NCBI GenBank assembly: GCA_026874595.1
Contig: CM049317.1
Coordinates: forward strand, 46,276,401-46,340,400
Length of the DNA stretch: 64,000 bases
Direction of reading: 5' to 3'
Source: Sipunculus nudus
Lineage: Eukaryota > Annelida > Sipuncula > Golfingiida > Sipunculidae
Below, one piece after another: positions 1 to 64,000 of this stretch. Made by a program: the position numbers and the translations under genes. Within the stretch, counting starts at the first letter, position 1. Every line of letters begins with the position of its first letter. Below the pieces are notes generated by a model that was not told the origin of the DNA, searched no databases, and saw only the letters and a list, made by a program, of their open reading frames with translations.

Positions 1-236
1 GCCATGTCATATAGTTAACAATCCCTTTGAGCAAGTGGTATCAAATGAATATTCATTCACTTGAATTATTTACAAAATAGCGTCTTTATATGGATCTTTA
101 TAATTCGTCGGTGGCAAAATCTTACTTTTTGATCGATTTGTTACAAACCTTGGCAGAATGTATAAACTTTTCTTTGGTTTACATCTCGCCGTTCTCAACT
201 AAAAAAAATCAAACAAACGCATATACATGCAGATGC

Positions 237-237
<1 letters not shown>

Positions 238-288
<51 letters not shown>
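238..288. repeat. (AT)n microsatellite
   Basis: About 50 bp of perfect TA repeats. Similar shorter AT/GT tracts occur at 470-537 and 884-925; they create artificial Tyr-Ile reading frames. Otherwise 1-1330 shows nothing I recognise. Confidence 0.95.
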
Positions 289-291
<3 letters not shown>

Positions 292-885
292 GAGCCTTAG
301 CCCAGCAGGTATTCAGTTGTTTTGAGTATTAAAAATATTAAAAGAATATTAAAATCCTAGGCTGATTCTTGGCAGAATGTAAACTTTTTCTTAGATTTAC
401 ATCTCGGCTCTCTCAAACAAACAAATATTCAAATACACGCATCCATGCAGATGCACAGATATGCATATGATTATATATATATATATGTGTGTGTGTGTGT
501 ATATATATATATGTGTGTGTATATATATATATATATCTATACCTTTGCCAAGCAGGTATTCCTGCAGCTCCCCCCACCCCCTTCTCATGGGCCTATTGTG
601 CAAGCACTTTGTCAGCTTTATCAGAATAATGCATGGCCCAGGGGAGACCAAGCAGTCCGGAGAAGTAAAATTTCCTGTATAATAGTCTGATGTTAGAAAA
701 TCTTGACACCGGTCTGCGCAAGGTCGAAATAAACGTAAGGTAAGGTGATAAGGTAATTAAGGTAATTTAAGATCAGATTCGTCTCGATCAACATTAAGGA
801 CTTTTTATTGACTCGCTTTTCATTTAATATAACGTCACTGATTGTGGAATAATGTCATAACAGCACATTGACATAAAAAAATACC

Positions 886-924
<39 letters not shown>

Positions 925-1334
925 GTTAAAATGGTAGATAAAAGTAGATAAAATCGAATATATGAACACGTATAGGCCTATAGTACATACAATGGACATT
1001 TGAATATACATGTATGATAATCCCTGCATCTTCCAAAATTAAAACCGCATGTGAACAGAATTTTAAATGATAAAATTTTACATTATGAGTTAAAAAAAAC
1101 TATAAAAAATAATAATTTAATAGGGCATACTGTACATAGAGTATAAGATATTTTTAAAATATGTGACTAGTTTTGCCCCATGGGCTTAAACTGTTTAATT
1201 CAAATTCCGAAGGCCTTTTTTACGTTATGCCATGCCGCATGTGTCAGCTATCGCTTACCTTGTATCAATAATCCAACATCTGTGAACAGCGGTTCCGGAA
1301 ATCCCGTAGCGGACAATAAAAAATGTTGTGAGGA

Positions 1335-1469
1335 ACCAATCTGATGTTGTGCGAAACATAAACACTTCCGGTGAGAACATTGTGACGTCATCGAACGACA
1401 CCTCGGTTCGCGCCATTTCACAGGCGACCAAGCAGACGACGTGATACCATCGGGTGCCTCTCGAGTACG
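1335..1469 (+). promoter_or_regulatory. TATA-less promoter and 5' UTR exon of the TAX1BP1-like gene
   Basis: A GC-richer island in AT-rich DNA carries a CCAAT motif (about 1336), an ETS site ACTTCCGG (1364-1371), a perfect CRE TGACGTCA (1383-1390) and a YY1-like GCGCCATTTC (about 1410-1419), with no TATA box. It ends at a strong donor, CG|GTAAGT, after base 1469. Splicing to the acceptor at 4296-4297 gives a leader with an in-frame TGA at 1442-1444 and no ATG before 4336, which supports 4336 as the start. The transcription start is not determined; the exon may begin near 1370-1410. The splice link is inferred. Confidence 0.55.
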
Positions 1470-1583
1470 GTAAGTAGGATTGTTAAACATGTATTGTTAT
1501 CTCACAGGAAAGCGGCCACGAACATGCAGGCTAATGGTGAAGCCGTTGACTAGTCATTCTATAAATAAATGTAAATGTAAAAC

Positions 1584-3144
1584 GGTATAGGGGCATTATA
1601 CGGGGCTGAACTTCAGGGGGCTAAAATAGTGACTGAACCCATGCTTTCTTTTGCCAAGTTTTGGTATATAGGCTTAAAGTGTCTATCCGAACGACGGTCG
1701 TTATCAAATATATCTTACACTAAATATTTAAAATGTTCATAATATAATTACTTTAAGTATCAGAAAAATGATAGTTGTTGGGAAAATTCTTTATACAAAA
1801 TAAAACAGAAATGAACAGAATTAAACACACCACCAGATGGGTAGCCTAAACCTGCCATGGTAGCTGGCCAAGGAACATTCGTGTATTGGGCCCGGCCCCG
1901 GTTTTTTCCAGTTTTATACACTGATCCAATGATTGTGTCGTAATTGTTAGTAGTAAGTTCACGTAAATCACCGAGCATGTATACAACTTTCACATAGTTC
2001 TGTTTTGCAGAGGTGGCTTTTACCAGCCGCAGGTCTATTGTTAGATTTTATATTATGTATGGTATGAGAAGCTGTCGTGCGGATTGGACTTCTTATTGGC
2101 ACGACGGTCGTGCTGATAGCCTCGGTTAACAAAAAAAAAAAAAAAATGGGTTAATTGCCAATAGGCTTCTACTATACCCTACTATATATATTATGTTAAT
2201 ACCGGTATTTTATCATTTGTATAGGTTATATATGGTAAAAATGATCATCATTTCATGATATTTTTCTTGACGTGATATGTGTATGTGACGTCACTGAAAA
2301 AATAACAAATGTAGGGTAATTTTGCATTTTCGGGTTTTTTTCAGTGGCCCGTTTTACGATCTTTACCGCAAATTATACACAAGAGTATTTTGTAATATAG
2401 AGGAGATGTGTACTGTTAGAAATATAAGGGTTATATAATGAAAGGTTGTGATGTTTGAGATTCATTGCGTCTTTTTAGGGAATTATTTGGCTCAAATTTT
2501 CATCTTGCGCCATGACGCATGTATGACGTCCATGACATCGTAAAGAAAAAAGTTATATTTGAGCATATTTTGTCATTATATATCTAATATACGGGTTAAT
2601 AAACTCTATGTGCCTCATTCTCAGATAAGTATATATTTCTTCTTATTATAGAACAATATAATGTTGGAAATAATTAGTTGTAATATAAGCCTTTATACAA
2701 ACCCCCTGAAATTCACAATTACCAAATGGTGGTTCATCATAAACATATATAGATCAGCTAGATCATGACGTGAACCCACATTTTCTTTTTAAAAATGTAG
2801 GTTCAACGCCTAATAGGCTTCTATTTCTTCTATGCACTAATATAAGTTATATACAATAGTATTCTATCAGTTAGAAATATACAGTAAAAGACGAGCGTCA
2901 CTTATGGAATTATTTTTCTGGACTTACTACGCAACGCCATTGACAGAAGTACCAAAAGTGGGTTCACTTTGCACAAAATAAATGTAGGTTCACAGGCAGA
3001 AATGTGGGAATTCGTAAAAATAAAAATGTGGGTTCACCAGTTGAATGTCTATTATACACACTGAACACACATTTTCTGCATAAAGATGTTGGTTCATTTG
3101 TTCTTTAGCTCCTGAAGTTCAGCCCCGTATAATGCACCTATACC
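1584..3144. mobile_element. Unclassified TIR element, 1.56 kb, in intron 1
   Basis: The first 34 bases (1584-1617, starting GGTATAGG) match the reverse complement of the last 34 (3111-3144) at 33 positions. The interior holds several degenerate copies of a motif like ATGTGGGTTCA (about 2770-3085). There is no transposase ORF, so it is nonautonomous; no clear target duplication was found. Confidence 0.6.
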
Positions 3145-4290
3145 ATACTGTAATAAGGAGAGATGTACACATATGAACATAAGCCTTATAAAGTTTTGTA
3201 GCTACATGTAATATATTTGATAATGTAATGACCAAAAATGATAGATATAGCTTGTACAATGCAACGTTTTCTTGGCGACGTCATCAACGTCATGCATAAC
3301 GTTATGGCAGAAGATCAAAATTTGAACCGATAAAAAACGACTTGGAAGACAAAATGAATCTTAAACAACACCAACCTTAATTATATAACCATTATTTTTG
3401 TAAAAGTATATATCTGTATATTACAGAATATTCCTTTTGTTTACAATTTTTGCTAAAGATTGTAAAATAGGCATTTGATAAAACCCTCTAAAATGCACAA
3501 TTGCCAATGTTAAATTTGTAAAACAAATATGTGCCATCATGTGCAGGCTATACAATACTTAGGCCTACCATAGGCGGAAAAATTGACCCCCCCTCCAAAA
3601 AAATAAAGTAATGGGTATAAAAACATAATAAGTACTAGTGTTCTCTAGTGTACAGTCAGTATTTTCTCCTGTAGGCCCACAGGCCTTTAATAGCCTACTA
3701 CAAGTACTGGTGTAATTATATTTTCCGAAGTTCGATCACCCAGTCAAAATATTCACCCCTATAGTGTATGCCAAGAATTTCATGGATTATTAGTCCAGGG
3801 AGTGCTAAAAAAAAATGCACGGAGTTGAGCTTTTCCATGAATGTGTGTGGTGTTTCCGTACTTGGAGTACCGTATATTGGTCTACTATTGCCCACCCCCC
3901 CCCCCCCCCCCAAGGTATAATTGGTTTCGCCGCCTTTGCATACCATTCTTGCTCATCATTTAAAACTACTAGATTCATCAGATTCCATGATCATCATTGA
4001 ACCTATGCAGTGAACCTATGGTGGTGGGGTGGGGGGGGGGGGATGGGCTGTTATGTCTGATCCTGGGAAGTACATACTCAACATTCCGTCATTTTTCATA
4101 TACATTAGTAGTAGTCTATAATAATAAATGGTGGGTGCATTCCATTTGTTCTTCAATTCTGTAGTTCAAAAGATACTCACTTGAATCGGACATTTTTTTT
4201 ATGAAAGGTAATAAAGTAACTCGCCTATAGCTAACAGACCAATTAAGTCTGTTGGATGTAACTATATGTTTATAAAATTATATTGGTTTA
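3145..4290. other. Rest of intron 1, no gene
   Basis: AT-rich sequence with a poly(C) tract near 3894-3911 and a poly(G) tract near 4024-4041. Confidence 0.5.
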
Positions 4291-4335
4291 TTCATAGAAA
4301 ACGTACCCTTGGCAGTTGACTCCCCTGACGTCACC

Positions 4336-4590
4336 ATGGCATTCACACAAGGCATGGGTCAGCCTGTGATATTTGACATACTGGAGGACTGTTATGGTCC
4401 AGGAAGTGACATCACAGTGCGGTTCAGAATTCTCCCAGGTTTTACGCCATGTCATGAGGACAGGGTGGCCCTGATGGAGGCGGAATGGACAACAACATCA
4501 GATGCCATCTGCTTCCAAGGGATCACCCTCAAAAACACTGGCTCTCACACAACAGGAACAGCACACTTCAACGCCAAGGAACTGGTCATG
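4336..4590 (+). CDS. TAX1BP1: TAX1BP1-like coding exon 1 (first half of SKICH)
   Basis: The exon starts at acceptor TTCATAG (4291-4297), so 4298-4335 is 5' UTR. It encodes residues 1-85 and ends in phase 0 at donor ATG|GTAGGT. VIFDILEDCYGPGSDITVRF and a W at residue 51 match the N-terminal half of SKICH domains. Confidence 0.88.
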
Positions 4591-7500
4591 GTAGGTGCCA
4601 CGTACTGATGTCAAGGGGTGTACAGTACACTGACAAGAGTGATAATTTATTATATTTATTCATGGCTAGAAATTTCAAATGAGCAAATAAAATATTTCAC
4701 ATATAACTAGCAGTGTTGGAAAGAGTTTGTGATGTGTTTTCATGCCGTATCGTCATTGTCAGAGAGGCAATACGGTTATACGGCTACAAGTCCGTACAGC
4801 ATTTTCCCATTTATAAGAAATAGTATCCTACAGACTCTCCAATTCCTGATAAGATTCTTATGTGACAGAAGTGGGTCCTATTTATAAATGGACGATTGTA
4901 AGCATAAAATAAGAATATGCTAATAAAAGTGTCTTTCCTGCATTGTTTTCACAATCTGATCTGCAGTAGCTAGCTTTCTCTCATCCGAAAATTTCCTGCC
5001 TTTCTCTTTAATTTATGATGCATCATAGGTGGACTTGCGAATACAATAATTTTCTGAGTGAGCGAGTCTCTAATGAGACAAAATTGTCATTTAAATTTAA
5101 TTGCAGTAAATGTTTTGTTATAGATGTTACACCTGTATATGAAGACCAAATACCCTACGCTGTTTAAAAGACAACAAAAGTATGTCCAGACTTCCAAATT
5201 ACCACTACAGCCCATCTTTCTGTCTAGTGGGAGAAAGATTAAATATCTACTGAGTAAATAAAGTAATTAAAAATTGGTTTGGCTGACTACTCAATAATTA
5301 TCTAATTGCTGACTGTTTAGGCATATATCACCACAGGATATACAACCAGCTATTTACTGCTATAACGTTTATCTTTTCACAATTTGTAGGCCACTGTCCC
5401 TGATGGCTCTGGTTACCAGTTTCTCTACGTTACAAGCGAGGATAAGGTGGCTGGCGGTAGTACTGTATTTTGTTTTGGCGAACAGGTCAACACAGTGGGG
5501 TCATTTGAGTGCATTTCTAATGCAGGATCTGAAGAGTTTACCATCATCTCAACTCTTTCAGATCTGTCATGTGACCTGTCATGTGACCAAGGTATGCTTG
5601 TTATCACAGGTTGAATGGTTGATATGTTTATGGCTCACAATAAATTTTCATGGAGAATAAATTTACATTTGCACAACTAAAACTCGAGTTTGTCCATTAG
5701 CCACTGGTATTATACCGATTCCACAATACTTGCTTTAGACTTATTATACCTTATTATTGTCTACTTTTAGTATATCTATAATCTTACTGTCGTAAAAAAA
5801 CATGTCAGAATTTGTATTTGCCCTCTGGAGAAAGCATTTTAAAATCAAAGACTGGTATGTTTATCATCAATGTTAGACATTATTGAATCAATCTTTCAAC
5901 ATGGAAATGGCCATTGCCATCTGGTCCTTTTTTTAAATTGTGTTACCTTGTTCCATGCCAACAGATGTGTAGTTTCAGATGGTTCCAGTGACTTTGAACT
6001 GATAAAGACACAGACTTCAGACCATGAGACACTGGCACATGAGTTTGTCCTGACCAATGAGAGAACACCATTTAAGTTTATCCTTGATGGACAACAGACA
6101 AGGAACAATGAATGCATGTCCTTGGTATCATATGGCCAGCGTGCTGTCATCCCATACAAGCCCAAGCCGATTTATACAATGGCCGATGTGAGAGCACTGA
6201 AGTTTATCCCTGATGATGAACAACGGACAAGACACAGTGAATGCACATCAGTGATATCATATGGTCAGCGTGCTATCATGCCATTTGAGCCAAAGCCAAT
6301 CTATTCAGTGGCATATAACAAAGTGAGTATGAAAATAGATTAAGGCTAACTTTCCTTTAACTTTTAAATCTGACTATAATAGTCTGAGTGATGTATTTGA
6401 TAATGGGGGTTGGTAAACTGATCTTGAAATAATGGAAACTTGCAAATAATACCCCAGCATCACACAGAAAATGTTTTATACACACTATCATTGTTTAATT
6501 AAAACATATGTTCAGTTAGACTAATAACCTGGTGTGACAAAACTATGTTATCTGCTTGTTCTTTCATCCAGCCTGCTGCCACTGGCCTTTGTTCCCCCCA
6601 GTCTACAATGTATCTCAGTTTCCCAGAGACCAATAAGCCGGTGACCAAGGTAAGTCTTTAATTTACTTTAATCACTGAGCAGAATGGCACACTACTGCTA
6701 CCTGGAGACATTATTATACTGAATCAACTATGTTATTGTGTTTAAGCAAAGGTATTCAAGCAATGGTAAATGTCAATCCCTGATTAATATAACAATTTGA
6801 ACAGATCAATCAAATGATTTCATTGAACAAGAAATATCAGAACATTCCTCATCTTCACAGTATCAGTGCAACTATGCAAGGTAAAAGCAAAATCAGTCAG
6901 ATCAGGTTCTGATATCTGATGAATACCATTCTGATTTCAGAATCGTTTACTGGTACTGATTTTAGCTAAGCTGACTTAAAGTCATGTGATGGTCCTTTGA
7001 TTGTCATCAATCCGGCTAAGTTTTATGATTTATGGGTAGCTTGTTTGTGCAGTGTTCAAGTTTGCATGACTGATTTGAGATCATGTATCTGTTTTGTGAT
7101 CCTGGTTTGTTATAACTTTTTCTTGTTACAGATAAACACGGGGGAACTTTACCCACCTGTACCCCTCACTGACCTGTCAAAAAATCAGGTAATATTATCC
7201 TTCACTCAGTAAGTCAATGTCTGGCCTATACAAGGTCCTTGTTTCCAATTTTGATTTCTAACAATTATAACTTAAAATTTCTTGTGAAAAAAATATTTAT
7301 TGCATTCCTGTACTGATATTGTTGATATTAGATCAGTTTGCTTTCATTTTCATTGTTAATTAATGACAAAGGCTACATGTATATCCTAATCCATTATTGT
7401 ATCCCAAGACTGAAAGCCTATTCAAAAGGGGGTCATGACCGTCACCGGGAGAGTGACCTTAACCTGTAGTAGGTCTATTTTTGTGAATCAAAGATGATAC

Positions 7501-10500
7501 ACATTTTGTTTCAAACAAGTTGTCAGACAAGTTAAAAATCGGTGACCTTGACCCTGGTAATTTTGACCCTGTAAAGTGTCAATATATGCTTCAGAACAAG
7601 GGGGCCTATTTTAAAGAGGGTATGCCTAGTCTTGGGATACTATGGTGTCTCCAATGCCAGATATTCTAGTTTTTCTTATATTTCCACCCAGTTAAATACC
7701 AGCAGCAGATGCAGAAAAGGGTTGAAGATGTGCAACCGATGTAAACGTTACAGACAGAGACTTGCCAAGGCCACCAGAGCCACCACAAAATACCGTAATG
7801 AACTGCATGCCCTTCAAACAAAAGCAAGAGAGCTGGACAATCAACTACTGATAAAGGTAAATACATGCTGTATCATCAGGTTAATTATGTGATATACCAG
7901 GACAGAGTGGGGTAAGAAACATACTTTAAGGTGCCTTTCCATACATGCGGGCACCCGCACGGTTGAAATCCAACAAGTGCGTTATCATTGTCCCCTTTCC
8001 ATACGTGCGGGTCCCGCATATGGATCCAGCAGTGTTGGATTTCTGCGGGGGCCCAGATGCGGATGCTACATGTATATATCAGTAGCAGGCATGTGTAGTA
8101 GGCATGTGTCCTTGTCTTAGAAAGGAAAAAGAAGCTGAAAGAGCTTAATAGACTACATAAAATATATACGAACAGTCTTCATTACGATACTGCCCGGGGC
8201 CAGCTTTAGTTAGAGTATGACGGGAAATAGCCACCATTCAAGCATGACTGGTGAGATACGATATTAGCCCGCTTCAATCTGCCTCATCAGTTAGTATAAA
8301 TGTTTACACTGAATATTTTCTTAACACATTACACTAAAATTTGAGAATTTTTGATTATTAGTGCTAACTAACGGGTCACCTTAATGCGGGGACCCGCACA
8401 TATGGAAAGGGACTCTCCGCATGCGGGGTCCCGCGCGGATGAAAATCCGTATGTATGGAAAGACACCCGTAAGCTGAGCTGTACAGATCTGCATTTTTGT
8501 CTGTAAATAGGATACCATGACCTCATTTCTTTGAGTTCTGCGTGTAAACCCTTTGATTTTTCAAAAATCCTTTGGCTGACAGGCCAAAGTCGAGGCAACT
8601 GAAGCGGATCCCTTAAAACATTGCAGTTTGAAAAAATAATCAGGCGAGTGCTCGTAGAATTGCCATTTATAGAATGCCACATATAAGTTTTATGAAACTC
8701 CATGAGATATTTTCATTCAGTCGGTTAAGTTTAAGATAGGAAGTACATGTCCTTGTCAATGTCACTGTCTTTTTTCCTTTCACTCATATTTGAAGATCTC
8801 AGCTGATACAAGGTCAGTGTCACAGGCCACCATCTCCAGCTGAGATCCTAGCTGCGTATGTAAAGCGTAGGTATCCAGGACCCTGGATACTGCTGCATAA
8901 AAAGGGTCAGAGTAAATGCTAAAATTTAAATAAGTTGTAAAAAATCAAGTATTGTGTTTATGGCAAGGCATGTTATGTATGAAAATGTGGCAATTAGTGA
9001 TTTATTCAATGACCAAGAAATATAGCTGCATATTTTGTTAATGAATGAAAACAATTTAACTCACAAAACCTAACAACGCCAGAGCTTGAAACTACCTTCA
9101 AAATCAGATACATTGAACTGCTTGAACTTTGCTAAGAGAGCAGCACCACTGTCATGTGATACATTGTAACAAGTTTACTCAAGTAGTACAGTGCCCAGGA
9201 AAGCAAAGGCAGACATTTTTACCTTTATTACTGCTAAAAAGGACAATATCTTTCCAATAGATATTTAAAGTGGTAAAACATTTTTAAAGTGGTATTTTAT
9301 ATACATGTTTAATAAACATCTGTGTTTTATAATGAATACAAACTATTTTAATTTAGTTGTTTATTGAAATGTCTCTAGTTTTTTCAAATAGATCTTCAAG
9401 GGCTCTCGGTCAGCATGGTATAGGGACAGAGCCTGGGAGCAATGTCTACTGGAATCTATGACCTATGGTTCCTTTACAAGCTGTTGTCTCTGAATTTTAC
9501 CATGGAGATCTCTTAAGAAGTCCTTTTACCATCCATTCCTTTACCAAGAGCTTGTGCATGGTGACATAGCTGTGATGTCAGTTTGCATCAGACCAGCGAG
9601 TTTGACTCTAAGAATCTTTACTTACAATCTTTACTTGTTACAGACCACACAGACAGATCAGCTGAGCGAGACAATCAGAGAACTAGCCTGTGATCACAGC
9701 AAGTTGGTAACCATAAATGACCAGCTTCATGAGCAACTTCAGGAAGCTGCTAAAATATCAGAAGATGCAGCAGAACTCAGACAGGACAACAACCAGCTCA
9801 GGCGGGAGGTGTCAGATCTGCTCAGCACTGTTCACAATCTGCAGCAGGACAAACAAGAATTCCTTGAAGCCCAAGTAAGTCGACAGGGTGCATTAGGAGA
9901 CTAAAATTTATGAAGGTTGTGTGTAAAGCTATGTATTATAATATTATTATTCATTTATCAAGTAATCTGAATGTAATGATATACAGATTCATACATTCAA
10001 ACTGAAGGAAGTTCAGAGATATGTTAATTTTCCTCTGGAAATAAAGCGTTTCCATGCTGCCTGGAATCCCTGTAAAGTAACAGAATTGTTATTCCTTCCT
10101 GGAATATCTTCCTTAGTCTTGTAAAAACCAGCATTTGGTTGACAAATACATGAGTACTTGGTTCTTAGATAATATTCTTGTCCTTAGTGACCCAGATAAA
10201 ATTTAGGTTCATAGTGTTTTTGTTTGCAGCAAAATATAAAAACAAGAGTAGAGATTTAAAAAAATATGTTATTAAGCGGAAAGATCCCAACAATTGTGGC
10301 TTAATTTTAATTCTCTTCAGCACCAAAATCCTAACATAAACTTAGGCTGGCTTCATACAGCATTATATTGAACATATCTACTTCATTCTTTGCATCATTA
10401 CTTTCACCAAAGTGTGTTCAACCCAGAAATGAACCAATGTCACTAGCTAATGCATGGACTGCCTTGAAATTTTATATGTTCATGATTCGAAGCAATTGTC

Positions 10501-13500
10501 CATTGTGGAGACAAGTGGTGTCATCTGTAATGTTTTATTTCTTTATTTCTTGTATATTATGAGTAATTATAGCGAGTTGCAGCTGACAATCATTTTCAAG
10601 TTTGGTAGCCCTGTTTTCACATTCACATTCCTTCCCAAAAAGAGCAGAACGGCTGCCCTAACACTTACAACCCTACCAATGCAACTTCTCTTCTGTTAGG
10701 GAACTTAGGTTTACTTTTAAGCTTGATGTTTCAAATATATATTACACTTTTCTGCTTCTGCATGTACTGGTTTAATATTAGTATTGATTGGATTATGAAC
10801 AATTACATGTGTACACCACATCTGTTCCAAGGTGTCCTCATTTAGGACCCCAACAACACTTGTCATAGCCATTAAGGGTAGCATATGGGCAACCACAGAC
10901 ACTCATCCACTGTGAAAAACTTCCACAGAGCAAAAGTTGCATCCTTTATCATATGTAAACCTTGTAATTGTAGAAACTGTTTCTACGGTAATTTATTGTT
11001 CAATTCACACGGTTGCAAGCCAAAATCTTCTAACAGTAATTGCTGGTACCCTTTCCAGTATTTTAGAGGTTGTCAATGCGCATGTAATATGCACACTGCA
11101 TGAAGGTCTGCTCTTATACCCTGCTGGGCAGGAAAGTGTACATTTATGCCCTAACTTTTAGAGCATGGAGAACTTAAGCAGACAAGTTTTAAGCTCTGCC
11201 TTCTATAAAATCCTTGAAGGCTACCAGAAAATTGGTTAGTTCAAGGTGCTGGAACTCTGAAATAGAAACATATAATATTTGTAATATCTGTGCAGCATTT
11301 CTCAGAAAAGCTGATTTACTCACTGGATAGTAAATTTGTGTGTGCATATATTACCTTGATAAAAGGGGAAATAAATAATTTTTAAACTGTCATTGTCTCA
11401 CTTTCAAATAAATTTTATCAACAGGAGAGTAGTGACTGGATCCCTGTGAGCAGTAAGCGTACGGAACGCTTGGCACATCAAGTCACTCTGCAACAGAAGA
11501 GTATACGGGAGCTCCAGCATGAGAGACAGGTGGCCCAGGACAAAGTCTGGAATGCTGAGGCTGAACTGTCCAAACTCCAAGTGGAAATGTCCACACTTCA
11601 ACTGGTAAGAGAGATGCTCTACATTCCTCAACTTAAACCCATTACTGTTGCATAATTATCACCCCATCCTGATTTAGGTTAACCCTTGATTGTCCAACTC
11701 CATATTTTTGGCTCAGGTGACTTTCCATAAAGGCTGGCTACAGCAATGATCTTGTACCATCCTTCTTCAATCCATCTGGCATCATATTAGAAGGGTACAA
11801 CAAGTAATCATTAGACCAGTAAAGTTCTTGCTTGTTATCCACACCGATACAAGTGACATTTCCTTTAAAAAAAAAAAAAAAATTATGTCAATATTATATA
11901 TGCTGTGACCTATTTAGCAAATAAATGTACATGATTTTGAGCACGCTGAAAGATGAACGTCTTAAAATGACAATGTGCCTCATAAACACATTAAACCTGT
12001 GAGTCTGTAAACATTAAACAAAAGCAGTTAAATCAGTTCTTAAGACAATTCTTTTTTTTTAATTGGTCCATTTTGTATAAAATTCCATTCAAAAGTGGAG
12101 ATGAATATATTCAGACTGATCAGTTTTAGTCAAAATTGTGGTTTATGAATTTCTTTTTCAGATTTTAAGTTTCCTTAATATGGACAAAACGATGCTGTGT
12201 TGCAAATGTCATTGTTCTTACATTGTTCTTACATTGAGAAAGGGTGTCAAAGAATGTACTCATCACGATTGTACTCCATCAACATTGAATATTTTGGCAG
12301 TTTCTTGTATTGACTTGGTACATTTTTTACATTTCCCTCCCATAGTGCCTGATGAAATATTATTTTTGCTTTTGGGAATATACTTATACTCTTTGTTGTT
12401 GTAAGGAAAAACCTCAATTTGAACATTTGGCTCTTTGGGTAATTCTTAGGGAATGATGTGAATTAAATTTAATTTGTCACAGTTGTCAGTGTCCCCTGGA
12501 TAATTGTTTGATAATATTTTCAGGTGAAAGATTCAGATATATCAAACCTAAAGATAGAAAATGAGGAACTTTTCCATAAAATCCAGTCTCTTGAGGTCAA
12601 ATGCCAAGACATGAAAGATTCACTGCAGAGAGAGCGGAGGAAACAGTCTGAAATGATGACTCAGCACCAGGTCCGTGAATCAGAACTCCAGAGTCGCATT
12701 CAGAGTCTCAAAGATGCCTTAGAATCTGCTCAGTTGATCAGTAAAAAAGTGAGTACTTGAGTCATTCATTATAAATAAGTTGGTCTTTTTTTCTATTAAG
12801 ATATATGTGCAGCCAGCTTTTTTAACGCAGTATATTCTCAAAAGAACAATAAGTATGTTAAAATTAAATTAAACCTTTCAATGCCTGTCAGAAATATACA
12901 AGATAATAATTAGGATGTGAACTAAGAAACAGGTATACCGAAGTAGGATGTTACCAAGGGGTTAGTTAAAAGTTGGGGATAAACCTTTTGGAGCCTGTCA
13001 AATAAATAAATCACGGAGCAGGTTATATTCTCCGGATTCAGTAAAGTAATACCCCTCGATGTGTCACATCCTATGTTCTCACTCGTTTTATATTTTTTCT
13101 TTACATCTGCAGAGAACATCAGATGTTGCAACTTCAACAAAGGCGAACCTAGGTACACGAAGGCCAAGAACATCTGGGCCGAAGGCAGATCCAAGGTCAC
13201 ACATATCCAGCTTCAATTCAGCTAGAAGAACTTCTGATGAAAGTCTGGATTCTTTACCTATCCCTGATATTGCAAGTGGCACCCAGATTGATCTGTCATT
13301 TGCAGCAACCAGCAGCAGTTCATCCATTCTCAAATGTTCAGAAATTACAGAGGAGTCAAGGGCCTACTCTCCATTTAAAAACAGGCAATCAAGTGTTACA
13401 AAGCGGTCAGAAAATAGCCAAAGTCAAATCGCAAAGGATTCCAAAAAGTCAAGCAAGAAACCTCGCAAGTTTTATTTTAAGGCGATCAACCCATCCAAAG

Positions 13501-13679
13501 CAAGTTATCCCCTCGAGTATACTCCTAGAGTATATGGAAGAACACCATCCAAAACTTCTGAAGAAAAGGCATCAACTGCTGCGAAACAAAGCTGTCCACA
13601 CTGTCTGATGACATTCCCTAGTGGCCTTGATAGCATCCGCATCCAGCGACATATCCAGCTTCACCAGTCACGTTTCTGA
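4336..13679 (+). CDS. TAX1BP1: TAX1BP1/CALCOCO-family autophagy receptor (SKICH, coiled coil, UBZ), 10 coding exons
   Basis: Coding exons 4336-4590, 5390-5591, 5979-6322, 6572-6649, 7132-7188, 7692-7856, 9644-9874, 11425-11604, 12524-12748 and 13113-13679 join in phase into 767 residues (human TAX1BP1 is about 790). The start ATG has a perfect ACCATGG context. Residues 9-115 fit a SKICH domain (VIFDILEDCY near the start, YQFLYVTSEDK and GGSTVFCFG near the end). Residues 184-267 are two 42-residue tandem repeats. Residues 313-579 are Glu/Gln/Lys-rich and coiled-coil-like, interrupted by a W449-x-x-V452 LIR-like motif after Asp448. The end (C740, C743, H759, H763) matches the single UBZ finger of TAX1BP1/NDP52. 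Family members link ubiquitinated cargo to Atg8 proteins in the cytosol. TAX1BP1 versus CALCOCO1/2 orthology needs a phylogeny; family assignment is secure. Confidence 0.9.
5390..5591 (+). CDS. TAX1BP1: TAX1BP1-like coding exon 2 (second half of SKICH)
   Basis: Acceptor TTTGTAG, phase 0. It encodes residues 86-152 plus the first base of codon 153. GYQFLYVTSEDKVAGGST is the conserved closing strand pair of SKICH. The donor is CAAG|GTATGC. Confidence 0.88.
5979..6322 (+). CDS. TAX1BP1: TAX1BP1-like coding exon 3 with 42-residue tandem duplication
   Basis: Two acceptors are possible, at 5964 and 5978. Only AGTTTCAG at 5978 keeps the phase left by exon 2 (G|AT = Asp153). The exon ends in phase 0 at AAA|GTGAGT. 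It carries two consecutive 126-bp units, 6071-6196 and 6197-6322, the second ending exactly at the donor. Both encode a (F/L)KFI...SYGQRA(V/I)(I/M)P...PKPIY pattern. No function is known to me for this repeat. Confidence 0.85.
6071..6322 (+). repeat. In-frame 126-bp (42-residue) tandem duplication
   Basis: Unit 1 is 6071-6196 (residues 184-225) and unit 2 is 6197-6322 (residues 226-267). Shared stretches include SYGQRA and PKPIY, and the DNA is similar along the whole unit, so this is an internal duplication and not chance. Confidence 0.9.
6572..6649 (+). CDS. TAX1BP1: TAX1BP1-like coding exon 4
   Basis: Small in-phase exon of 26 codons (residues 268-293) between acceptor TTTCATCCAG and donor AAG|GTAAGT. 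It is Pro/Thr-rich linker sequence. Confidence 0.8.
7132..7188 (+). CDS. TAX1BP1: TAX1BP1-like coding exon 5
   Basis: Small in-phase exon of 19 codons (residues 294-312) between acceptor CTTGTTACAG and donor CAG|GTAATA. It encodes LYPPVPLTDLSKNQ and lies directly before the coiled-coil exons. Confidence 0.78.
7400..7639. mobile_element. MITE-like element with TATCCCAAGACT inverted ends
   Basis: TATCCCAAGACT at 7400-7411 and its perfect reverse complement at 7628-7639 bound 240 bp inside intron 5, ending 52 bp before exon 6. Single ends of the same family occur near 18795, 47733 and 55193. Confidence 0.6.
7692..7856 (+). CDS. TAX1BP1: TAX1BP1-like coding exon 6 (coiled coil begins)
   Basis: In-phase exon of 55 codons (residues 313-367) between acceptor TTCCACCCAG and donor AAG|GTAAAT. 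It opens with a small cysteine cluster (CRKGLKMCNRC), then basic/polar heptad-like sequence. Confidence 0.82.
7921..8470. mobile_element. Palindromic MITE-like element in intron 6
   Basis: Imperfect inverted ends share CTTTCCATACAT (about 7927 and, inverted, about 8452). Inner inverted blocks rich in CCCGCA/GCGGG occur on both sides (near 7950, 8010, 8385 and 8425). No ORF is seen. The superfamily is not assigned because no clear target duplication was found. Confidence 0.55.
9644..9874 (+). CDS. TAX1BP1: TAX1BP1-like coding exon 7 (coiled coil)
   Basis: In-phase exon of 77 codons (residues 368-444) between acceptor TTGTTACAG and donor CAA|GTAAGT. It has strong coiled-coil composition with Leu at heptad spacing. 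Confidence 0.87.
9900..11420. other. Intron 7, no recognisable feature
   Basis: AT-rich unique-looking sequence. Short open frames here have no family features and no splice support. Confidence 0.5.
11425..11604 (+). CDS. TAX1BP1: TAX1BP1-like coding exon 8 (candidate LIR, coiled coil)
   Basis: In-phase exon of 60 codons (residues 445-504) between acceptor TTTTATCAACAG and donor CTG|GTAAGA. It begins ESSDWIPVSS: W449 and V452 with an acidic residue before W fit the W-x-x-V Atg8-binding consensus. Coiled coil follows. Confidence 0.86.
12524..12748 (+). CDS. TAX1BP1: TAX1BP1-like coding exon 9 (coiled coil)
   Basis: In-phase exon of 75 codons (residues 505-579) between acceptor ATATTTTCAG and donor AAA|GTGAGT. 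It is highly charged with regular Leu/Ile spacing. Confidence 0.87.
13113..13679 (+). CDS. TAX1BP1: TAX1BP1-like terminal exon (Ser-rich linker and UBZ finger)
   Basis: Acceptor ACATCTGCAG, phase 0, stop TGA at 13677-13679. Residues 580-735 are Ser/Thr/Lys-rich and probably disordered. The last 28 residues start CPHCLMTFPSG and contain C-x2-C-x15-H-x3-H, the spacing of the TAX1BP1 C-terminal ubiquitin-binding fingers. Confidence 0.9.
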   Translation, partial: RTSDVATSTKANLGTRRPRTSGPKADPRSHISSFNSARRTSDESLDSLPIPDIASGTQIDLSFAATSSSSSILKCSEITEESRAYSPFKNRQSSVTKRSENSQSQIAKDSKKSSKKPRKFYFKAINPSKASYPLEYTPRVYGRTPSKTSEEKASTAAKQSCPHCLMTFPSGLDSIRIQRHIQLHQSRF

Positions 13680-13981
13680 GTTACGTCATACATATATATA
13701 TTTTCTCTATACGGAGTCCTGAAACATTTAAATTATGACCTGTGATGGTATTTCTGAGTTGCGTCACTCGTTATTTATATTGATAATGACTAGATTGAGA
13801 ACTGTAACATTTAAATCCTGATCTGTGATGACTCAGCTGGTCTGAGGAAATGTATTAGAAGGCTGGAGCAGCTGGACTGCACAGCTGTTTATAAATCTGA
13901 TAAAATCGATCTCCCTTCAGTTTTATGTTTAACTTTACCTAATTTATTTACATTACATTTACCTTGCCTTCAAATCTGAGC

Positions 13982-13987
13982 AATAAA
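13982..13987 (+). terminator. Poly(A) signal AATAAA of the TAX1BP1-like gene
   Basis: First AATAAA after the stop codon, giving a 3' UTR of about 320 bp. The cleavage site is not determined. Confidence 0.5.
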
Positions 13988-14009
13988 CCGTAAAACAGAG
14001 TAAAGTTCT

Positions 14010-15820
14010 TCATTTCAACAAATGAGTATGACCACGATACTTGGGAAAAATGTCGAAACATGATACATATAGATAAGTTATGTATTCATTTAACAGAAAT
14101 ATTGTCCACAGGATACCAATTATTTCAATTTTATAAACTTCACAAAGTATTTAAAACTCTTGGACTTCAAGGTGCAAAACAATTGTAAAATTTCTACAAT
14201 TTTAATTTCTCTTTGCAACTCGTTGATTCCTCTAACGCCAATAGGAAGTGACACAGTAAACAAAGCAAAACTACCCGCCGGATGTACTGCAGTCTACAAG
14301 TCTTAGCTTGCTACCTGCGCAGTGCTCTCCCTTTTTCATCACTCCTGGAAAACCAGGTAAGAGAGGATACAGTTCGGTTGTCACATGGAATTGGGGGTTT
14401 TAAAAGAAACTATTCAGTGTTCCCGCTGCCGCTCGTCACGATCGTCATTGACGAGAGAATTGCCGCCGTGACGAAATGAAAATTACTTGCAGTCGTCACT
14501 TTGACGAGAGTATTTCAGAGACGGTTAAAATAAAATATTTCCAGATCAGACATTTTTGTTTCGTCGCTTCTTTCCCTTCTCTGTCGCTTTTCTCATTCAT
14601 TGCACGTGGTTCCCGGCTGAGATCTCTCTGAACATTTAGCCAATCAGCTTTGTTGGATATGTTATGGTGCAACTTGGTCTGCCTTCATTGACCTTCGTTG
14701 CCGTCAAATGATTTGATGTCCGAGATTGGCATAGACTAGTACCCTACTCTAATAAAACCCGATAAGCTTAGCGGATCACATTGACAAGTTAATGAAAAAG
14801 AAACCCAATTAACAAAATATTCCAGATGTGATATTTGAACAGTTCTCTAAAGAACCAGACCACAAATATATTTTTTCTTGGTACATGGGTCGGCTAAGGT
14901 GTGTTTTATGCGAGGTTCGCCTGGCCCGTGTTTTACTCGGGCCCGCTTTGTATCAGCGGGGGTTTCCATTAATGAAATCACTGGCGCACGGCGTACGCGG
15001 GGGCACGCATACGGACTTTTTTAATTAACAGCTTATTAATCATTATGTCCAAGCCATCTACGTTATCCAAGGATATTATGTGAAGAATGTCTGGCTGTTG
15101 TTACTTTCTTCAGAAAAAAGGAGAATATTTTTCAAATCCCAGGGAGATCACATACTATTTTCAATTCTCACGCAGAAACCCACAATTTAGGGTTAATGTT
15201 TAGGCAGATCAACCCTACACAATTTGATAATACCAGGTAGGAAGCCTGGAGTTTTAGGTTGCCCGATATCTTACGAATAACAAATGAGAAGCTCAACCCT
15301 AATTTTGAAAAGACGAGGTACTGGATGGAGTGGTGCTACTGCGGGAGTAATACCACTTGCCCAGCTACCACAAACGCATTCCCCCTCAGTGATGCTTTTG
15401 AAAGGAAGGTAGAAATTCGTAAAGAAAACCCCTGCTGTGCAACCGGTAAAGGAGTGTGTGCTTACAGTTAGACAGATGTTGCCACTGCTCTCAAGTGGAG
15501 GGCTATTCCACGAGAAGATTTGGATGAGGCAGATTCTCATGAGCGGAGGTGATGAAGAAGCAGATCAACCTGGACACTGGTTGCGCTTGCTCAGCTCTAT
15601 ATCTATAATTTGAATATTATATGGAAGAATAACTTTTCCGACCTTTGCGGATACCAGGGTCGAAAGTGTTCCGTCTGCATAAATCGTAATAGTCCTGACC
15701 GGGCAGTTTGAGAGGCTGAGCTGGTCCTGCCTGGTTGGGGTGGTTAAATATAGTGTAACCCTGGAAATATGATATGATTTACCACCGGCTCCATCCCCAA
15801 AGAGAACAGTACTTTGACAG
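14010..15820. other. Intergenic stretch, nothing recognised
   Basis: Short open frames at about 15.26-15.54 kb lie beside the DIRS remnant and may belong to it, but I cannot identify them. Confidence 0.4.
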
Positions 15821-15835
15821 TTTTAGGGTTTAGGC

Positions 15836-17000
15836 CCTTAACTGTAAAGTGACCCAGAAATATGAAACTGAGCAGGTCACAGTTGCAATATTTGGCCCAG
15901 TGGTCAAATATGAGCACCATCTAGTATCATTTAGTTTGGTCATGGAGACCTGGCGTCGGGCCGCAGCCAACCAAGCAACTAACTGCTGGTGAAAGGCCTC
16001 TGCTTGGAGGTATCGCATGACAATCTGTTTGTGGTAAATGGTATTAGTCTCCACCGTGATGGAGGTTTGGTGCTTGAAATAGCAGATCTCCCATAAGACC
16101 CCTGGGTAAATCCACACATAGTTGTAGTAGGTGTGCTAACAGACCTGAGCTGGCCACCAGGGGCTATCAAGATGATGTCCGTCTTGTGGGTGGAGCTTAG
16201 TTTTCTGATAGTCTCTGCTAGAATCGAAAAGGGGGGGGGGAGCATTTACAGATCGGGCTCATCCACCATCATCGCTCTGTGCTCTTGAATAGCGGATACA
16301 TAAGTGGCGGATAAATATTGTGCGTCGCAAGCGTCCCCATAGATGAAATAACTCTTGGATGATATTCCTGTTCAACTGCCATTCTGTGTGGAGTACCTGG
16401 TGGCTCGTGGAAAGCTGGTCTACAATATCATCGAACCGGCTTGGAATATGTCTGGCTAGTAGTGAATCCGTGTGAGCCCGGGTCAAATTGAATAGCTCAT
16501 GGGTGAGAACCTTGAGAGGGGATTAGCAAGTAACATCCTGTTTGTTGATATACGCCACAGTCGAAGTCTTGTCCTGAGCTATGACCACCCTATGGCTGCT
16601 TACCTGAGTTTGCCAGGATTGCAGTGTCCTGGATAACTGCCATTAGGTCCAGGAAACGAGACTCGTTTGGGGTCTAGACTCTAAAGGTCACTTTGTTGTT
16701 CATGTAGGACACCCAGTCATGGGTAGATGCATCCGTGTAAATGGTGCATTCCGGCCGAACGACCTGAAAGGGAATCCCCGAGGCTAAAAACTGGAGATCT
16801 GCAATGGACCGAGTAGTGTGAGTAGATGTGGCTGATCTACCTATTTAGGACTCGATCTCCGACAGTCAAAGCTTGTAGAAAAGGAACTGAAGGGTCTTCA
16901 AATTAAGGCAGCCGAGTGAAAGGAAGATGGAAGCCCTTTAAGGGTTCCCAGCAGAAAGGCTATCCGTTTGCATTAGTACCTGGTACCTGGAACCTGATCC
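15836..17000 (-). pseudogene. Decayed DIRS-like (tyrosine-recombinase) retroelement, RNase H to downstream region
   Basis: On the minus strand, fragments appear in the order expected of DIRS1-type polyproteins but in shifting frames with stops. GIPFQVVRPE then IYTDAS (about 16790-16715) is the RNase H start. VAYINKQ (about 16565-16540), then ARHIPSRFDD and HTEWQLN (16459-16360), follow as in DIRS RNase H. DIILIAP (about 16175) and AWLAAARRQVS (about 15970-15935) resemble the region leading into the recombinase. A poly(G) run at 16231-16240 also breaks the frame. No intact reverse transcriptase or recombinase is present. Homology is recognised by eye. Confidence 0.65.
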
Positions 17001-17029
17001 CCAGAAATTGAATGTCCTGGATGATTCCC

Positions 17030-17340
17030 CTTGACCTAGCCCTTGATAATGTGCATCAGTGCTGAAAACTTGGTGATTGTACCTCAACTTCTTATTTAAG
17101 TTATAGCGGTAACATCATTTTAGCATTATCGCCATTGTGGCCTGGACATATGCGTCAAGGTCATCCATGTTCGATCTTGATCTAGCCCTTATAAGGTGCT
17201 TCAAAACTGCAAGTTTGGTGACTGAATCTCAAACTCTTTTCGAGTGACAGTGTTAACAAATATGTGACGGATGGACGGACGCTCACCATTGTTATGTCCC
17301 CCGCCGAGGACGCCTTCATTGGGCCTATTCTTGTAATTAA
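17030..17340. repeat. Dispersed repeat with GACGGACG tail
   Basis: Shares long stretches (GATAAGGTGCATCAATGCTG-like, then GACGGACGGACGCTCACCAT and a CCCCCGCCG end) with 26800-27160. It is a dispersed noncoding family. Confidence 0.6.
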
Positions 17341-17459
17341 AGTCGCTTGAAATGCATGTTATCAATTAATCCTTTGGGTACTTATATCACTGCCAAACTT
17401 TACATCACATGGCTGTTCAAATATAGAGAAATATGAAAGGAACACAAAACCTGTGTGGA

Positions 17460-18700
17460 AGAGCTCAGAAAATATACCCCTTTCACACGGCAAACGTTTT
17501 TAAACCGATTTCTGCAAAGCGGTATAGCAGAAAAGTTTTGGTACGTACACACGGGCATAAGGCCAAACCTCACTGAGCAGTCCGATTTCTACAAGAAAGT
17601 GGGCCTATCAGTCAGAAGAATACGAACAGACTAAGCACTCTAAGGAGTCAGAATGGCTGGAGGCTCTGTTGTGAGGACTAAGGTGTCTACTTATTTTCTG
17701 CATCCGCCTGCACAGCCTATATTATAAACCGTGAACTCAGGTGATTTTGACAAGAAGATTGTTTTGCCGCGGCATCCTTCTGGCCTTAAAGGGACAATTT
17801 TCAGAATTAAATGTCCCAGTGGGCACATGCGGGACAGGGTTTGCCCCTACCCCTGCGCATTGTCCTTCTTTAAAGTGGTAGTACGGACACAACATGTGGT
17901 TAAGGAATTTGGCAATGACACGCCTGAAAGCCCGGCAGCAAGTATGCTCTGAATCAGACATTATATTAGAGGACTATCAAATTTGTTAGGATGCTGTCAA
18001 TGAACTTATATACACAAAATTTTAGAACAATGAGCATTTTTTATGACAGTCTTAAGTTAAGGGTAACTTAATTAAGAGAGGAAAAATAAGACTGAAGAAT
18101 AAAACAGAGATCACTACACACAAGTAGCACAAAGACCTGCGGACTGCAGTGCTATCAAAACTAACATCTTTCGCAGTTAGTACCTCTGCTTTGCTTATAT
18201 AAATGCCGTCACTTGCAACCGGTGGTCAGGAAATCTTTTGCCAAGCAATACCCAAAAATTGACTCGGAATTGTAGATTTTTGTATGAGGATCATCTTTGT
18301 TCAATAACTTGCCAAATATGGTCACCTTTGCCTAATTTCGGTTCCAAAAGACATCTGCTCAGGGCCTCAGGGATTCTGGTGAAAACATACCAGCTTTTTT
18401 CTTGAGGGTGTAACACCTGGAGTCCAGGCCTCTTCGTGAGTGCATGCTGGTCCACTTTGTGACCCCTTAGTGACCACTTGCAATCACTCTTAGTCAACAT
18501 TTAACAGCCATCAAATACATTCTGGTAATAGTTAGCTATTAATAAATAAATTGTGACGGAAATCTGATAGAAATTCACTACTTCATTTATTATTTTAATC
18601 AATATCTTCCAAATAAACATAAACTGAAGAAAAGCCATATTTTCATACATGGTTCCTCTGAGCAACTAGAAGAACATAAAGTACTGCTGATAACACAATG
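17460..18700. other. Intergenic stretch, nothing recognised
   Basis: No gene or clear repeat boundary seen; short open frames lack any family feature. Confidence 0.4.
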
Positions 18701-18735
18701 AACATTCTGTACTGGTCCATTTGGTTATGCTACAA

Positions 18736-18737
<2 letters not shown>

Positions 18738-18796
<59 letters not shown>

Positions 18797-18838
18797 GCCA
18801 TAGTATCCCAAGACAATTAGCCCCCCCCCCCCCCCCCC
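18738..18838. repeat. (TA)n microsatellite followed by poly(C)
   Basis: About 52 bp of TA repeats, then CATAGTATCCCAAGAC (one end of the 7.4-kb MITE family) and a run of about 18 C. Confidence 0.9.
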
Positions 18839-18889
18839 ATCTTCTGCAGAATTAACTGACACTTGGCAAGCAACCATGGTTTCTTCCAT

Positions 18890-20250
18890 CTATCGACTTG
18901 AGAAAAAAGAGCAGCAGGTGGCGCAATCTGTCTGGTTTACAACAAAGCTATCTAAGACGGATAAACATGCCATAATTTCAGGCTGATACATTCATCCAAT
19001 CTTCAGATATGAACGATTTTTACCCCAGCAAATAGATGGATGGACGCCACACTAAGACAACTGCAGATGGCGCCACAAGTCTCAAACAAAAGTTGGAGGT
19101 AACCAAGATGTGTGGACAATCACAATTTCAGGCCAATACGACAAATCACTTCTGAGAGAGGGGCATTTATTTAATATTCTATCAAACGGGAAGGTTGGTG
19201 GCGCCACCTGTCTGGTCTACAAGATAAATCTCCAAGATGTATGTACATATCAAATTTCATACCAATACATTGAAGAAATACTCAGATATAAGCAGTTTTC
19301 ACCTAAGAAATGTACAGATGGGCGCCACATGAAAACAATTGAAGATTGCACCGCAAGTCTTGATTACAATTTGGAGGTATCAAAGATCCATGGACAAGCA
19401 CAATTTCAGGCCGATCCAGTGAATCACTCTCGAGAAAGGGGATTAATTTATACTATGAAAGTATATGAAAGTAACAATTGCAGATGACAGTAACATTTGC
19501 AGATGACTGCACCAGTGTTGACTACAAGATAGAGGTAACCAAGATCAATAGACATGCAAAATTTCAGCCCAATATGTCCATTAGTTTTCGACTTATAATG
19601 CTCACAGTACCGTCAAGTGGAAATGATGGGGTATTAAATGGCGCAAAAAACAAGAATTGGAAAGGTGGCACCACCTGTCTTTCGCAGAAGACAACGCTAT
19701 CCAAGATCTTCTGTCAACTTGATATTTGGACTTATCCATGGATCCCTTATTCAGATATTTATGATTTTGTGTGATTTTCAATATACATGGCAATATTCAA
19801 GGTCATGGCCATTCTCATAGGAAAGGTCATGACCCAAGTATAAATATACACCATACCATAACCAATATATGTGTATATGCGAAATATAAAAGAAAAATTT
19901 GTCCGTTAGTTTATGAATTATAATGCTCACAGTACTGTCAAGTGGCAATTATGGGGGTATCAAGTGTCACAAAAACAAGAAAAGGATGGTAGGTGGCGCC
20001 ACCAATTTCCGGTACATGACAACAATATTCAAGATCTTCAGCCAGCTTGATTTCTTAATCAATCCATGCAAGATTTCTAGAGATATTAAAGAATTTGTGT
20101 GAATTTCCACCAAAATGGACTTTTCAAGGTCAAGGTCACTCCCTTTACAAGGTCACACTAGTAAAGGTAATGACCCCATATTAAATAGGCTGATTCCTCT
20201 CACCCATATCATTGCACATGTCAAGTTTGGTAAAGATTTGTGAAATATTT
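18890..20250. repeat. Degenerate tandem/dispersed repeats with GGTGGCGCCACC
   Basis: Related blocks recur, such as AATGCTCACAGTAC(C/T)GTC at about 19600 and 19920 and CAAGGTCAAGG-type blocks. Exact GGTGGCGCCACC palindromes lie at 19197-19208 and 19992-20003. A close relative is at 57590-57950. Confidence 0.65.
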
Positions 20251-20378
20251 TTTTAGTTATCTCGCCTGAAAGAAATCTCTGCAGGGGTGGCCAACCGTGC
20301 CTAAAGCATAGTATCCGAACTTTGTCTGGGGATACTGTACAATTAATTAATGTGCAAGTCTGTAGACAAAGTGTAGGT

Positions 20379-20461
20379 AAAGAGAAAGAGTGATGCCTTT
20401 TCGATAGTGTGTGTAAATATTAATAAATAAGTTAGTCTTCCAAAAAGGCATCACTCGTTCT

Positions 20462-20465
<4 letters not shown>
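20379..20465. repeat. Hairpin-forming inverted repeat downstream of the ASB gene
   Basis: Arms of about 22 bp (AGAGTGATGCCTTTT and its complement) are separated by about 40 bp, followed directly by an (AT)n tract to 20507. It lies about 175 bp past the ASB-like stop codon, possibly a small fold-back element. Confidence 0.6.
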
Positions 20466-20509
<44 letters not shown>

Positions 20510-20639
20510 CTGAAGATCAACTCCCACAGGTAATTGAGGAAATATTTTCCTTGGACTGCTAAATATAACAACCTGAAAAACTTGATCTTTGGCTTAGTCT
20601 TAGCATACCACAAATAATTTTGCAGCAAACTAGTACTCT

Positions 20640-21659
20640 TCATGGGTCTGACATTACTATCAAATGACGCAGTAAATTTGGCACCTGGAGTACATACACA
20701 CCATAAATTATATTCCCATACAGGTAAGCATGTGATCGCATGACTCTGACACAGAGATCAGAGAGGGTAGGCGGACTAGATACATATTCTTCTAACCAGT
20801 CAAGTGAGTAAGAGAACCCAGCATGTAAACTCTGCACAAAGTTTGTTATAGAAGCAGTTGGGTAGAAACCATTTTTCACAAGAAAGATGAATAAATACAC
20901 AACCAGATCTGGATAGTCAGTGGCGAGGCGTCTAAGGTCGGTCTCTATGATAAGGTGCTGATTTGATGCTTGCCTGGAGGGTTCCTTATCGGATGATTTA
21001 CTCACCACTGGTCGACATACAGTTGCTCTAACCAGCATTTTCAGCATACTTCTGTAGCACTCCCGAGGACATTTAAGAGGTGTGTATAAAATTCTGTGTA
21101 ATGGTTGCCCCCAAAACAATGTTGCTTCAAGCATCCTCCCACATTCTCCACCATTTATAAGTAACAGCTCTAATATTTGTGGGTTTGCAACATCAACAGT
21201 TATCAGCACTGACTGGAGAGTGATAGCTGATCCAGCTTTAATCAGCTCCTGTACTGAGTCAAGTCTTTGATGTTGAATTGCATGATCTATTGAACACTTC
21301 CCACATTTCTGACTGCCTGGATTGTTCACGCTGGCACCGGAGGTTATCAGTGCCTGTATGGTTTGCAGAGGATTTGTGTCTTCTACTGTACAGAAGTGAG
21401 CCAGATGTAATGGAGTACAGCCGTTTTTCCTGTGTGGTGTGTCAGGATCGGCCCCATGTTGGATCAGTATTCTGACACATTTAGGGTGACCAAGCCAGGC
21501 CGCCTGATGCAGCAAATTCCTCCTGTTTATATCATCACTAGACACAGTGCTTGCCAACAAAAGAGCTTTCAGCCTGGACACAGCATTTTCCTTTACAGCT
21601 TCCTCCACTGCTACTAGGGGCTGCTGCTGCTGCCATTTAGAGGTGAAACACCCCATCAT
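20640..21659 (-). CDS. Ankyrin repeat and SOCS box (ASB-like) protein
   Basis: Single coding exon of 339 codons; the stop is at 20640-20642. Ankyrin repeats span about residues 46-175 (RRNLLHQAAWLGH, HGADPD, GCTPLHLA, SGASVN). The C-terminal SOCS box is residues 297-337: PPTLSDLCVR is the BC-box and LQVPNLLRHL the Cul5-box-like end. ASB proteins recruit substrates to Elongin B/C-Cullin5-Rbx2 ubiquitin ligases; the substrate here is unknown. The acceptor TTCTGCAG|GGG at 21682-21683 gives a short UTR before two consecutive ATGs. The first (21659) has poor context (T at -3, A at +4); the second (21656) has A at -3 and G at +4 and would start MGCFTSK, a myristoylation-type N-terminus. I cannot assign an ASB number. 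Confidence 0.85.
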   Translation of the reverse strand: MMGCFTSKWQQQQPLVAVEEAVKENAVSRLKALLLASTVSSDDINRRNLLHQAAWLGHPKCVRILIQHGADPDTPHRKNGCTPLHLAHFCTVEDTNPLQTIQALITSGASVNNPGSQKCGKCSIDHAIQHQRLDSVQELIKAGSAITLQSVLITVDVANPQILELLLINGGECGRMLEATLFWGQPLHRILYTPLKCPRECYRSMLKMLVRATVCRPVVSKSSDKEPSRQASNQHLIIETDLRRLATDYPDLVVYLFIFLVKNGFYPTASITNFVQSLHAGFSYSLDWLEEYVSSPPTLSDLCVRVMRSHAYLYGNIIYGVYVLQVPNLLRHLIVMSDP

Positions 21660-21681
21660 GGAGTCACATTTCCTGGTTCCC
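21660..21681 (-). other. 5' UTR part of the ASB-like coding exon
   Basis: On the minus strand AATATTCTGCAG-type acceptor sequence precedes GGGAACCAGG, and 22 bp later comes the first ATG. The longer open frame that continues upstream to 21731 runs through the acceptor and is unlikely to be translated. Confidence 0.6.
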
Positions 21682-21754
21682 CTGCAGAATATAAAATTAC
21701 TGTTAAACACTGGTAAATGAATCATCCACAATTATCTATATATATGTATACTGT

Positions 21755-22180
21755 AACAAGGTGACATAAAAGCAGACCAAACTGTCTCGCTAGTGAAGCT
21801 TGGACATGTGTGCCACCAACATGGGTAAAGGCCCACAATATTTTCCCATATGCAAAATGTTTCTGTAATAAATGGGGGCTGGTCTGGGAAGATGGCAAAC
21901 TTTGTGGCCCGGGGAATGGTGGTTTGAAATAACTGGGCATTAACCACCACCTAGTTCACCGAAAGTGTGAATCCTGGGATAGTTAATCTTGTTCTGATGG
22001 CAGAATGCTCTTAAGAGGGGATGTGTTACGGGGTGACATAAAAGTCATTGAACTGTCTAGCTAATGAAGCTGGCTTTTCTAGAGAAAGGGTTGGAATGCT
22101 GGACATGTGCACCCTCTATAAGCTCAAATACCAGATCAGCCCAAAATATTTTCCCCTGTGCAAAATGTTTCCTTAACAAT
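21755..22180. repeat. Two diverged copies of a block starting GGTGACATAAAAG
   Basis: Copies at about 21759-21875 and 22034-22180 share GGTGACATAAAAG, TGGACATGTG, AATATTTTCCC and GCAAAATGTTTC in the same order, offset about 275 bp. They lie upstream of the ASB coding exon, probably in its intron. Confidence 0.7.
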
Positions 22181-22622
22181 ATATATAGATGTAGCGAATG
22201 TTAAGTCGGGAGAACAGCCGGCTTGTCTCCCCTGCGTAATATTTCTCCTCTTTTCCTTCACTATGGCATTGTTAGCATTGTCGTCTTGGCGACACTGTCA
22301 CCGGAAACCGTTTTAATCTGTCTCTCTGGTTGACTCCCCTGAATAGATATAATTTTTCAGATTAATCATTTAATATAGTTCTATATCATTAAAGTTTAGA
22401 TTTATATTTAATAGAGGTCAGAATAAAGGCGATATCAATACAATTATTATATGTATAGATCCCCACCATCTCGGGATTTGCCGAAGATGTCCGTACTGAA
22501 CGGCTATGTGGCATGAAACCTTCCCTGACCGGTTTTTGAGAAACCTAAAGCAACAATAGGACAGGTCGCATGGCATGGGAACTTGGGCGTGACGTGCCCC
22601 TACTGACGATCCCGTTAGGGAC

Positions 22623-22693
22623 ATCACGTCAGTCCAGCCTCATGTCATGCTTTCGACAACACGTCGATTCTGATCTTGTCCACTTTGTTGCAG
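22623..22693 (+). repeat. 71-bp direct repeat, left copy
   Basis: Matches 24701-24771 at 70 of 71 positions, 2078 bp away. It ends TTTGTTGCAG and is followed here by GTAGGT, a donor-like sequence. Confidence 0.95.
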
Positions 22694-22977
22694 GTAGGTA
22701 AAATTATTTTCAAAATGTTGTAGATAGATGCCAAAGTATAAACTGAATGTCAATATAATATTCCCTAATTAATATTGAATATTATATATTTTCTATCTGG
22801 GTGCTTTAATTATATATCCTTGTAAGATTATCGTTATTACTACGGGACCTCTGAACCTTCGACCTCGAGTTATTTGGGTGCATGGGAAACCCCGTGAAAT
22901 ATTCCTGTAAATCTTTAAAGGGACCCACACCACAAGTCAATATGCCAAATTAATGCTGACCTCTAAAAGAGCATTAC

Positions 22978-23041
22978 CACGTGTACAAATAATTTCCACG
23001 TGTCTAGATAATCTCCACGTGTTCCGATAGAATTCCACGTG
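22978..23041. promoter_or_regulatory. Four CACGTG E-boxes at 19-20 bp spacing
   Basis: CACGTG at 22978-22983, 22997-23002, 23016-23021 and 23036-23041, each preceded by C and separated by different AT-rich spacers. The E-box is the conserved core of a degenerate tandem repeat, which suggests binding by bHLH factors (MYC/MAX, USF, CLOCK type). Confidence 0.6.
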
Positions 23042-23399
23042 GAACTGAAAGAATGGCCAATAAACGAATTATATCTGTACCGGTACTTCTAACCTCCGTT
23101 ATTTCCGTCTATCCATCATTTTCCCCCCACTCCTAAGGCATCAGCAATATTTAAAAATAAGCTTGAAAATGCATAGAATTGAGTGAACAGGATTTAAAAC
23201 ATAACAGAACTAATTGTAACACTCGTATTGAATAATTCTATAAAATCGTATTTTCTTTTATAAAATATAATGAGAAAATGGGTCTACGGCATAAATATGA
23301 GTAAAGAGAAAATGGTTCTACAGCAACGGCCTTCTCTCAAACAAACGCAGACGTTATGACTATAACCGTGCTGCCGTCTATCGGTGGATGCTCGCACTA

Positions 23400-23441
23400 A
23401 TTCGAGCTAACCCATAACCCCCCCCCCCCCCCCCCCCCCCT
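23400..23441. repeat. Poly(C) tract
   Basis: Run of about 22 C near 23419-23440. Similar runs are at 25867-25885 (C), 29167-29186 (G), 31717-31730 (G), 35979-35997 (G), 43185-43195 (C), 46284-46293 (G) and 61376-61387 (G). Confidence 0.85.
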
Positions 23442-23906
23442 TCTCTCTTTTATTTTGGACAACTTGAATTACCACGAAATGTTAGCGAAATGTATCAGAA
23501 ATTCCTACAAACGTTCATAAACCTCGCATAAACGTATTTTAAACTTAAACCACTTAGCATTGTGGTAGAACTCACTGTGGGAATATGCCAAGTTACTTTC
23601 AGCCTTAAAAATCTGATCCTTTAAATAAAAGTACGATCCTATGCATTAAAAGTACCAGAACCACTGACCAATGACTGACTCCCAGTAACTTTCCACTTAA
23701 TTATTGATTTTGAACCTCACCTTTGATAGCCCTGCTGCAAAATTCACGTTAAATTCATACACAACTTTCACCAAGCGTTCTGCGCCTGGCGATGTTGATG
23801 ATTCGTCATCGGGAACCACCTGTTTGCGCGCGGCGGCCTCGTTGTTCTCGCCCGCTGTTCCCTTTATAAACCATTCCCCTTTCATAACACACATTAGTCC
23901 TTCTAT

Positions 23907-24704
23907 TTATTATGTTACGATTATTATGTTACGAAGTAATGTTAATATGGGTGATCAACCAAAGATATCCCATACCTACAAGTAAATAAATATTTACCGA
24001 GGTAGATTTCTTGAATTTCCTAGGGGAGATAAACAACCATTATCCGTCCCTCCAAATATAGTGGGATACCCCCTTCGCTCTTCCATCATAGACTCCCAGA
24101 AAATAACCACCCCGAATGTTTTCACTAAGAAATTTACTACAATCATTGGTCATATTTATATTTTATCTTGTTATAGCAGAATTTCTTTGAATGATAGCAA
24201 TATAGGACATTATGTACTTAAGAATGATACTTAGCCTAGATGTTTCACATTTGTATACTTAATGTATGTTATTATAGATAGAAGATATAAACGAAGTGAA
24301 TTATAGATAGAAGATATAAACGAAGTGAAATCTTAGCGCTATTGTTTGTGAATAGTTGTACACAAACATAATTTGTGTATGAATAGCAAGATGTAAACAA
24401 ATATAAAACTAGATGAGGGTTTGAGATAAAGATTGATAGATATGTATAAACAAGATTTAAGATAGTATAAGACTAGGAGATATGTATAATAACATGGTTA
24501 TAATAATAACATGGTTATAATTACATGAAGATTTCAGGTAAACCTACCTTAATGAATATCTTGTGTACTTGTTGCAGAGGCATACATTGCATTTGAGTAT
24601 ATTTATATACAGTTTAATAAGCAATCCAGTATTTGTAAACAATAAGTTGAGTACCTTTATATACATTATAATGAGCAGTCCAATATTTGTAAACAATATG
24701 ATCA
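23907..24704. repeat. Cluster of short tandem duplications
   Basis: Perfect 14-bp duplication at 23907-23934 (TTATTATGTTACGA twice), perfect 29-bp duplication at 24272-24329, about 17-bp duplication at 24487-24520 (TAATAACATGGTTATAA), and a degenerate 54-bp duplication at 24597-24704 around ATTTGTAAACAATA. Confidence 0.85.
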
Positions 24705-24771
24705 CGTGAGTCCAGCCTCATGTCATGCTTTCGACAACACGTCGATTCTGATCTTGTCCACTTTGTTGCAG
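24701..24771 (+). repeat. 71-bp direct repeat, right copy
   Basis: Same sequence as 22623-22693 except one C/G change, which turns CACGTC into the E-box CACGTG at 24703-24708. Followed by AATAAACAG. Confidence 0.95.
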
Positions 24772-24865
24772 AATAAACAGTTGTCAAGTGTCAGCTGCGT
24801 GTCGTTTACCATTTGTGTGTGTGCGAGTGGGCCACGAACCAGACCCCGCCTTACCGCCCGCCCGC

Positions 24866-24869
<4 letters not shown>

Positions 24870-24916
<47 letters not shown>
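24870..24916. repeat. (AT)n microsatellite
   Basis: Perfect TA repeats directly after the CGCGACA end of the possible LTR element. From 24950 to 26040 I see nothing else except a poly(C) tract near 25870. Confidence 0.95.
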
Positions 24917-24919
<3 letters not shown>

Positions 24920-26061
24920 CTTATGTTTCTCTTGCAGAAACAAAATGACAACATGCAGTTCATATGATCCTTGCAGCTCTATGAGGGCCAGCAGCAAACC
25001 TAAGCATTAATTTTCACATTGTTCCCTACATCCAGATGCCGAATTTTCTTTCATTCATATGACATAAATAGCCATGTATAAACTTTACATATGAACTTTT
25101 GTTTTCAAAATAAAGATATGCATAATAAAAGAAAAGGTATTTTCAATTTTCAGTGTTATACAAGATTTCATACATTTTTTGTGTTGAATGAGGCACATCA
25201 CTGTTTCAGTCTTGGTCGAGCTTCCTGTTCTGAAATATGCTGAACACAAATAGACACATTTGTTAAAATAAACAAATAGGAGTAAAAACTAGTTATTCTT
25301 TAATAATATGTACTTTTTCAAGGTCTTTAATGAGAAAAAAAATTTTTGGCCTGTCTTTGAAATTGCAAATATGATTGGTTAGTAAAAATAGCTAAAAATT
25401 ATCAAATTTCTACCTTGACTGTCCAAAAAATGACACTCTTTAATAATTATTCAAGAAGTTTATGCATTTTTACTTAAAGCAAAATAGATTTATTTCATAA
25501 AAGATTTCAATGCCATTGAATTTGATGAAAATGGTCACTTTTATAATGGTGTGAATACCCCCAACTGGAAGGGAATCTTATAATTTTTCTTTCAACAAGG
25601 TGAAAATTGAGCAGAATTAATTAAGCAGGTCCAGGCCAGGTGTGTCTTCTAAGCCCCACTGGGCATAACTGTACGTGTAACCAATAATGATTAAATAAAA
25701 TTCAAACAGATTACTGTTTTAATTTTTGAGCTTCATTAAATATAATACAGATTAAACAATCAAACACATTTGAAATTTTAGTGATTCCCCCTAATTAGAG
25801 ATATATCATCAGTCCTAAAGCCGTATGGTTGGGGGTGGGGTCCTCTAGCTAATGCTTATTATATTGACCCCCCCCCCCCCCCCCCAATATGTCATGTGTC
25901 CATGATCATAATATTATGTATTCACATAACTGCAACTGGTACATGCTGTCAGGGTAAATAAAGGGATTGCTGGGGATATAAATATTACTATTAGAGTCCC
26001 TGTCACTGTTAAAGTGTTATTGCTCCAGGAATGAAATAGCTATGCAATGCAAGGAACTTAC

Positions 26062-26285
26062 CGGTAACCAGATCGACGCTGACATATTACGTCACTGTAA
26101 CATACTGACTAGTTACGTAACCCTTCACCTCCAGTGATCCCTGACAAAGCAGCACATTCACACAGCTTCCGTCAACACTGCAGATACGCTGAAGACGAAA
26201 TCTAAACTATGTACATGTCCACAAAACATTACGGACATTGACGTAAACAAAAACTCGAAATATACCGCCTGTTAAACATTCAAAG
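26062..26285 (-). promoter_or_regulatory. Candidate promoter and first (noncoding) exon of the ASB-like gene
   Basis: On the minus strand this CpG-richer block contains CRE-like TGACGTAA and TTACGTAA sites and ends at a strong donor, ACCG|GTAAGT (after base 26062). Splicing to the ASB acceptor at 21682 would give a leader with an in-frame TAG and no earlier ATG. The link is inferred from strand, spacing and splice signals only. Confidence 0.35.
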
Positions 26286-26689
26286 GCAATGCGAAAACCA
26301 GGACATCTGCCGCCAAATATCGACTATAAAGATTCCCTTTTCACAGATTTCGTGAAACTGGTCACCAAGGCCTCCTGCAGTAACTCAGCTTTTGGCCTGC
26401 TGCAAACATTATCTGAAACAGTTTGCAAGTTGCCAAAGCTATTTCTAGATACAGCTTACAGGCAGAAACTTGATATATGTTGCCAAAATTGAAAAAATGT
26501 AAGCATTATGCCAAATCAATTAATTTATAGATGCTGACATATGATCTTGGCCTGTTGCGAAATCTCAAATCGAGCTGACAATTTGCAAAAACTGTTTAAA
26601 CATACGGAGTAATTTTTCCTACAACCCTTTTGAAAGCTGAAATATTCATATAAGATCAAAAAAGGTCAAAAAAGGTGGGGATATACAAT

Positions 26690-27165
26690 TAAACAAGGGA
26701 AAGGTTGATCTGTGGAACAGATCTAGTATGTCCCCCGCCTGATGTGGGAATAGGCCTATTTAGAAAAAAAAGTTGTGAATACATGTATGAAATGTGAGAT
26801 AACCCCTGTGACCTTGAAAACTGCACGAAGGCCATCCATATTTTAACTTGACCAAGCCATTGATAAGGTGCATCAATGCTGCAAGTTTGGTCAATGTACC
26901 TCATATTCTTTTTGAGTTATTGCGTTATTTTTATTTTTGCATCATCGTCACTGTGACTTTAAAAAATGTGTCGAATTTTACCTAGCTCTTGATAAGTTGC
27001 ATCAATGCAACAAGTTTGGTGACTGCACCTCAGATTCTTTTCCAGTTTTTGCGTTATCAAAGGTGTGACGGACGGAAGGACGGACGGATGGAAGAACGGA
27101 CGGACGCTCACCATTTCTATATGTCACCCGCCGTCGCCGAAAGCGCCGTCGGTGAGGGGCAATTA
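26690..27165. repeat. Dispersed repeat with GACGGACG tail, second copy
   Basis: Homologous to 17030-17340, with two degenerate internal units (about 26840 and 26990) and a GGACGGACGG tract near 27070-27110, then CGCTCACCATTTCTATATGT. Confidence 0.65.
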
Positions 27166-27469
27166 CAATCAACACTGCATACATGTATAAAAGAAATGTG
27201 CCATTGTCAAAATAGGGAAACATTTTGGTAGAGATATTAAATATCAGCTAATTACTTAAAAAATAAAACCCGATCAACTTTAACTAATGAACAAGGCCTA
27301 CAGGCCTAATGCGAACCTGTGCAATGAGATATACAACAGGTATAATGCTTCACTGCTGGACCATTACTTTGATGTGTAACATGTATATGAACAATGCAAG
27401 TACTCAAAATTTTGAACAAGAAACAATTACACAAACATCACTGCTGAAATTCTGGCATGGGTGCACCCA

Positions 27470-27990
27470 ACAAACAAGTGGCCCATGGGCCATGACGCTC
27501 AGGTGAATGCAAGGAGCCTTGAACAATGGGCAAAAAGACTCAGAGTCAAAATCATGCATTTTGCCAATAGCCCTAAGATATAGATTACAGTGACCTTAAC
27601 CTACAGCTGCTGCTACTATTTATGCCCTCCTGACTAATTTAGTGTTAAAATCAAGTTTTTTTCACACAGCTTGTAGAAAATGGGTCAGAGTACGTGATCA
27701 TTTCAGGTCTCCAAGGAGATTTTTAGGGACCTGAAAGTCATGTATGAGGATTTTAGGCCAAATGGAAACAATTTGTGCCCCACCTGACTCACTTGGTGCT
27801 TAAAGTCATGTTTTCGTCCTAATTTGAAAAAAATATAGTTAACCATGACCTAATTTCAATTTTACCAAGGATATTTTTCATGGAACTCTAAGATGTCAAG
27901 TTAGAAGATTCTAGGCTCAACACTCATGATTTGTGCCCTGTTAATGGACAACTGCTTCATTTGAAGTTCTCAAAAATAGACATAAAAATG
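27470..27990. repeat. Head fragment of the GACCCATGGGTC family
   Basis: ACAAGTGGCCCATGGGCCAT followed by GACGCTCAGGTGAATG (about 27472-27510) matches the family head; diverged 338-bp-type text follows (CCTAATTTC, GTCAAGTTAGAAGATTCTAG). Confidence 0.55.
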
Positions 27991-27999
27991 TGTAAAAAC

Positions 28000-29190
28000 A
28001 TCGAAACTTTGAATGGACCGTTTTTGCAGTGCAAAACAGATATATGTCTCCTCCCTATGGGTCATCCTAAAACATTAGGGGTAAAATATGCAATATCTCA
28101 AAACAATTAATCTAGATCTCAGCAGATTAGACCTTGAAGGTCAAGGTCACCGCTTTTCAAATCTGATGACATTTTGGCAGAAAGAACTGGTGTGTCAAAT
28201 TTGAAGAAAAATTTACAGTACTTACAAAGTTATTTGGGTCACAATAATCCTAGAATTGCATGAATTTGACCTTGAACATAAAGGTCAAGGTGACAGGATT
28301 TCTATCACGTCCAAGATTTTGATGCGAACAATGAGCGTTTCAAATTTTGGAGGAAAATATGCAGCCCTTCAAAAGTTATCTCGTCAACAAGACAATAACT
28401 ATAATTCCACTGATTTGACCTTGAAGATCCTGGTCAAGGTCACCAGGTTTCAAACTTGTTCGAGACCATGGTAGTAAAAATGGATGTACCAAATTTGAGG
28501 ACAAAATTAGAAATACTACAAAAGTTATGGGGTTCATAAAAGTGTTACATTTCGGGAATTTTTACATTGAAGAGAAAGGTCACCAGGTTTTGAACTTGTC
28601 CGAGTACATGGTAGGAACAATTGATGTACCAAACTTGAGGACAAAATGTGGAATACTTCAAAAGTTATGGGGTTCACAAAAATGTCATATTTCTGCAGAT
28701 TTGTCCTTGAAGATGAAGGCCAAGGTCACTGTTTTTTAACTTTTCCTTGATTTTAGTAGGAACAACTGCTGCACCAAATTCGAGGACAAAATGTTTAATA
28801 CTTCAAAAGTTATGGGGTAAAAAAAAAATTACATTTTGGCAGATTTGACCTTAAGATGATGGTCAAGGTCAACGGTTTTTTGAAATTTTCCAAGAACTTG
28901 ACAGGAACAATATGTGTACCAAATTTGAGGATAAAATGGGAAATACTTCAAAATTATGGGGTTCACAAAAATTTCACATTTTGGCAGATTTTACCTTAAA
29001 GATGAAATCCAAGGTCACTGGTTTTCAAACTCCTCCAAGATTTTGGTATGAACAATTGAGTGTTTCAAATTTTGGCGGAAAATATGCAGACCTTCAAAAG
29101 TTATCGCGTTCACAAGATATCCTACAGATGAGGACGACGATGACAGACGATCGCGCTGAAAACAACATGCCTCATGGGGGGGGGGGGGGG
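28000..29190 (+). repeat. Tandem array of about 145-bp units ending in poly(G)
   Basis: Units recur at about 28414, 28561, 28699, 28844 and 28986 with the pattern GATTTGACCTTGAAG, CAAGGTCAC, AAGTTATGGGGTTCAC. It opens with a GTCTCC block and ends AAAACAACATGC then about 20 G. A second array of the same type is at 34970-35997. Confidence 0.8.
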
Positions 29191-29522
29191 GGGGGTAGCC
29201 ACCAGTCTACAGGAACTGATGAAGCACTTCCATCAAAAAGCATACAAAGAACCATAGCAATCAATGCATTAGTTATTCAAATACAGAAGCTTTTGTATGA
29301 CATTTTAATTATTCTGGGGGTACTTATACGAGCCCCATTGCTCAGAGGATATGGGTAACAGAGACCAAATTTCAGGTATCCATGAAGACAATTTTAATGG
29401 ACCTTCCTGGTCGTCAAGTTAGAAGATTCTAGGTCAATCAGAGATGGTTTGTGCCCTGTTAACAGATGATGCTTTATTTGAATGGTCTCAAAAATAGAGA
29501 AAAAATGCGTGAAAATTCGAAA

Positions 29523-31254
29523 TAAGTGACCCATGGGTCATGACGCTCAGCTGAATGGGAAGAGATTTGCAAAAGGAAATTTTATGATCTGAATGGTAGT
29601 ATATAACCATTCAACTGAAGCATCAAACAGATTAACCAACAGGCAAAGATTATGTCTGTATTTATATATCTCAAAAATAGAGAAAAAATGCCTAAACTTT
29701 AAAAAACAAAATAGAGGTGGGTCCTTTTCATGGGTCTCTCTATGCATCAAGAATGAAGATTCTAGGTCCAATTGTTATGAATTGTGCCCTGTAAACAGAT
29801 GTTCATATCTTTAATGGTCTCAAAAATGGAGAAAAAAATCGTAAAAAACCAAAACAAATACAGGTGGTGCCACCAGTCTGCAAAAACTGATGAAACACTC
29901 AATGATCAATATCCATGCAAACAATTATGGTGATCTCTGCATTAGTTGTTCAGATACTTCAGCTTTTGTATCAAATGTTCCATTATTCCGAGCTGTACTT
30001 TAGAGTGCCATAGCTCAAATGATATGGGTAACAGAGACCTAATTTCAGGTGTCCATGGAGACTTTTCATGGGTCTCCCTGTGTGTCAAGAATAAAGATTC
30101 TAGGTCAAGTCATTACAATTTGTACCCTGTTGACAGATAACTACATCCTTAAAGGTCTCATAAATAGGGAAAAAAAATTGTAAAAATTTGAAAAAATACA
30201 GGTGGCACCACCAGTCTGCAGGAAATGATGGAACACCTCTTGATCAATATGTATGCCAAAAATCATGACCACCTGTATTGTAGTTATTGAGATGTTGCAT
30301 TTTTTTAAATCAAATTTTCCATTATTCTGGGGGGTAATTGGGAGCCCCACAGCTCAAATGATATGGGTAACAGAGACCTTATTTCAGGTTTCCATGGAGA
30401 CTTTTCATAGGTCTCTCACTGTGTCAAGAATGAAGATTCTAGGTCCAGTCTTAACGATTTGTGCCCTGTTAACAGATGTCAACATTTTTAAAGACCTCAA
30501 AAACAGAGAAAACAATTCGTAAAGAATAAAAAAAATACAGGTGGCGCCACCAGTCTGCAGAAACTGATGAAACATCCCATGATTAATATGTATGCCAAAA
30601 ATCATGACCATCAGTGATGTAGTTAATGAGATATTGAAGTTTTTGTATGAAATTTTTCACTATTCTGGGGGGTACTTTGGGGCCCCATAGCTCAAAGGAT
30701 TTGGGTAACAGAGACCTAATTTCTGGTTTCCATGGAGACTTTTTATAGGTCACTCACTGTGTCAAGAATGAAGATTCTAGGTCCAGTCTTTACGATTTGT
30801 GCCGTGTTAACAGTTGTTCACATTTTTAAAGGTCTCAAAAATAGAGAAAAAAATTCGTAAAAAATCTAAAAATACAGGTGGCGCCACCAGTCTGCAGGAA
30901 CTGATGGAACATCTCATGATAAATATGTATGCCAAAAATCATAACCATCAGTGATGTAGTTAATGAGATATTAAAGTTTTTGTATGAAATTTTTTACTAT
31001 TCTGGGGGGTACTTTGGGGCCAAATAGCTCGAAGGATATGGGTAACAGAGACCTAATTTCTCGTTTCCAAGGAGATTTTTCATTGACCTCTCAGAATGTA
31101 AAGTTACAAGATTCTAAGTCCAGCGGTTACGATTTGTGCCAGGTTAACGGACAGACGGACGGGCAGACGGACGGACAGACGGACGGACAGACGGACGACG
31201 GACAAAGAGTGATCGCTATAGCTCGGCATGACTGAAAGTCAGCTGAGCTAAAAA
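29523..31254 (+). mobile_element. GACCCATGGGTC-family element with 338-bp tandem units
   Basis: Head: AAGTGACCCATGGGTCATG (palindrome at 29527-29540). Body: units whose GGTGGYRCCACC block begins at 29863, 30201, 30540 and 30877 (spacing 337-339). Tail: GACGGACGG tract (31147-31200), GCTATAGCTCGG, then GTCAGCTGAGCTAAAAA. No coding capacity. The short 3' hairpin, absence of clear TIRs and internal tandem cores resemble nonautonomous Helitron/pearl-type elements of bivalves; class is inference. Confidence 0.65.
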
Positions 31255-31933
31255 TACAGGTGGCGCAACCTGTCTGTTGGAACTAAAGAAACAGTTCATA
31301 ATAAGTATGCATGGTGAGATCATGGTGATCAATGTATTAGTTATTCACATACTGGAGCATTTGTATTAAATTTTTAATTACTCTGAGGGGAACTTATGAG
31401 CCCCATTGCTCCGAGAATATGGGTAACAGAGACCTAATTTCAAATTTCCACAGAGACATTTCATGGACCTCCCTTGATGTCAAGTAAGAAGATTCAAAGT
31501 CCAGTGGTTACGATTTGTGCCTTGTTAACAGTTGACTTCTTTGAAGGTCTCAAAAACAAAGAAAAAATCGTATAAATATGAAAAATTTCAGGTGGCGCCA
31601 CCAGTTTGCAGGAACAGGTGGAACACTCCATAATCAATATTCATGCAAAGAATCATGGTGATCAACGCAGTAGTTATTCAGATACTTGATATGTTGTATC
31701 AATTTTTTTATTATTCTAGGGGGGGGGGGGGTACTTACGAGACCCATAGCTCGGAGAATATGGGTAACAAAGACCTAATTTAGGTTTTCAAGGAGATATT
31801 TTATGGACCTCCCAGGATGCCAGGTAAAAAGATTCCAGGTCCAGCGGTTACGATTTGTGCCCTGACAACGGACGGACGGACGGACGAGTTATCGCTATAG
31901 CTCGGATAACTATCAGTCAGCTGAGCTAAAAAT
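31255..31933 (+). mobile_element. Second body-and-tail copy following directly
   Basis: Two further 338-bp-type units (block starts 31259 and 31591), another GGACGGACGG tract near 31867-31886, and a second tail GTCAGCTGAGCTAAAAATG at about 31915-31933, without a head of its own. Confidence 0.6.
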
Positions 31934-33050
31934 GATTGAAGCTGGCACCATCAGTCTTGTATACAACGAAGCTATCAGAGACATATCCATATGCCCAATT
32001 TTAGGCTGATATATCACATTCATCCGTAGGAATTAGCAGGCACATACATCGTGCAAGTCATTGTAAGAGCAACACCTGTCATGTGAACGAGAAAGCTATC
32101 AAAGACGCATAGACAGGTCAAAATATCAGCCCAATACATCAAACTTACCTTGAGTTTCTATTGTTTCTTAGATTGTTATGTTAGTATGCTTACTGGCTTA
32201 CTGGCCAAAAGACTAATTTAAAATTCCTGTAATTCGGCCAAAATTAATCAAACCAAATCCATTTGAAAAAAAACTTGAGAGAGGTGGTCTCTGGGATCAT
32301 TTCTGTGAAATATTACACTATTTGGCTGGATGAAGAAGAAGAAGACTTTCAAAGGTTTTTTTTTTTAGCTTTACCCCAATAAAATGTAAGTTAATGCAGG
32401 TGGTGCCACAAAACACTCAATCCCACAATATTTGATATATGACAGATTTTTGCATAAATTTGGGAGTGCTAGCTCCTGCTATTCCTGAGAAATTATGGAT
32501 TAATGTACTGATTACTGATGACCCCTGTACAGAAAAGGTCGATGCAGGTGGCGCCACCATTACCTTAATTTCAAATATGACTCATGTGACCATCATTTGC
32601 ATGACATTTGGTGATAATAGCCCCAGCCTTTTTTGAGATTGTGATTTTGGATTTTTTTTTTGGGGTGGGGGCAGATGACCAAGTTCAACTTCCTGTAACT
32701 CGGCCAAAAATCACTGAATTTGAACCATTCGAACAAACTTGAACCATCCGAACAAACTTGAGAGAGATTGTTCCAATAATCATTTCTGTGAAATAGTTGG
32801 ACAATATGGCTGAACAGTTTCGGAGAAGACGATTTTTTAAGGTTTTTTTTTTTTTTTGCTTTTTCCCTATAAAATCTAGGAAAATGCAGTTAGCCAAAAA
32901 ATAAGCAATATCCGATAGTTTTTTAGATGACTAATTTTTGGCAAAAAATTTGGCATGCGAGCTCCAGCCGTTTTCGAGATAGTATGGGTTAACGCACAGA
33001 CGACGGACAACGCCACACCAACGCATAAGCTCACAGGTTCGCTAAAAAGT
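31934..33050. repeat. Diverged repeats with GGTGGCGCCACC
   Basis: Related half-units at about 32220-32400 and 32690-32890 share CTGTAA(C/T)TCGGCCAAAA and GAGAGA...ATCATTTCTGTGAAATA. An exact palindrome lies at 32547-32558. Ends with CACAGGTTCGCTAAAAAG near 33045. From 33060 to 34490 nothing is recognised. Confidence 0.55.
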
Positions 33051-34503
33051 TATATTTTGGGGGAAAACACCAGTTGCAACGATGAACATGTGACGTAAGT
33101 AAATGTATTCCCTGCCGTTAAGACCAATTATCGTATGTCCAAGTCTATACATACTACAAAATACTGAACCAGGTCCATGGATGCACATGAAAAACATTGA
33201 TGTACTTTAATGCAGACTGTGAAGAATGTAAAAATGGTGTTTTTCATACAAAACCAACTGCAAGTTTAAAAGAGGTTTTCACTTGAAAACAGGGAGTTTA
33301 TATAATTTCTCAGAGGCACAGGGTCATGTTGGCCCAGTTCCTGATATGGTTTTAGTCCCCGTTTCCCAGTCTTAAACTAGAACTGTTAAAGTACAGCCGC
33401 ATAACGAACAAAGGATCATGGATTTAACTCAAATTATATACAGTCAGCTAAGCTAAATATTGTCTTGATTTTTATCATGCAGGCAATATACCAAGTCACT
33501 TCATTATAGATCGAAAACGTCTCTGCCTGAAATCGGTTAAGTGGAAAATAATAGTTTATCCTCTGTAGAGAAATGTTATTTAATTGAAAGCATGAAATGG
33601 GTCTTGGCCAGAAGTTCATTCCACTTAAAAGTTGCTACAGCTCGAAATTTTTCCTACCCCCTTAAACCGAAGAGGTTTACTTCTTCCAGTTTCTGGTCAC
33701 CAACGGAAATTCAGACTGCATGTTTTTTTTTCGCAGATATCAATCTCCGAGCAAGTCATGTCCTTTTGGCTGACAACGTTGATTAATTCTCCTTCATTCC
33801 CTGGGGAGGAATACGTGATTTACGGCTTTCCTTCCATGTTTTAACACCAAAAATAAAATGTGCCGTACGTTGGTTAAAGCGACAACTAGAATGTGGAAAG
33901 CGTGTGGGTATATATAGTCGGCTGCAATTTCCTTTACGAGAAAACTTAATTCTTCATGTAGCAAGACTGAATTATTAGAAAGTAGGGCTTTATGCACTGA
34001 AATTGTGAATACGAAAATAAAACAATAAATAATTCATTCCATTGTGAACAAATTACTATGAAAGACAAGACCAATCAGTTTTTTAAAGATAATTTGCCGA
34101 ATAATGCCTTATCTCTAGTTTTTTTATATATATATAAAATGATACAACAGACGATAACTGAATTCCCCCATGTGTCGCAGGTATATATAATTTTTTTTTC
34201 CAAATGGTGTAAAGAAGTTTGCTCTCAAATTTTAGGAAGTCACCTCAGATTCTATGATCGATTTTTTTTTACCTCAGGACAAACAGGATTAAGTGACCTT
34301 ACTGACCTATAACCTAATAACCTATAAGACCTCAACTGATATACGCCTAAGGAAGGGAAAGGTAAAATGTCAGGGCAGATTAATATGAATTTGTTCCTAC
34401 TTCTCAAATAGCTGGGATACTAATATTTGTCCGACTGCAGCATGTTTTATTCATTTCCTTAGTCTAATTGCTAGGCGAATCATTGCTTTCAGTCGGTCTT
34501 AAC

Positions 34504-34714
34504 TAGGGCTGTATCAATATACCGATATAATGATGCATATCGATACACCACGTCGATACGGTTATCGATGCATTTGGCATGCTGTATCGTCTTATCGATG
34601 AAATACAATGACTGCTAACAAACAAGAGATAAACCAAACCTAAAACTATAACCTGTACTATATATAAAGCTTAAGCTACCTTATATTTCTGTTGTTGTTA
34701 TCCGGGATACTCTG

Positions 34715-34783
<69 letters not shown>

Positions 34784-34934
34784 TAAAAAAAATAACCACA
34801 AAGCTTTCAAAAAGAAAATGACACCGAAAAACTAATCAAAAAAATTTAGCGTATCCTAAATACGTATCGGGTATCGCTTTTAATGTATTGCAATACGGAT
34901 TGTACCTGAATAGGCGGACCGATACCCAGCCCTA
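34504..34934. mobile_element. hAT-type MITE with 8-bp target site duplication
   Basis: Ends are TAGGGCTG and its complement CAGCCCTA. Flanks are GTCTTAAC (34496-34503) and GTCTCAAC (34935-34942), an 8-bp duplication with one change, as for hAT elements. Subterminal CGATAC/GTATCG motifs occur at both ends. A (TA)n tract at about 34720-34778 has expanded inside. Confidence 0.8.
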
Positions 34935-34969
34935 GTCTCAACTGATCAGAAAAACGGACTAGAATGGCT

Positions 34970-35997
34970 TTGTTTTAGCGGCGCAAAAACAGATACGTCT
35001 CCCCTCTATGGGCTATCCCAAAACATAAGGAGTAAAATATGCACTATCTCAAAACAATGATTCTAGATTTCAGCAGAATTAACCTTGAAGATCCTGGTCA
35101 AGGTCACCGCTTTTCAAACTCCGATGAGCTTTTGACAAGTACTGGTGTGTTAAATTTGAAGAAAATTTGTTCGGTACTCCCAAAGTTATGGGGTTACAAT
35201 AATCCTAGAATTGCATAAATTTGCCCTTGAAGACCAAGGTTAAGGTCACTGGATTTCGAACTCCGACAAGATTTTGGTAGGAACAATGAATGAAAATTTT
35301 GGGGTAAAATATGCAGCCCTTCAGGAGATATTGCGTACACAAGACACTAACTATAATTCGGTCGATTTGACTTGAAGGTTCCGGTCAAGGTCACCGGGTT
35401 TCGAACTTTTCAAAGAATTATGTAGAAACAGTTGGTGTATCAAATTTGAGAACAAAATATGAAACACTTCAAAAGTTATGGAATTTACAAAAATATTACA
35501 TTTCAGCAGATTTGACCTTGAAGATGAAGGTCAAGGTACTGGGTTTCGAACTCGTCCGAGATATTGGTAGGTAAATATAATGTTTCAAATTTTGGAGGAA
35601 AATATGCAGCCCTTCAAAAGTTCGCGTGCACAAGACAATAACTTTAATTTGGCTGTTTTGAACTTGAGGTTCCTTGTCAAGGTCACTGGGTTTCGAATTC
35701 CACCAAGATCTTGGTGGTAATAATTGGTGTACCAAATTTCAGGACAAAACGATAAATACTATGAAAGTTTAGAGGTTCACAAAACTTTCAAATTTTGGCA
35801 GATTTGACCTTGAAGATGGTCAAGACACTGGGTTTCTAAGTCCTCAAAGATTTTGGAATGAACAATGAGTGTTTCAAATTTTTTAGGAAAATATGCAGCC
35901 CTTCAAAAGTTCACAAGATATCCTATAGACGACAACGACGACTGACGACGATGGCACTGAAAACAACATGTCTCTCCGGGGGGGGGGGGGGGGGGGA
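34970..35997 (+). repeat. Second array of about 145-bp units ending in poly(G)
   Basis: Same family and orientation as 28000-29190, units at about 35222, 35367, 35511, 35658 and 35801, ending AAAACAACATGTCTCTCC then about 19 G. Confidence 0.8.
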
Positions 35998-36002
35998 GAG
36001 AC

Positions 36003-37353
36003 ATAACAAGTGACCCATGGGTCATGACGCTCAGCTGACTGGGAAGAGATTCGCAAAAGGAAATTTTATCATCAGAATGGGAGTATATACCCATTCAACT
36101 GAAGCATCAAACAGATTAACCAACAGGCCAAGATTTAGTCTGTATTTATATATCTCAAAAATTGAGAAAAAATGTGTAAACTTTAAAAACTATAATACGG
36201 GTAGCCGACAAGTGACTACATGTATCCGCCAAAATCAGAGTGGAACGGGTGAAATGAGGCATGGATTGAGTGGCAAGGGGAAATAGAGTGAGGTATGTTG
36301 CATATTAGCATGGATGTCTGCAGCCTAAATGTGTATGTAGGTTGTGCCACCTACCACAAATCCAGAAAGCTGTCCAAGTTGTATACATACGCAAAATTTT
36401 AGGCAGAAAAGTCAAACCACTACATGTATATAAGTGATTTTAGCCCACGGCAGACAAACAGACAGACGCTGTGCAAAAATGGTTGCAGGTGGCCCCTCCA
36501 GTTTTGTGTATGATAAAGACCTATGTGAGATCTAAACATATGCACAGTTTTGGCCAAATCGGTCAAATGGTTCCTGAGATATGAGCTTGGATGTGTGCAA
36601 CGTTAACTAGAATGTAGGTGGCGCTACCTGTCATAAAATCAAGAAAGCTATCCTGGATGTATACGCATGCCGAATTTCAGGTGAATTAGTCAATTAACTG
36701 CAGAGATATGAGTGATTTTAACCCAAGGCAGATGAACAGATGGACACTGTGCAAACATGGTTACAGGTGGCGCCACCATTTTTGTGTATGTTATAGAGCT
36801 ATCCAAGGGCTACATGTGTATAAATTTTATTTCCTGATCGGTCAAACGGTTCCCGAGATACGAGCTTGGATGTCATCAGCATGAACGTGAATGTAGGTGG
36901 TGCCACCTGTCATAAAATCAAGAAAGCTATCCAGGATGTATACGCATGACAAATTTCAGGTAAATTAGTCAATTCACTGCAGAGATATGAGTGATTTTAA
37001 CCCAAAGCAGATGAACAGATGGACACTGTGCAAAAATGGTTGCAGGTGGTGGCACCATTTTTTGTGTTTGTCATAAAGCTATTCAAGGGCTACATTTGTG
37101 CAAAATTTTAAGCCTGTTTGGTCAAACGACTCCAAAGATATGTGGGTTAATGTGTCAAAACAGATGCACAGATGGACGCATTTGAGAGAGGAAAGGTCAG
37201 AGGTCAACCCAAAATATTTAGTCACCTGTTCACATGTGACCTGATAATGGTGTAAAGTTTCGGAAAAATCTGTCCAGTGGTCGCAGTTCCATTCTAGAAA
37301 TGAATGTGGCGGCAGCAGCGTTGCTGGTGGAACCCGGTCAAAAACAGTGTCCG
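36003..37353 (+). mobile_element. GACCCATGGGTC head with nested TATCCGCCAAAA element (copy 1)
   Basis: Head ACAAGTGACCCATGGGTCAT at about 36006, then from 36223 (TATCCGCCAAAA) an inserted element with alternating units of about 130 and 148 bp, each opening with a GGTGGCGCCACC-like block (36342, 36489, 36617, 36766, 36898, 37045). The right end is damaged (GTCCGCAAAACTT, about 37340-37353). The same composite lies inverted at 43673-45027. Confidence 0.65.
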
Positions 37354-37359
37354 CAAAAC

Positions 37360-38793
37360 TTAAAATATAAAATACTAAATAATAAACTAAATTTAGAGAT
37401 ATTCAGAATGAAAACCATCATATTTAAGTCAATAACTGATTCTTGTCTTTCCTAATGATTTTACTAGGAACAAGTATTCAGTACAGTTCATCAATAAATA
37501 CTGAAATAAATACTGACCTCATTTCCATTATGCATATCTACAAACTGTACAGAATGTATGCAGGGCAAACTGTTTTGAGAAACATATCAAGTGGCTATGA
37601 TAAAATAGCCTTATATTTTAAGAGAACAGTGAGGTTTTGAAATCTGGAGAACGTAGTTCTGAGGTTGGTATGTGAACTTGTTCGCATGTATCCACATAAA
37701 AAAATTCAAAACCATTGGCACCACTGCCACAAAATATACCCGGTGTATGGACAATGAATGCAAAATGACCGCTGTAACTCCACTAATTTCCAGTCAATGG
37801 AGTTGGAAGTCAATGGAGCTAAATGGGACAAGAAAAAAGCAAAATCAGCATATAGACAGATTACGGTATTATCATAGAACTGGTCAGATCTATTCTTCAA
37901 TACGAGAGGGAAAGTTTATTTTTGTGTGGTGTGTTTCTGCTGTGCAGTGACATACTGGATATTTAACAGTAGTTTATTTGAAAAGTAGGGTGCAGCCTAG
38001 ACTGATGAAGATCTTGTATTTAACTATAAGCAGATATTGTGGCCATTTAATGACAGAGCTGCAATAGTTCATATATTGTTTGTTGATGACTCCCATTCAC
38101 ACTTACTGTAAATTAGCAAAGATGGTACATTTTTTTAAACAAGTCTTATCACAGGAACTAGCCAAATATAAAAGGCTCTATTACAAGCTTATATAAACAA
38201 TGGCTGTTAGGTGTACCTCATATGTGCTACATTCCTTTTTGATATTCAATATAGAATTTATTTATTATCAACAATCCTTGATTTTTACTCCATGAAGTGT
38301 TGACACAGCAGCCAGCATCAATCTAGTTTCTGGTCCATCTGTGAATGCACTCTGTCCCAAACCTGGCTCAGTATAAGTCAAACAGAATCCAGTCAAGTCT
38401 TGTAGAAGAAATAAATGTAAATGCTGGTGAAACACAAACTGCAATTCTTTTGATGGCCGCAGTTTCATCAGTATCACGTATGGGCCCCACTTTCCTTTAC
38501 ATGAATTGTTTTAACAATGCTATCCACCCTAAGTTCACATGACACTCTGGAGTATATTACATCAAAATCCAGTACCAGTTTTTGTTTTCCTCCACTCAGC
38601 CCCTTTCATCAACTGGTCATTTCAGCACAATGCAATATGTTTTATTCTCTGTAATGCTGTCATCTGCACATGTATCATCAGATCTCCTGTTGTGTTGTGA
38701 CTGATAACAGAAGACATGTCTGTAAATAGGGGATCTAGTAGTACAATTTCTTGGCTGAGAGACTAGTCAGTATAAAATATGTTCTTTGTCTTA
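37360..38793 (-). other. CDV3 3' UTR and downstream region
   Basis: No other gene seen. On the minus strand AATAAATAAAT at about 38253-38264 could be the CDV3 poly(A) signal, which would give a 3' UTR of about 550 bp. Confidence 0.35.
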
Positions 38794-38923
38794 TTATTCG
38801 GCATCTCCTTGACTCAGTGCATCAAATTTATTGCCTAGCTGGAGCTGTGGTGCCTCTGCTGTTGAAGTGTCTTGTCGGTTCCCTGTTCGCACCTGATGGA
38901 ATGTGCTTAAATCAGGCTGATCT
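38794..38923 (-). CDS. CDV3: CDV3 terminal coding exon
   Basis: Acceptor CCTTTCAG, one base completing a Gly codon, 42 codons and stop TAA (38796-38794). The end LQLGNKFDALSQG matches the vertebrate C-terminus pattern LQL-N-(F/Y)-(A/D)-L. Confidence 0.9.
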
Positions 38924-41900
38924 CTGAAAGGAAAATACAAACAAATGTTATTATACACGAATTGTTTTTTCATTATACCTAGGTGATCCAATGAAACAGA
39001 TTCAGATAATTTTTTGGGTGGAGTTATATGACTAGTGATGGGCTGACATTTATAACTGATTTGATTTAAATCGATGATTGGCAGGGTTGGGTTTTATCCG
39101 GATAAAACTTGTTTAATCTAGGACAATGGATAAAACTGGGTTTTATCCAGTTTAATCCAGTTTTATCCAGATTATACAGGATTAAACTGGATCAAATTAA
39201 GAACTGCCTTGTAAAATTTAATTAAATTAACATAAATGCTTATCTGGATAAATAAGTTAAGAAGGTTTAATTGTATATTAACAATATTTAAGTTTTATTT
39301 ATCCAATTGGCAATTTCCTCCAGGTTCATGTTTCACTGTTTTCAGCACTCAGCAGCCACTGTAGCTTATACTGAACACACACCAGAATGAGGAGCAGTCC
39401 ATTTGCTTTAATGTAACTCTCCTGGCTAGTAGTCAATTTATCAATAGGATGTATCATCTTTATAGCATCATCCTCAGCCATTAAATATTTACTTATAGTC
39501 AAAGGACAGGCTTACAGGATGACTTTTGCAGCCAAATTGTCAACATCTTATAAGAGTCTCATGGAGGAGGATGCCTGAATGACTTTGATATAATGGAGTT
39601 TTCACCTCTCAGCCTGTCATGACTGGCTGGTTGTCAAAAGGAAGCCCACTGTTGCTGCTTGTGTAAACATGCCTTAAAATACCAGGGGTGAAAAGACAAT
39701 CACCTTACTACCATTCAGAGAAACCAACTTTGGCCAGATAGCTTTTCAAGCATTTTATCATTTGCATCTGAGAAGTCTCTCCCTCACAATTACAGGCAGC
39801 TGATATCACTGTTCATCTTACGTCATTTATGCAATATATGACCAGATTATGTACATGTCTCTCATTAGTAAGAATAGACGTTTATCTGTGAATATATGAT
39901 ATTCTATGGTACAACTGATTGTTTAACAAAATGTGTGAACTGCAGTTGTTTAGCTTTTTTATAGTGATGCACAAAAAAGGTGATAATGTCACAATAAGTC
40001 AAAATCATACTGACCTCTCTCAAGAAGAGAAATAATTTCCAAATTATAATTTAGATCATGGTTTCACTATCTGAGACAAAAAATGTGTTTTATGAATTCA
40101 GATAGCTAGACACAAATGTTTCTTATTAGAATTGTATTATTGTACTATGGAATGCTACACTTAATATAAAATGTCCACTTAACAGACAGTATACACCCTA
40201 ACATCGGATAAAACTGGATTAAACTTGTTTTATCCAATCCGGATTAATCCGGATTTATCCAGTGAATTAAACCAGCTGCAGATTAAACTACCAACCTTGA
40301 TGACTGGTTGATTGGTTTGACCATAAAAAGTTAGGTCCATGCACCAGTTTTCAAATCCAAGAACTAACTAGTCAATAATTTTATCATTCTGACACTCAGA
40401 GCAATCCCCTTCCCCATTCTGAGAAAAGCTACATTTTTATGTGATTTTTCACCAAATATGGAATTATGCGAGTTCAAGGCCCCCTATTGCTCTCAAGCAG
40501 TAGATATGGGATGATAGATGGTGCAAAAATCTGATCACAGGTGGTGCCATCAGCTTTCAATACATAAACTAGAATATCAGCAAAAGCTGACAAAAGCCCT
40601 CAGCCAAACGAGCAGTATGTATGGGTGGTAACAGTAACAAGTTTCATGTAATATTTGTTCTCACATGGATGGATATTTGTACATATGTCTTTGTTCAAGT
40701 TGTGAATCAGAACTAGAGAGGTATGAAGTAACTTTGTAAGTCTGTGCCGAGTCTTCGTACGTCATGCAGCACTTAAGAGATCATCAAGGCCAAAGACCAT
40801 TCCCCATTCCAACAATCCATCCAGTGGTTCCTGAGAAATAAGCTTCTAAGTCTTTAGTATAATTTGCTCTAAAATGTCGAAAAATGAGTCAAGGTCACCA
40901 ATCTTTGAACCTGACCAAGATTTTTGTTATTATACATCAGCATTGAAGAAATAAAATTTCTATGGTAAATCCTTTTCAAGATATCCCACTCACAAGGTAA
41001 ATGTTAACACATGCCATTTTTTCCCAATAATTTGCTCTAAAACGTCAAACAAGGGACCCATGGGTCACGGTGCTCAGCTGTTATACATGATAAAAATATG
41101 ATTTTGAAATGAGGCACATGCTGGTTTTGTGTGGTAATAAATATAAGCTGTATTATGAGTTGTTGGTGATTAGCTTATGTATAATTTTGATAGTTCTTTA
41201 ACAAATGGAGTGCTATTGTCAAACAAATTTTGACTTGGCCATATAACTGATAAGCAGCACATATAAGATAAGAGTTAAACTATTTATTAAAATTTAATAA
41301 CAAATATTGTGCAAAATATAATTTTTATTAAAAATAATAAGAGAATCATACATTTTTAGCTCAGCTGACTGAAAGTCATCTGAGCTATAGCGATCACTCT
41401 TTGTCCGTCGTCCGTCTGTCCGTCCGTTAACCAGGCACAAATCGTAACCGCTGGACCTAGAACCTTGTTACTTGGGATTCTGAGAGGTCCATAAAAAATC
41501 TCCTTGGAAACCAGAAATTAGGTCTCTGTTACCCATATCCTTCGAGCTATGTGGCCCCAAAGTACCCCCCAGAAAAGTAAAAAATTTCATACAAAAACTT
41601 CAATATCTCATTAACTACTTGACTGATGGTCATGATTTTTGGCATACATATTGATCATGAGATGTTACATCACTTCCTGCAGACTGGTGGCGCCACCTGT
41701 ATTTTTCGATTTTTTACGAATTTTTTTCTCTATTTTTGAGACCTTTAAAAATGTGAACATCTGTTAACAAGGCACAAATCATAAAAACTGGACTTAGAAT
41801 CTTAATTCTTGACACACTGAGAGGTCCATGAAAAATCTCCTTGGAAACCAGAAATTAGGTCTCTGTTACCCATATCCTTTGAGCTATGGGGCCCCAAAGT

Positions 41901-44900
41901 ACCCCCCCCGAATAGTAAAAAATTTCATACAAAAACTTCAATATCTCAATAACTACATCACTGATGGTCTTCATTTTTGGCATACATATTGATCATGAGA
42001 TGTTCGATCAGTTCCTGCAGACTGGTGGCACCACCTGTACTGTTTGATTTTTTACGATTTTTCCCTCTATTTTTGAGACCTTTGAGGATGCTGTCATCTG
42101 TTAGCGTGGCACAAATCGTAACGACTGGACTTAGAATCTTCATTTTCGACACACTGAGAGACCTATGAAAAGTCTCCATAGAAACCAGAAATTAGGTCTC
42201 TGTTACACATATCCTTCGAGCTATGGGGCCCAAAATTACCCCCCAGAATAGTCAAAAATTTCATACAAAAATTTCAATATCTCATTAACTACATCACTGA
42301 TGGTCATGATTTTCGACATACATATTGATCATGAGATGTTTCATCAGTTTGTGCAGACTGGTGGCGCCACCTGTATTTTATCAATGTTCATGAATTGTTT
42401 TCTCCATTTTTGAGACCTTTAAGGATGTAGTTATCTGTCAACAGGGTACAAATCGTAACGACTGGACCTAGAATCTTCGTTCTTGACACACAGGGAGACC
42501 CATGATAAGTCTCCATGGAAACCTGAAATTTGGTCTCTGTTACCCATATCCTTTGAGCTATGGCACTCCAAAGTACAGCTCAGAATAATGGAAAATTTGA
42601 TACAAAAGCTAAAGTATCTGAACAACTAATGCAGAGATAACCATAATTGTTTGCATGGATATTGATCATGGAGTGTTTCATAAGTTTCTGCAGACTGGTG
42701 GCACAACCTGTATTTGTTCGGTTTTTTTTACGAAATTTTTCTGTATTTTTGAGACCTTTAAAGATATGAACATCTGTTAACAGGGCACAAATCATAAAAA
42801 CTGGACCAACAACCTTTTATTGACACACAGGGAGACCCATGAAAAGTCTCAATGGAAACTTGAAATTAGGTCTCTGTTACCCATATTCTTTAACCCTTTA
42901 CTGTTTACAAGCCACTAAAGAGCACTCAAAATGGGCCACTAGAATGCCATGATATGTATAGATTCTCTCAGGACAAAAATATTGCATATTATTTCTAAGT
43001 TTCAATGATTTTTAATAATCTTCAGCAAACATTATTAGTTGGAACTGTTGAAAATTTGATAAAGATACAAAAAAAGCTTGAAAAGATATGGCTGTTAGAG
43101 TTAATATAAATAGTGTTAGAATTTGTCAGAAATCTAAAATAAATGTAAACAGTAAAGGGTTAAGCTGTATGGGTCCAAAATACCCCCCCCCCCCCAGAAT
43201 AATGGAAAATTTGATACAAAAACTGCAGTTTTTCAATAACTACAACACTGATGGTCATGATTTTTGGCATACATATTGATCATGAGCTGTTCCATCAGTT
43301 TCTGCAGACTGGGTGTGCCACCTCTATTTTTTTTTCAAATTTTTACGAATTTTTTTCTTTTTTTTGAGACCTTTAAAGATGTGGTTATCTGTCAACAGGG
43401 TACAAATCGCAACAACTGGACCTAGAATCTTCATTCTTGTCATGCAAGGAGGCCCATGAAAGGTGCCTGTGGAAACTTGAAATTAGGTCTCTGTTACCCA
43501 TATCCTTCAAGCTATAGGACTCCGAAGTATCCCTCAGAATAATGGACAATTTGATACAAAAACTGAAGTATCTGAACAACTAATGCAGAGATCACCATGA
43601 TTTTTGCATGGATATTGACCATTAAGTGTTTTTATTAGTTTCTGCAGACTGGTGGAGCCACCTGTATTTTTGTATCCGCCAAAACGAAGTTTTGCGGATA
43701 CTATGTTTTTGACCGAGTTCCTCCGCCGCAGCGGCGTTCATTTCCAGAGAGCTCCTCGGAGACTAATGGACCGATTTTTCCCAAACTTACACCTATTATC
43801 GGGTCACATGTGAACTGGTGCCTAACCAATTTGCATTGACCTCTGACCTTTCCTCTCTATCCAGTGTCCATTTGTGGGTCTGTTTCCACTCATAAACCCT
43901 CATATCTCGGGAACCGTTTGACCGATCAGGAAATAAAATTGATACAAATGTAGCCCTTGGATTGCTTTATAACATACACAAAAAATGGTGGCACCACCTG
44001 TAACCATGTTTGCACAGTGTCCATCTGTTCATCTGCCTTGGGTTAAAATCACTCATATCTCTGCAGTGAATTGACTAATTCACCTGAAATTCGTCATGTG
44101 TATACATCCAGGATAGCTTTCTTGATTTTATGACAGGTGGCGCCACCTACGTTCACGTTCACGCTGATGACATCCAAGCTTATATCTCGGGAACCGTTTG
44201 ACCGATCAGGAAATAAAATTTATACAAATGTAGCCCTTTGATAGCTCTGTAACATACACAAAAAATGGTGGCACCACCTGTAACAATGTTTGCACAGCGT
44301 CTGTCTGTTAGTCTGCCGTGGACTAAAATTACTCATTTCTCTGTAGTGGTTCAACATAACTGCCTAAAATTTTGCAGGTTTATACATGGTGGACAGCTTT
44401 CTTGATTTTATGACAGGTGGCGCCACCTACATTCTAGTTAACGCTGGACACATCCAAGCTAATATCTCAGGAACCATTTGACCGATTGGGCCAAAATTGT
44501 GCATGTGTTTAGATCTCACATAGGTCTTTATCATACACAAAACTGGAGGGGTTACCTGCAAAGATTTTTGCACAGTGTTTGTCTGTTTGTCTGCCATGGG
44601 CAAAAATCGCTCATATACATGTAGTGGTTTGACTTTTCTGCCTAAAATTTTGCAGGTGTATACAACCTGGACAGCTTTCTGGATTTGTGGTAGGTGGCAC
44701 AACCTACATACACATTTAGGCTGCAGACATCCATGCTAATATGCAACATACCTCACTCTATTTCCCCTTGCCACTCAATCAATGCCTCACTATCCGATTT
44801 TGGCAGATACATGTAGTCACTTGTCGGTTACCCGTATTCTAGTTTTAAAAGTTTACACATTTTTCTCTATTTTTGAGATATATAAATACAGACTAAATCT

Positions 44901-47900
44901 TGGCCTGTTGGTTAATCTGTTTGATGCTTCAGTTGAATGGGTATATACTACCATTCTGATGATAAAATTTCCTTTTGCTAATCTCTTCCCAGTCAGCTGA
45001 GCGTCATGACCCATGGGTCACTTGTTTTATTTTAATATAACTGAAATGATTATTAAAATAATATTATAGAATATATTCATGAATGCATTCATGAATACAT
45101 TTTGAAAGTATTTGCACTGGTATTCAAATACTTTCATTCTTACCTGAATTCCCATTCTTATGCAAGAAATTTTATAATGGAGTACATATTCATATTCGTA
45201 TTCAAATACATTTGCAAAGTAATCACACCTTGTTTGGTATTTATTCAGTTTTAGCCAAACAATGATGTTGAGAATCCAGAATATAAACAAAGGACCCATG
45301 GGTCACGGCGCCCAGATTAAGTTCTAAATTTTTGCAAATGCAAAATATGAAAAATATTCTATTGTAATGTTTCTCATTTATATAAGCATATGAGAAGCTT
45401 AGAGGAAAGGGGCCCTCCTACTTGGTTATAGTAAAGTTCTAAATATATGATTGCAAACTAATACTCTGACAAGACTATCATGAAAAAAAAACAGTAAAAG
45501 TTTTGAGATACTGTGATGCATATAAAAAATTTACAGATGGACAGGCAAGTGGACAGAATGGACTAATACCTTTATTTCACTTTCAAGGGAATAATGCATT
45601 TAAGTTTATATATAAGCCTATTTTTTAAGCATATCCACTTTTTCCATTAATAGTTTTTATCTGGTTCATTTTTTTTATTTACAAGTTTTTAAATTTGTAC
45701 TAAAAAAACTGAAAATATAAGTTAAAATATTAGAATTCTAAGTTGCAATCATTATATATCCAGAGTGTAGCTCATATTGGGTCATATTATGCATACACAT
45801 ATATTTTATTATTTTTAAATCAAATGTTTAAACTGAATTTAAAAGAAAATAATGCCACAACATGGCATCTACAAGATTATTCCTTGAATCCCTATTAAAA
45901 AGCTTTGCACATTAGAGTTTTCAGTACATGCTTAATTTTATTCACTGAAAAAAAATAAAAGATTCAGTAAATTTGATAAAATAAAAACATCTTTTCAAAT
46001 AAAGTACACACACTGTTGGTTGAATGAGGGACAAACAATATCATTATGCTAATAAATAGTCAATTTCACACCTGGTGAAGTTTTTCTCTTCTGAAGAAAA
46101 GCATTACTTATCTGATGAACATCCACACTTTCATAGCAATACACCACTTTGTGGACACAATTAAATGTGCACTATAATCATTGTAACCCTGGTGGTACAA
46201 TACAAAATCTAAAATGTAGCATAGCCAAGAATAAAATGAAATACAGAAAATTATAACATTCATCTAGTTATATGCACCATCTTGGGGGGGGGGGTGCAGA
46301 GCAGAGGGGAAGCTTGCTAGTAGTGGCCAAGCTGAGCCAAGGCAGGCTGCCTGGGGTGGGTTACATAATGCAAGTGAAGGCTGTACTACTAGGTGGGCTA
46401 GATGTAAACAACACTTGACATGGTGTATGAAAACTTGGATAAAAGCTACTCTTTTCAATCAATTCCTTTGAAATTTCAGATTTTTAAAGATTAAATCCTT
46501 ATGTATATATGCTGTGAAAATTAAATCAACAGTGCTTACAGGAAAAAAACGTGTCATTGCCAAAATTGGACAAAATTTAAGGTATTGATTTTTTATTAAT
46601 GCTAATAACTTGAAAAATTGGCAAAATTCAGATCTTATTTTGGGTAAACAATTGAATCTTGATTAAATAAAGTTATATTCCTGAAAAAAAAGTCTCCAGC
46701 TTCAGCAATTCTCATGTTAAGTGAGCAAATATATTTCCTAATTTTTTAAATTTTGCATTATATTTGGGCTCATAACTTCAAAATAATACCCAATACTGAC
46801 CTAATTTTTGGTATGTGCATAAAAAAGGTATGAAAGAATAAGAATACTAAATATGATCAAAAACAGATCAGTGGTTTTGATATTAGGCAGCCTTGAAGTG
46901 TAGTAATGGCTTTTTCTTATGGAAAACAGAGGTTTTTCCGTAATATCTCAAAGGAACAAAGTCCTAATGACCCAATTTTCGGTAAAGTAGGAGATTTTGG
47001 GGACATCTAATGGTATGCAGAATTTTGGATTCGTAAGTCCAACGGTTTTAAAACGTGTCCTGTTAACGAATGGACGGCCGAAAGGACGGACGGCCGACGG
47101 ACAAAGGACCACGACGATAGCTCAGATGACTTATTGTCAGCTGAGCTAAAAATGAGTCAAGGTCACCAATCTTTGAACTTGACTGAGATTTTGTTAATAT
47201 ACATCAGCACCGAAGAAATAAAATTCCTACGGTAAATCCTTTTCGAGATATCCCGCTCACAATGATAATGTTAACACATGCCTGTTTGTTTCTATAATTT
47301 GCTCTAAATTGTTGAAAATAAATCAAGGTCACTCATCTTCGAACATGACCAAGATTTTGTTAATATACATCAGCACCGAAGAAATAAAATTCCTACGGTA
47401 AATACTTTTCAAGATATCCTGCTCACAAGGACAATGTTAACACACGCGGACCGACGGACGGCTTGGGTGATGACAATAGCCCTTCAGCCTCTAAGGCTTC
47501 AGCCTCCAGGACAATCCATCCAGCCTATCTTAGGATATCTAAAGTATTGTACGGTTTTCATCTTAAGTCTCATAGTAAAGGTCATGATCAAATTTTTAAT
47601 AGGCTTGATCCTCTGACCCATGCTTATTATCTTTCCTCTATGAAATATTTTATAAGGGATCATGAAAAAAATACAAATTTGTCTAGGCTAGTGGCGAGAC
47701 AGGCTAACAACCATAATATCCCAAACTTCACAGTCTTGGGATACAATAAAGGATGCTTGTTCTTAGTAAAGCTGACAAAAGAACCCAAAATGCCAGGTTA
47801 AAACATTAAATTGGCTGGACATCCACTGCCTTGGCTTATGCTTTCTTGATTGCTGGATGATCAGGTTCTAGATTATTACAGTCTGACTAAACTACTCACA

Positions 47901-50900
47901 TAAAAGAAACTTAACTTATAATGTAATTTGCACTTTATCATTTTCAGTACATCCAAGTACCTTGATGGAGTGACCATCATCCTTACACACTTACCCTCCA
48001 GGGTAGGCGGGGTTCCCACCTAGTGTTGGGAAATCTTCTTCACTAGTGAGGTTTGGCGCAATCTTCTTCTTGCGGAGGTGAGAAGGATAGTGAACTGTTG
48101 GCGATGCCTCTGAGGCTCCTGCCCCACGTCTTGACGGAGGCACATACTTTCCAACTGGTTTATCTTCTTTGGGCTTTTCTGGTTCTGAAAATAATTATGA
48201 GGACTTAATAACCCTTGAGTTAGATTGAATATTTATTATTGCATACTTCAGAATGTTTACAAACTTTTTAACTGTTATGACAGAGACCAAACCAAAGCAC
48301 ACACCAGGAGGACACATCCATAAGGAGGAAAGACAAGTGGTAAGGCAGAGAAACAAAGGGCTGATGGAAAGGAGGACGGAGGTCACAGTAGGGCAGAGAT
48401 CAGAAAGTCAAAGAGGAAAGAAACAAGGAGGAAGTTAGAGACCACAAGAGACCAGGAAGAGGACAGAAAGATGGGAGGACAGGAGAGTAGAGACCAGAAA
48501 GTGGACAGAAAGATGGAGGATAGAGACCACAGTAGGGCAGAGATCAGAAAGTCAAAGAGGAAAAAAACAAGGAGGAAGTTAGAGACCACAAGAGACCAGG
48601 AAGAGGACAGAAAGATGGGAGGACAGGAGAGTAGAGACCAGAAAGTGGACAGAAAGATGGAGGATAGAGACCACAGTAGGGCAGAGATCAGAAAGTCAAA
48701 GAGGAAAGAAATAAGGAGGAAGTTAGAGACCACAAGAGACCAGGAAGAGGACAGAAAGATGGGAGGACAGGAGAGTAGAGACCAGAAAGAGGACAGAAAG
48801 ATGGAGGATAGAGACCACAGTAGGGCAGAGATCAGAATGTCAAAGAGGAAAGAAACAAGGAGGAAGTTAGAGACCACAAGAGACCAGGAAGAGGACAGAA
48901 AGATGGGAGGACAGGAGAGTAGAGACCAAAAGTGGACAGAAAGATGGAGGATAGAGACCACAGTAGGGCAGAGATCAGAAAGTCAAAGAGGAAAGAAATA
49001 ACGAGGAAGTTAGAGACCACAAGAGACCAGGAAGAGGACAGAAAGATGGGAGGACAGGAGAGTAGAGACCAGAAAGAGGACAGAAAGATGGAGGATAGAG
49101 ACCACAGTAGGGCAGAGATCAGAAAGTCAAAGAGGAAAGAAATAAGGAGGAAGTTAGAGACCACAAGAGACCAGGAAGAGGACAGAAAGATAGGAGGACA
49201 GGAGGGCACAGGCCAAAAGTGGACAGAAAGATGGAGGATAGAGACCACAGGAGGGCAGAGATCAGAAAGTCAAAGAGGAAAGAAATAAGGAGGAAGTTAG
49301 AGACCACAAGAGACCAGGAAGAGGACAGAAAGATAGGAGGACAGGAGGGCAGAGGCCAGAAAGTGGACAGAAAGATGGAGGATAGAGACCACAGGAGGGC
49401 AGAGATCAGAAAGTCAAAGAAGAAAGAAATAAGGGAGAAAATAGAGACCACAAGAGAATAGAAAGAGAAAAGAAAGAACGGGATGTAGAGACTACAAGAG
49501 GAATGAGACCAGAAAGAGCAAAGAAATAAGGGGGAGGATAGAGACTGCAAGAGGACAGGGACCAGGAGCATAACAGAAAGATGGAGGATAGAGGCCACAG
49601 GAGGACTGAGATCAAGGGAGAACAGAGACCAACTACGACAGACAAGAGGCCAGCTGTTGGCATTAATAAATTCCAGAGCACAGGAGTGACAAAACTGCCC
49701 GAGACTATAAAAAGGGTGGAGGAATTTAATGTAAAAGAGGCAGGGTTTAATGCAAGACAACAGGACTGCTCCTGACCATGAAGAATGTGGAGGAGTTTAC
49801 TACCAGGCTACACAACTGCTCCTGACCATAAAGAATGTGGAGGAGTTTAATATCAGGCTACACGACTGCTCCTGACCATAAAGAATGTGGAGGAGTTTAA
49901 TACCAGGCTACAGGACTGCTCCTGACCATAAAGAATGTGGAGGAGTTTAATACCAGGCTACACGACTGCTCCTGACCATAAAGAATGTGGAGGAGTTTAA
50001 TACCAGGCTACACGACTGCTCCTGACGGGTAAGCTGAACCATAAACTTCATTACTGGAACATCTGCTGGATTTAACAAACCTGGTTGTGCAGGTGGTGGG
50101 GGAGGCTGATGTTGGACAACCGGCTTTGGATTTGTTATCTTATTCCAGGGCCCTTGGTTTCCCTCTCTCTTCTCTCCATTTTCTCCATTTTCATTATCAC
50201 CTTCATCTTCTTTTGCTTCTTCTTCTTCCTCTTTGCTATAAACAGCACACACTCAATATTAAATAAAACAATGGTTGTACTAAACTTCACAGATTTTGGG
50301 ATAATTTGCATACATAATGTGAATTTAAAGAAACTTGTGCTCACAGATAAACTGTGAATAAATCTTAATGTACATTTATACCTCCACTGATGATCATCTA
50401 TGTTTTCGCAACCATCATAGAAATGTGTCTGCACCATATTTAGTGATCCCTATTGGTCTGCTCTCCATATATAATTTTTTAAAACTTCTACATAGTAGAC
50501 ACCTCTTTTTCCTCCTTTTTGTGGGCTCTCACGAATCCCAAAGAGTAACCATAACTTCTGTTTACAACCATTAAGTACTTAGATGTCATTAGGCAATGTG
50601 CCACTAAAAATTTGAGCACAAACTGTTGTGTCAGTGTAGAATTGGTACAGAGAATTAGACCGCAGAGTGTTATTAGATAACCAGGATGTTGGCTTCAAGA
50701 TTTTCACAGCTTTTCTCCAGATTGCCATTCATTATGAATGCATAATGTAGGTACAGTGAAACCTGAAACAAGCGACCACTGCCGCCAGCGACCGTCTGTG
50801 ACTTACGACCAAAAAATGAATGCACCGAACTTAATCATTCTTTAATGCCCCTGTGTTGAGCGACCGTTTGTGGTATGCGACCACCGAGCGCTCAGATGTG

Positions 50901-53900
50901 GCCGGTCGCTTGTCTTTACCTCCGTTAAGCAACCGCCTGGTGTAGCGGTAGTGGCACCTGGCATCCTAAGTTAAGACTAAAACGTCCGTGCCATTGACCG
51001 TCTCTTGAATGTGCAGGTGGCAATGGTGACCTACTTTCCCCGCGGTGAATTGGACATTAATTCACAATACCCCTCCAGGTGTCAATGGCCAAGGGCCTGC
51101 GTGGTTTTAATCTTTCTCCAAAAATGAAAGTTCTGCGAATATTGCGAGGGAACATGTAAAACGACGCAATTCTTTAATTCTGATGCCTGTGTACCATTAT
51201 TTTTTTTTAGCACAGCCTATCTTTGAACACATCGTATTTGTTTAACGATTGTCTAAAACATCTTTACGGTAAAGGATCACGTGCTCTAGGGGAAATCCCT
51301 CATTGATATTCATGGAATAGAACTCCCATTGTATTTCTGACACCGCGGTCGCATTCACTACGCTGCGGTCGTTGATCGGAGTTCATAACTAGTCTGAGCG
51401 ATGTGTATGTTAACATTTGCGCGGATTTAATTTAAAACAAGGGACCTATGGGTCACGACGCTCAGCTGTTATATATGATAAAAAAATATTAATTAGAAAT
51501 GAGGCACATGCTGGTTTTGTGTGGTAATAAATATAAGCTGTATTATGAGTTGTTGTTGTTTAGCTTATGTATGATTTTGATAGTACCTTTGGAGACAGGG
51601 AAGAGGATTGATTTCATTTATTTTATTAACAAATGGAGTACTACTGTCACACAGATTTTGACTTTGCCATATAACTTATAAGCAGAACATATAATATAAG
51701 AGTTTAACTATTTATTAAAAAAATTACAAATATTGTCCCAAATATAATTTTTATTAAAAATAATAAGAGAATCATGATTTTTTAAAATGAAATATAACTG
51801 ATATGATTATTAAAATAATATTAAAGAATATATTCATGAATGCATTCATGAATACATTTTGAAAGTATTTGCACGAGTATTCATATACTTTCATTTTTAC
51901 CTGAATTCCCATTCTTTATGCAAGAAATTTTACAATGGAGTACATAATCATATTTGTATTTAAATACAATTACAAAGTATTCACACCATGTCTGGTATTT
52001 ATTCAGTTTTCACCAAACAATGATGTTGAAAATCTAGAATATACAAATTTCACATATTTAAATAATGATCAGAAGTACCTGGTTTTATGGCTTTTATTTA
52101 TATTAAAAAATAACTGTAAAAAATTCATTTTGGACTAATTTCACATCAATGTACACACTAGACACAGTAGGAATCTAGATTAATATTATCAACTGCATCT
52201 TTGTCTATCATTAATTTCCTTCATATAATCCTTAATGATTAGTAATGAATAATATGATTTACTTCTTTATCATTAAAAATGAACTGAAAAATGCCATAGG
52301 TGACTGCATGGTGTTATTTGGAATATGTGACATTCTACCCATCGAAACAAGATTCTTATATCATCAGTAACTGCAAGTTAATTTCCTGTTATTATAAACT
52401 AACAAATTCCTTTTCTATTTTTCTTTAATTTGTTATTAAAAACAAATAAAAATTTATTAATTTATTGTTTATTGTTATGTTGTTGGTTAAAACTACTAGA
52501 TGAGTTGGGTTGAACACCTGGATCAACTGTGGCTGGCCATAAGCTGCCTGGATTCTCCCCTCAAGCGTGCATAATTTGATGAAAGGTCAACAAGGTCAAC
52601 ATACAGGTGACTCAAGAAGGGCTGGAGAGAGCCAAAGTCTGACAGGGTCTCATAAAAAACATTAATAAAAGCTACAATATTTGGCCAATTTCTTTCAGCT
52701 TTCTTAACTAAAAAGCTGAAATCCTTATGTGTGCATGATATGAAAATTATATCAACAGTGCTCACGGGAAACAAACGTGCCTTGGTCACAGTTGGGCAAA
52801 ATTTAAGGTACTAATTTTATATTTATACTAATAACTTATAAAATTTGAAAAATTCAGAACTAATTTTGGGTATTCAATTGAATCTTGATTAAATAATGTT
52901 ACATCCCTGACAAAAAAATCTCTAGCTTCCGCAATGCCCTTGTTAAGGAAGTAAATATATTTCTTGATTTTTTACAAAGTGCATTATGTTTGGGCCCATA
53001 ACTTAAAAAAATACACAATACTGACATCATTTCTGGCATGTGCATAGTGAATGTATAGAAAAATATGTATATTATATATGATCAAAGTCAGATCAGTGGT
53101 TTTGATATTAGGCGGTCTTAAAGTGTAACATTGGGTTTTTAATGGAAAAATGAAGTTTTTCATTGATATCTCGAAGGAATTAAGTCCTAGTGACCAAATT
53201 CTTGGCATGGTAGGGGATTTTGGAGAAATCTAACTGTATGCCAAATTTAAGGAACTTAGAGCTGAAGCTCGGGAGCTGAGCTCTAGCAAACTGCATAACA
53301 CTAGCAATATGTGACATGGTGCTTGAAAACTTGAATAAAATCTACAGTTTTTGATCAACTGGTTTCAAATTTTTGGTGTTAACAGTTGAAATGCTAACAA
53401 AAACATGCTGTGAAAATTAAATCCACAGCAGTTACAGCAAAAAAACGTGCCATGGTCAAAGTTGGGCAAAATTTAAGGTACCAATTTTTTATTTTTGCTA
53501 ATATTTTTAAAAATTTAAAAGATTTTGATCTAATTTTGGGTAAACAATTTAATTTTGATTAATAAAAGTAATATTACTGGAAAAAAAGTGCTTAGCTTTA
53601 ACAAGTTTTGTGTTAAGTGAAAAAATTCCTTTCCTGATTATTTACAAAATGCATTATGTTTGAGCCCATAACTTTTTTAAATTAAATGATACAGACCTAA
53701 TTTCTGGCATGTACATAGGAATTATATAGAGGATTATTTATAGGAAATATGAGGAAAAACAGATGAGTGGTTTTGATATTAGGCAGTCCTAAAGTGTGAA
53801 AATAGGTTTTTAATAGAAAATTGAGGTTTTTCCTTAATTTCTCAAAGGAATGAAGTCGCAAAGACCCAGTTTTCGGCTTGGTAGGAGATCTTGGGGACAT

Positions 53901-56900
53901 CTAACATTATGCTGAATTTTGGATTCCTAGGTCTTACGGTTTCAAAACGTGCCACATCTACGGACGGACGGACGGACGGACAGACGACGGACAATGGACC
54001 ACGACTATAGCTCAGATGACTTATAGTCAGCTGAGCTAAAAAGTGAGACATGAAAGTAAGTTTGTCATAAGGTTAGCGATCAACTGTCATTGCTTATCAC
54101 ACACATTTTGACTTGACAACAAGTCAGTTCGTGACGACGACAAACTGACGACCTGTTTCTATAACATCAATAGAATATTCATCAATAAGACAATAGGACT
54201 CAATGCTAACTACCATAGTACCAATATAGAGAGACTGATAACGTGAGCATTTACCTGTAATCAAATGATCGATCCCTTCATACCTGCTTTGAAGTTTATT
54301 GAGATTTTTATAGGGTCTGCTTCTAATTACGGTGAGCACAAGTCAGTGATCAACAAAGTGACTCAGTGTGTACTCATGGTACATCATTAATTAGCGGTTT
54401 GTGTTTGTGCAATATAACAAACAGGCTATTCAAAGGCTTGTTCAATAAAGTTATAAAAGGACCAGCTTTCTTTGATAATTAGTAATAAGATTCCCTTGTT
54501 AAGCAGAGCAAAATTGATCAATTGTTTTAAGTAAATATTGTTGTTAACTTGTAAATATTGTTGTGAATATCTTGATTATCTATAATATATACATATATAT
54601 ATATATGTTTATATATATATATATCCAGTATGTATTTTTATAATAAATAAATAAATGTTTACGTAGACATATATGCCTTGATATTCTTTGTTTTCTTCAT
54701 GCTGAGACTTAGACCACCTGAGACTTAAGACCACCTGTGACTTAAGACCACTTTTGGTGTGGCACATCAGGTGGTCTTAACTCTCAGGTTTTACTGTATA
54801 TCAGAAAAATATCGAAAATAGTCCTATTAAAAAAATACAATATCTGAAAGCTAAGGATTTGATATAATAAAATACAATTAATTTAATTTATAAAAGAAGC
54901 ACACTACAGAGAGAGTTGAAAAGGCATGTGATTCAGTATAAGAAGACTACCTTATTTGTAGATTTTGTATCCTCAGACCTGAGTAATCCTTCTCAGATTC
55001 CTGCTCAAAGTCCTTCCAGTCTTCATCCTCCTGAAAATAAAGTTACTATCTCATCAGATTAACATTTACTGACAGAGACAGCTCATCTCCTTCACATTAA
55101 TTCTACCATTATGTCAAACACACAAATGTATCTCTTCAAACGCAGTTGTGAAAACAAAAAGCAAGCACAACTAGGCATTTCTGTGCCCAAGTATCCCAAG
55201 ACAATAAAACCCCCCATGGCCTTTAAGAATACTGTAAAATCTCAACTTAAATCGGCACTTCTGATTAAAACTGCACCCAGACTTTGCCAAAATCCCAGGT
55301 GAGACACCGTGAGGGGTTCAAATACTAAGAACCCCCTTTAAACAGGCACCAATTTTTTGCTACGAAATAATTTGACATAAGACAAAATCAAGCTATACTC
55401 TAGAAATCAACACACGTAGGTTGCGACTCGGCCATTCCTGTCCACTATAAAATTCCTTAGGCATTTAATTTAAACACATCAACACACTTTTTTGCAGGGT
55501 CACTCAAGCCTGAAGTTTGGGAACACGCAAGGGCCGGTGAACCTCTTCATGATTATACAGATTTTATATGCCGTGCCGTATTCTTGTTTGCTATTGTTTT
55601 TCCTTTATATTTTGGAAAGAAATATTTTGCTGATCCATTTCAAATCACTGTATATTTGAATTCTAAAAGTATATTCTGAAATCTTATTCTATATAAAAAT
55701 TCCATTTTCTTGAATTACTCGGAAGATTTGAATCATTTTCATACTGGTTACTTCGGTATTATAATCGTCACATCGTATGTCAACATCGCTCCATGTCACA
55801 ATTTGCTGGTGCGTTTAAAAAAATGGCTGGTCAACTTAACTAAATATCAACAAACTGAAGCAACCTTGTCGAGAAACGCACGTACAGGAAACATGACGCG
55901 TGAAAACAAGTGATTTTAAAGTAAAACTAGAATACGGGTATCTGCCAAAATCAGAGTAGGACAGGTGAAGTGAAACATGTATTAATTGGCAAGGAGAAAT
56001 AGAGTTAGATGTGTTACATATTACCATTGATGACTGCCACGTAAACATGATTGTAGGTGGTGCCACCTGAAATCTGAATGAGAAAGCTATCCAGGATGTA
56101 TATGCATGTCAAATTTCAGGTGAATAAGTTAAACCATGCTGAGATATTAGTGATTTTAGCCAAAGTCAAATGAATAGATGGACGCTGTGCAAAAATGGTT
56201 GCAGGTGGCGCCACCAGTTTCTTGTATGATAAAGAGCTATGTGAGATCTTAACACATGCAAATATTCAGACAGACACGTCAAACCAGTCCGGAGATATAA
56301 GCATGAATGTCTGCAGCAAGAACCTGAATGTAGGTGGCGCCACCTGTCATAAAATCAAGAAAGCTATCCAGGATGTATACACGTGCCGAATTTCAGGTGA
56401 ATTAGTCAAACCACTGCAGAGATATGAGTGATTTTAACCCAAGGCAGACAAACAGATGGACACTGTGCAAACAAGTTGAATGGTGGTGCCACCATTTTTT
56501 GTGTATGTTATAAAGCTATCCAAAGGCTACATTTGTACAAAATCTTTTCCCTGATTGGTCAAACGAGTGCAAAGATATGTAGGTTTATGTGTCAAAACAG
56601 ACGCACAGATGGACGCACTGGAGAGAGGAAAGGTCAGAGGTCAACGCCAATTGGTAAGGCACCAGTTCACAATTGACCCGATAATTGGTGCAAGTTTCCG
56701 AAAAATCAGTCCAGTAGTCTCAGAGGAGTTGTCCGGAAACAAATACGGCAATGGCGGCAGAACCCGGTCAAAAAAAGAATATCCACAAACTTTGTTTTGG
56801 CGGATACAATTAAAGAGGCCGGTCGAGGTAAGCAAGTTTTTTTCCGGAGAAAGTTTCTGTGTGGGGGCCCATCTTGTCAAGGCAGTGTTCACGCTAGGCA

Positions 56901-59900
56901 CGCTTGGGCGGAATAGGTGGCTGTTCTGTTTACCACCCACCGTGTACAGCTGTTCAAAATATTCTTAGCAGCACCACGGGGCGTTTCAGCACATGGCAGC
57001 ACTCAAACTTTATTTTAAAACGATTGTCTGCCATTGTGTGACTCTTTACTATATATCAGCTTTTAATTCATTTTACGTTCTAAACAAATAATGGTTGCTA
57101 AATAACGTGCAAATGGGTTTAAAGTAGGCATTTATTTCAATTTTGCTTGACCATGCCCAACGAAGTGGGCTGCTGTGTGTTACAGCATAGGTGTAATAAA
57201 TGTATTATTTGGTGACAATTACCAAAATTTTTATAACAAGTTATATATCGCACGAAAGATAATCAGCAAAATTTTAATTACAAATAACAAATAATCGTAA
57301 ATAATACATTTACACATGCGAGACTACTGCTAAAAGCGGCCTTCGAAAGTTGCCATATTATCACCCACTCGCCGGCCAAAAATGATGTATGTCAGGAAAC
57401 CCTTCTAGTGTAAACCTCACAGTGCTTTCAGGAAAACAACCTGATTCAAGATTTTGAATTTCTTGATTAAACCGCAGTTTTAAGTGGAGATTTTACAGTA
57501 GGCCCAATCTTCAGAAGCATATACATGTATATAATATCCCATAACCCATATTTATATATATGCATAATATGAAAGAAATATGTTCATTAGTTTTTTACTA
57601 TTAATGCTCACAATACTATCAAGTGGCAATGAAGGGGGGATTTAAAAAAAGGCGTGAAAACAAGAACAGGACACAAGATGGTACCACCTGTCTCCCACAA
57701 AGACAAAGCTATCCAAGATTTCCAGTCAATTTGTTTCTTCAACCAATCCATGAATCCCTTATGGAGATATTCAAGATTTTAAGTGATTTTTGCCAAATAA
57801 GGAAATATTCAAGGTCAAGGCCACACTCATAGTAAAGGTCATGACCTCAATTTAAATATACCTCATCTCATAACCAATATCTATATATATATGCATAAAA
57901 TGAAAGAAATCTGTCAATTAGTTTTTGACTTATAATGCTCACAGTACTGTACAGGGCTGGGCGGTAAATGCCAGGGTGGTAAATGACACTGGCATTTCCC
58001 TGGAAATGCCAGCATGGACGAAATGCCAGCATGGACAATACCATCTCCGGCAAATAAGTGGAACTTAAATGGCAAATTGGAACTCAAATGGCAAATTTAA
58101 AATAAATGCCTTATTTTCTGTGTTTTATAACTGTAACAAAGACCTACAAACTACAAAGACCCATGATGTGATAAGAACTGCTCAATACAGATATAAGGGG
58201 ATTTATCTGCAACAGCAGACTTAGAAGACTACAACAATGCATTGCAATACTGTAGTAATACTGTATCATTGTGTGATAAAAGTTTTGAAATAATTTTGTC
58301 TGAAATCACAAATTGAGGAACAACATATTTCTCAGGGTTAATTTAATAAATATATATAGCTGTACATGAAGTTAAAAGGTTTCTCACTGCTTAAAAATAA
58401 TCTTCATGGTTAGGTGGTGTGCATGATTTATTAATTTGACTCAGCCATTAAATAGACTGTTAGTGCTGCTTCGAATTATTCATCTGTTTCAGAGATGACA
58501 ATTTCTTCTGGTAAGTGGTTCCAGTCTATACTAGGTTATGGAATAGCAGACGGTGTACATAGGTTTCACTTTCAGTATATTGGTTTAAGTATTTTAAATT
58601 TTTAGTTATTGCCTTTGAGTATTCTTTGTTGGTATTGAGTATTCTCTGTTGGTATTTTAATGAAAGAATACAGATATTAACCAGATATTGCTGCTAGATC
58701 ATTTATAATTTTGATAAGAAGACTAAAAGTCTCTTTGTCTCTCCTCCTGTCGGCAAGGGTTTGCCACTCAAATTTTTGTCACCATTTAGTGACACCAAAT
58801 ATTGCATTTACAAAAATCTTTGCAAATATATCACGCAATTATCATAAATGCCGGCAAATACTCATAAAGCCCATGCTAGCAATAAACCCTGGAAATGCCA
58901 CCTTTTGCTGGAAAATACTGGCATTTGCTGGTAAATACTCGCAAATTGAATTTTATCACAACAGGCCATGTTAAAATTTCTTTGTCTTGGTTATACTTAA
59001 ACTTTCCTTACTAGATTCTTCTTATTACATTGCATTTCTAGCACTGTTGAAGCAAATAGTTTATAAAAAAAAAATATTAATAGATTTATTGATAGGGGAG
59101 GGTTTGTGTTTTTTCCCCAGGTTATTTCATTTAGGGGAATTTTATCAAGTAAGTTTATAATATGGGGTTACTTATATATCAAAAGGGATGTGTTTCTTAG
59201 ATGAAAAATACTTGAGAGGCAGTCCCTGAATCAAAGTGCATCAATCTAAGAGTGATTTCCTATGACTATGTAATGTCCAGGGACCAGACCATGGAGTAAA
59301 GACCCAAGTGCTTCCATACCCATCTACAGCAAGGAGTGGTTACCTTAGAGGCCAGTGACAGGCAACATGAGGGTAATAGATCACATAAATCTTTGTTTAC
59401 ATAAATATCAATTGTAATACATATTACTTCCTATTCATTCAGTTTCTTACTAATTCATTAAGTATATGAACAGAAAATGTTGTACTGAATCTGCAGGTCT
59501 GGTCCAGTGACTGCTTTGAATGTTCCTATTGTCAAGGTAAGCCTGGGCCAGCCTTGTTTATGTAAGTGATGAAGAGTGGTCCTAATTGCAGAAGAGTACT
59601 CCACTGAACAGTACTGGTTTCACCCATGAGATAGCTGTCTAAATTGCCTAGACCTATCTGGTCTTTGATGATGGTTACAGACAACCAGAAGCACAGAAGC
59701 TCTCTTCCAAGCATTAATCTACTGCTGTTAAGGGATATAGCAATGATCAGACCCAATATAATCATGAAAAACTGCCTGATTTATTACTAAATGGTGACAA
59801 GAATTGAGTGGCAATCCCTTACCAGCTGAAGAGACTGAATACCAAAAAGACTCTATACTAAAAGGCAATAATTAAAGTACTTATAACAATACTGAAACCA

Positions 59901-62900
59901 TTAAACATTCTGCTATTCTATAAACTAGTATAGACTGGAACCAGCTACGGTCTACCAGAAGAAATTGTCAGCACTGAAACACAAATACAGTTTTCAGCAG
60001 CACTAACAGCCTATGATGACTGAGTCAAAATAATAATTCATGCACACTGACTACCCATGAAGATAATTTCTAAGCAGTGAGAAACCTTCCAGTACTAATG
60101 CATACAGATAAAACTACATAACTTCAGGTACAGTTACATATTCATTTAAATTAACACGAGATCCTTGGGAAATATATTGTTCCTCAATTTGTGATTTCTG
60201 CCAAACTTTATTCAAAACTTTTATCTCACAATCATACAGTTTTACTATAATTTTGCAATGTAGTCTGCTGTTGCAGATAAATCCCATTTTATCTGTATTA
60301 AGCAGTTCTTATCTCTTGTGGGTCTTTGTAGTTTGTAGATCTTTGTGACAGTAAACAAGGGACCCATGGGTCACGGTGCTCAACTGAAGTTTGAAAAATT
60401 TTTGCAAATGCAAAATATTCAAAATATTCTATTGTAATGTTTTTCATTTATATAAGCATATGAGAAGCTAAGAGGAAAGGGGCCTTCCTACTTGGTAACA
60501 GTAAAGTTTTAAATATATGATTGCAAACTAATACTCTGACAAGACTGTCATGAAGAAAAACAGTAACAGTTTTGAGTTACTGTGATGCATATGAAAAATT
60601 TACAGATGGACTGGCAAGTGGACAGAATGGACTAATACCTTCATTCCACTTTCAAGAGAATAATGCATTTAAGTTTATATATAAGCCTATTTTTTTTAGC
60701 ATATCCACTTTTTCCATTAATAGTTTTTATCTGATTTTTATTTACATGTTTGATAAATTTGTTATAAAAAAAACTGAAAATATAAGTTAAAATATTAGAA
60801 TTCTAAGTTGCAATCATTATATATCCAGAGTGTAGCTCATATTGGGTCATATTATGCATACACATATATTTAATTATTTTTAAATCACAAATGTTTAAAC
60901 TGAATTTAAAAGAAAATAATGCCACAACATGGCATCTACAAGATTATTCCTTGAATCACTATTAAAAAGTTTTGCACATTGGAGTTTTCAGTACATGCTT
61001 AATTTTATTCACTGAATTGAAATAAAAGATTCAGTAAATTTGATAAAATAAAAACATCTTTTCAAATAAAGTATACACACTATTGGCTGAATGAGGGACA
61101 AACAATATCATTGTGCTAATTACTATCTCAGCTATAATTTATTACTGGAATTAATAGTCAATTTCACACCTGGTTAAGTTTTTACTTTTCTAAAGTAAGG
61201 AATTACTTATTTGATCCGCACTTTCATACCAATACACCACTTTGTGGACACAATTCAATGTGCTCTTTAATCATTGTAACCCTGGTGGTACAATACAAAA
61301 TCTAAAATGTAGCATAGCCAAGAATAAAATAAAATAAAGAAAATTATAACATTCATCTAGTTGATGCACCATCTGGGGGGGGGGGGGAGTGCAGGGCAGA
61401 GGGGAAGCTTGCTAGTAGTGGCCAAGCTGAGCCAAGGCAAGCTGCCTGGGGTGGGTTACATAATGCAAGTGAAGGCTGTACTACCAGGTGGGCTAGATAA
61501 AAACAACACTTGACATGGTGTATGGAAACTTGAATAAAAGTTACTCTTTTCAATCAATTCCTTTGAAATTTCAGATTTTAAAATATTAAATCCTTATGTA
61601 TATATGTTGAGAAAATTAAATCAACAGTGCTTACAGGGAAAAAACGTGCCATTGCCAAAGTTGGACAAAATTTAAGGTATTGATTTTTTATTTATGCTAA
61701 TAACTTGACAAATTTGCAAAATCCAGATCTAATTTTGGGTAAACAATTGAATCTTGATTAAATAAAGTTATATTCCTGAAAAAAAGTCTCCAGCTTCAGC
61801 AATTCTCATGTTAGGTGAGTAAATATATTTCCTGATTTTTTAAAAATTGCATTATATTTGGGCCCATAACTTAAAAATAATATCAAATACTGACCTAATT
61901 TTTTGTATGTTCATAGAAAATGTATGGAAGAAAATGATTACTAAATATGATCAAAAACAGATCAGTGGTTTTGATTTTAGACAGCCTTGAAGTGTGACAA
62001 TGGCTTTTTAATGGAAAACGGAGGTTTTTCCTTATTATCTCGAAGGAACAAAGTCCTAATGACCCAATTTTCGGTATGGTAGGAGATTTTGGGGACATCT
62101 AATGGTATGCAAAGTTTTGTATTCATAGATCCAATGGTTTTAGAATGTGCCCTGTTAACAGACGGACGGCCGGACGACGGACAAAGGACCACGACTATAG
62201 CTCAGATGACTTATAGCTCAGATGACTATAAAAACACAGAAAATACAGCATTTATTTATAAATTCCATTTTATTGCCACTTATTAGCCAGAGGGTGTATT
62301 GTCCAATAGAGCATTTCCCAGAAATTACCACTGGCATTTACTGGCCAACCCTGAAAAGACCACGGAAAAAAAAGAGATTCATGCAACTGGATTTATTCCT
62401 GTTTTTTTTTTTTATGAATATAAATCTGGCACCTGTTGTATGGCCATTCCATAATCTACTAAAGTTATAACATTACAAATTTCAACAAGATCAACAGTAT
62501 GTGGAAGGTAAATTCAATCAAGTATGCAGAGAAATTAGATATTTCAAATTTCAAAAATGCATACCCATCTCGCTAAAAATAGAATCGGAAAAATTTGGAC
62601 TTTTTTTTTAATTTGGAAATTTGGATTGTTAACAATCTGGTCTACTTTCTTGAATTTGAAAAAATTCAGACTCTTTCTCTGCTAATTGCCACCAAAAGAG
62701 TATTCGTGTAGGTCACTTGTGTCACATTATTGATGAACTACTTTCCAGCTGTACAGTTCTCGTCTCATCATCATAACTGTTAGTGTTAACGCATTAGGGT
62801 CGAAGAATAAATATTTTTCTATAGTATTGCATAAAAATTGACAGAACACCTGTATAAATGTTTTAGGGTATATATTAATTGTATATTAGAAATATTCTTT

Positions 62901-63307
62901 GATGTGGACACAGGCCCTGGGACCAGCTGGGCCGGACTTCAGTTGCCATGAGTTGGTGCTAAAAAAACATGATATTATTGATAATTCATTAACTGCTCAG
63001 CTCTTAACCAGCAGTCAGACCAGATGAGCATATGGTTTGGCAGTTTGGATAGTGGAATCTATATATATATATGACTGCTCTGAGAGACATTTTTACTCTG
63101 ACTTACTTTGACGTCTGAAGTTCCAGATGATTTGGCCGATGCGGCGTTCTGCGGCTGTTCTTTATCCTTCTTTTTCTTCTTCTTTTTGACAGCTTTCTGC
63201 TCACCGTCTGTTTCCGGTAAAAGATCGCCCGGAGTTATCTTAGCCTTGGATTTCTTTTTACCTTTGTCCTTCTTTGCGAAGAAATCGTCTAAACTGTCGT
63301 CGTCCAT
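38794..63307 (-). CDS. CDV3: CDV3 homologue, five coding exons, 251 residues
   Basis: Exons 63307-63107, 55030-54951, 50235-50081, 48184-47995 and 38923-38794 join with matching phases (0, 2, 1, 2) into 251 residues; human CDV3 is about 258. Conserved blocks in order: SLDDFFAKKDKGKKK at the start, a Lys-rich stretch, EDEDWKDFEQE...DYSGLRIQNLQIS, an acidic stretch then GPWNK, proline-rich sequence, GKYVPPSRRG, EEDFPTLGG, and LQLGNKFDALSQ at the end. CDV3 is a small, charged, probably disordered cytoplasmic protein with no established biochemical activity. The gene covers 24.5 kb because its introns are full of transposable elements. Confidence 0.92.
39082..40299. mobile_element. hAT-like nonautonomous element, 1.2 kb, in CDV3 intron 4
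   Basis: Ends are CAGGGTTGG and, inverted, CCAACCTTG. Flanks are ATGATTGG (39074-39081) and ATGACTGG (40300-40307), an 8-bp duplication with one change. Multiple GGATAAAAC/GTTTTATCC motifs lie in both subterminal regions, like transposase-binding sites. No transposase frame. Confidence 0.8.
40400..41048. repeat. Repeat hosting the 41-47 kb insertion nest, left part
   Basis: Units with GAGTCAAGGTCACCAATCTT and AATTTGCTCTAAAA (about 40860-41045) are interrupted at 41048 and resume at about 47150 with GAGTCAAGGTCACCAATCTT, continuing to about 47460 where a GACCGACGGACGG tract ends it. Confidence 0.75.
42890..43163. mobile_element. piggyBac-type MITE with TTAA target duplication
   Basis: TTAA (42890-42893), then CCCTTTACTGTTTAC (42894-42908), and GTAAACAGTAAAGGG (43145-43159), then TTAA (43160-43163). 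The 15-bp TIRs are perfect. The element is 266 bp and noncoding. It enlarges one 338-bp unit to 614 bp; sibling units show the empty site. Confidence 0.9.
43673..44809 (-). mobile_element. TATCCGCCAAAA-ended element, copy 2 (inverted)
   Basis: TATCCGCCAAAA at 43673-43684 and TTTTGGCAGATA at 44798-44809 bound alternating GGTGGCGCCACC units (exact palindromes at 44136-44147 and 44416-44427). Confidence 0.7.
45288..47152 (+). mobile_element. GACCCATGGGTC-family element, subfamily shared with 60355-62226
   Basis: Long near-identical stretches with 60355-62226 (for example CTAAGTTGCAATCATTATAT and GCCACAACATGGCATCTACA). A GGACGGCC tract near 47075-47100 precedes the hairpin AGCTCAGATGACT...AGTCAGCTGAGCT-like tail and AAAAA. 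Confidence 0.75.
47995..48184 (-). CDS. CDV3: CDV3 coding exon 4
   Basis: 190 bp from acceptor ATTATTTTCAG to donor GG|GTAAGT. It encodes KPVGKYVPPSRRG and EEDFPTLGGNPAYPG, parallel to the PPGAR and FPSL segments of vertebrate CDV3. Confidence 0.9.
48374..49480. repeat. 144-bp purine-rich minisatellite in CDV3 intron 3
   Basis: The block GGATAGAGACCACAG recurs at 48518, 48662, 48806, 48949, 49093, 49236 and 49380 (spacing 144, 144, 143, 144, 143, 144). The plus strand is almost all A and G. Because 144 is a multiple of 3, long open frames arise on both strands; two 1-bp deletions (near 48929 and 49214) shift them, so it is not coding. It decays after 49440. Confidence 0.92.
49766..50030. repeat. 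50-bp minisatellite beside CDV3 exon 3
   Basis: CTGCTCCTGACCAT begins at 49766, 49816, 49866, 49916 and 49966, with a partial unit at 50016 ending 50 bp before the exon. Units also contain AAGAATGTGGAGGAGTTTA. Confidence 0.92.
50081..50235 (-). CDS. CDV3: CDV3 coding exon 3
   Basis: 155 bp from acceptor GTTTATAG to donor CCAG|GTTTGT. This donor is chosen because it alone gives the phase needed by exon 4 (G|AA = Glu). The exon encodes an acidic run, GNQGPWNKIT and poly-Pro. A downstream donor (GTAATG at 50054) would break the frame. Confidence 0.88.
51437..54042 (+). mobile_element. GACCCATGGGTC-family element, 2.6 kb
   Basis: Head ACAAGGGACCTATGGGTCAC (about 51437), body homologous to the split copy at 41049-45287, two degenerate 3' body units (about 52730 and 53400), a (GGAC)n tract near 53960-53990, and tail AGTCAGCTGAGCTAAAAA. 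Confidence 0.75.
54551..54650. repeat. Interrupted (AT)n tract
   Basis: Several short TA runs near 54585-54625 plus AAATAAATAAAT at 54640-54655. Confidence 0.8.
54951..55030 (-). CDS. CDV3: CDV3 coding exon 2
   Basis: 80 bp between acceptor TTATTTTCAG and donor AAG|GTAGTC, phase 0 to 2. It encodes EDEDWKDFEQ and DYSGLRIQNL, the most conserved CDV3 block. Confidence 0.92.
55040..55930. other. CDV3 intron 1, no recognisable feature
   Basis: Contains one end of the TATCCCAAGAC family near 55193 and otherwise nothing I recognise. Confidence 0.45.
55939..56806 (+). mobile_element. TATCCGCCAAAA-ended element, copy 3, both ends present
   Basis: TATCTGCCAAAA at 55939-55950 and TTTTGGCGGATA at 56795-56806 are inverted ends (11 of 12). 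Inside are alternating units with exact GGTGGCGCCACC at 56203-56214 and 56333-56344. Confidence 0.7.
57590..57951. repeat. Repeat related to 19560-20250
   Basis: Shares AATGCTCACA, ATCAAGTGGCAAT, CAAGGTCAAGG and the CCATGAATCCCTTA-like block with the 19-kb repeats, and is cut at 57951 by the hAT-like element. Confidence 0.7.
57952..62353. mobile_element. hAT-like element with long inverted arms, split by an insertion
   Basis: CAGGGCTGGGCGGTAAATGC at 57952 matches the complement of the end at 62353 (CAGGGTTGGCCAGTAAATGC). The arms run inward: 57952-58795 pairs with 62353-62227 plus 60354-59788. The middle (58796-59787) is not repeated. A 1.87-kb element (60355-62226) sits in the right arm. 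No 8-bp target duplication is visible and no transposase frame was recognised. Confidence 0.7.
60355..62226 (+). mobile_element. GACCCATGGGTC-family element inside the hAT-like arm
   Basis: Head ACAAGGGACCCATGGGTCAC, body near-identical to 45288-47152, GGACGGCCGG tract near 62163-62180, tail with AGCTCAGATGACT repeated and the usual AAAAA end missing or altered. Confidence 0.75.
62360..63050. other. CDV3 intron 1, no recognisable feature
   Basis: AT-rich sequence; a short (AT)n tract at 63059-63071 follows. Confidence 0.5.
63107..63307 (-). CDS. CDV3: CDV3 coding exon 1
   Basis: ATG at 63307-63305 encodes MDDDSLDDFFAKKDK, aligned with the vertebrate CDV3 start. The 67 codons end in phase 0 at AAA|GTAAGT. 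An upstream in-frame ATG exists but would add 16 residues absent from relatives. Confidence 0.9.
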
Positions 63308-63394
63308 TCTTGTTTCTGTTTTTCCTGATAAACTGACTTCGTTTTGACTACGCAATTTGGTCTAGCACTGCTGCTCGACTTTCACAACATGCTT

Positions 63395-63434
63395 ACCGGA
63401 AGTTGGACGCACACTGTGACAAATGCGCATGAGC
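63395..63434 (-). promoter_or_regulatory. CDV3 promoter elements
   Basis: About 90-130 bp upstream of the CDV3 ATG lie an ETS site ACCGGAAGT (63395-63403) and an NRF-1-like TGCGCATGAGC (63424-63434), with no TATA box. Further upstream (63450-63525) is a degenerate GCGGAGAATT repeat. From 63530 to 64000 nothing is recognised. Confidence 0.5.
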
Positions 63435-64000
63435 TGAGTCTGTCTAAAACGCGGAGAATCCGCGGAGGGATGGAGAATTCGCGGTGAATTTGAGGAGAAT
63501 TTTGGGAGAATTTGCGGAGAGTTTTTATATGCAACTTGAATGCTACTTTAAATACACATTAACATAATTTAAAATCTCAAACTATATTACTCCATAACAT
63601 ATTTGTTCACTGTTTAATGACCGAAATCATTAAAAATCTGTACATTCACGTAAAATTCAGCTCTCTCAGTTGTTAAATTTGGGCAAGCAAGTTTTTCTGT
63701 TTCCGATAAGATTATTTTATTTGTGCCATGCCAGAGACAATTATCAGCATCAGGAGAGTGTGGGCTAATTGCGATGGCAAATGCAGTTGATTTTTGTTTG
63801 ATTCCAGATATTAAACAAACTGAACAATTTAAACAGGGATTAATGCAAAAACACATATAAATTCTTGTTTCAGTTCAGGCATTAATTTTTTACACCATTT
63901 CCTTAAACAATTAATTAAAACTTTCTCCTAGAATACCAAAGCTAAAATATAATTCAACTGTAACCGTTCGGATTGATTGTGAATATGGTTTAGGAGGTGG

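Follow-up and report, generated by a model that had tools for sequence, protein, structure and literature searches.

The 12-bp palindrome GGTGGCGCCACC is, with a probability of roughly 0.7, the conserved block of one old Helentron-borne satellite monomer, so that its recurrence would be owed mostly to shared ancestry while its non-CpG positions are held. Non-autonomous rolling-circle transposons (Helentron-associated, HINE type) would have contained the old monomer as their central tandem repeat, and it would have diverged into families that we call A, B, C, and perhaps D. Copying of the elements may have spread it, and weak selection or biased amplification could be what holds the non-CpG positions. 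What looked like a motif common to unrelated repeats would then be a single old Helentron-borne monomer whose core changes slowly, an idea that can be tested.

The palindrome has 13 exact sites in the 64-kb window, the whole stretch of DNA analyzed here. An earlier, sequence-only reading had listed these 13 copies; all are present, 12 where it put them and one at 56204 instead of 56203. It had also noted near copies, and 12 one-mismatch sites do stand beside the exact ones. Exact and one-mismatch sites total 25, against a mean of 0.02 and a maximum of 1 in 100 dinucleotide shuffles of the window, which rules out chance recurrence. By the family labels that we assigned from the site listing, 10 of them fall in A, 11 in B, 3 in C, and 1 in D. 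The form GGTGGYRCCACC fits 22 of the 25, and in 9 of the 12 single-mismatch copies the change is a transition within the central CpG (C-to-T or G-to-A). When up to three mismatches are allowed, the whole window holds 43 sites, and none of these lies in the seven other repeat stretches that we tested. The palindrome is not "GC-only," as had been written of it, having T at position 3 and A at position 10.

Family A arrays lie inside elements that have the anatomy of HINEs, or non-autonomous Helentrons. The elements and arrays are the following.

29521..31258, minus strand: element A1, Helentron-like; 3' part at 29521-29713, 338-bp array, then GTCC microsatellite and 5' subTIR to 31258
29724..31148, plus strand: 338-bp tandem array of family A in A1 (TRF, nhmmer); sites at 29863, 30201, 30540, and 30877, unit orientation plus
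27475..31935, minus strand: putative outer and older element A3, interrupted by element E and by A1
41352..45027, plus strand: element A2, Helentron-like; 5' subTIR TAGCTCAGCTGAC at 41357, IR, GTCC microsatellite, array, inserted B element, then 3' subTIR and palindrome to 45027
41423..43671, minus strand: 337-bp array of A2; sites at 41686, 42024, 42360, 42697, 43311, and 43651, some decayed

At their 5' ends, the family A elements carry TTTTTAGCTCAGCTGAC, a partly complementary repeat, and then the GTCC microsatellite; at their 3' ends, GTCAGCTGAGC is followed by TGACCCATGGGTCA. Several features place them with HINEs. First, the subTIRs, which in HINEs measure 11-15 bp, are GCTCAGCTGAC (5') and GTCAGCTGAGC (3') in A2, and the 3' end of A1 agrees at 10 of 11 bases; the 3' part of A1 (29521-29713) thus pairs a GTCAGCTGAGC-like subTIR with the palindrome TGACCCATGGGTCA. 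Second, TGACCCATGGGTCA is exact at 29527, 36011, and 45007. Third, the 5' IR is GTCATCTGAGC (10/11), with (GTCC)n before the arrays. Fourth, a T-rich or TT target is seen at one empty site, by comparison of A2 with 51755-51815 in a paralogous element, where a T run masks the exact insertion bounds, so that a target duplication cannot be read from it. The array pieces of A3 lie within 27700-28018, 29198-29530, and 31249-31872, its microsatellite and 5' subTIR extend to about 31930, and its 3' palindrome is likely the match near 27479 (2 mismatches), by which we place its 3' end.

Elements are nested in the window, A1 in A3, B in A2, and A2 in another element. Related elements at 45287-47150, 51438-54040, and 60355-62232 have subTIRs of the same class as A2 and 3' palindromes and are nested with A2; the tested stretches of these three contain no site of GGTGGCGCCACC at up to three mismatches. 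Another element type, with 145-bp tandem units and T-run/G-run ends, occupies 28020-29197 and 34972-36003, and a palindrome lies at or next to the point where one copy of it breaks the outer A3 array. An apparent miniature element with inverted ends, TTAACCCTTTACTG ... CAGTAAAGGGTTAA, sits in the A2 array at 42890-43163, and we take it to be piggyBac-like. The A arrays are also low in CpG, with observed/expected ratios of 0.27 (29724-31148) and 0.33 (41423-43671), whereas the ratio is 0.53 for positions 1-18000, 0.50 for B, and 0.43 for C; methylation-linked decay may account for this.

The layout of element A has known counterparts. In the oyster Crassostrea gigas, the scheme given for Cg_HINE in the accessible part of PMC7492417 runs through subTIR, IR, GTCC/GTCY microsatellite, satellite-like array, and 3' subTIR plus palindrome, the same order as in element A when the two are compared by description rather than by letters. 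Cg_HINE arrays, in contrast, consist mostly of 140-180-bp monomers, against 338 bp in family A, and some of those monomers differ save for two shared conserved segments (PMC7492417, same part). The DINE-1 and HINE elements of arthropods resemble the present ones in having subTIRs, a 3' stem-loop, a microsatellite, central repeats, and TT targets; their sequences, as far as the accessible part of that source goes, are different, and an array palindrome of the present kind is not among the features described there (PMC4067079). Finally, the bivalve satellites BIV160/Cg170/HindIII, as portrayed in excerpts of PMC5139131 and PMC11136912, come close to the present families in these respects: their monomers measure about 160-170 bp and have two conserved segments, and many are tied to Helitrons. 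Identity with BIV160 itself was dropped. Two published BIV160 primers matched the window with 8 and 7 mismatches at best, no better than shuffled primers, in what is a weak test.

Family B forms elements of its own. Its unit of about 280 bp consists of two half-units, 129-149 bp apart, and its copies are the following.

43672..44835, minus strand: element B copy in A2, 5' end approximate; 3' hairpin GTATCCGCCAAAACGAAGTTTTGCGGATAC at 43672; sites at 43987, 44136, 44267, 44416, and 44693
36198..37361, plus strand: element B copy; sites at 36340, 36488, 36617, 36766, 36896, and 37045; 3' end incomplete, 5' end approximate
55930..56812, plus strand: element B copy; sites at 56056, 56204, 56333, and 56482; ends TATCTGCCAAAA and TTTTGGCGGATA

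In two of the three copies, the inverted repeat TATCCGCCAAAA (at most one mismatch) stands at both ends, and in 36198-37361 at the 5' end only. The 3' hairpin has a fold energy of -10.8 kcal/mol (z -6.9). Element B is thus Helentron-like, with fewer HINE features examined than for A, namely the inverted repeats at its ends and the 3' hairpin. Families C and D are represented by these units.

18917..20187, plus strand: degraded family C units; sites at 18917, 19066, 19197, 19664, and 19992
31941..32150, plus strand: two more family C units with decayed palindromes
57528..57950, plus strand: family C units, palindrome decayed at 57677
32399..32700, plus strand: family D, two units; an exact site at 32547 and one with 2 mismatches at 32399

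Relatedness of the families can be judged apart from the palindrome. With the palindrome masked in both query and target (nhmmer profiles), the B profile picks up C units (E 1e-11, 3e-7, and 2e-5, with others weaker), and conversely B units are matched by the C profile from E 4e-10. The A profile has one match in the C region, at 57864 (E 0.005), and A is otherwise linked to B and C by weak in-register matches (E 0.12 to 0.69). Profile-versus-profile comparison of only the sequence downstream of the palindrome gave scores of 50.0 for B-C and 28.0 for A-C (columns 1-103 on both sides), each reached by 0 of 120 shuffles, and 20.0 for A-B (18-100/17-100, in register), reached by 2 of 120. By sequence comparison, then, A, B, and C are related without help from the palindrome, B and C strongly and A more weakly, along roughly 100 bp of downstream sequence that aligns in one register. 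For family D the scores were 11.1 with A, 11.5 with B, and 8.3 with C, and 15, 1, and 12 of 120 shuffles, respectively, were as high; its reverse-complement controls scored 15.5, 15.0, and 7.5, so that the true scores are the lower ones for A and B. Over the 60 bp upstream, the best B-C alignment is in register, yet 24 of 100 shuffles score as high, and the best A-B and A-C alignments are out of register (27 and 1 of 100 shuffles as high). The second half-unit of the 338-bp repeat, compared with the palindrome half, was equaled by 11 of 100 shuffles against A, 74 against B, and 3 against C.

These comparisons recast what had been read from the letters alone, namely that different repeat families have the palindrome in common and that the text after it differs. 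The families do differ in letters, but recurrence is mostly relatedness, since A, B, and C align with the palindrome hidden, and their differing downstream text is related in register. That the families might align end to end as one had also been raised; A, B, and C align along some 100 bp of downstream sequence, not end to end, and upstream no in-register alignment beats shuffles. Independent acquisition of the palindrome by unrelated repeats is ruled out for B and C and unlikely for A, given the homology of the masked profiles.

Descent could also be the entire explanation. The palindrome would then be functionless and would look conserved owing to a common ancestor, homogenization of the arrays, and the fact that a few sites were noticed first. 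We consider this a serious contender, somewhat short of an even chance, and the relatedness of A, B, and C without the palindrome speaks for it; the rates of change speak on both sides. For these, units were gathered by palindrome-masked profiles, with seeds anchored on palindrome matches and rows found by their flanks, and a row was used if it spanned 10 or more of the 12 palindrome columns (12 of 19 in A, 9 of 10 in B1, and 8 of 8 in B2). The seven A rows left out comprise two with half a palindrome, 29198 and 27853 (poorly aligned), both at borders of the E insertion, one with a single column, and four with none; the B1 set includes one C-type row, which raises its variation.

Pairwise difference over the ten non-CpG palindrome columns is 0.064 (A), 0.150 (B1), and 0.118 (B2), compared with 0.27-0.28 in other GC and 0.16-0.22 in other AT columns elsewhere in the units (0.278 and 0.163 in A). 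These columns thus vary 4.0, 1.7, and 2.2 times less than the composition-matched expectation, and composition-matched sampling gives uncorrected P values of 0.0012, 0.061, and 0.028, respectively. Such a deficit of 1.7 to 4 times against matched columns is not what pure descent would predict, although the slower change in B1 falls short of significance (P = 0.06), as that reading would have it. The central CpG is not protected and varies like other CpGs (0.42, 0.40, and 0.50 versus 0.38, 0.50, and 0.37 in A, B1, and B2). The worry, raised beforehand, that the 12-mer mutates like its flanks is therefore borne out at the central CpG, but not at the ten other positions, which are slower in A, less clearly so in B2, and not significantly so in B1.

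Further in favor of pure descent, other 12-bp windows within families equal or surpass the palindrome in conservation. If the CpG is kept, those at least as conserved number 36 of 320 in A, 27 of 137 in B1, and 50 of 138 in B2, counting the palindrome itself and its overlaps; without the center, they number 3 of 297, 9 of 114, and 18 of 115, the palindrome not counted. Between families, on the other hand, it is the top window of the consensus, at 0.85-0.88 versus a mean of 0.42, followed by a second block, GAGATAT, at 0.69, while the rest of the family consensuses is 0.32 to 0.77 identical in pairs. This between-family comparison is biased, because C and D units were partly picked by their likeness to the palindrome and D is only two units.

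We therefore favor an old Helentron-borne monomer whose non-CpG core positions are held, and a protein site is possible at this core because the ten non-CpG positions in A change more slowly than their flanks. Slower change of the two palindrome arms would fit a two-fold symmetric site, to which a dimeric protein, host or transposon-encoded, could bind as arrays or elements undergo copying or rearrangement. This binding step we offer tentatively, as a hypothesis that more probably fails than holds. The core TGGCGCCA is common to E2F-like sites; that identification was set aside because CpG decay would break such a site. Were a protein to bind the core, the case would be relevant to a standing question about satellites, namely why their monomers retain short conserved segments.

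The sequence-only reading had suggested, besides a protein site, a replication or a recombination signal. As a hairpin or cruciform signal for rolling-circle replication, the palindrome would draw on its perfect two-fold symmetry and on the use of short palindromes at Helentron 3' ends, as recounted in portions of PMC7492417 and PMC4067079. Yet when single-strand DNA fold energy is compared with that of shuffles, two palindrome sites give z values of 0.0 and -1.5, versus the -6.9 of the element B 3' hairpin, and the site listing, surveyed by eye and unscored, shows no copy with a compensated non-CpG change. Fold energy alone is no strict test, because the 3' palindrome of element A, TGACCCATGGGTCA, also folds weakly (z -0.44). 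The suggestion of a hairpin or replication signal finds no support in a palindrome that folds little or no better than shuffles, and we regard it as highly improbable.

The recombination suggestion fares better in part. Array joins and new Helentron insertions might favor the palindrome, so that monomers carrying it are re-amplified. In array A, a palindrome coincides with four discontinuities or is no more than about 10 bp away from them, namely the insertions of A1 into A3, B into A2, and E into A3 and the join between the A1 array and its 3' part after GGTGG; binomial P values run from 0.001 to 0.013 across counts of 6, 7, or 8 discontinuities and zone widths of 32 or 44 bp. A parallel exists in the satellite phBglII400 of the clam Ruditapes philippinarum (GenBank U80936), where, in the accessible part of PMC5139131, 13 of 16 array junctions occur at a 12-bp palindrome; like the present families, it has an internally repeated monomer with a 12-bp palindrome, a likeness at the level of description. 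Against this, the discontinuities are a tiny sample judged post hoc and by eye, two of the insertions sit in a T run adjoining the palindrome and TT is the preferred target of published Helentrons (PMC4067079, as far as its accessible text goes), and a G run blurs the E boundary. Moreover, the array 5' end lies elsewhere (at GTTAAC, identical in three elements and counted once), the piggyBac-like insertion and the break at 27780-27853 are away from the palindrome, and the target sequence of A2 itself lacks it. A landing or breakpoint core thus seems unlikely to us; of the recombination suggestion, the four junctions stand, weakened by their small number, their post hoc choice, and the T run. 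Three nested insertions in the window do lie at or beside the palindrome. In a stronger form, the palindrome would be a recognition site, kept across long-diverged satellites, for a protein of Helentron copying or targeting, with arrays serving as amplification units and landing pads, which we find quite improbable.

If it marks an old Helentron-borne monomer, the palindrome may serve as a marker sequence for tracing this monomer family in other genomes. A looser pattern search returned three viral contigs, each having a single motif site in surroundings that look unrelated by eye; a stricter pattern had 0 matches in the viral and 0 in the prokaryote contig collections, as expected for such collections. 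The exact 12-mer occurs in one endochitinase paper of the open-licence literature and was not found in the open-licence repeat papers, in a search that covered text outside figures and supplements, the usual place of satellite sequences; close forms occur in 22 papers, with no molluscan-repeat title among the 20 listed. An RNA-gene identity of the repeats was dropped, as they gave no Rfam match at gathering scores and no tRNA. Elsewhere in the window are two very uniform tandem arrays, one of 144-bp units at 48384-49477 (96% matches) and one of 50-bp units at 49745-50026 (93% matches), and, on the minus strand at 20640-21731, an open frame of 363 amino acids in which Pfam recognizes ankyrin repeats (E 4e-13).
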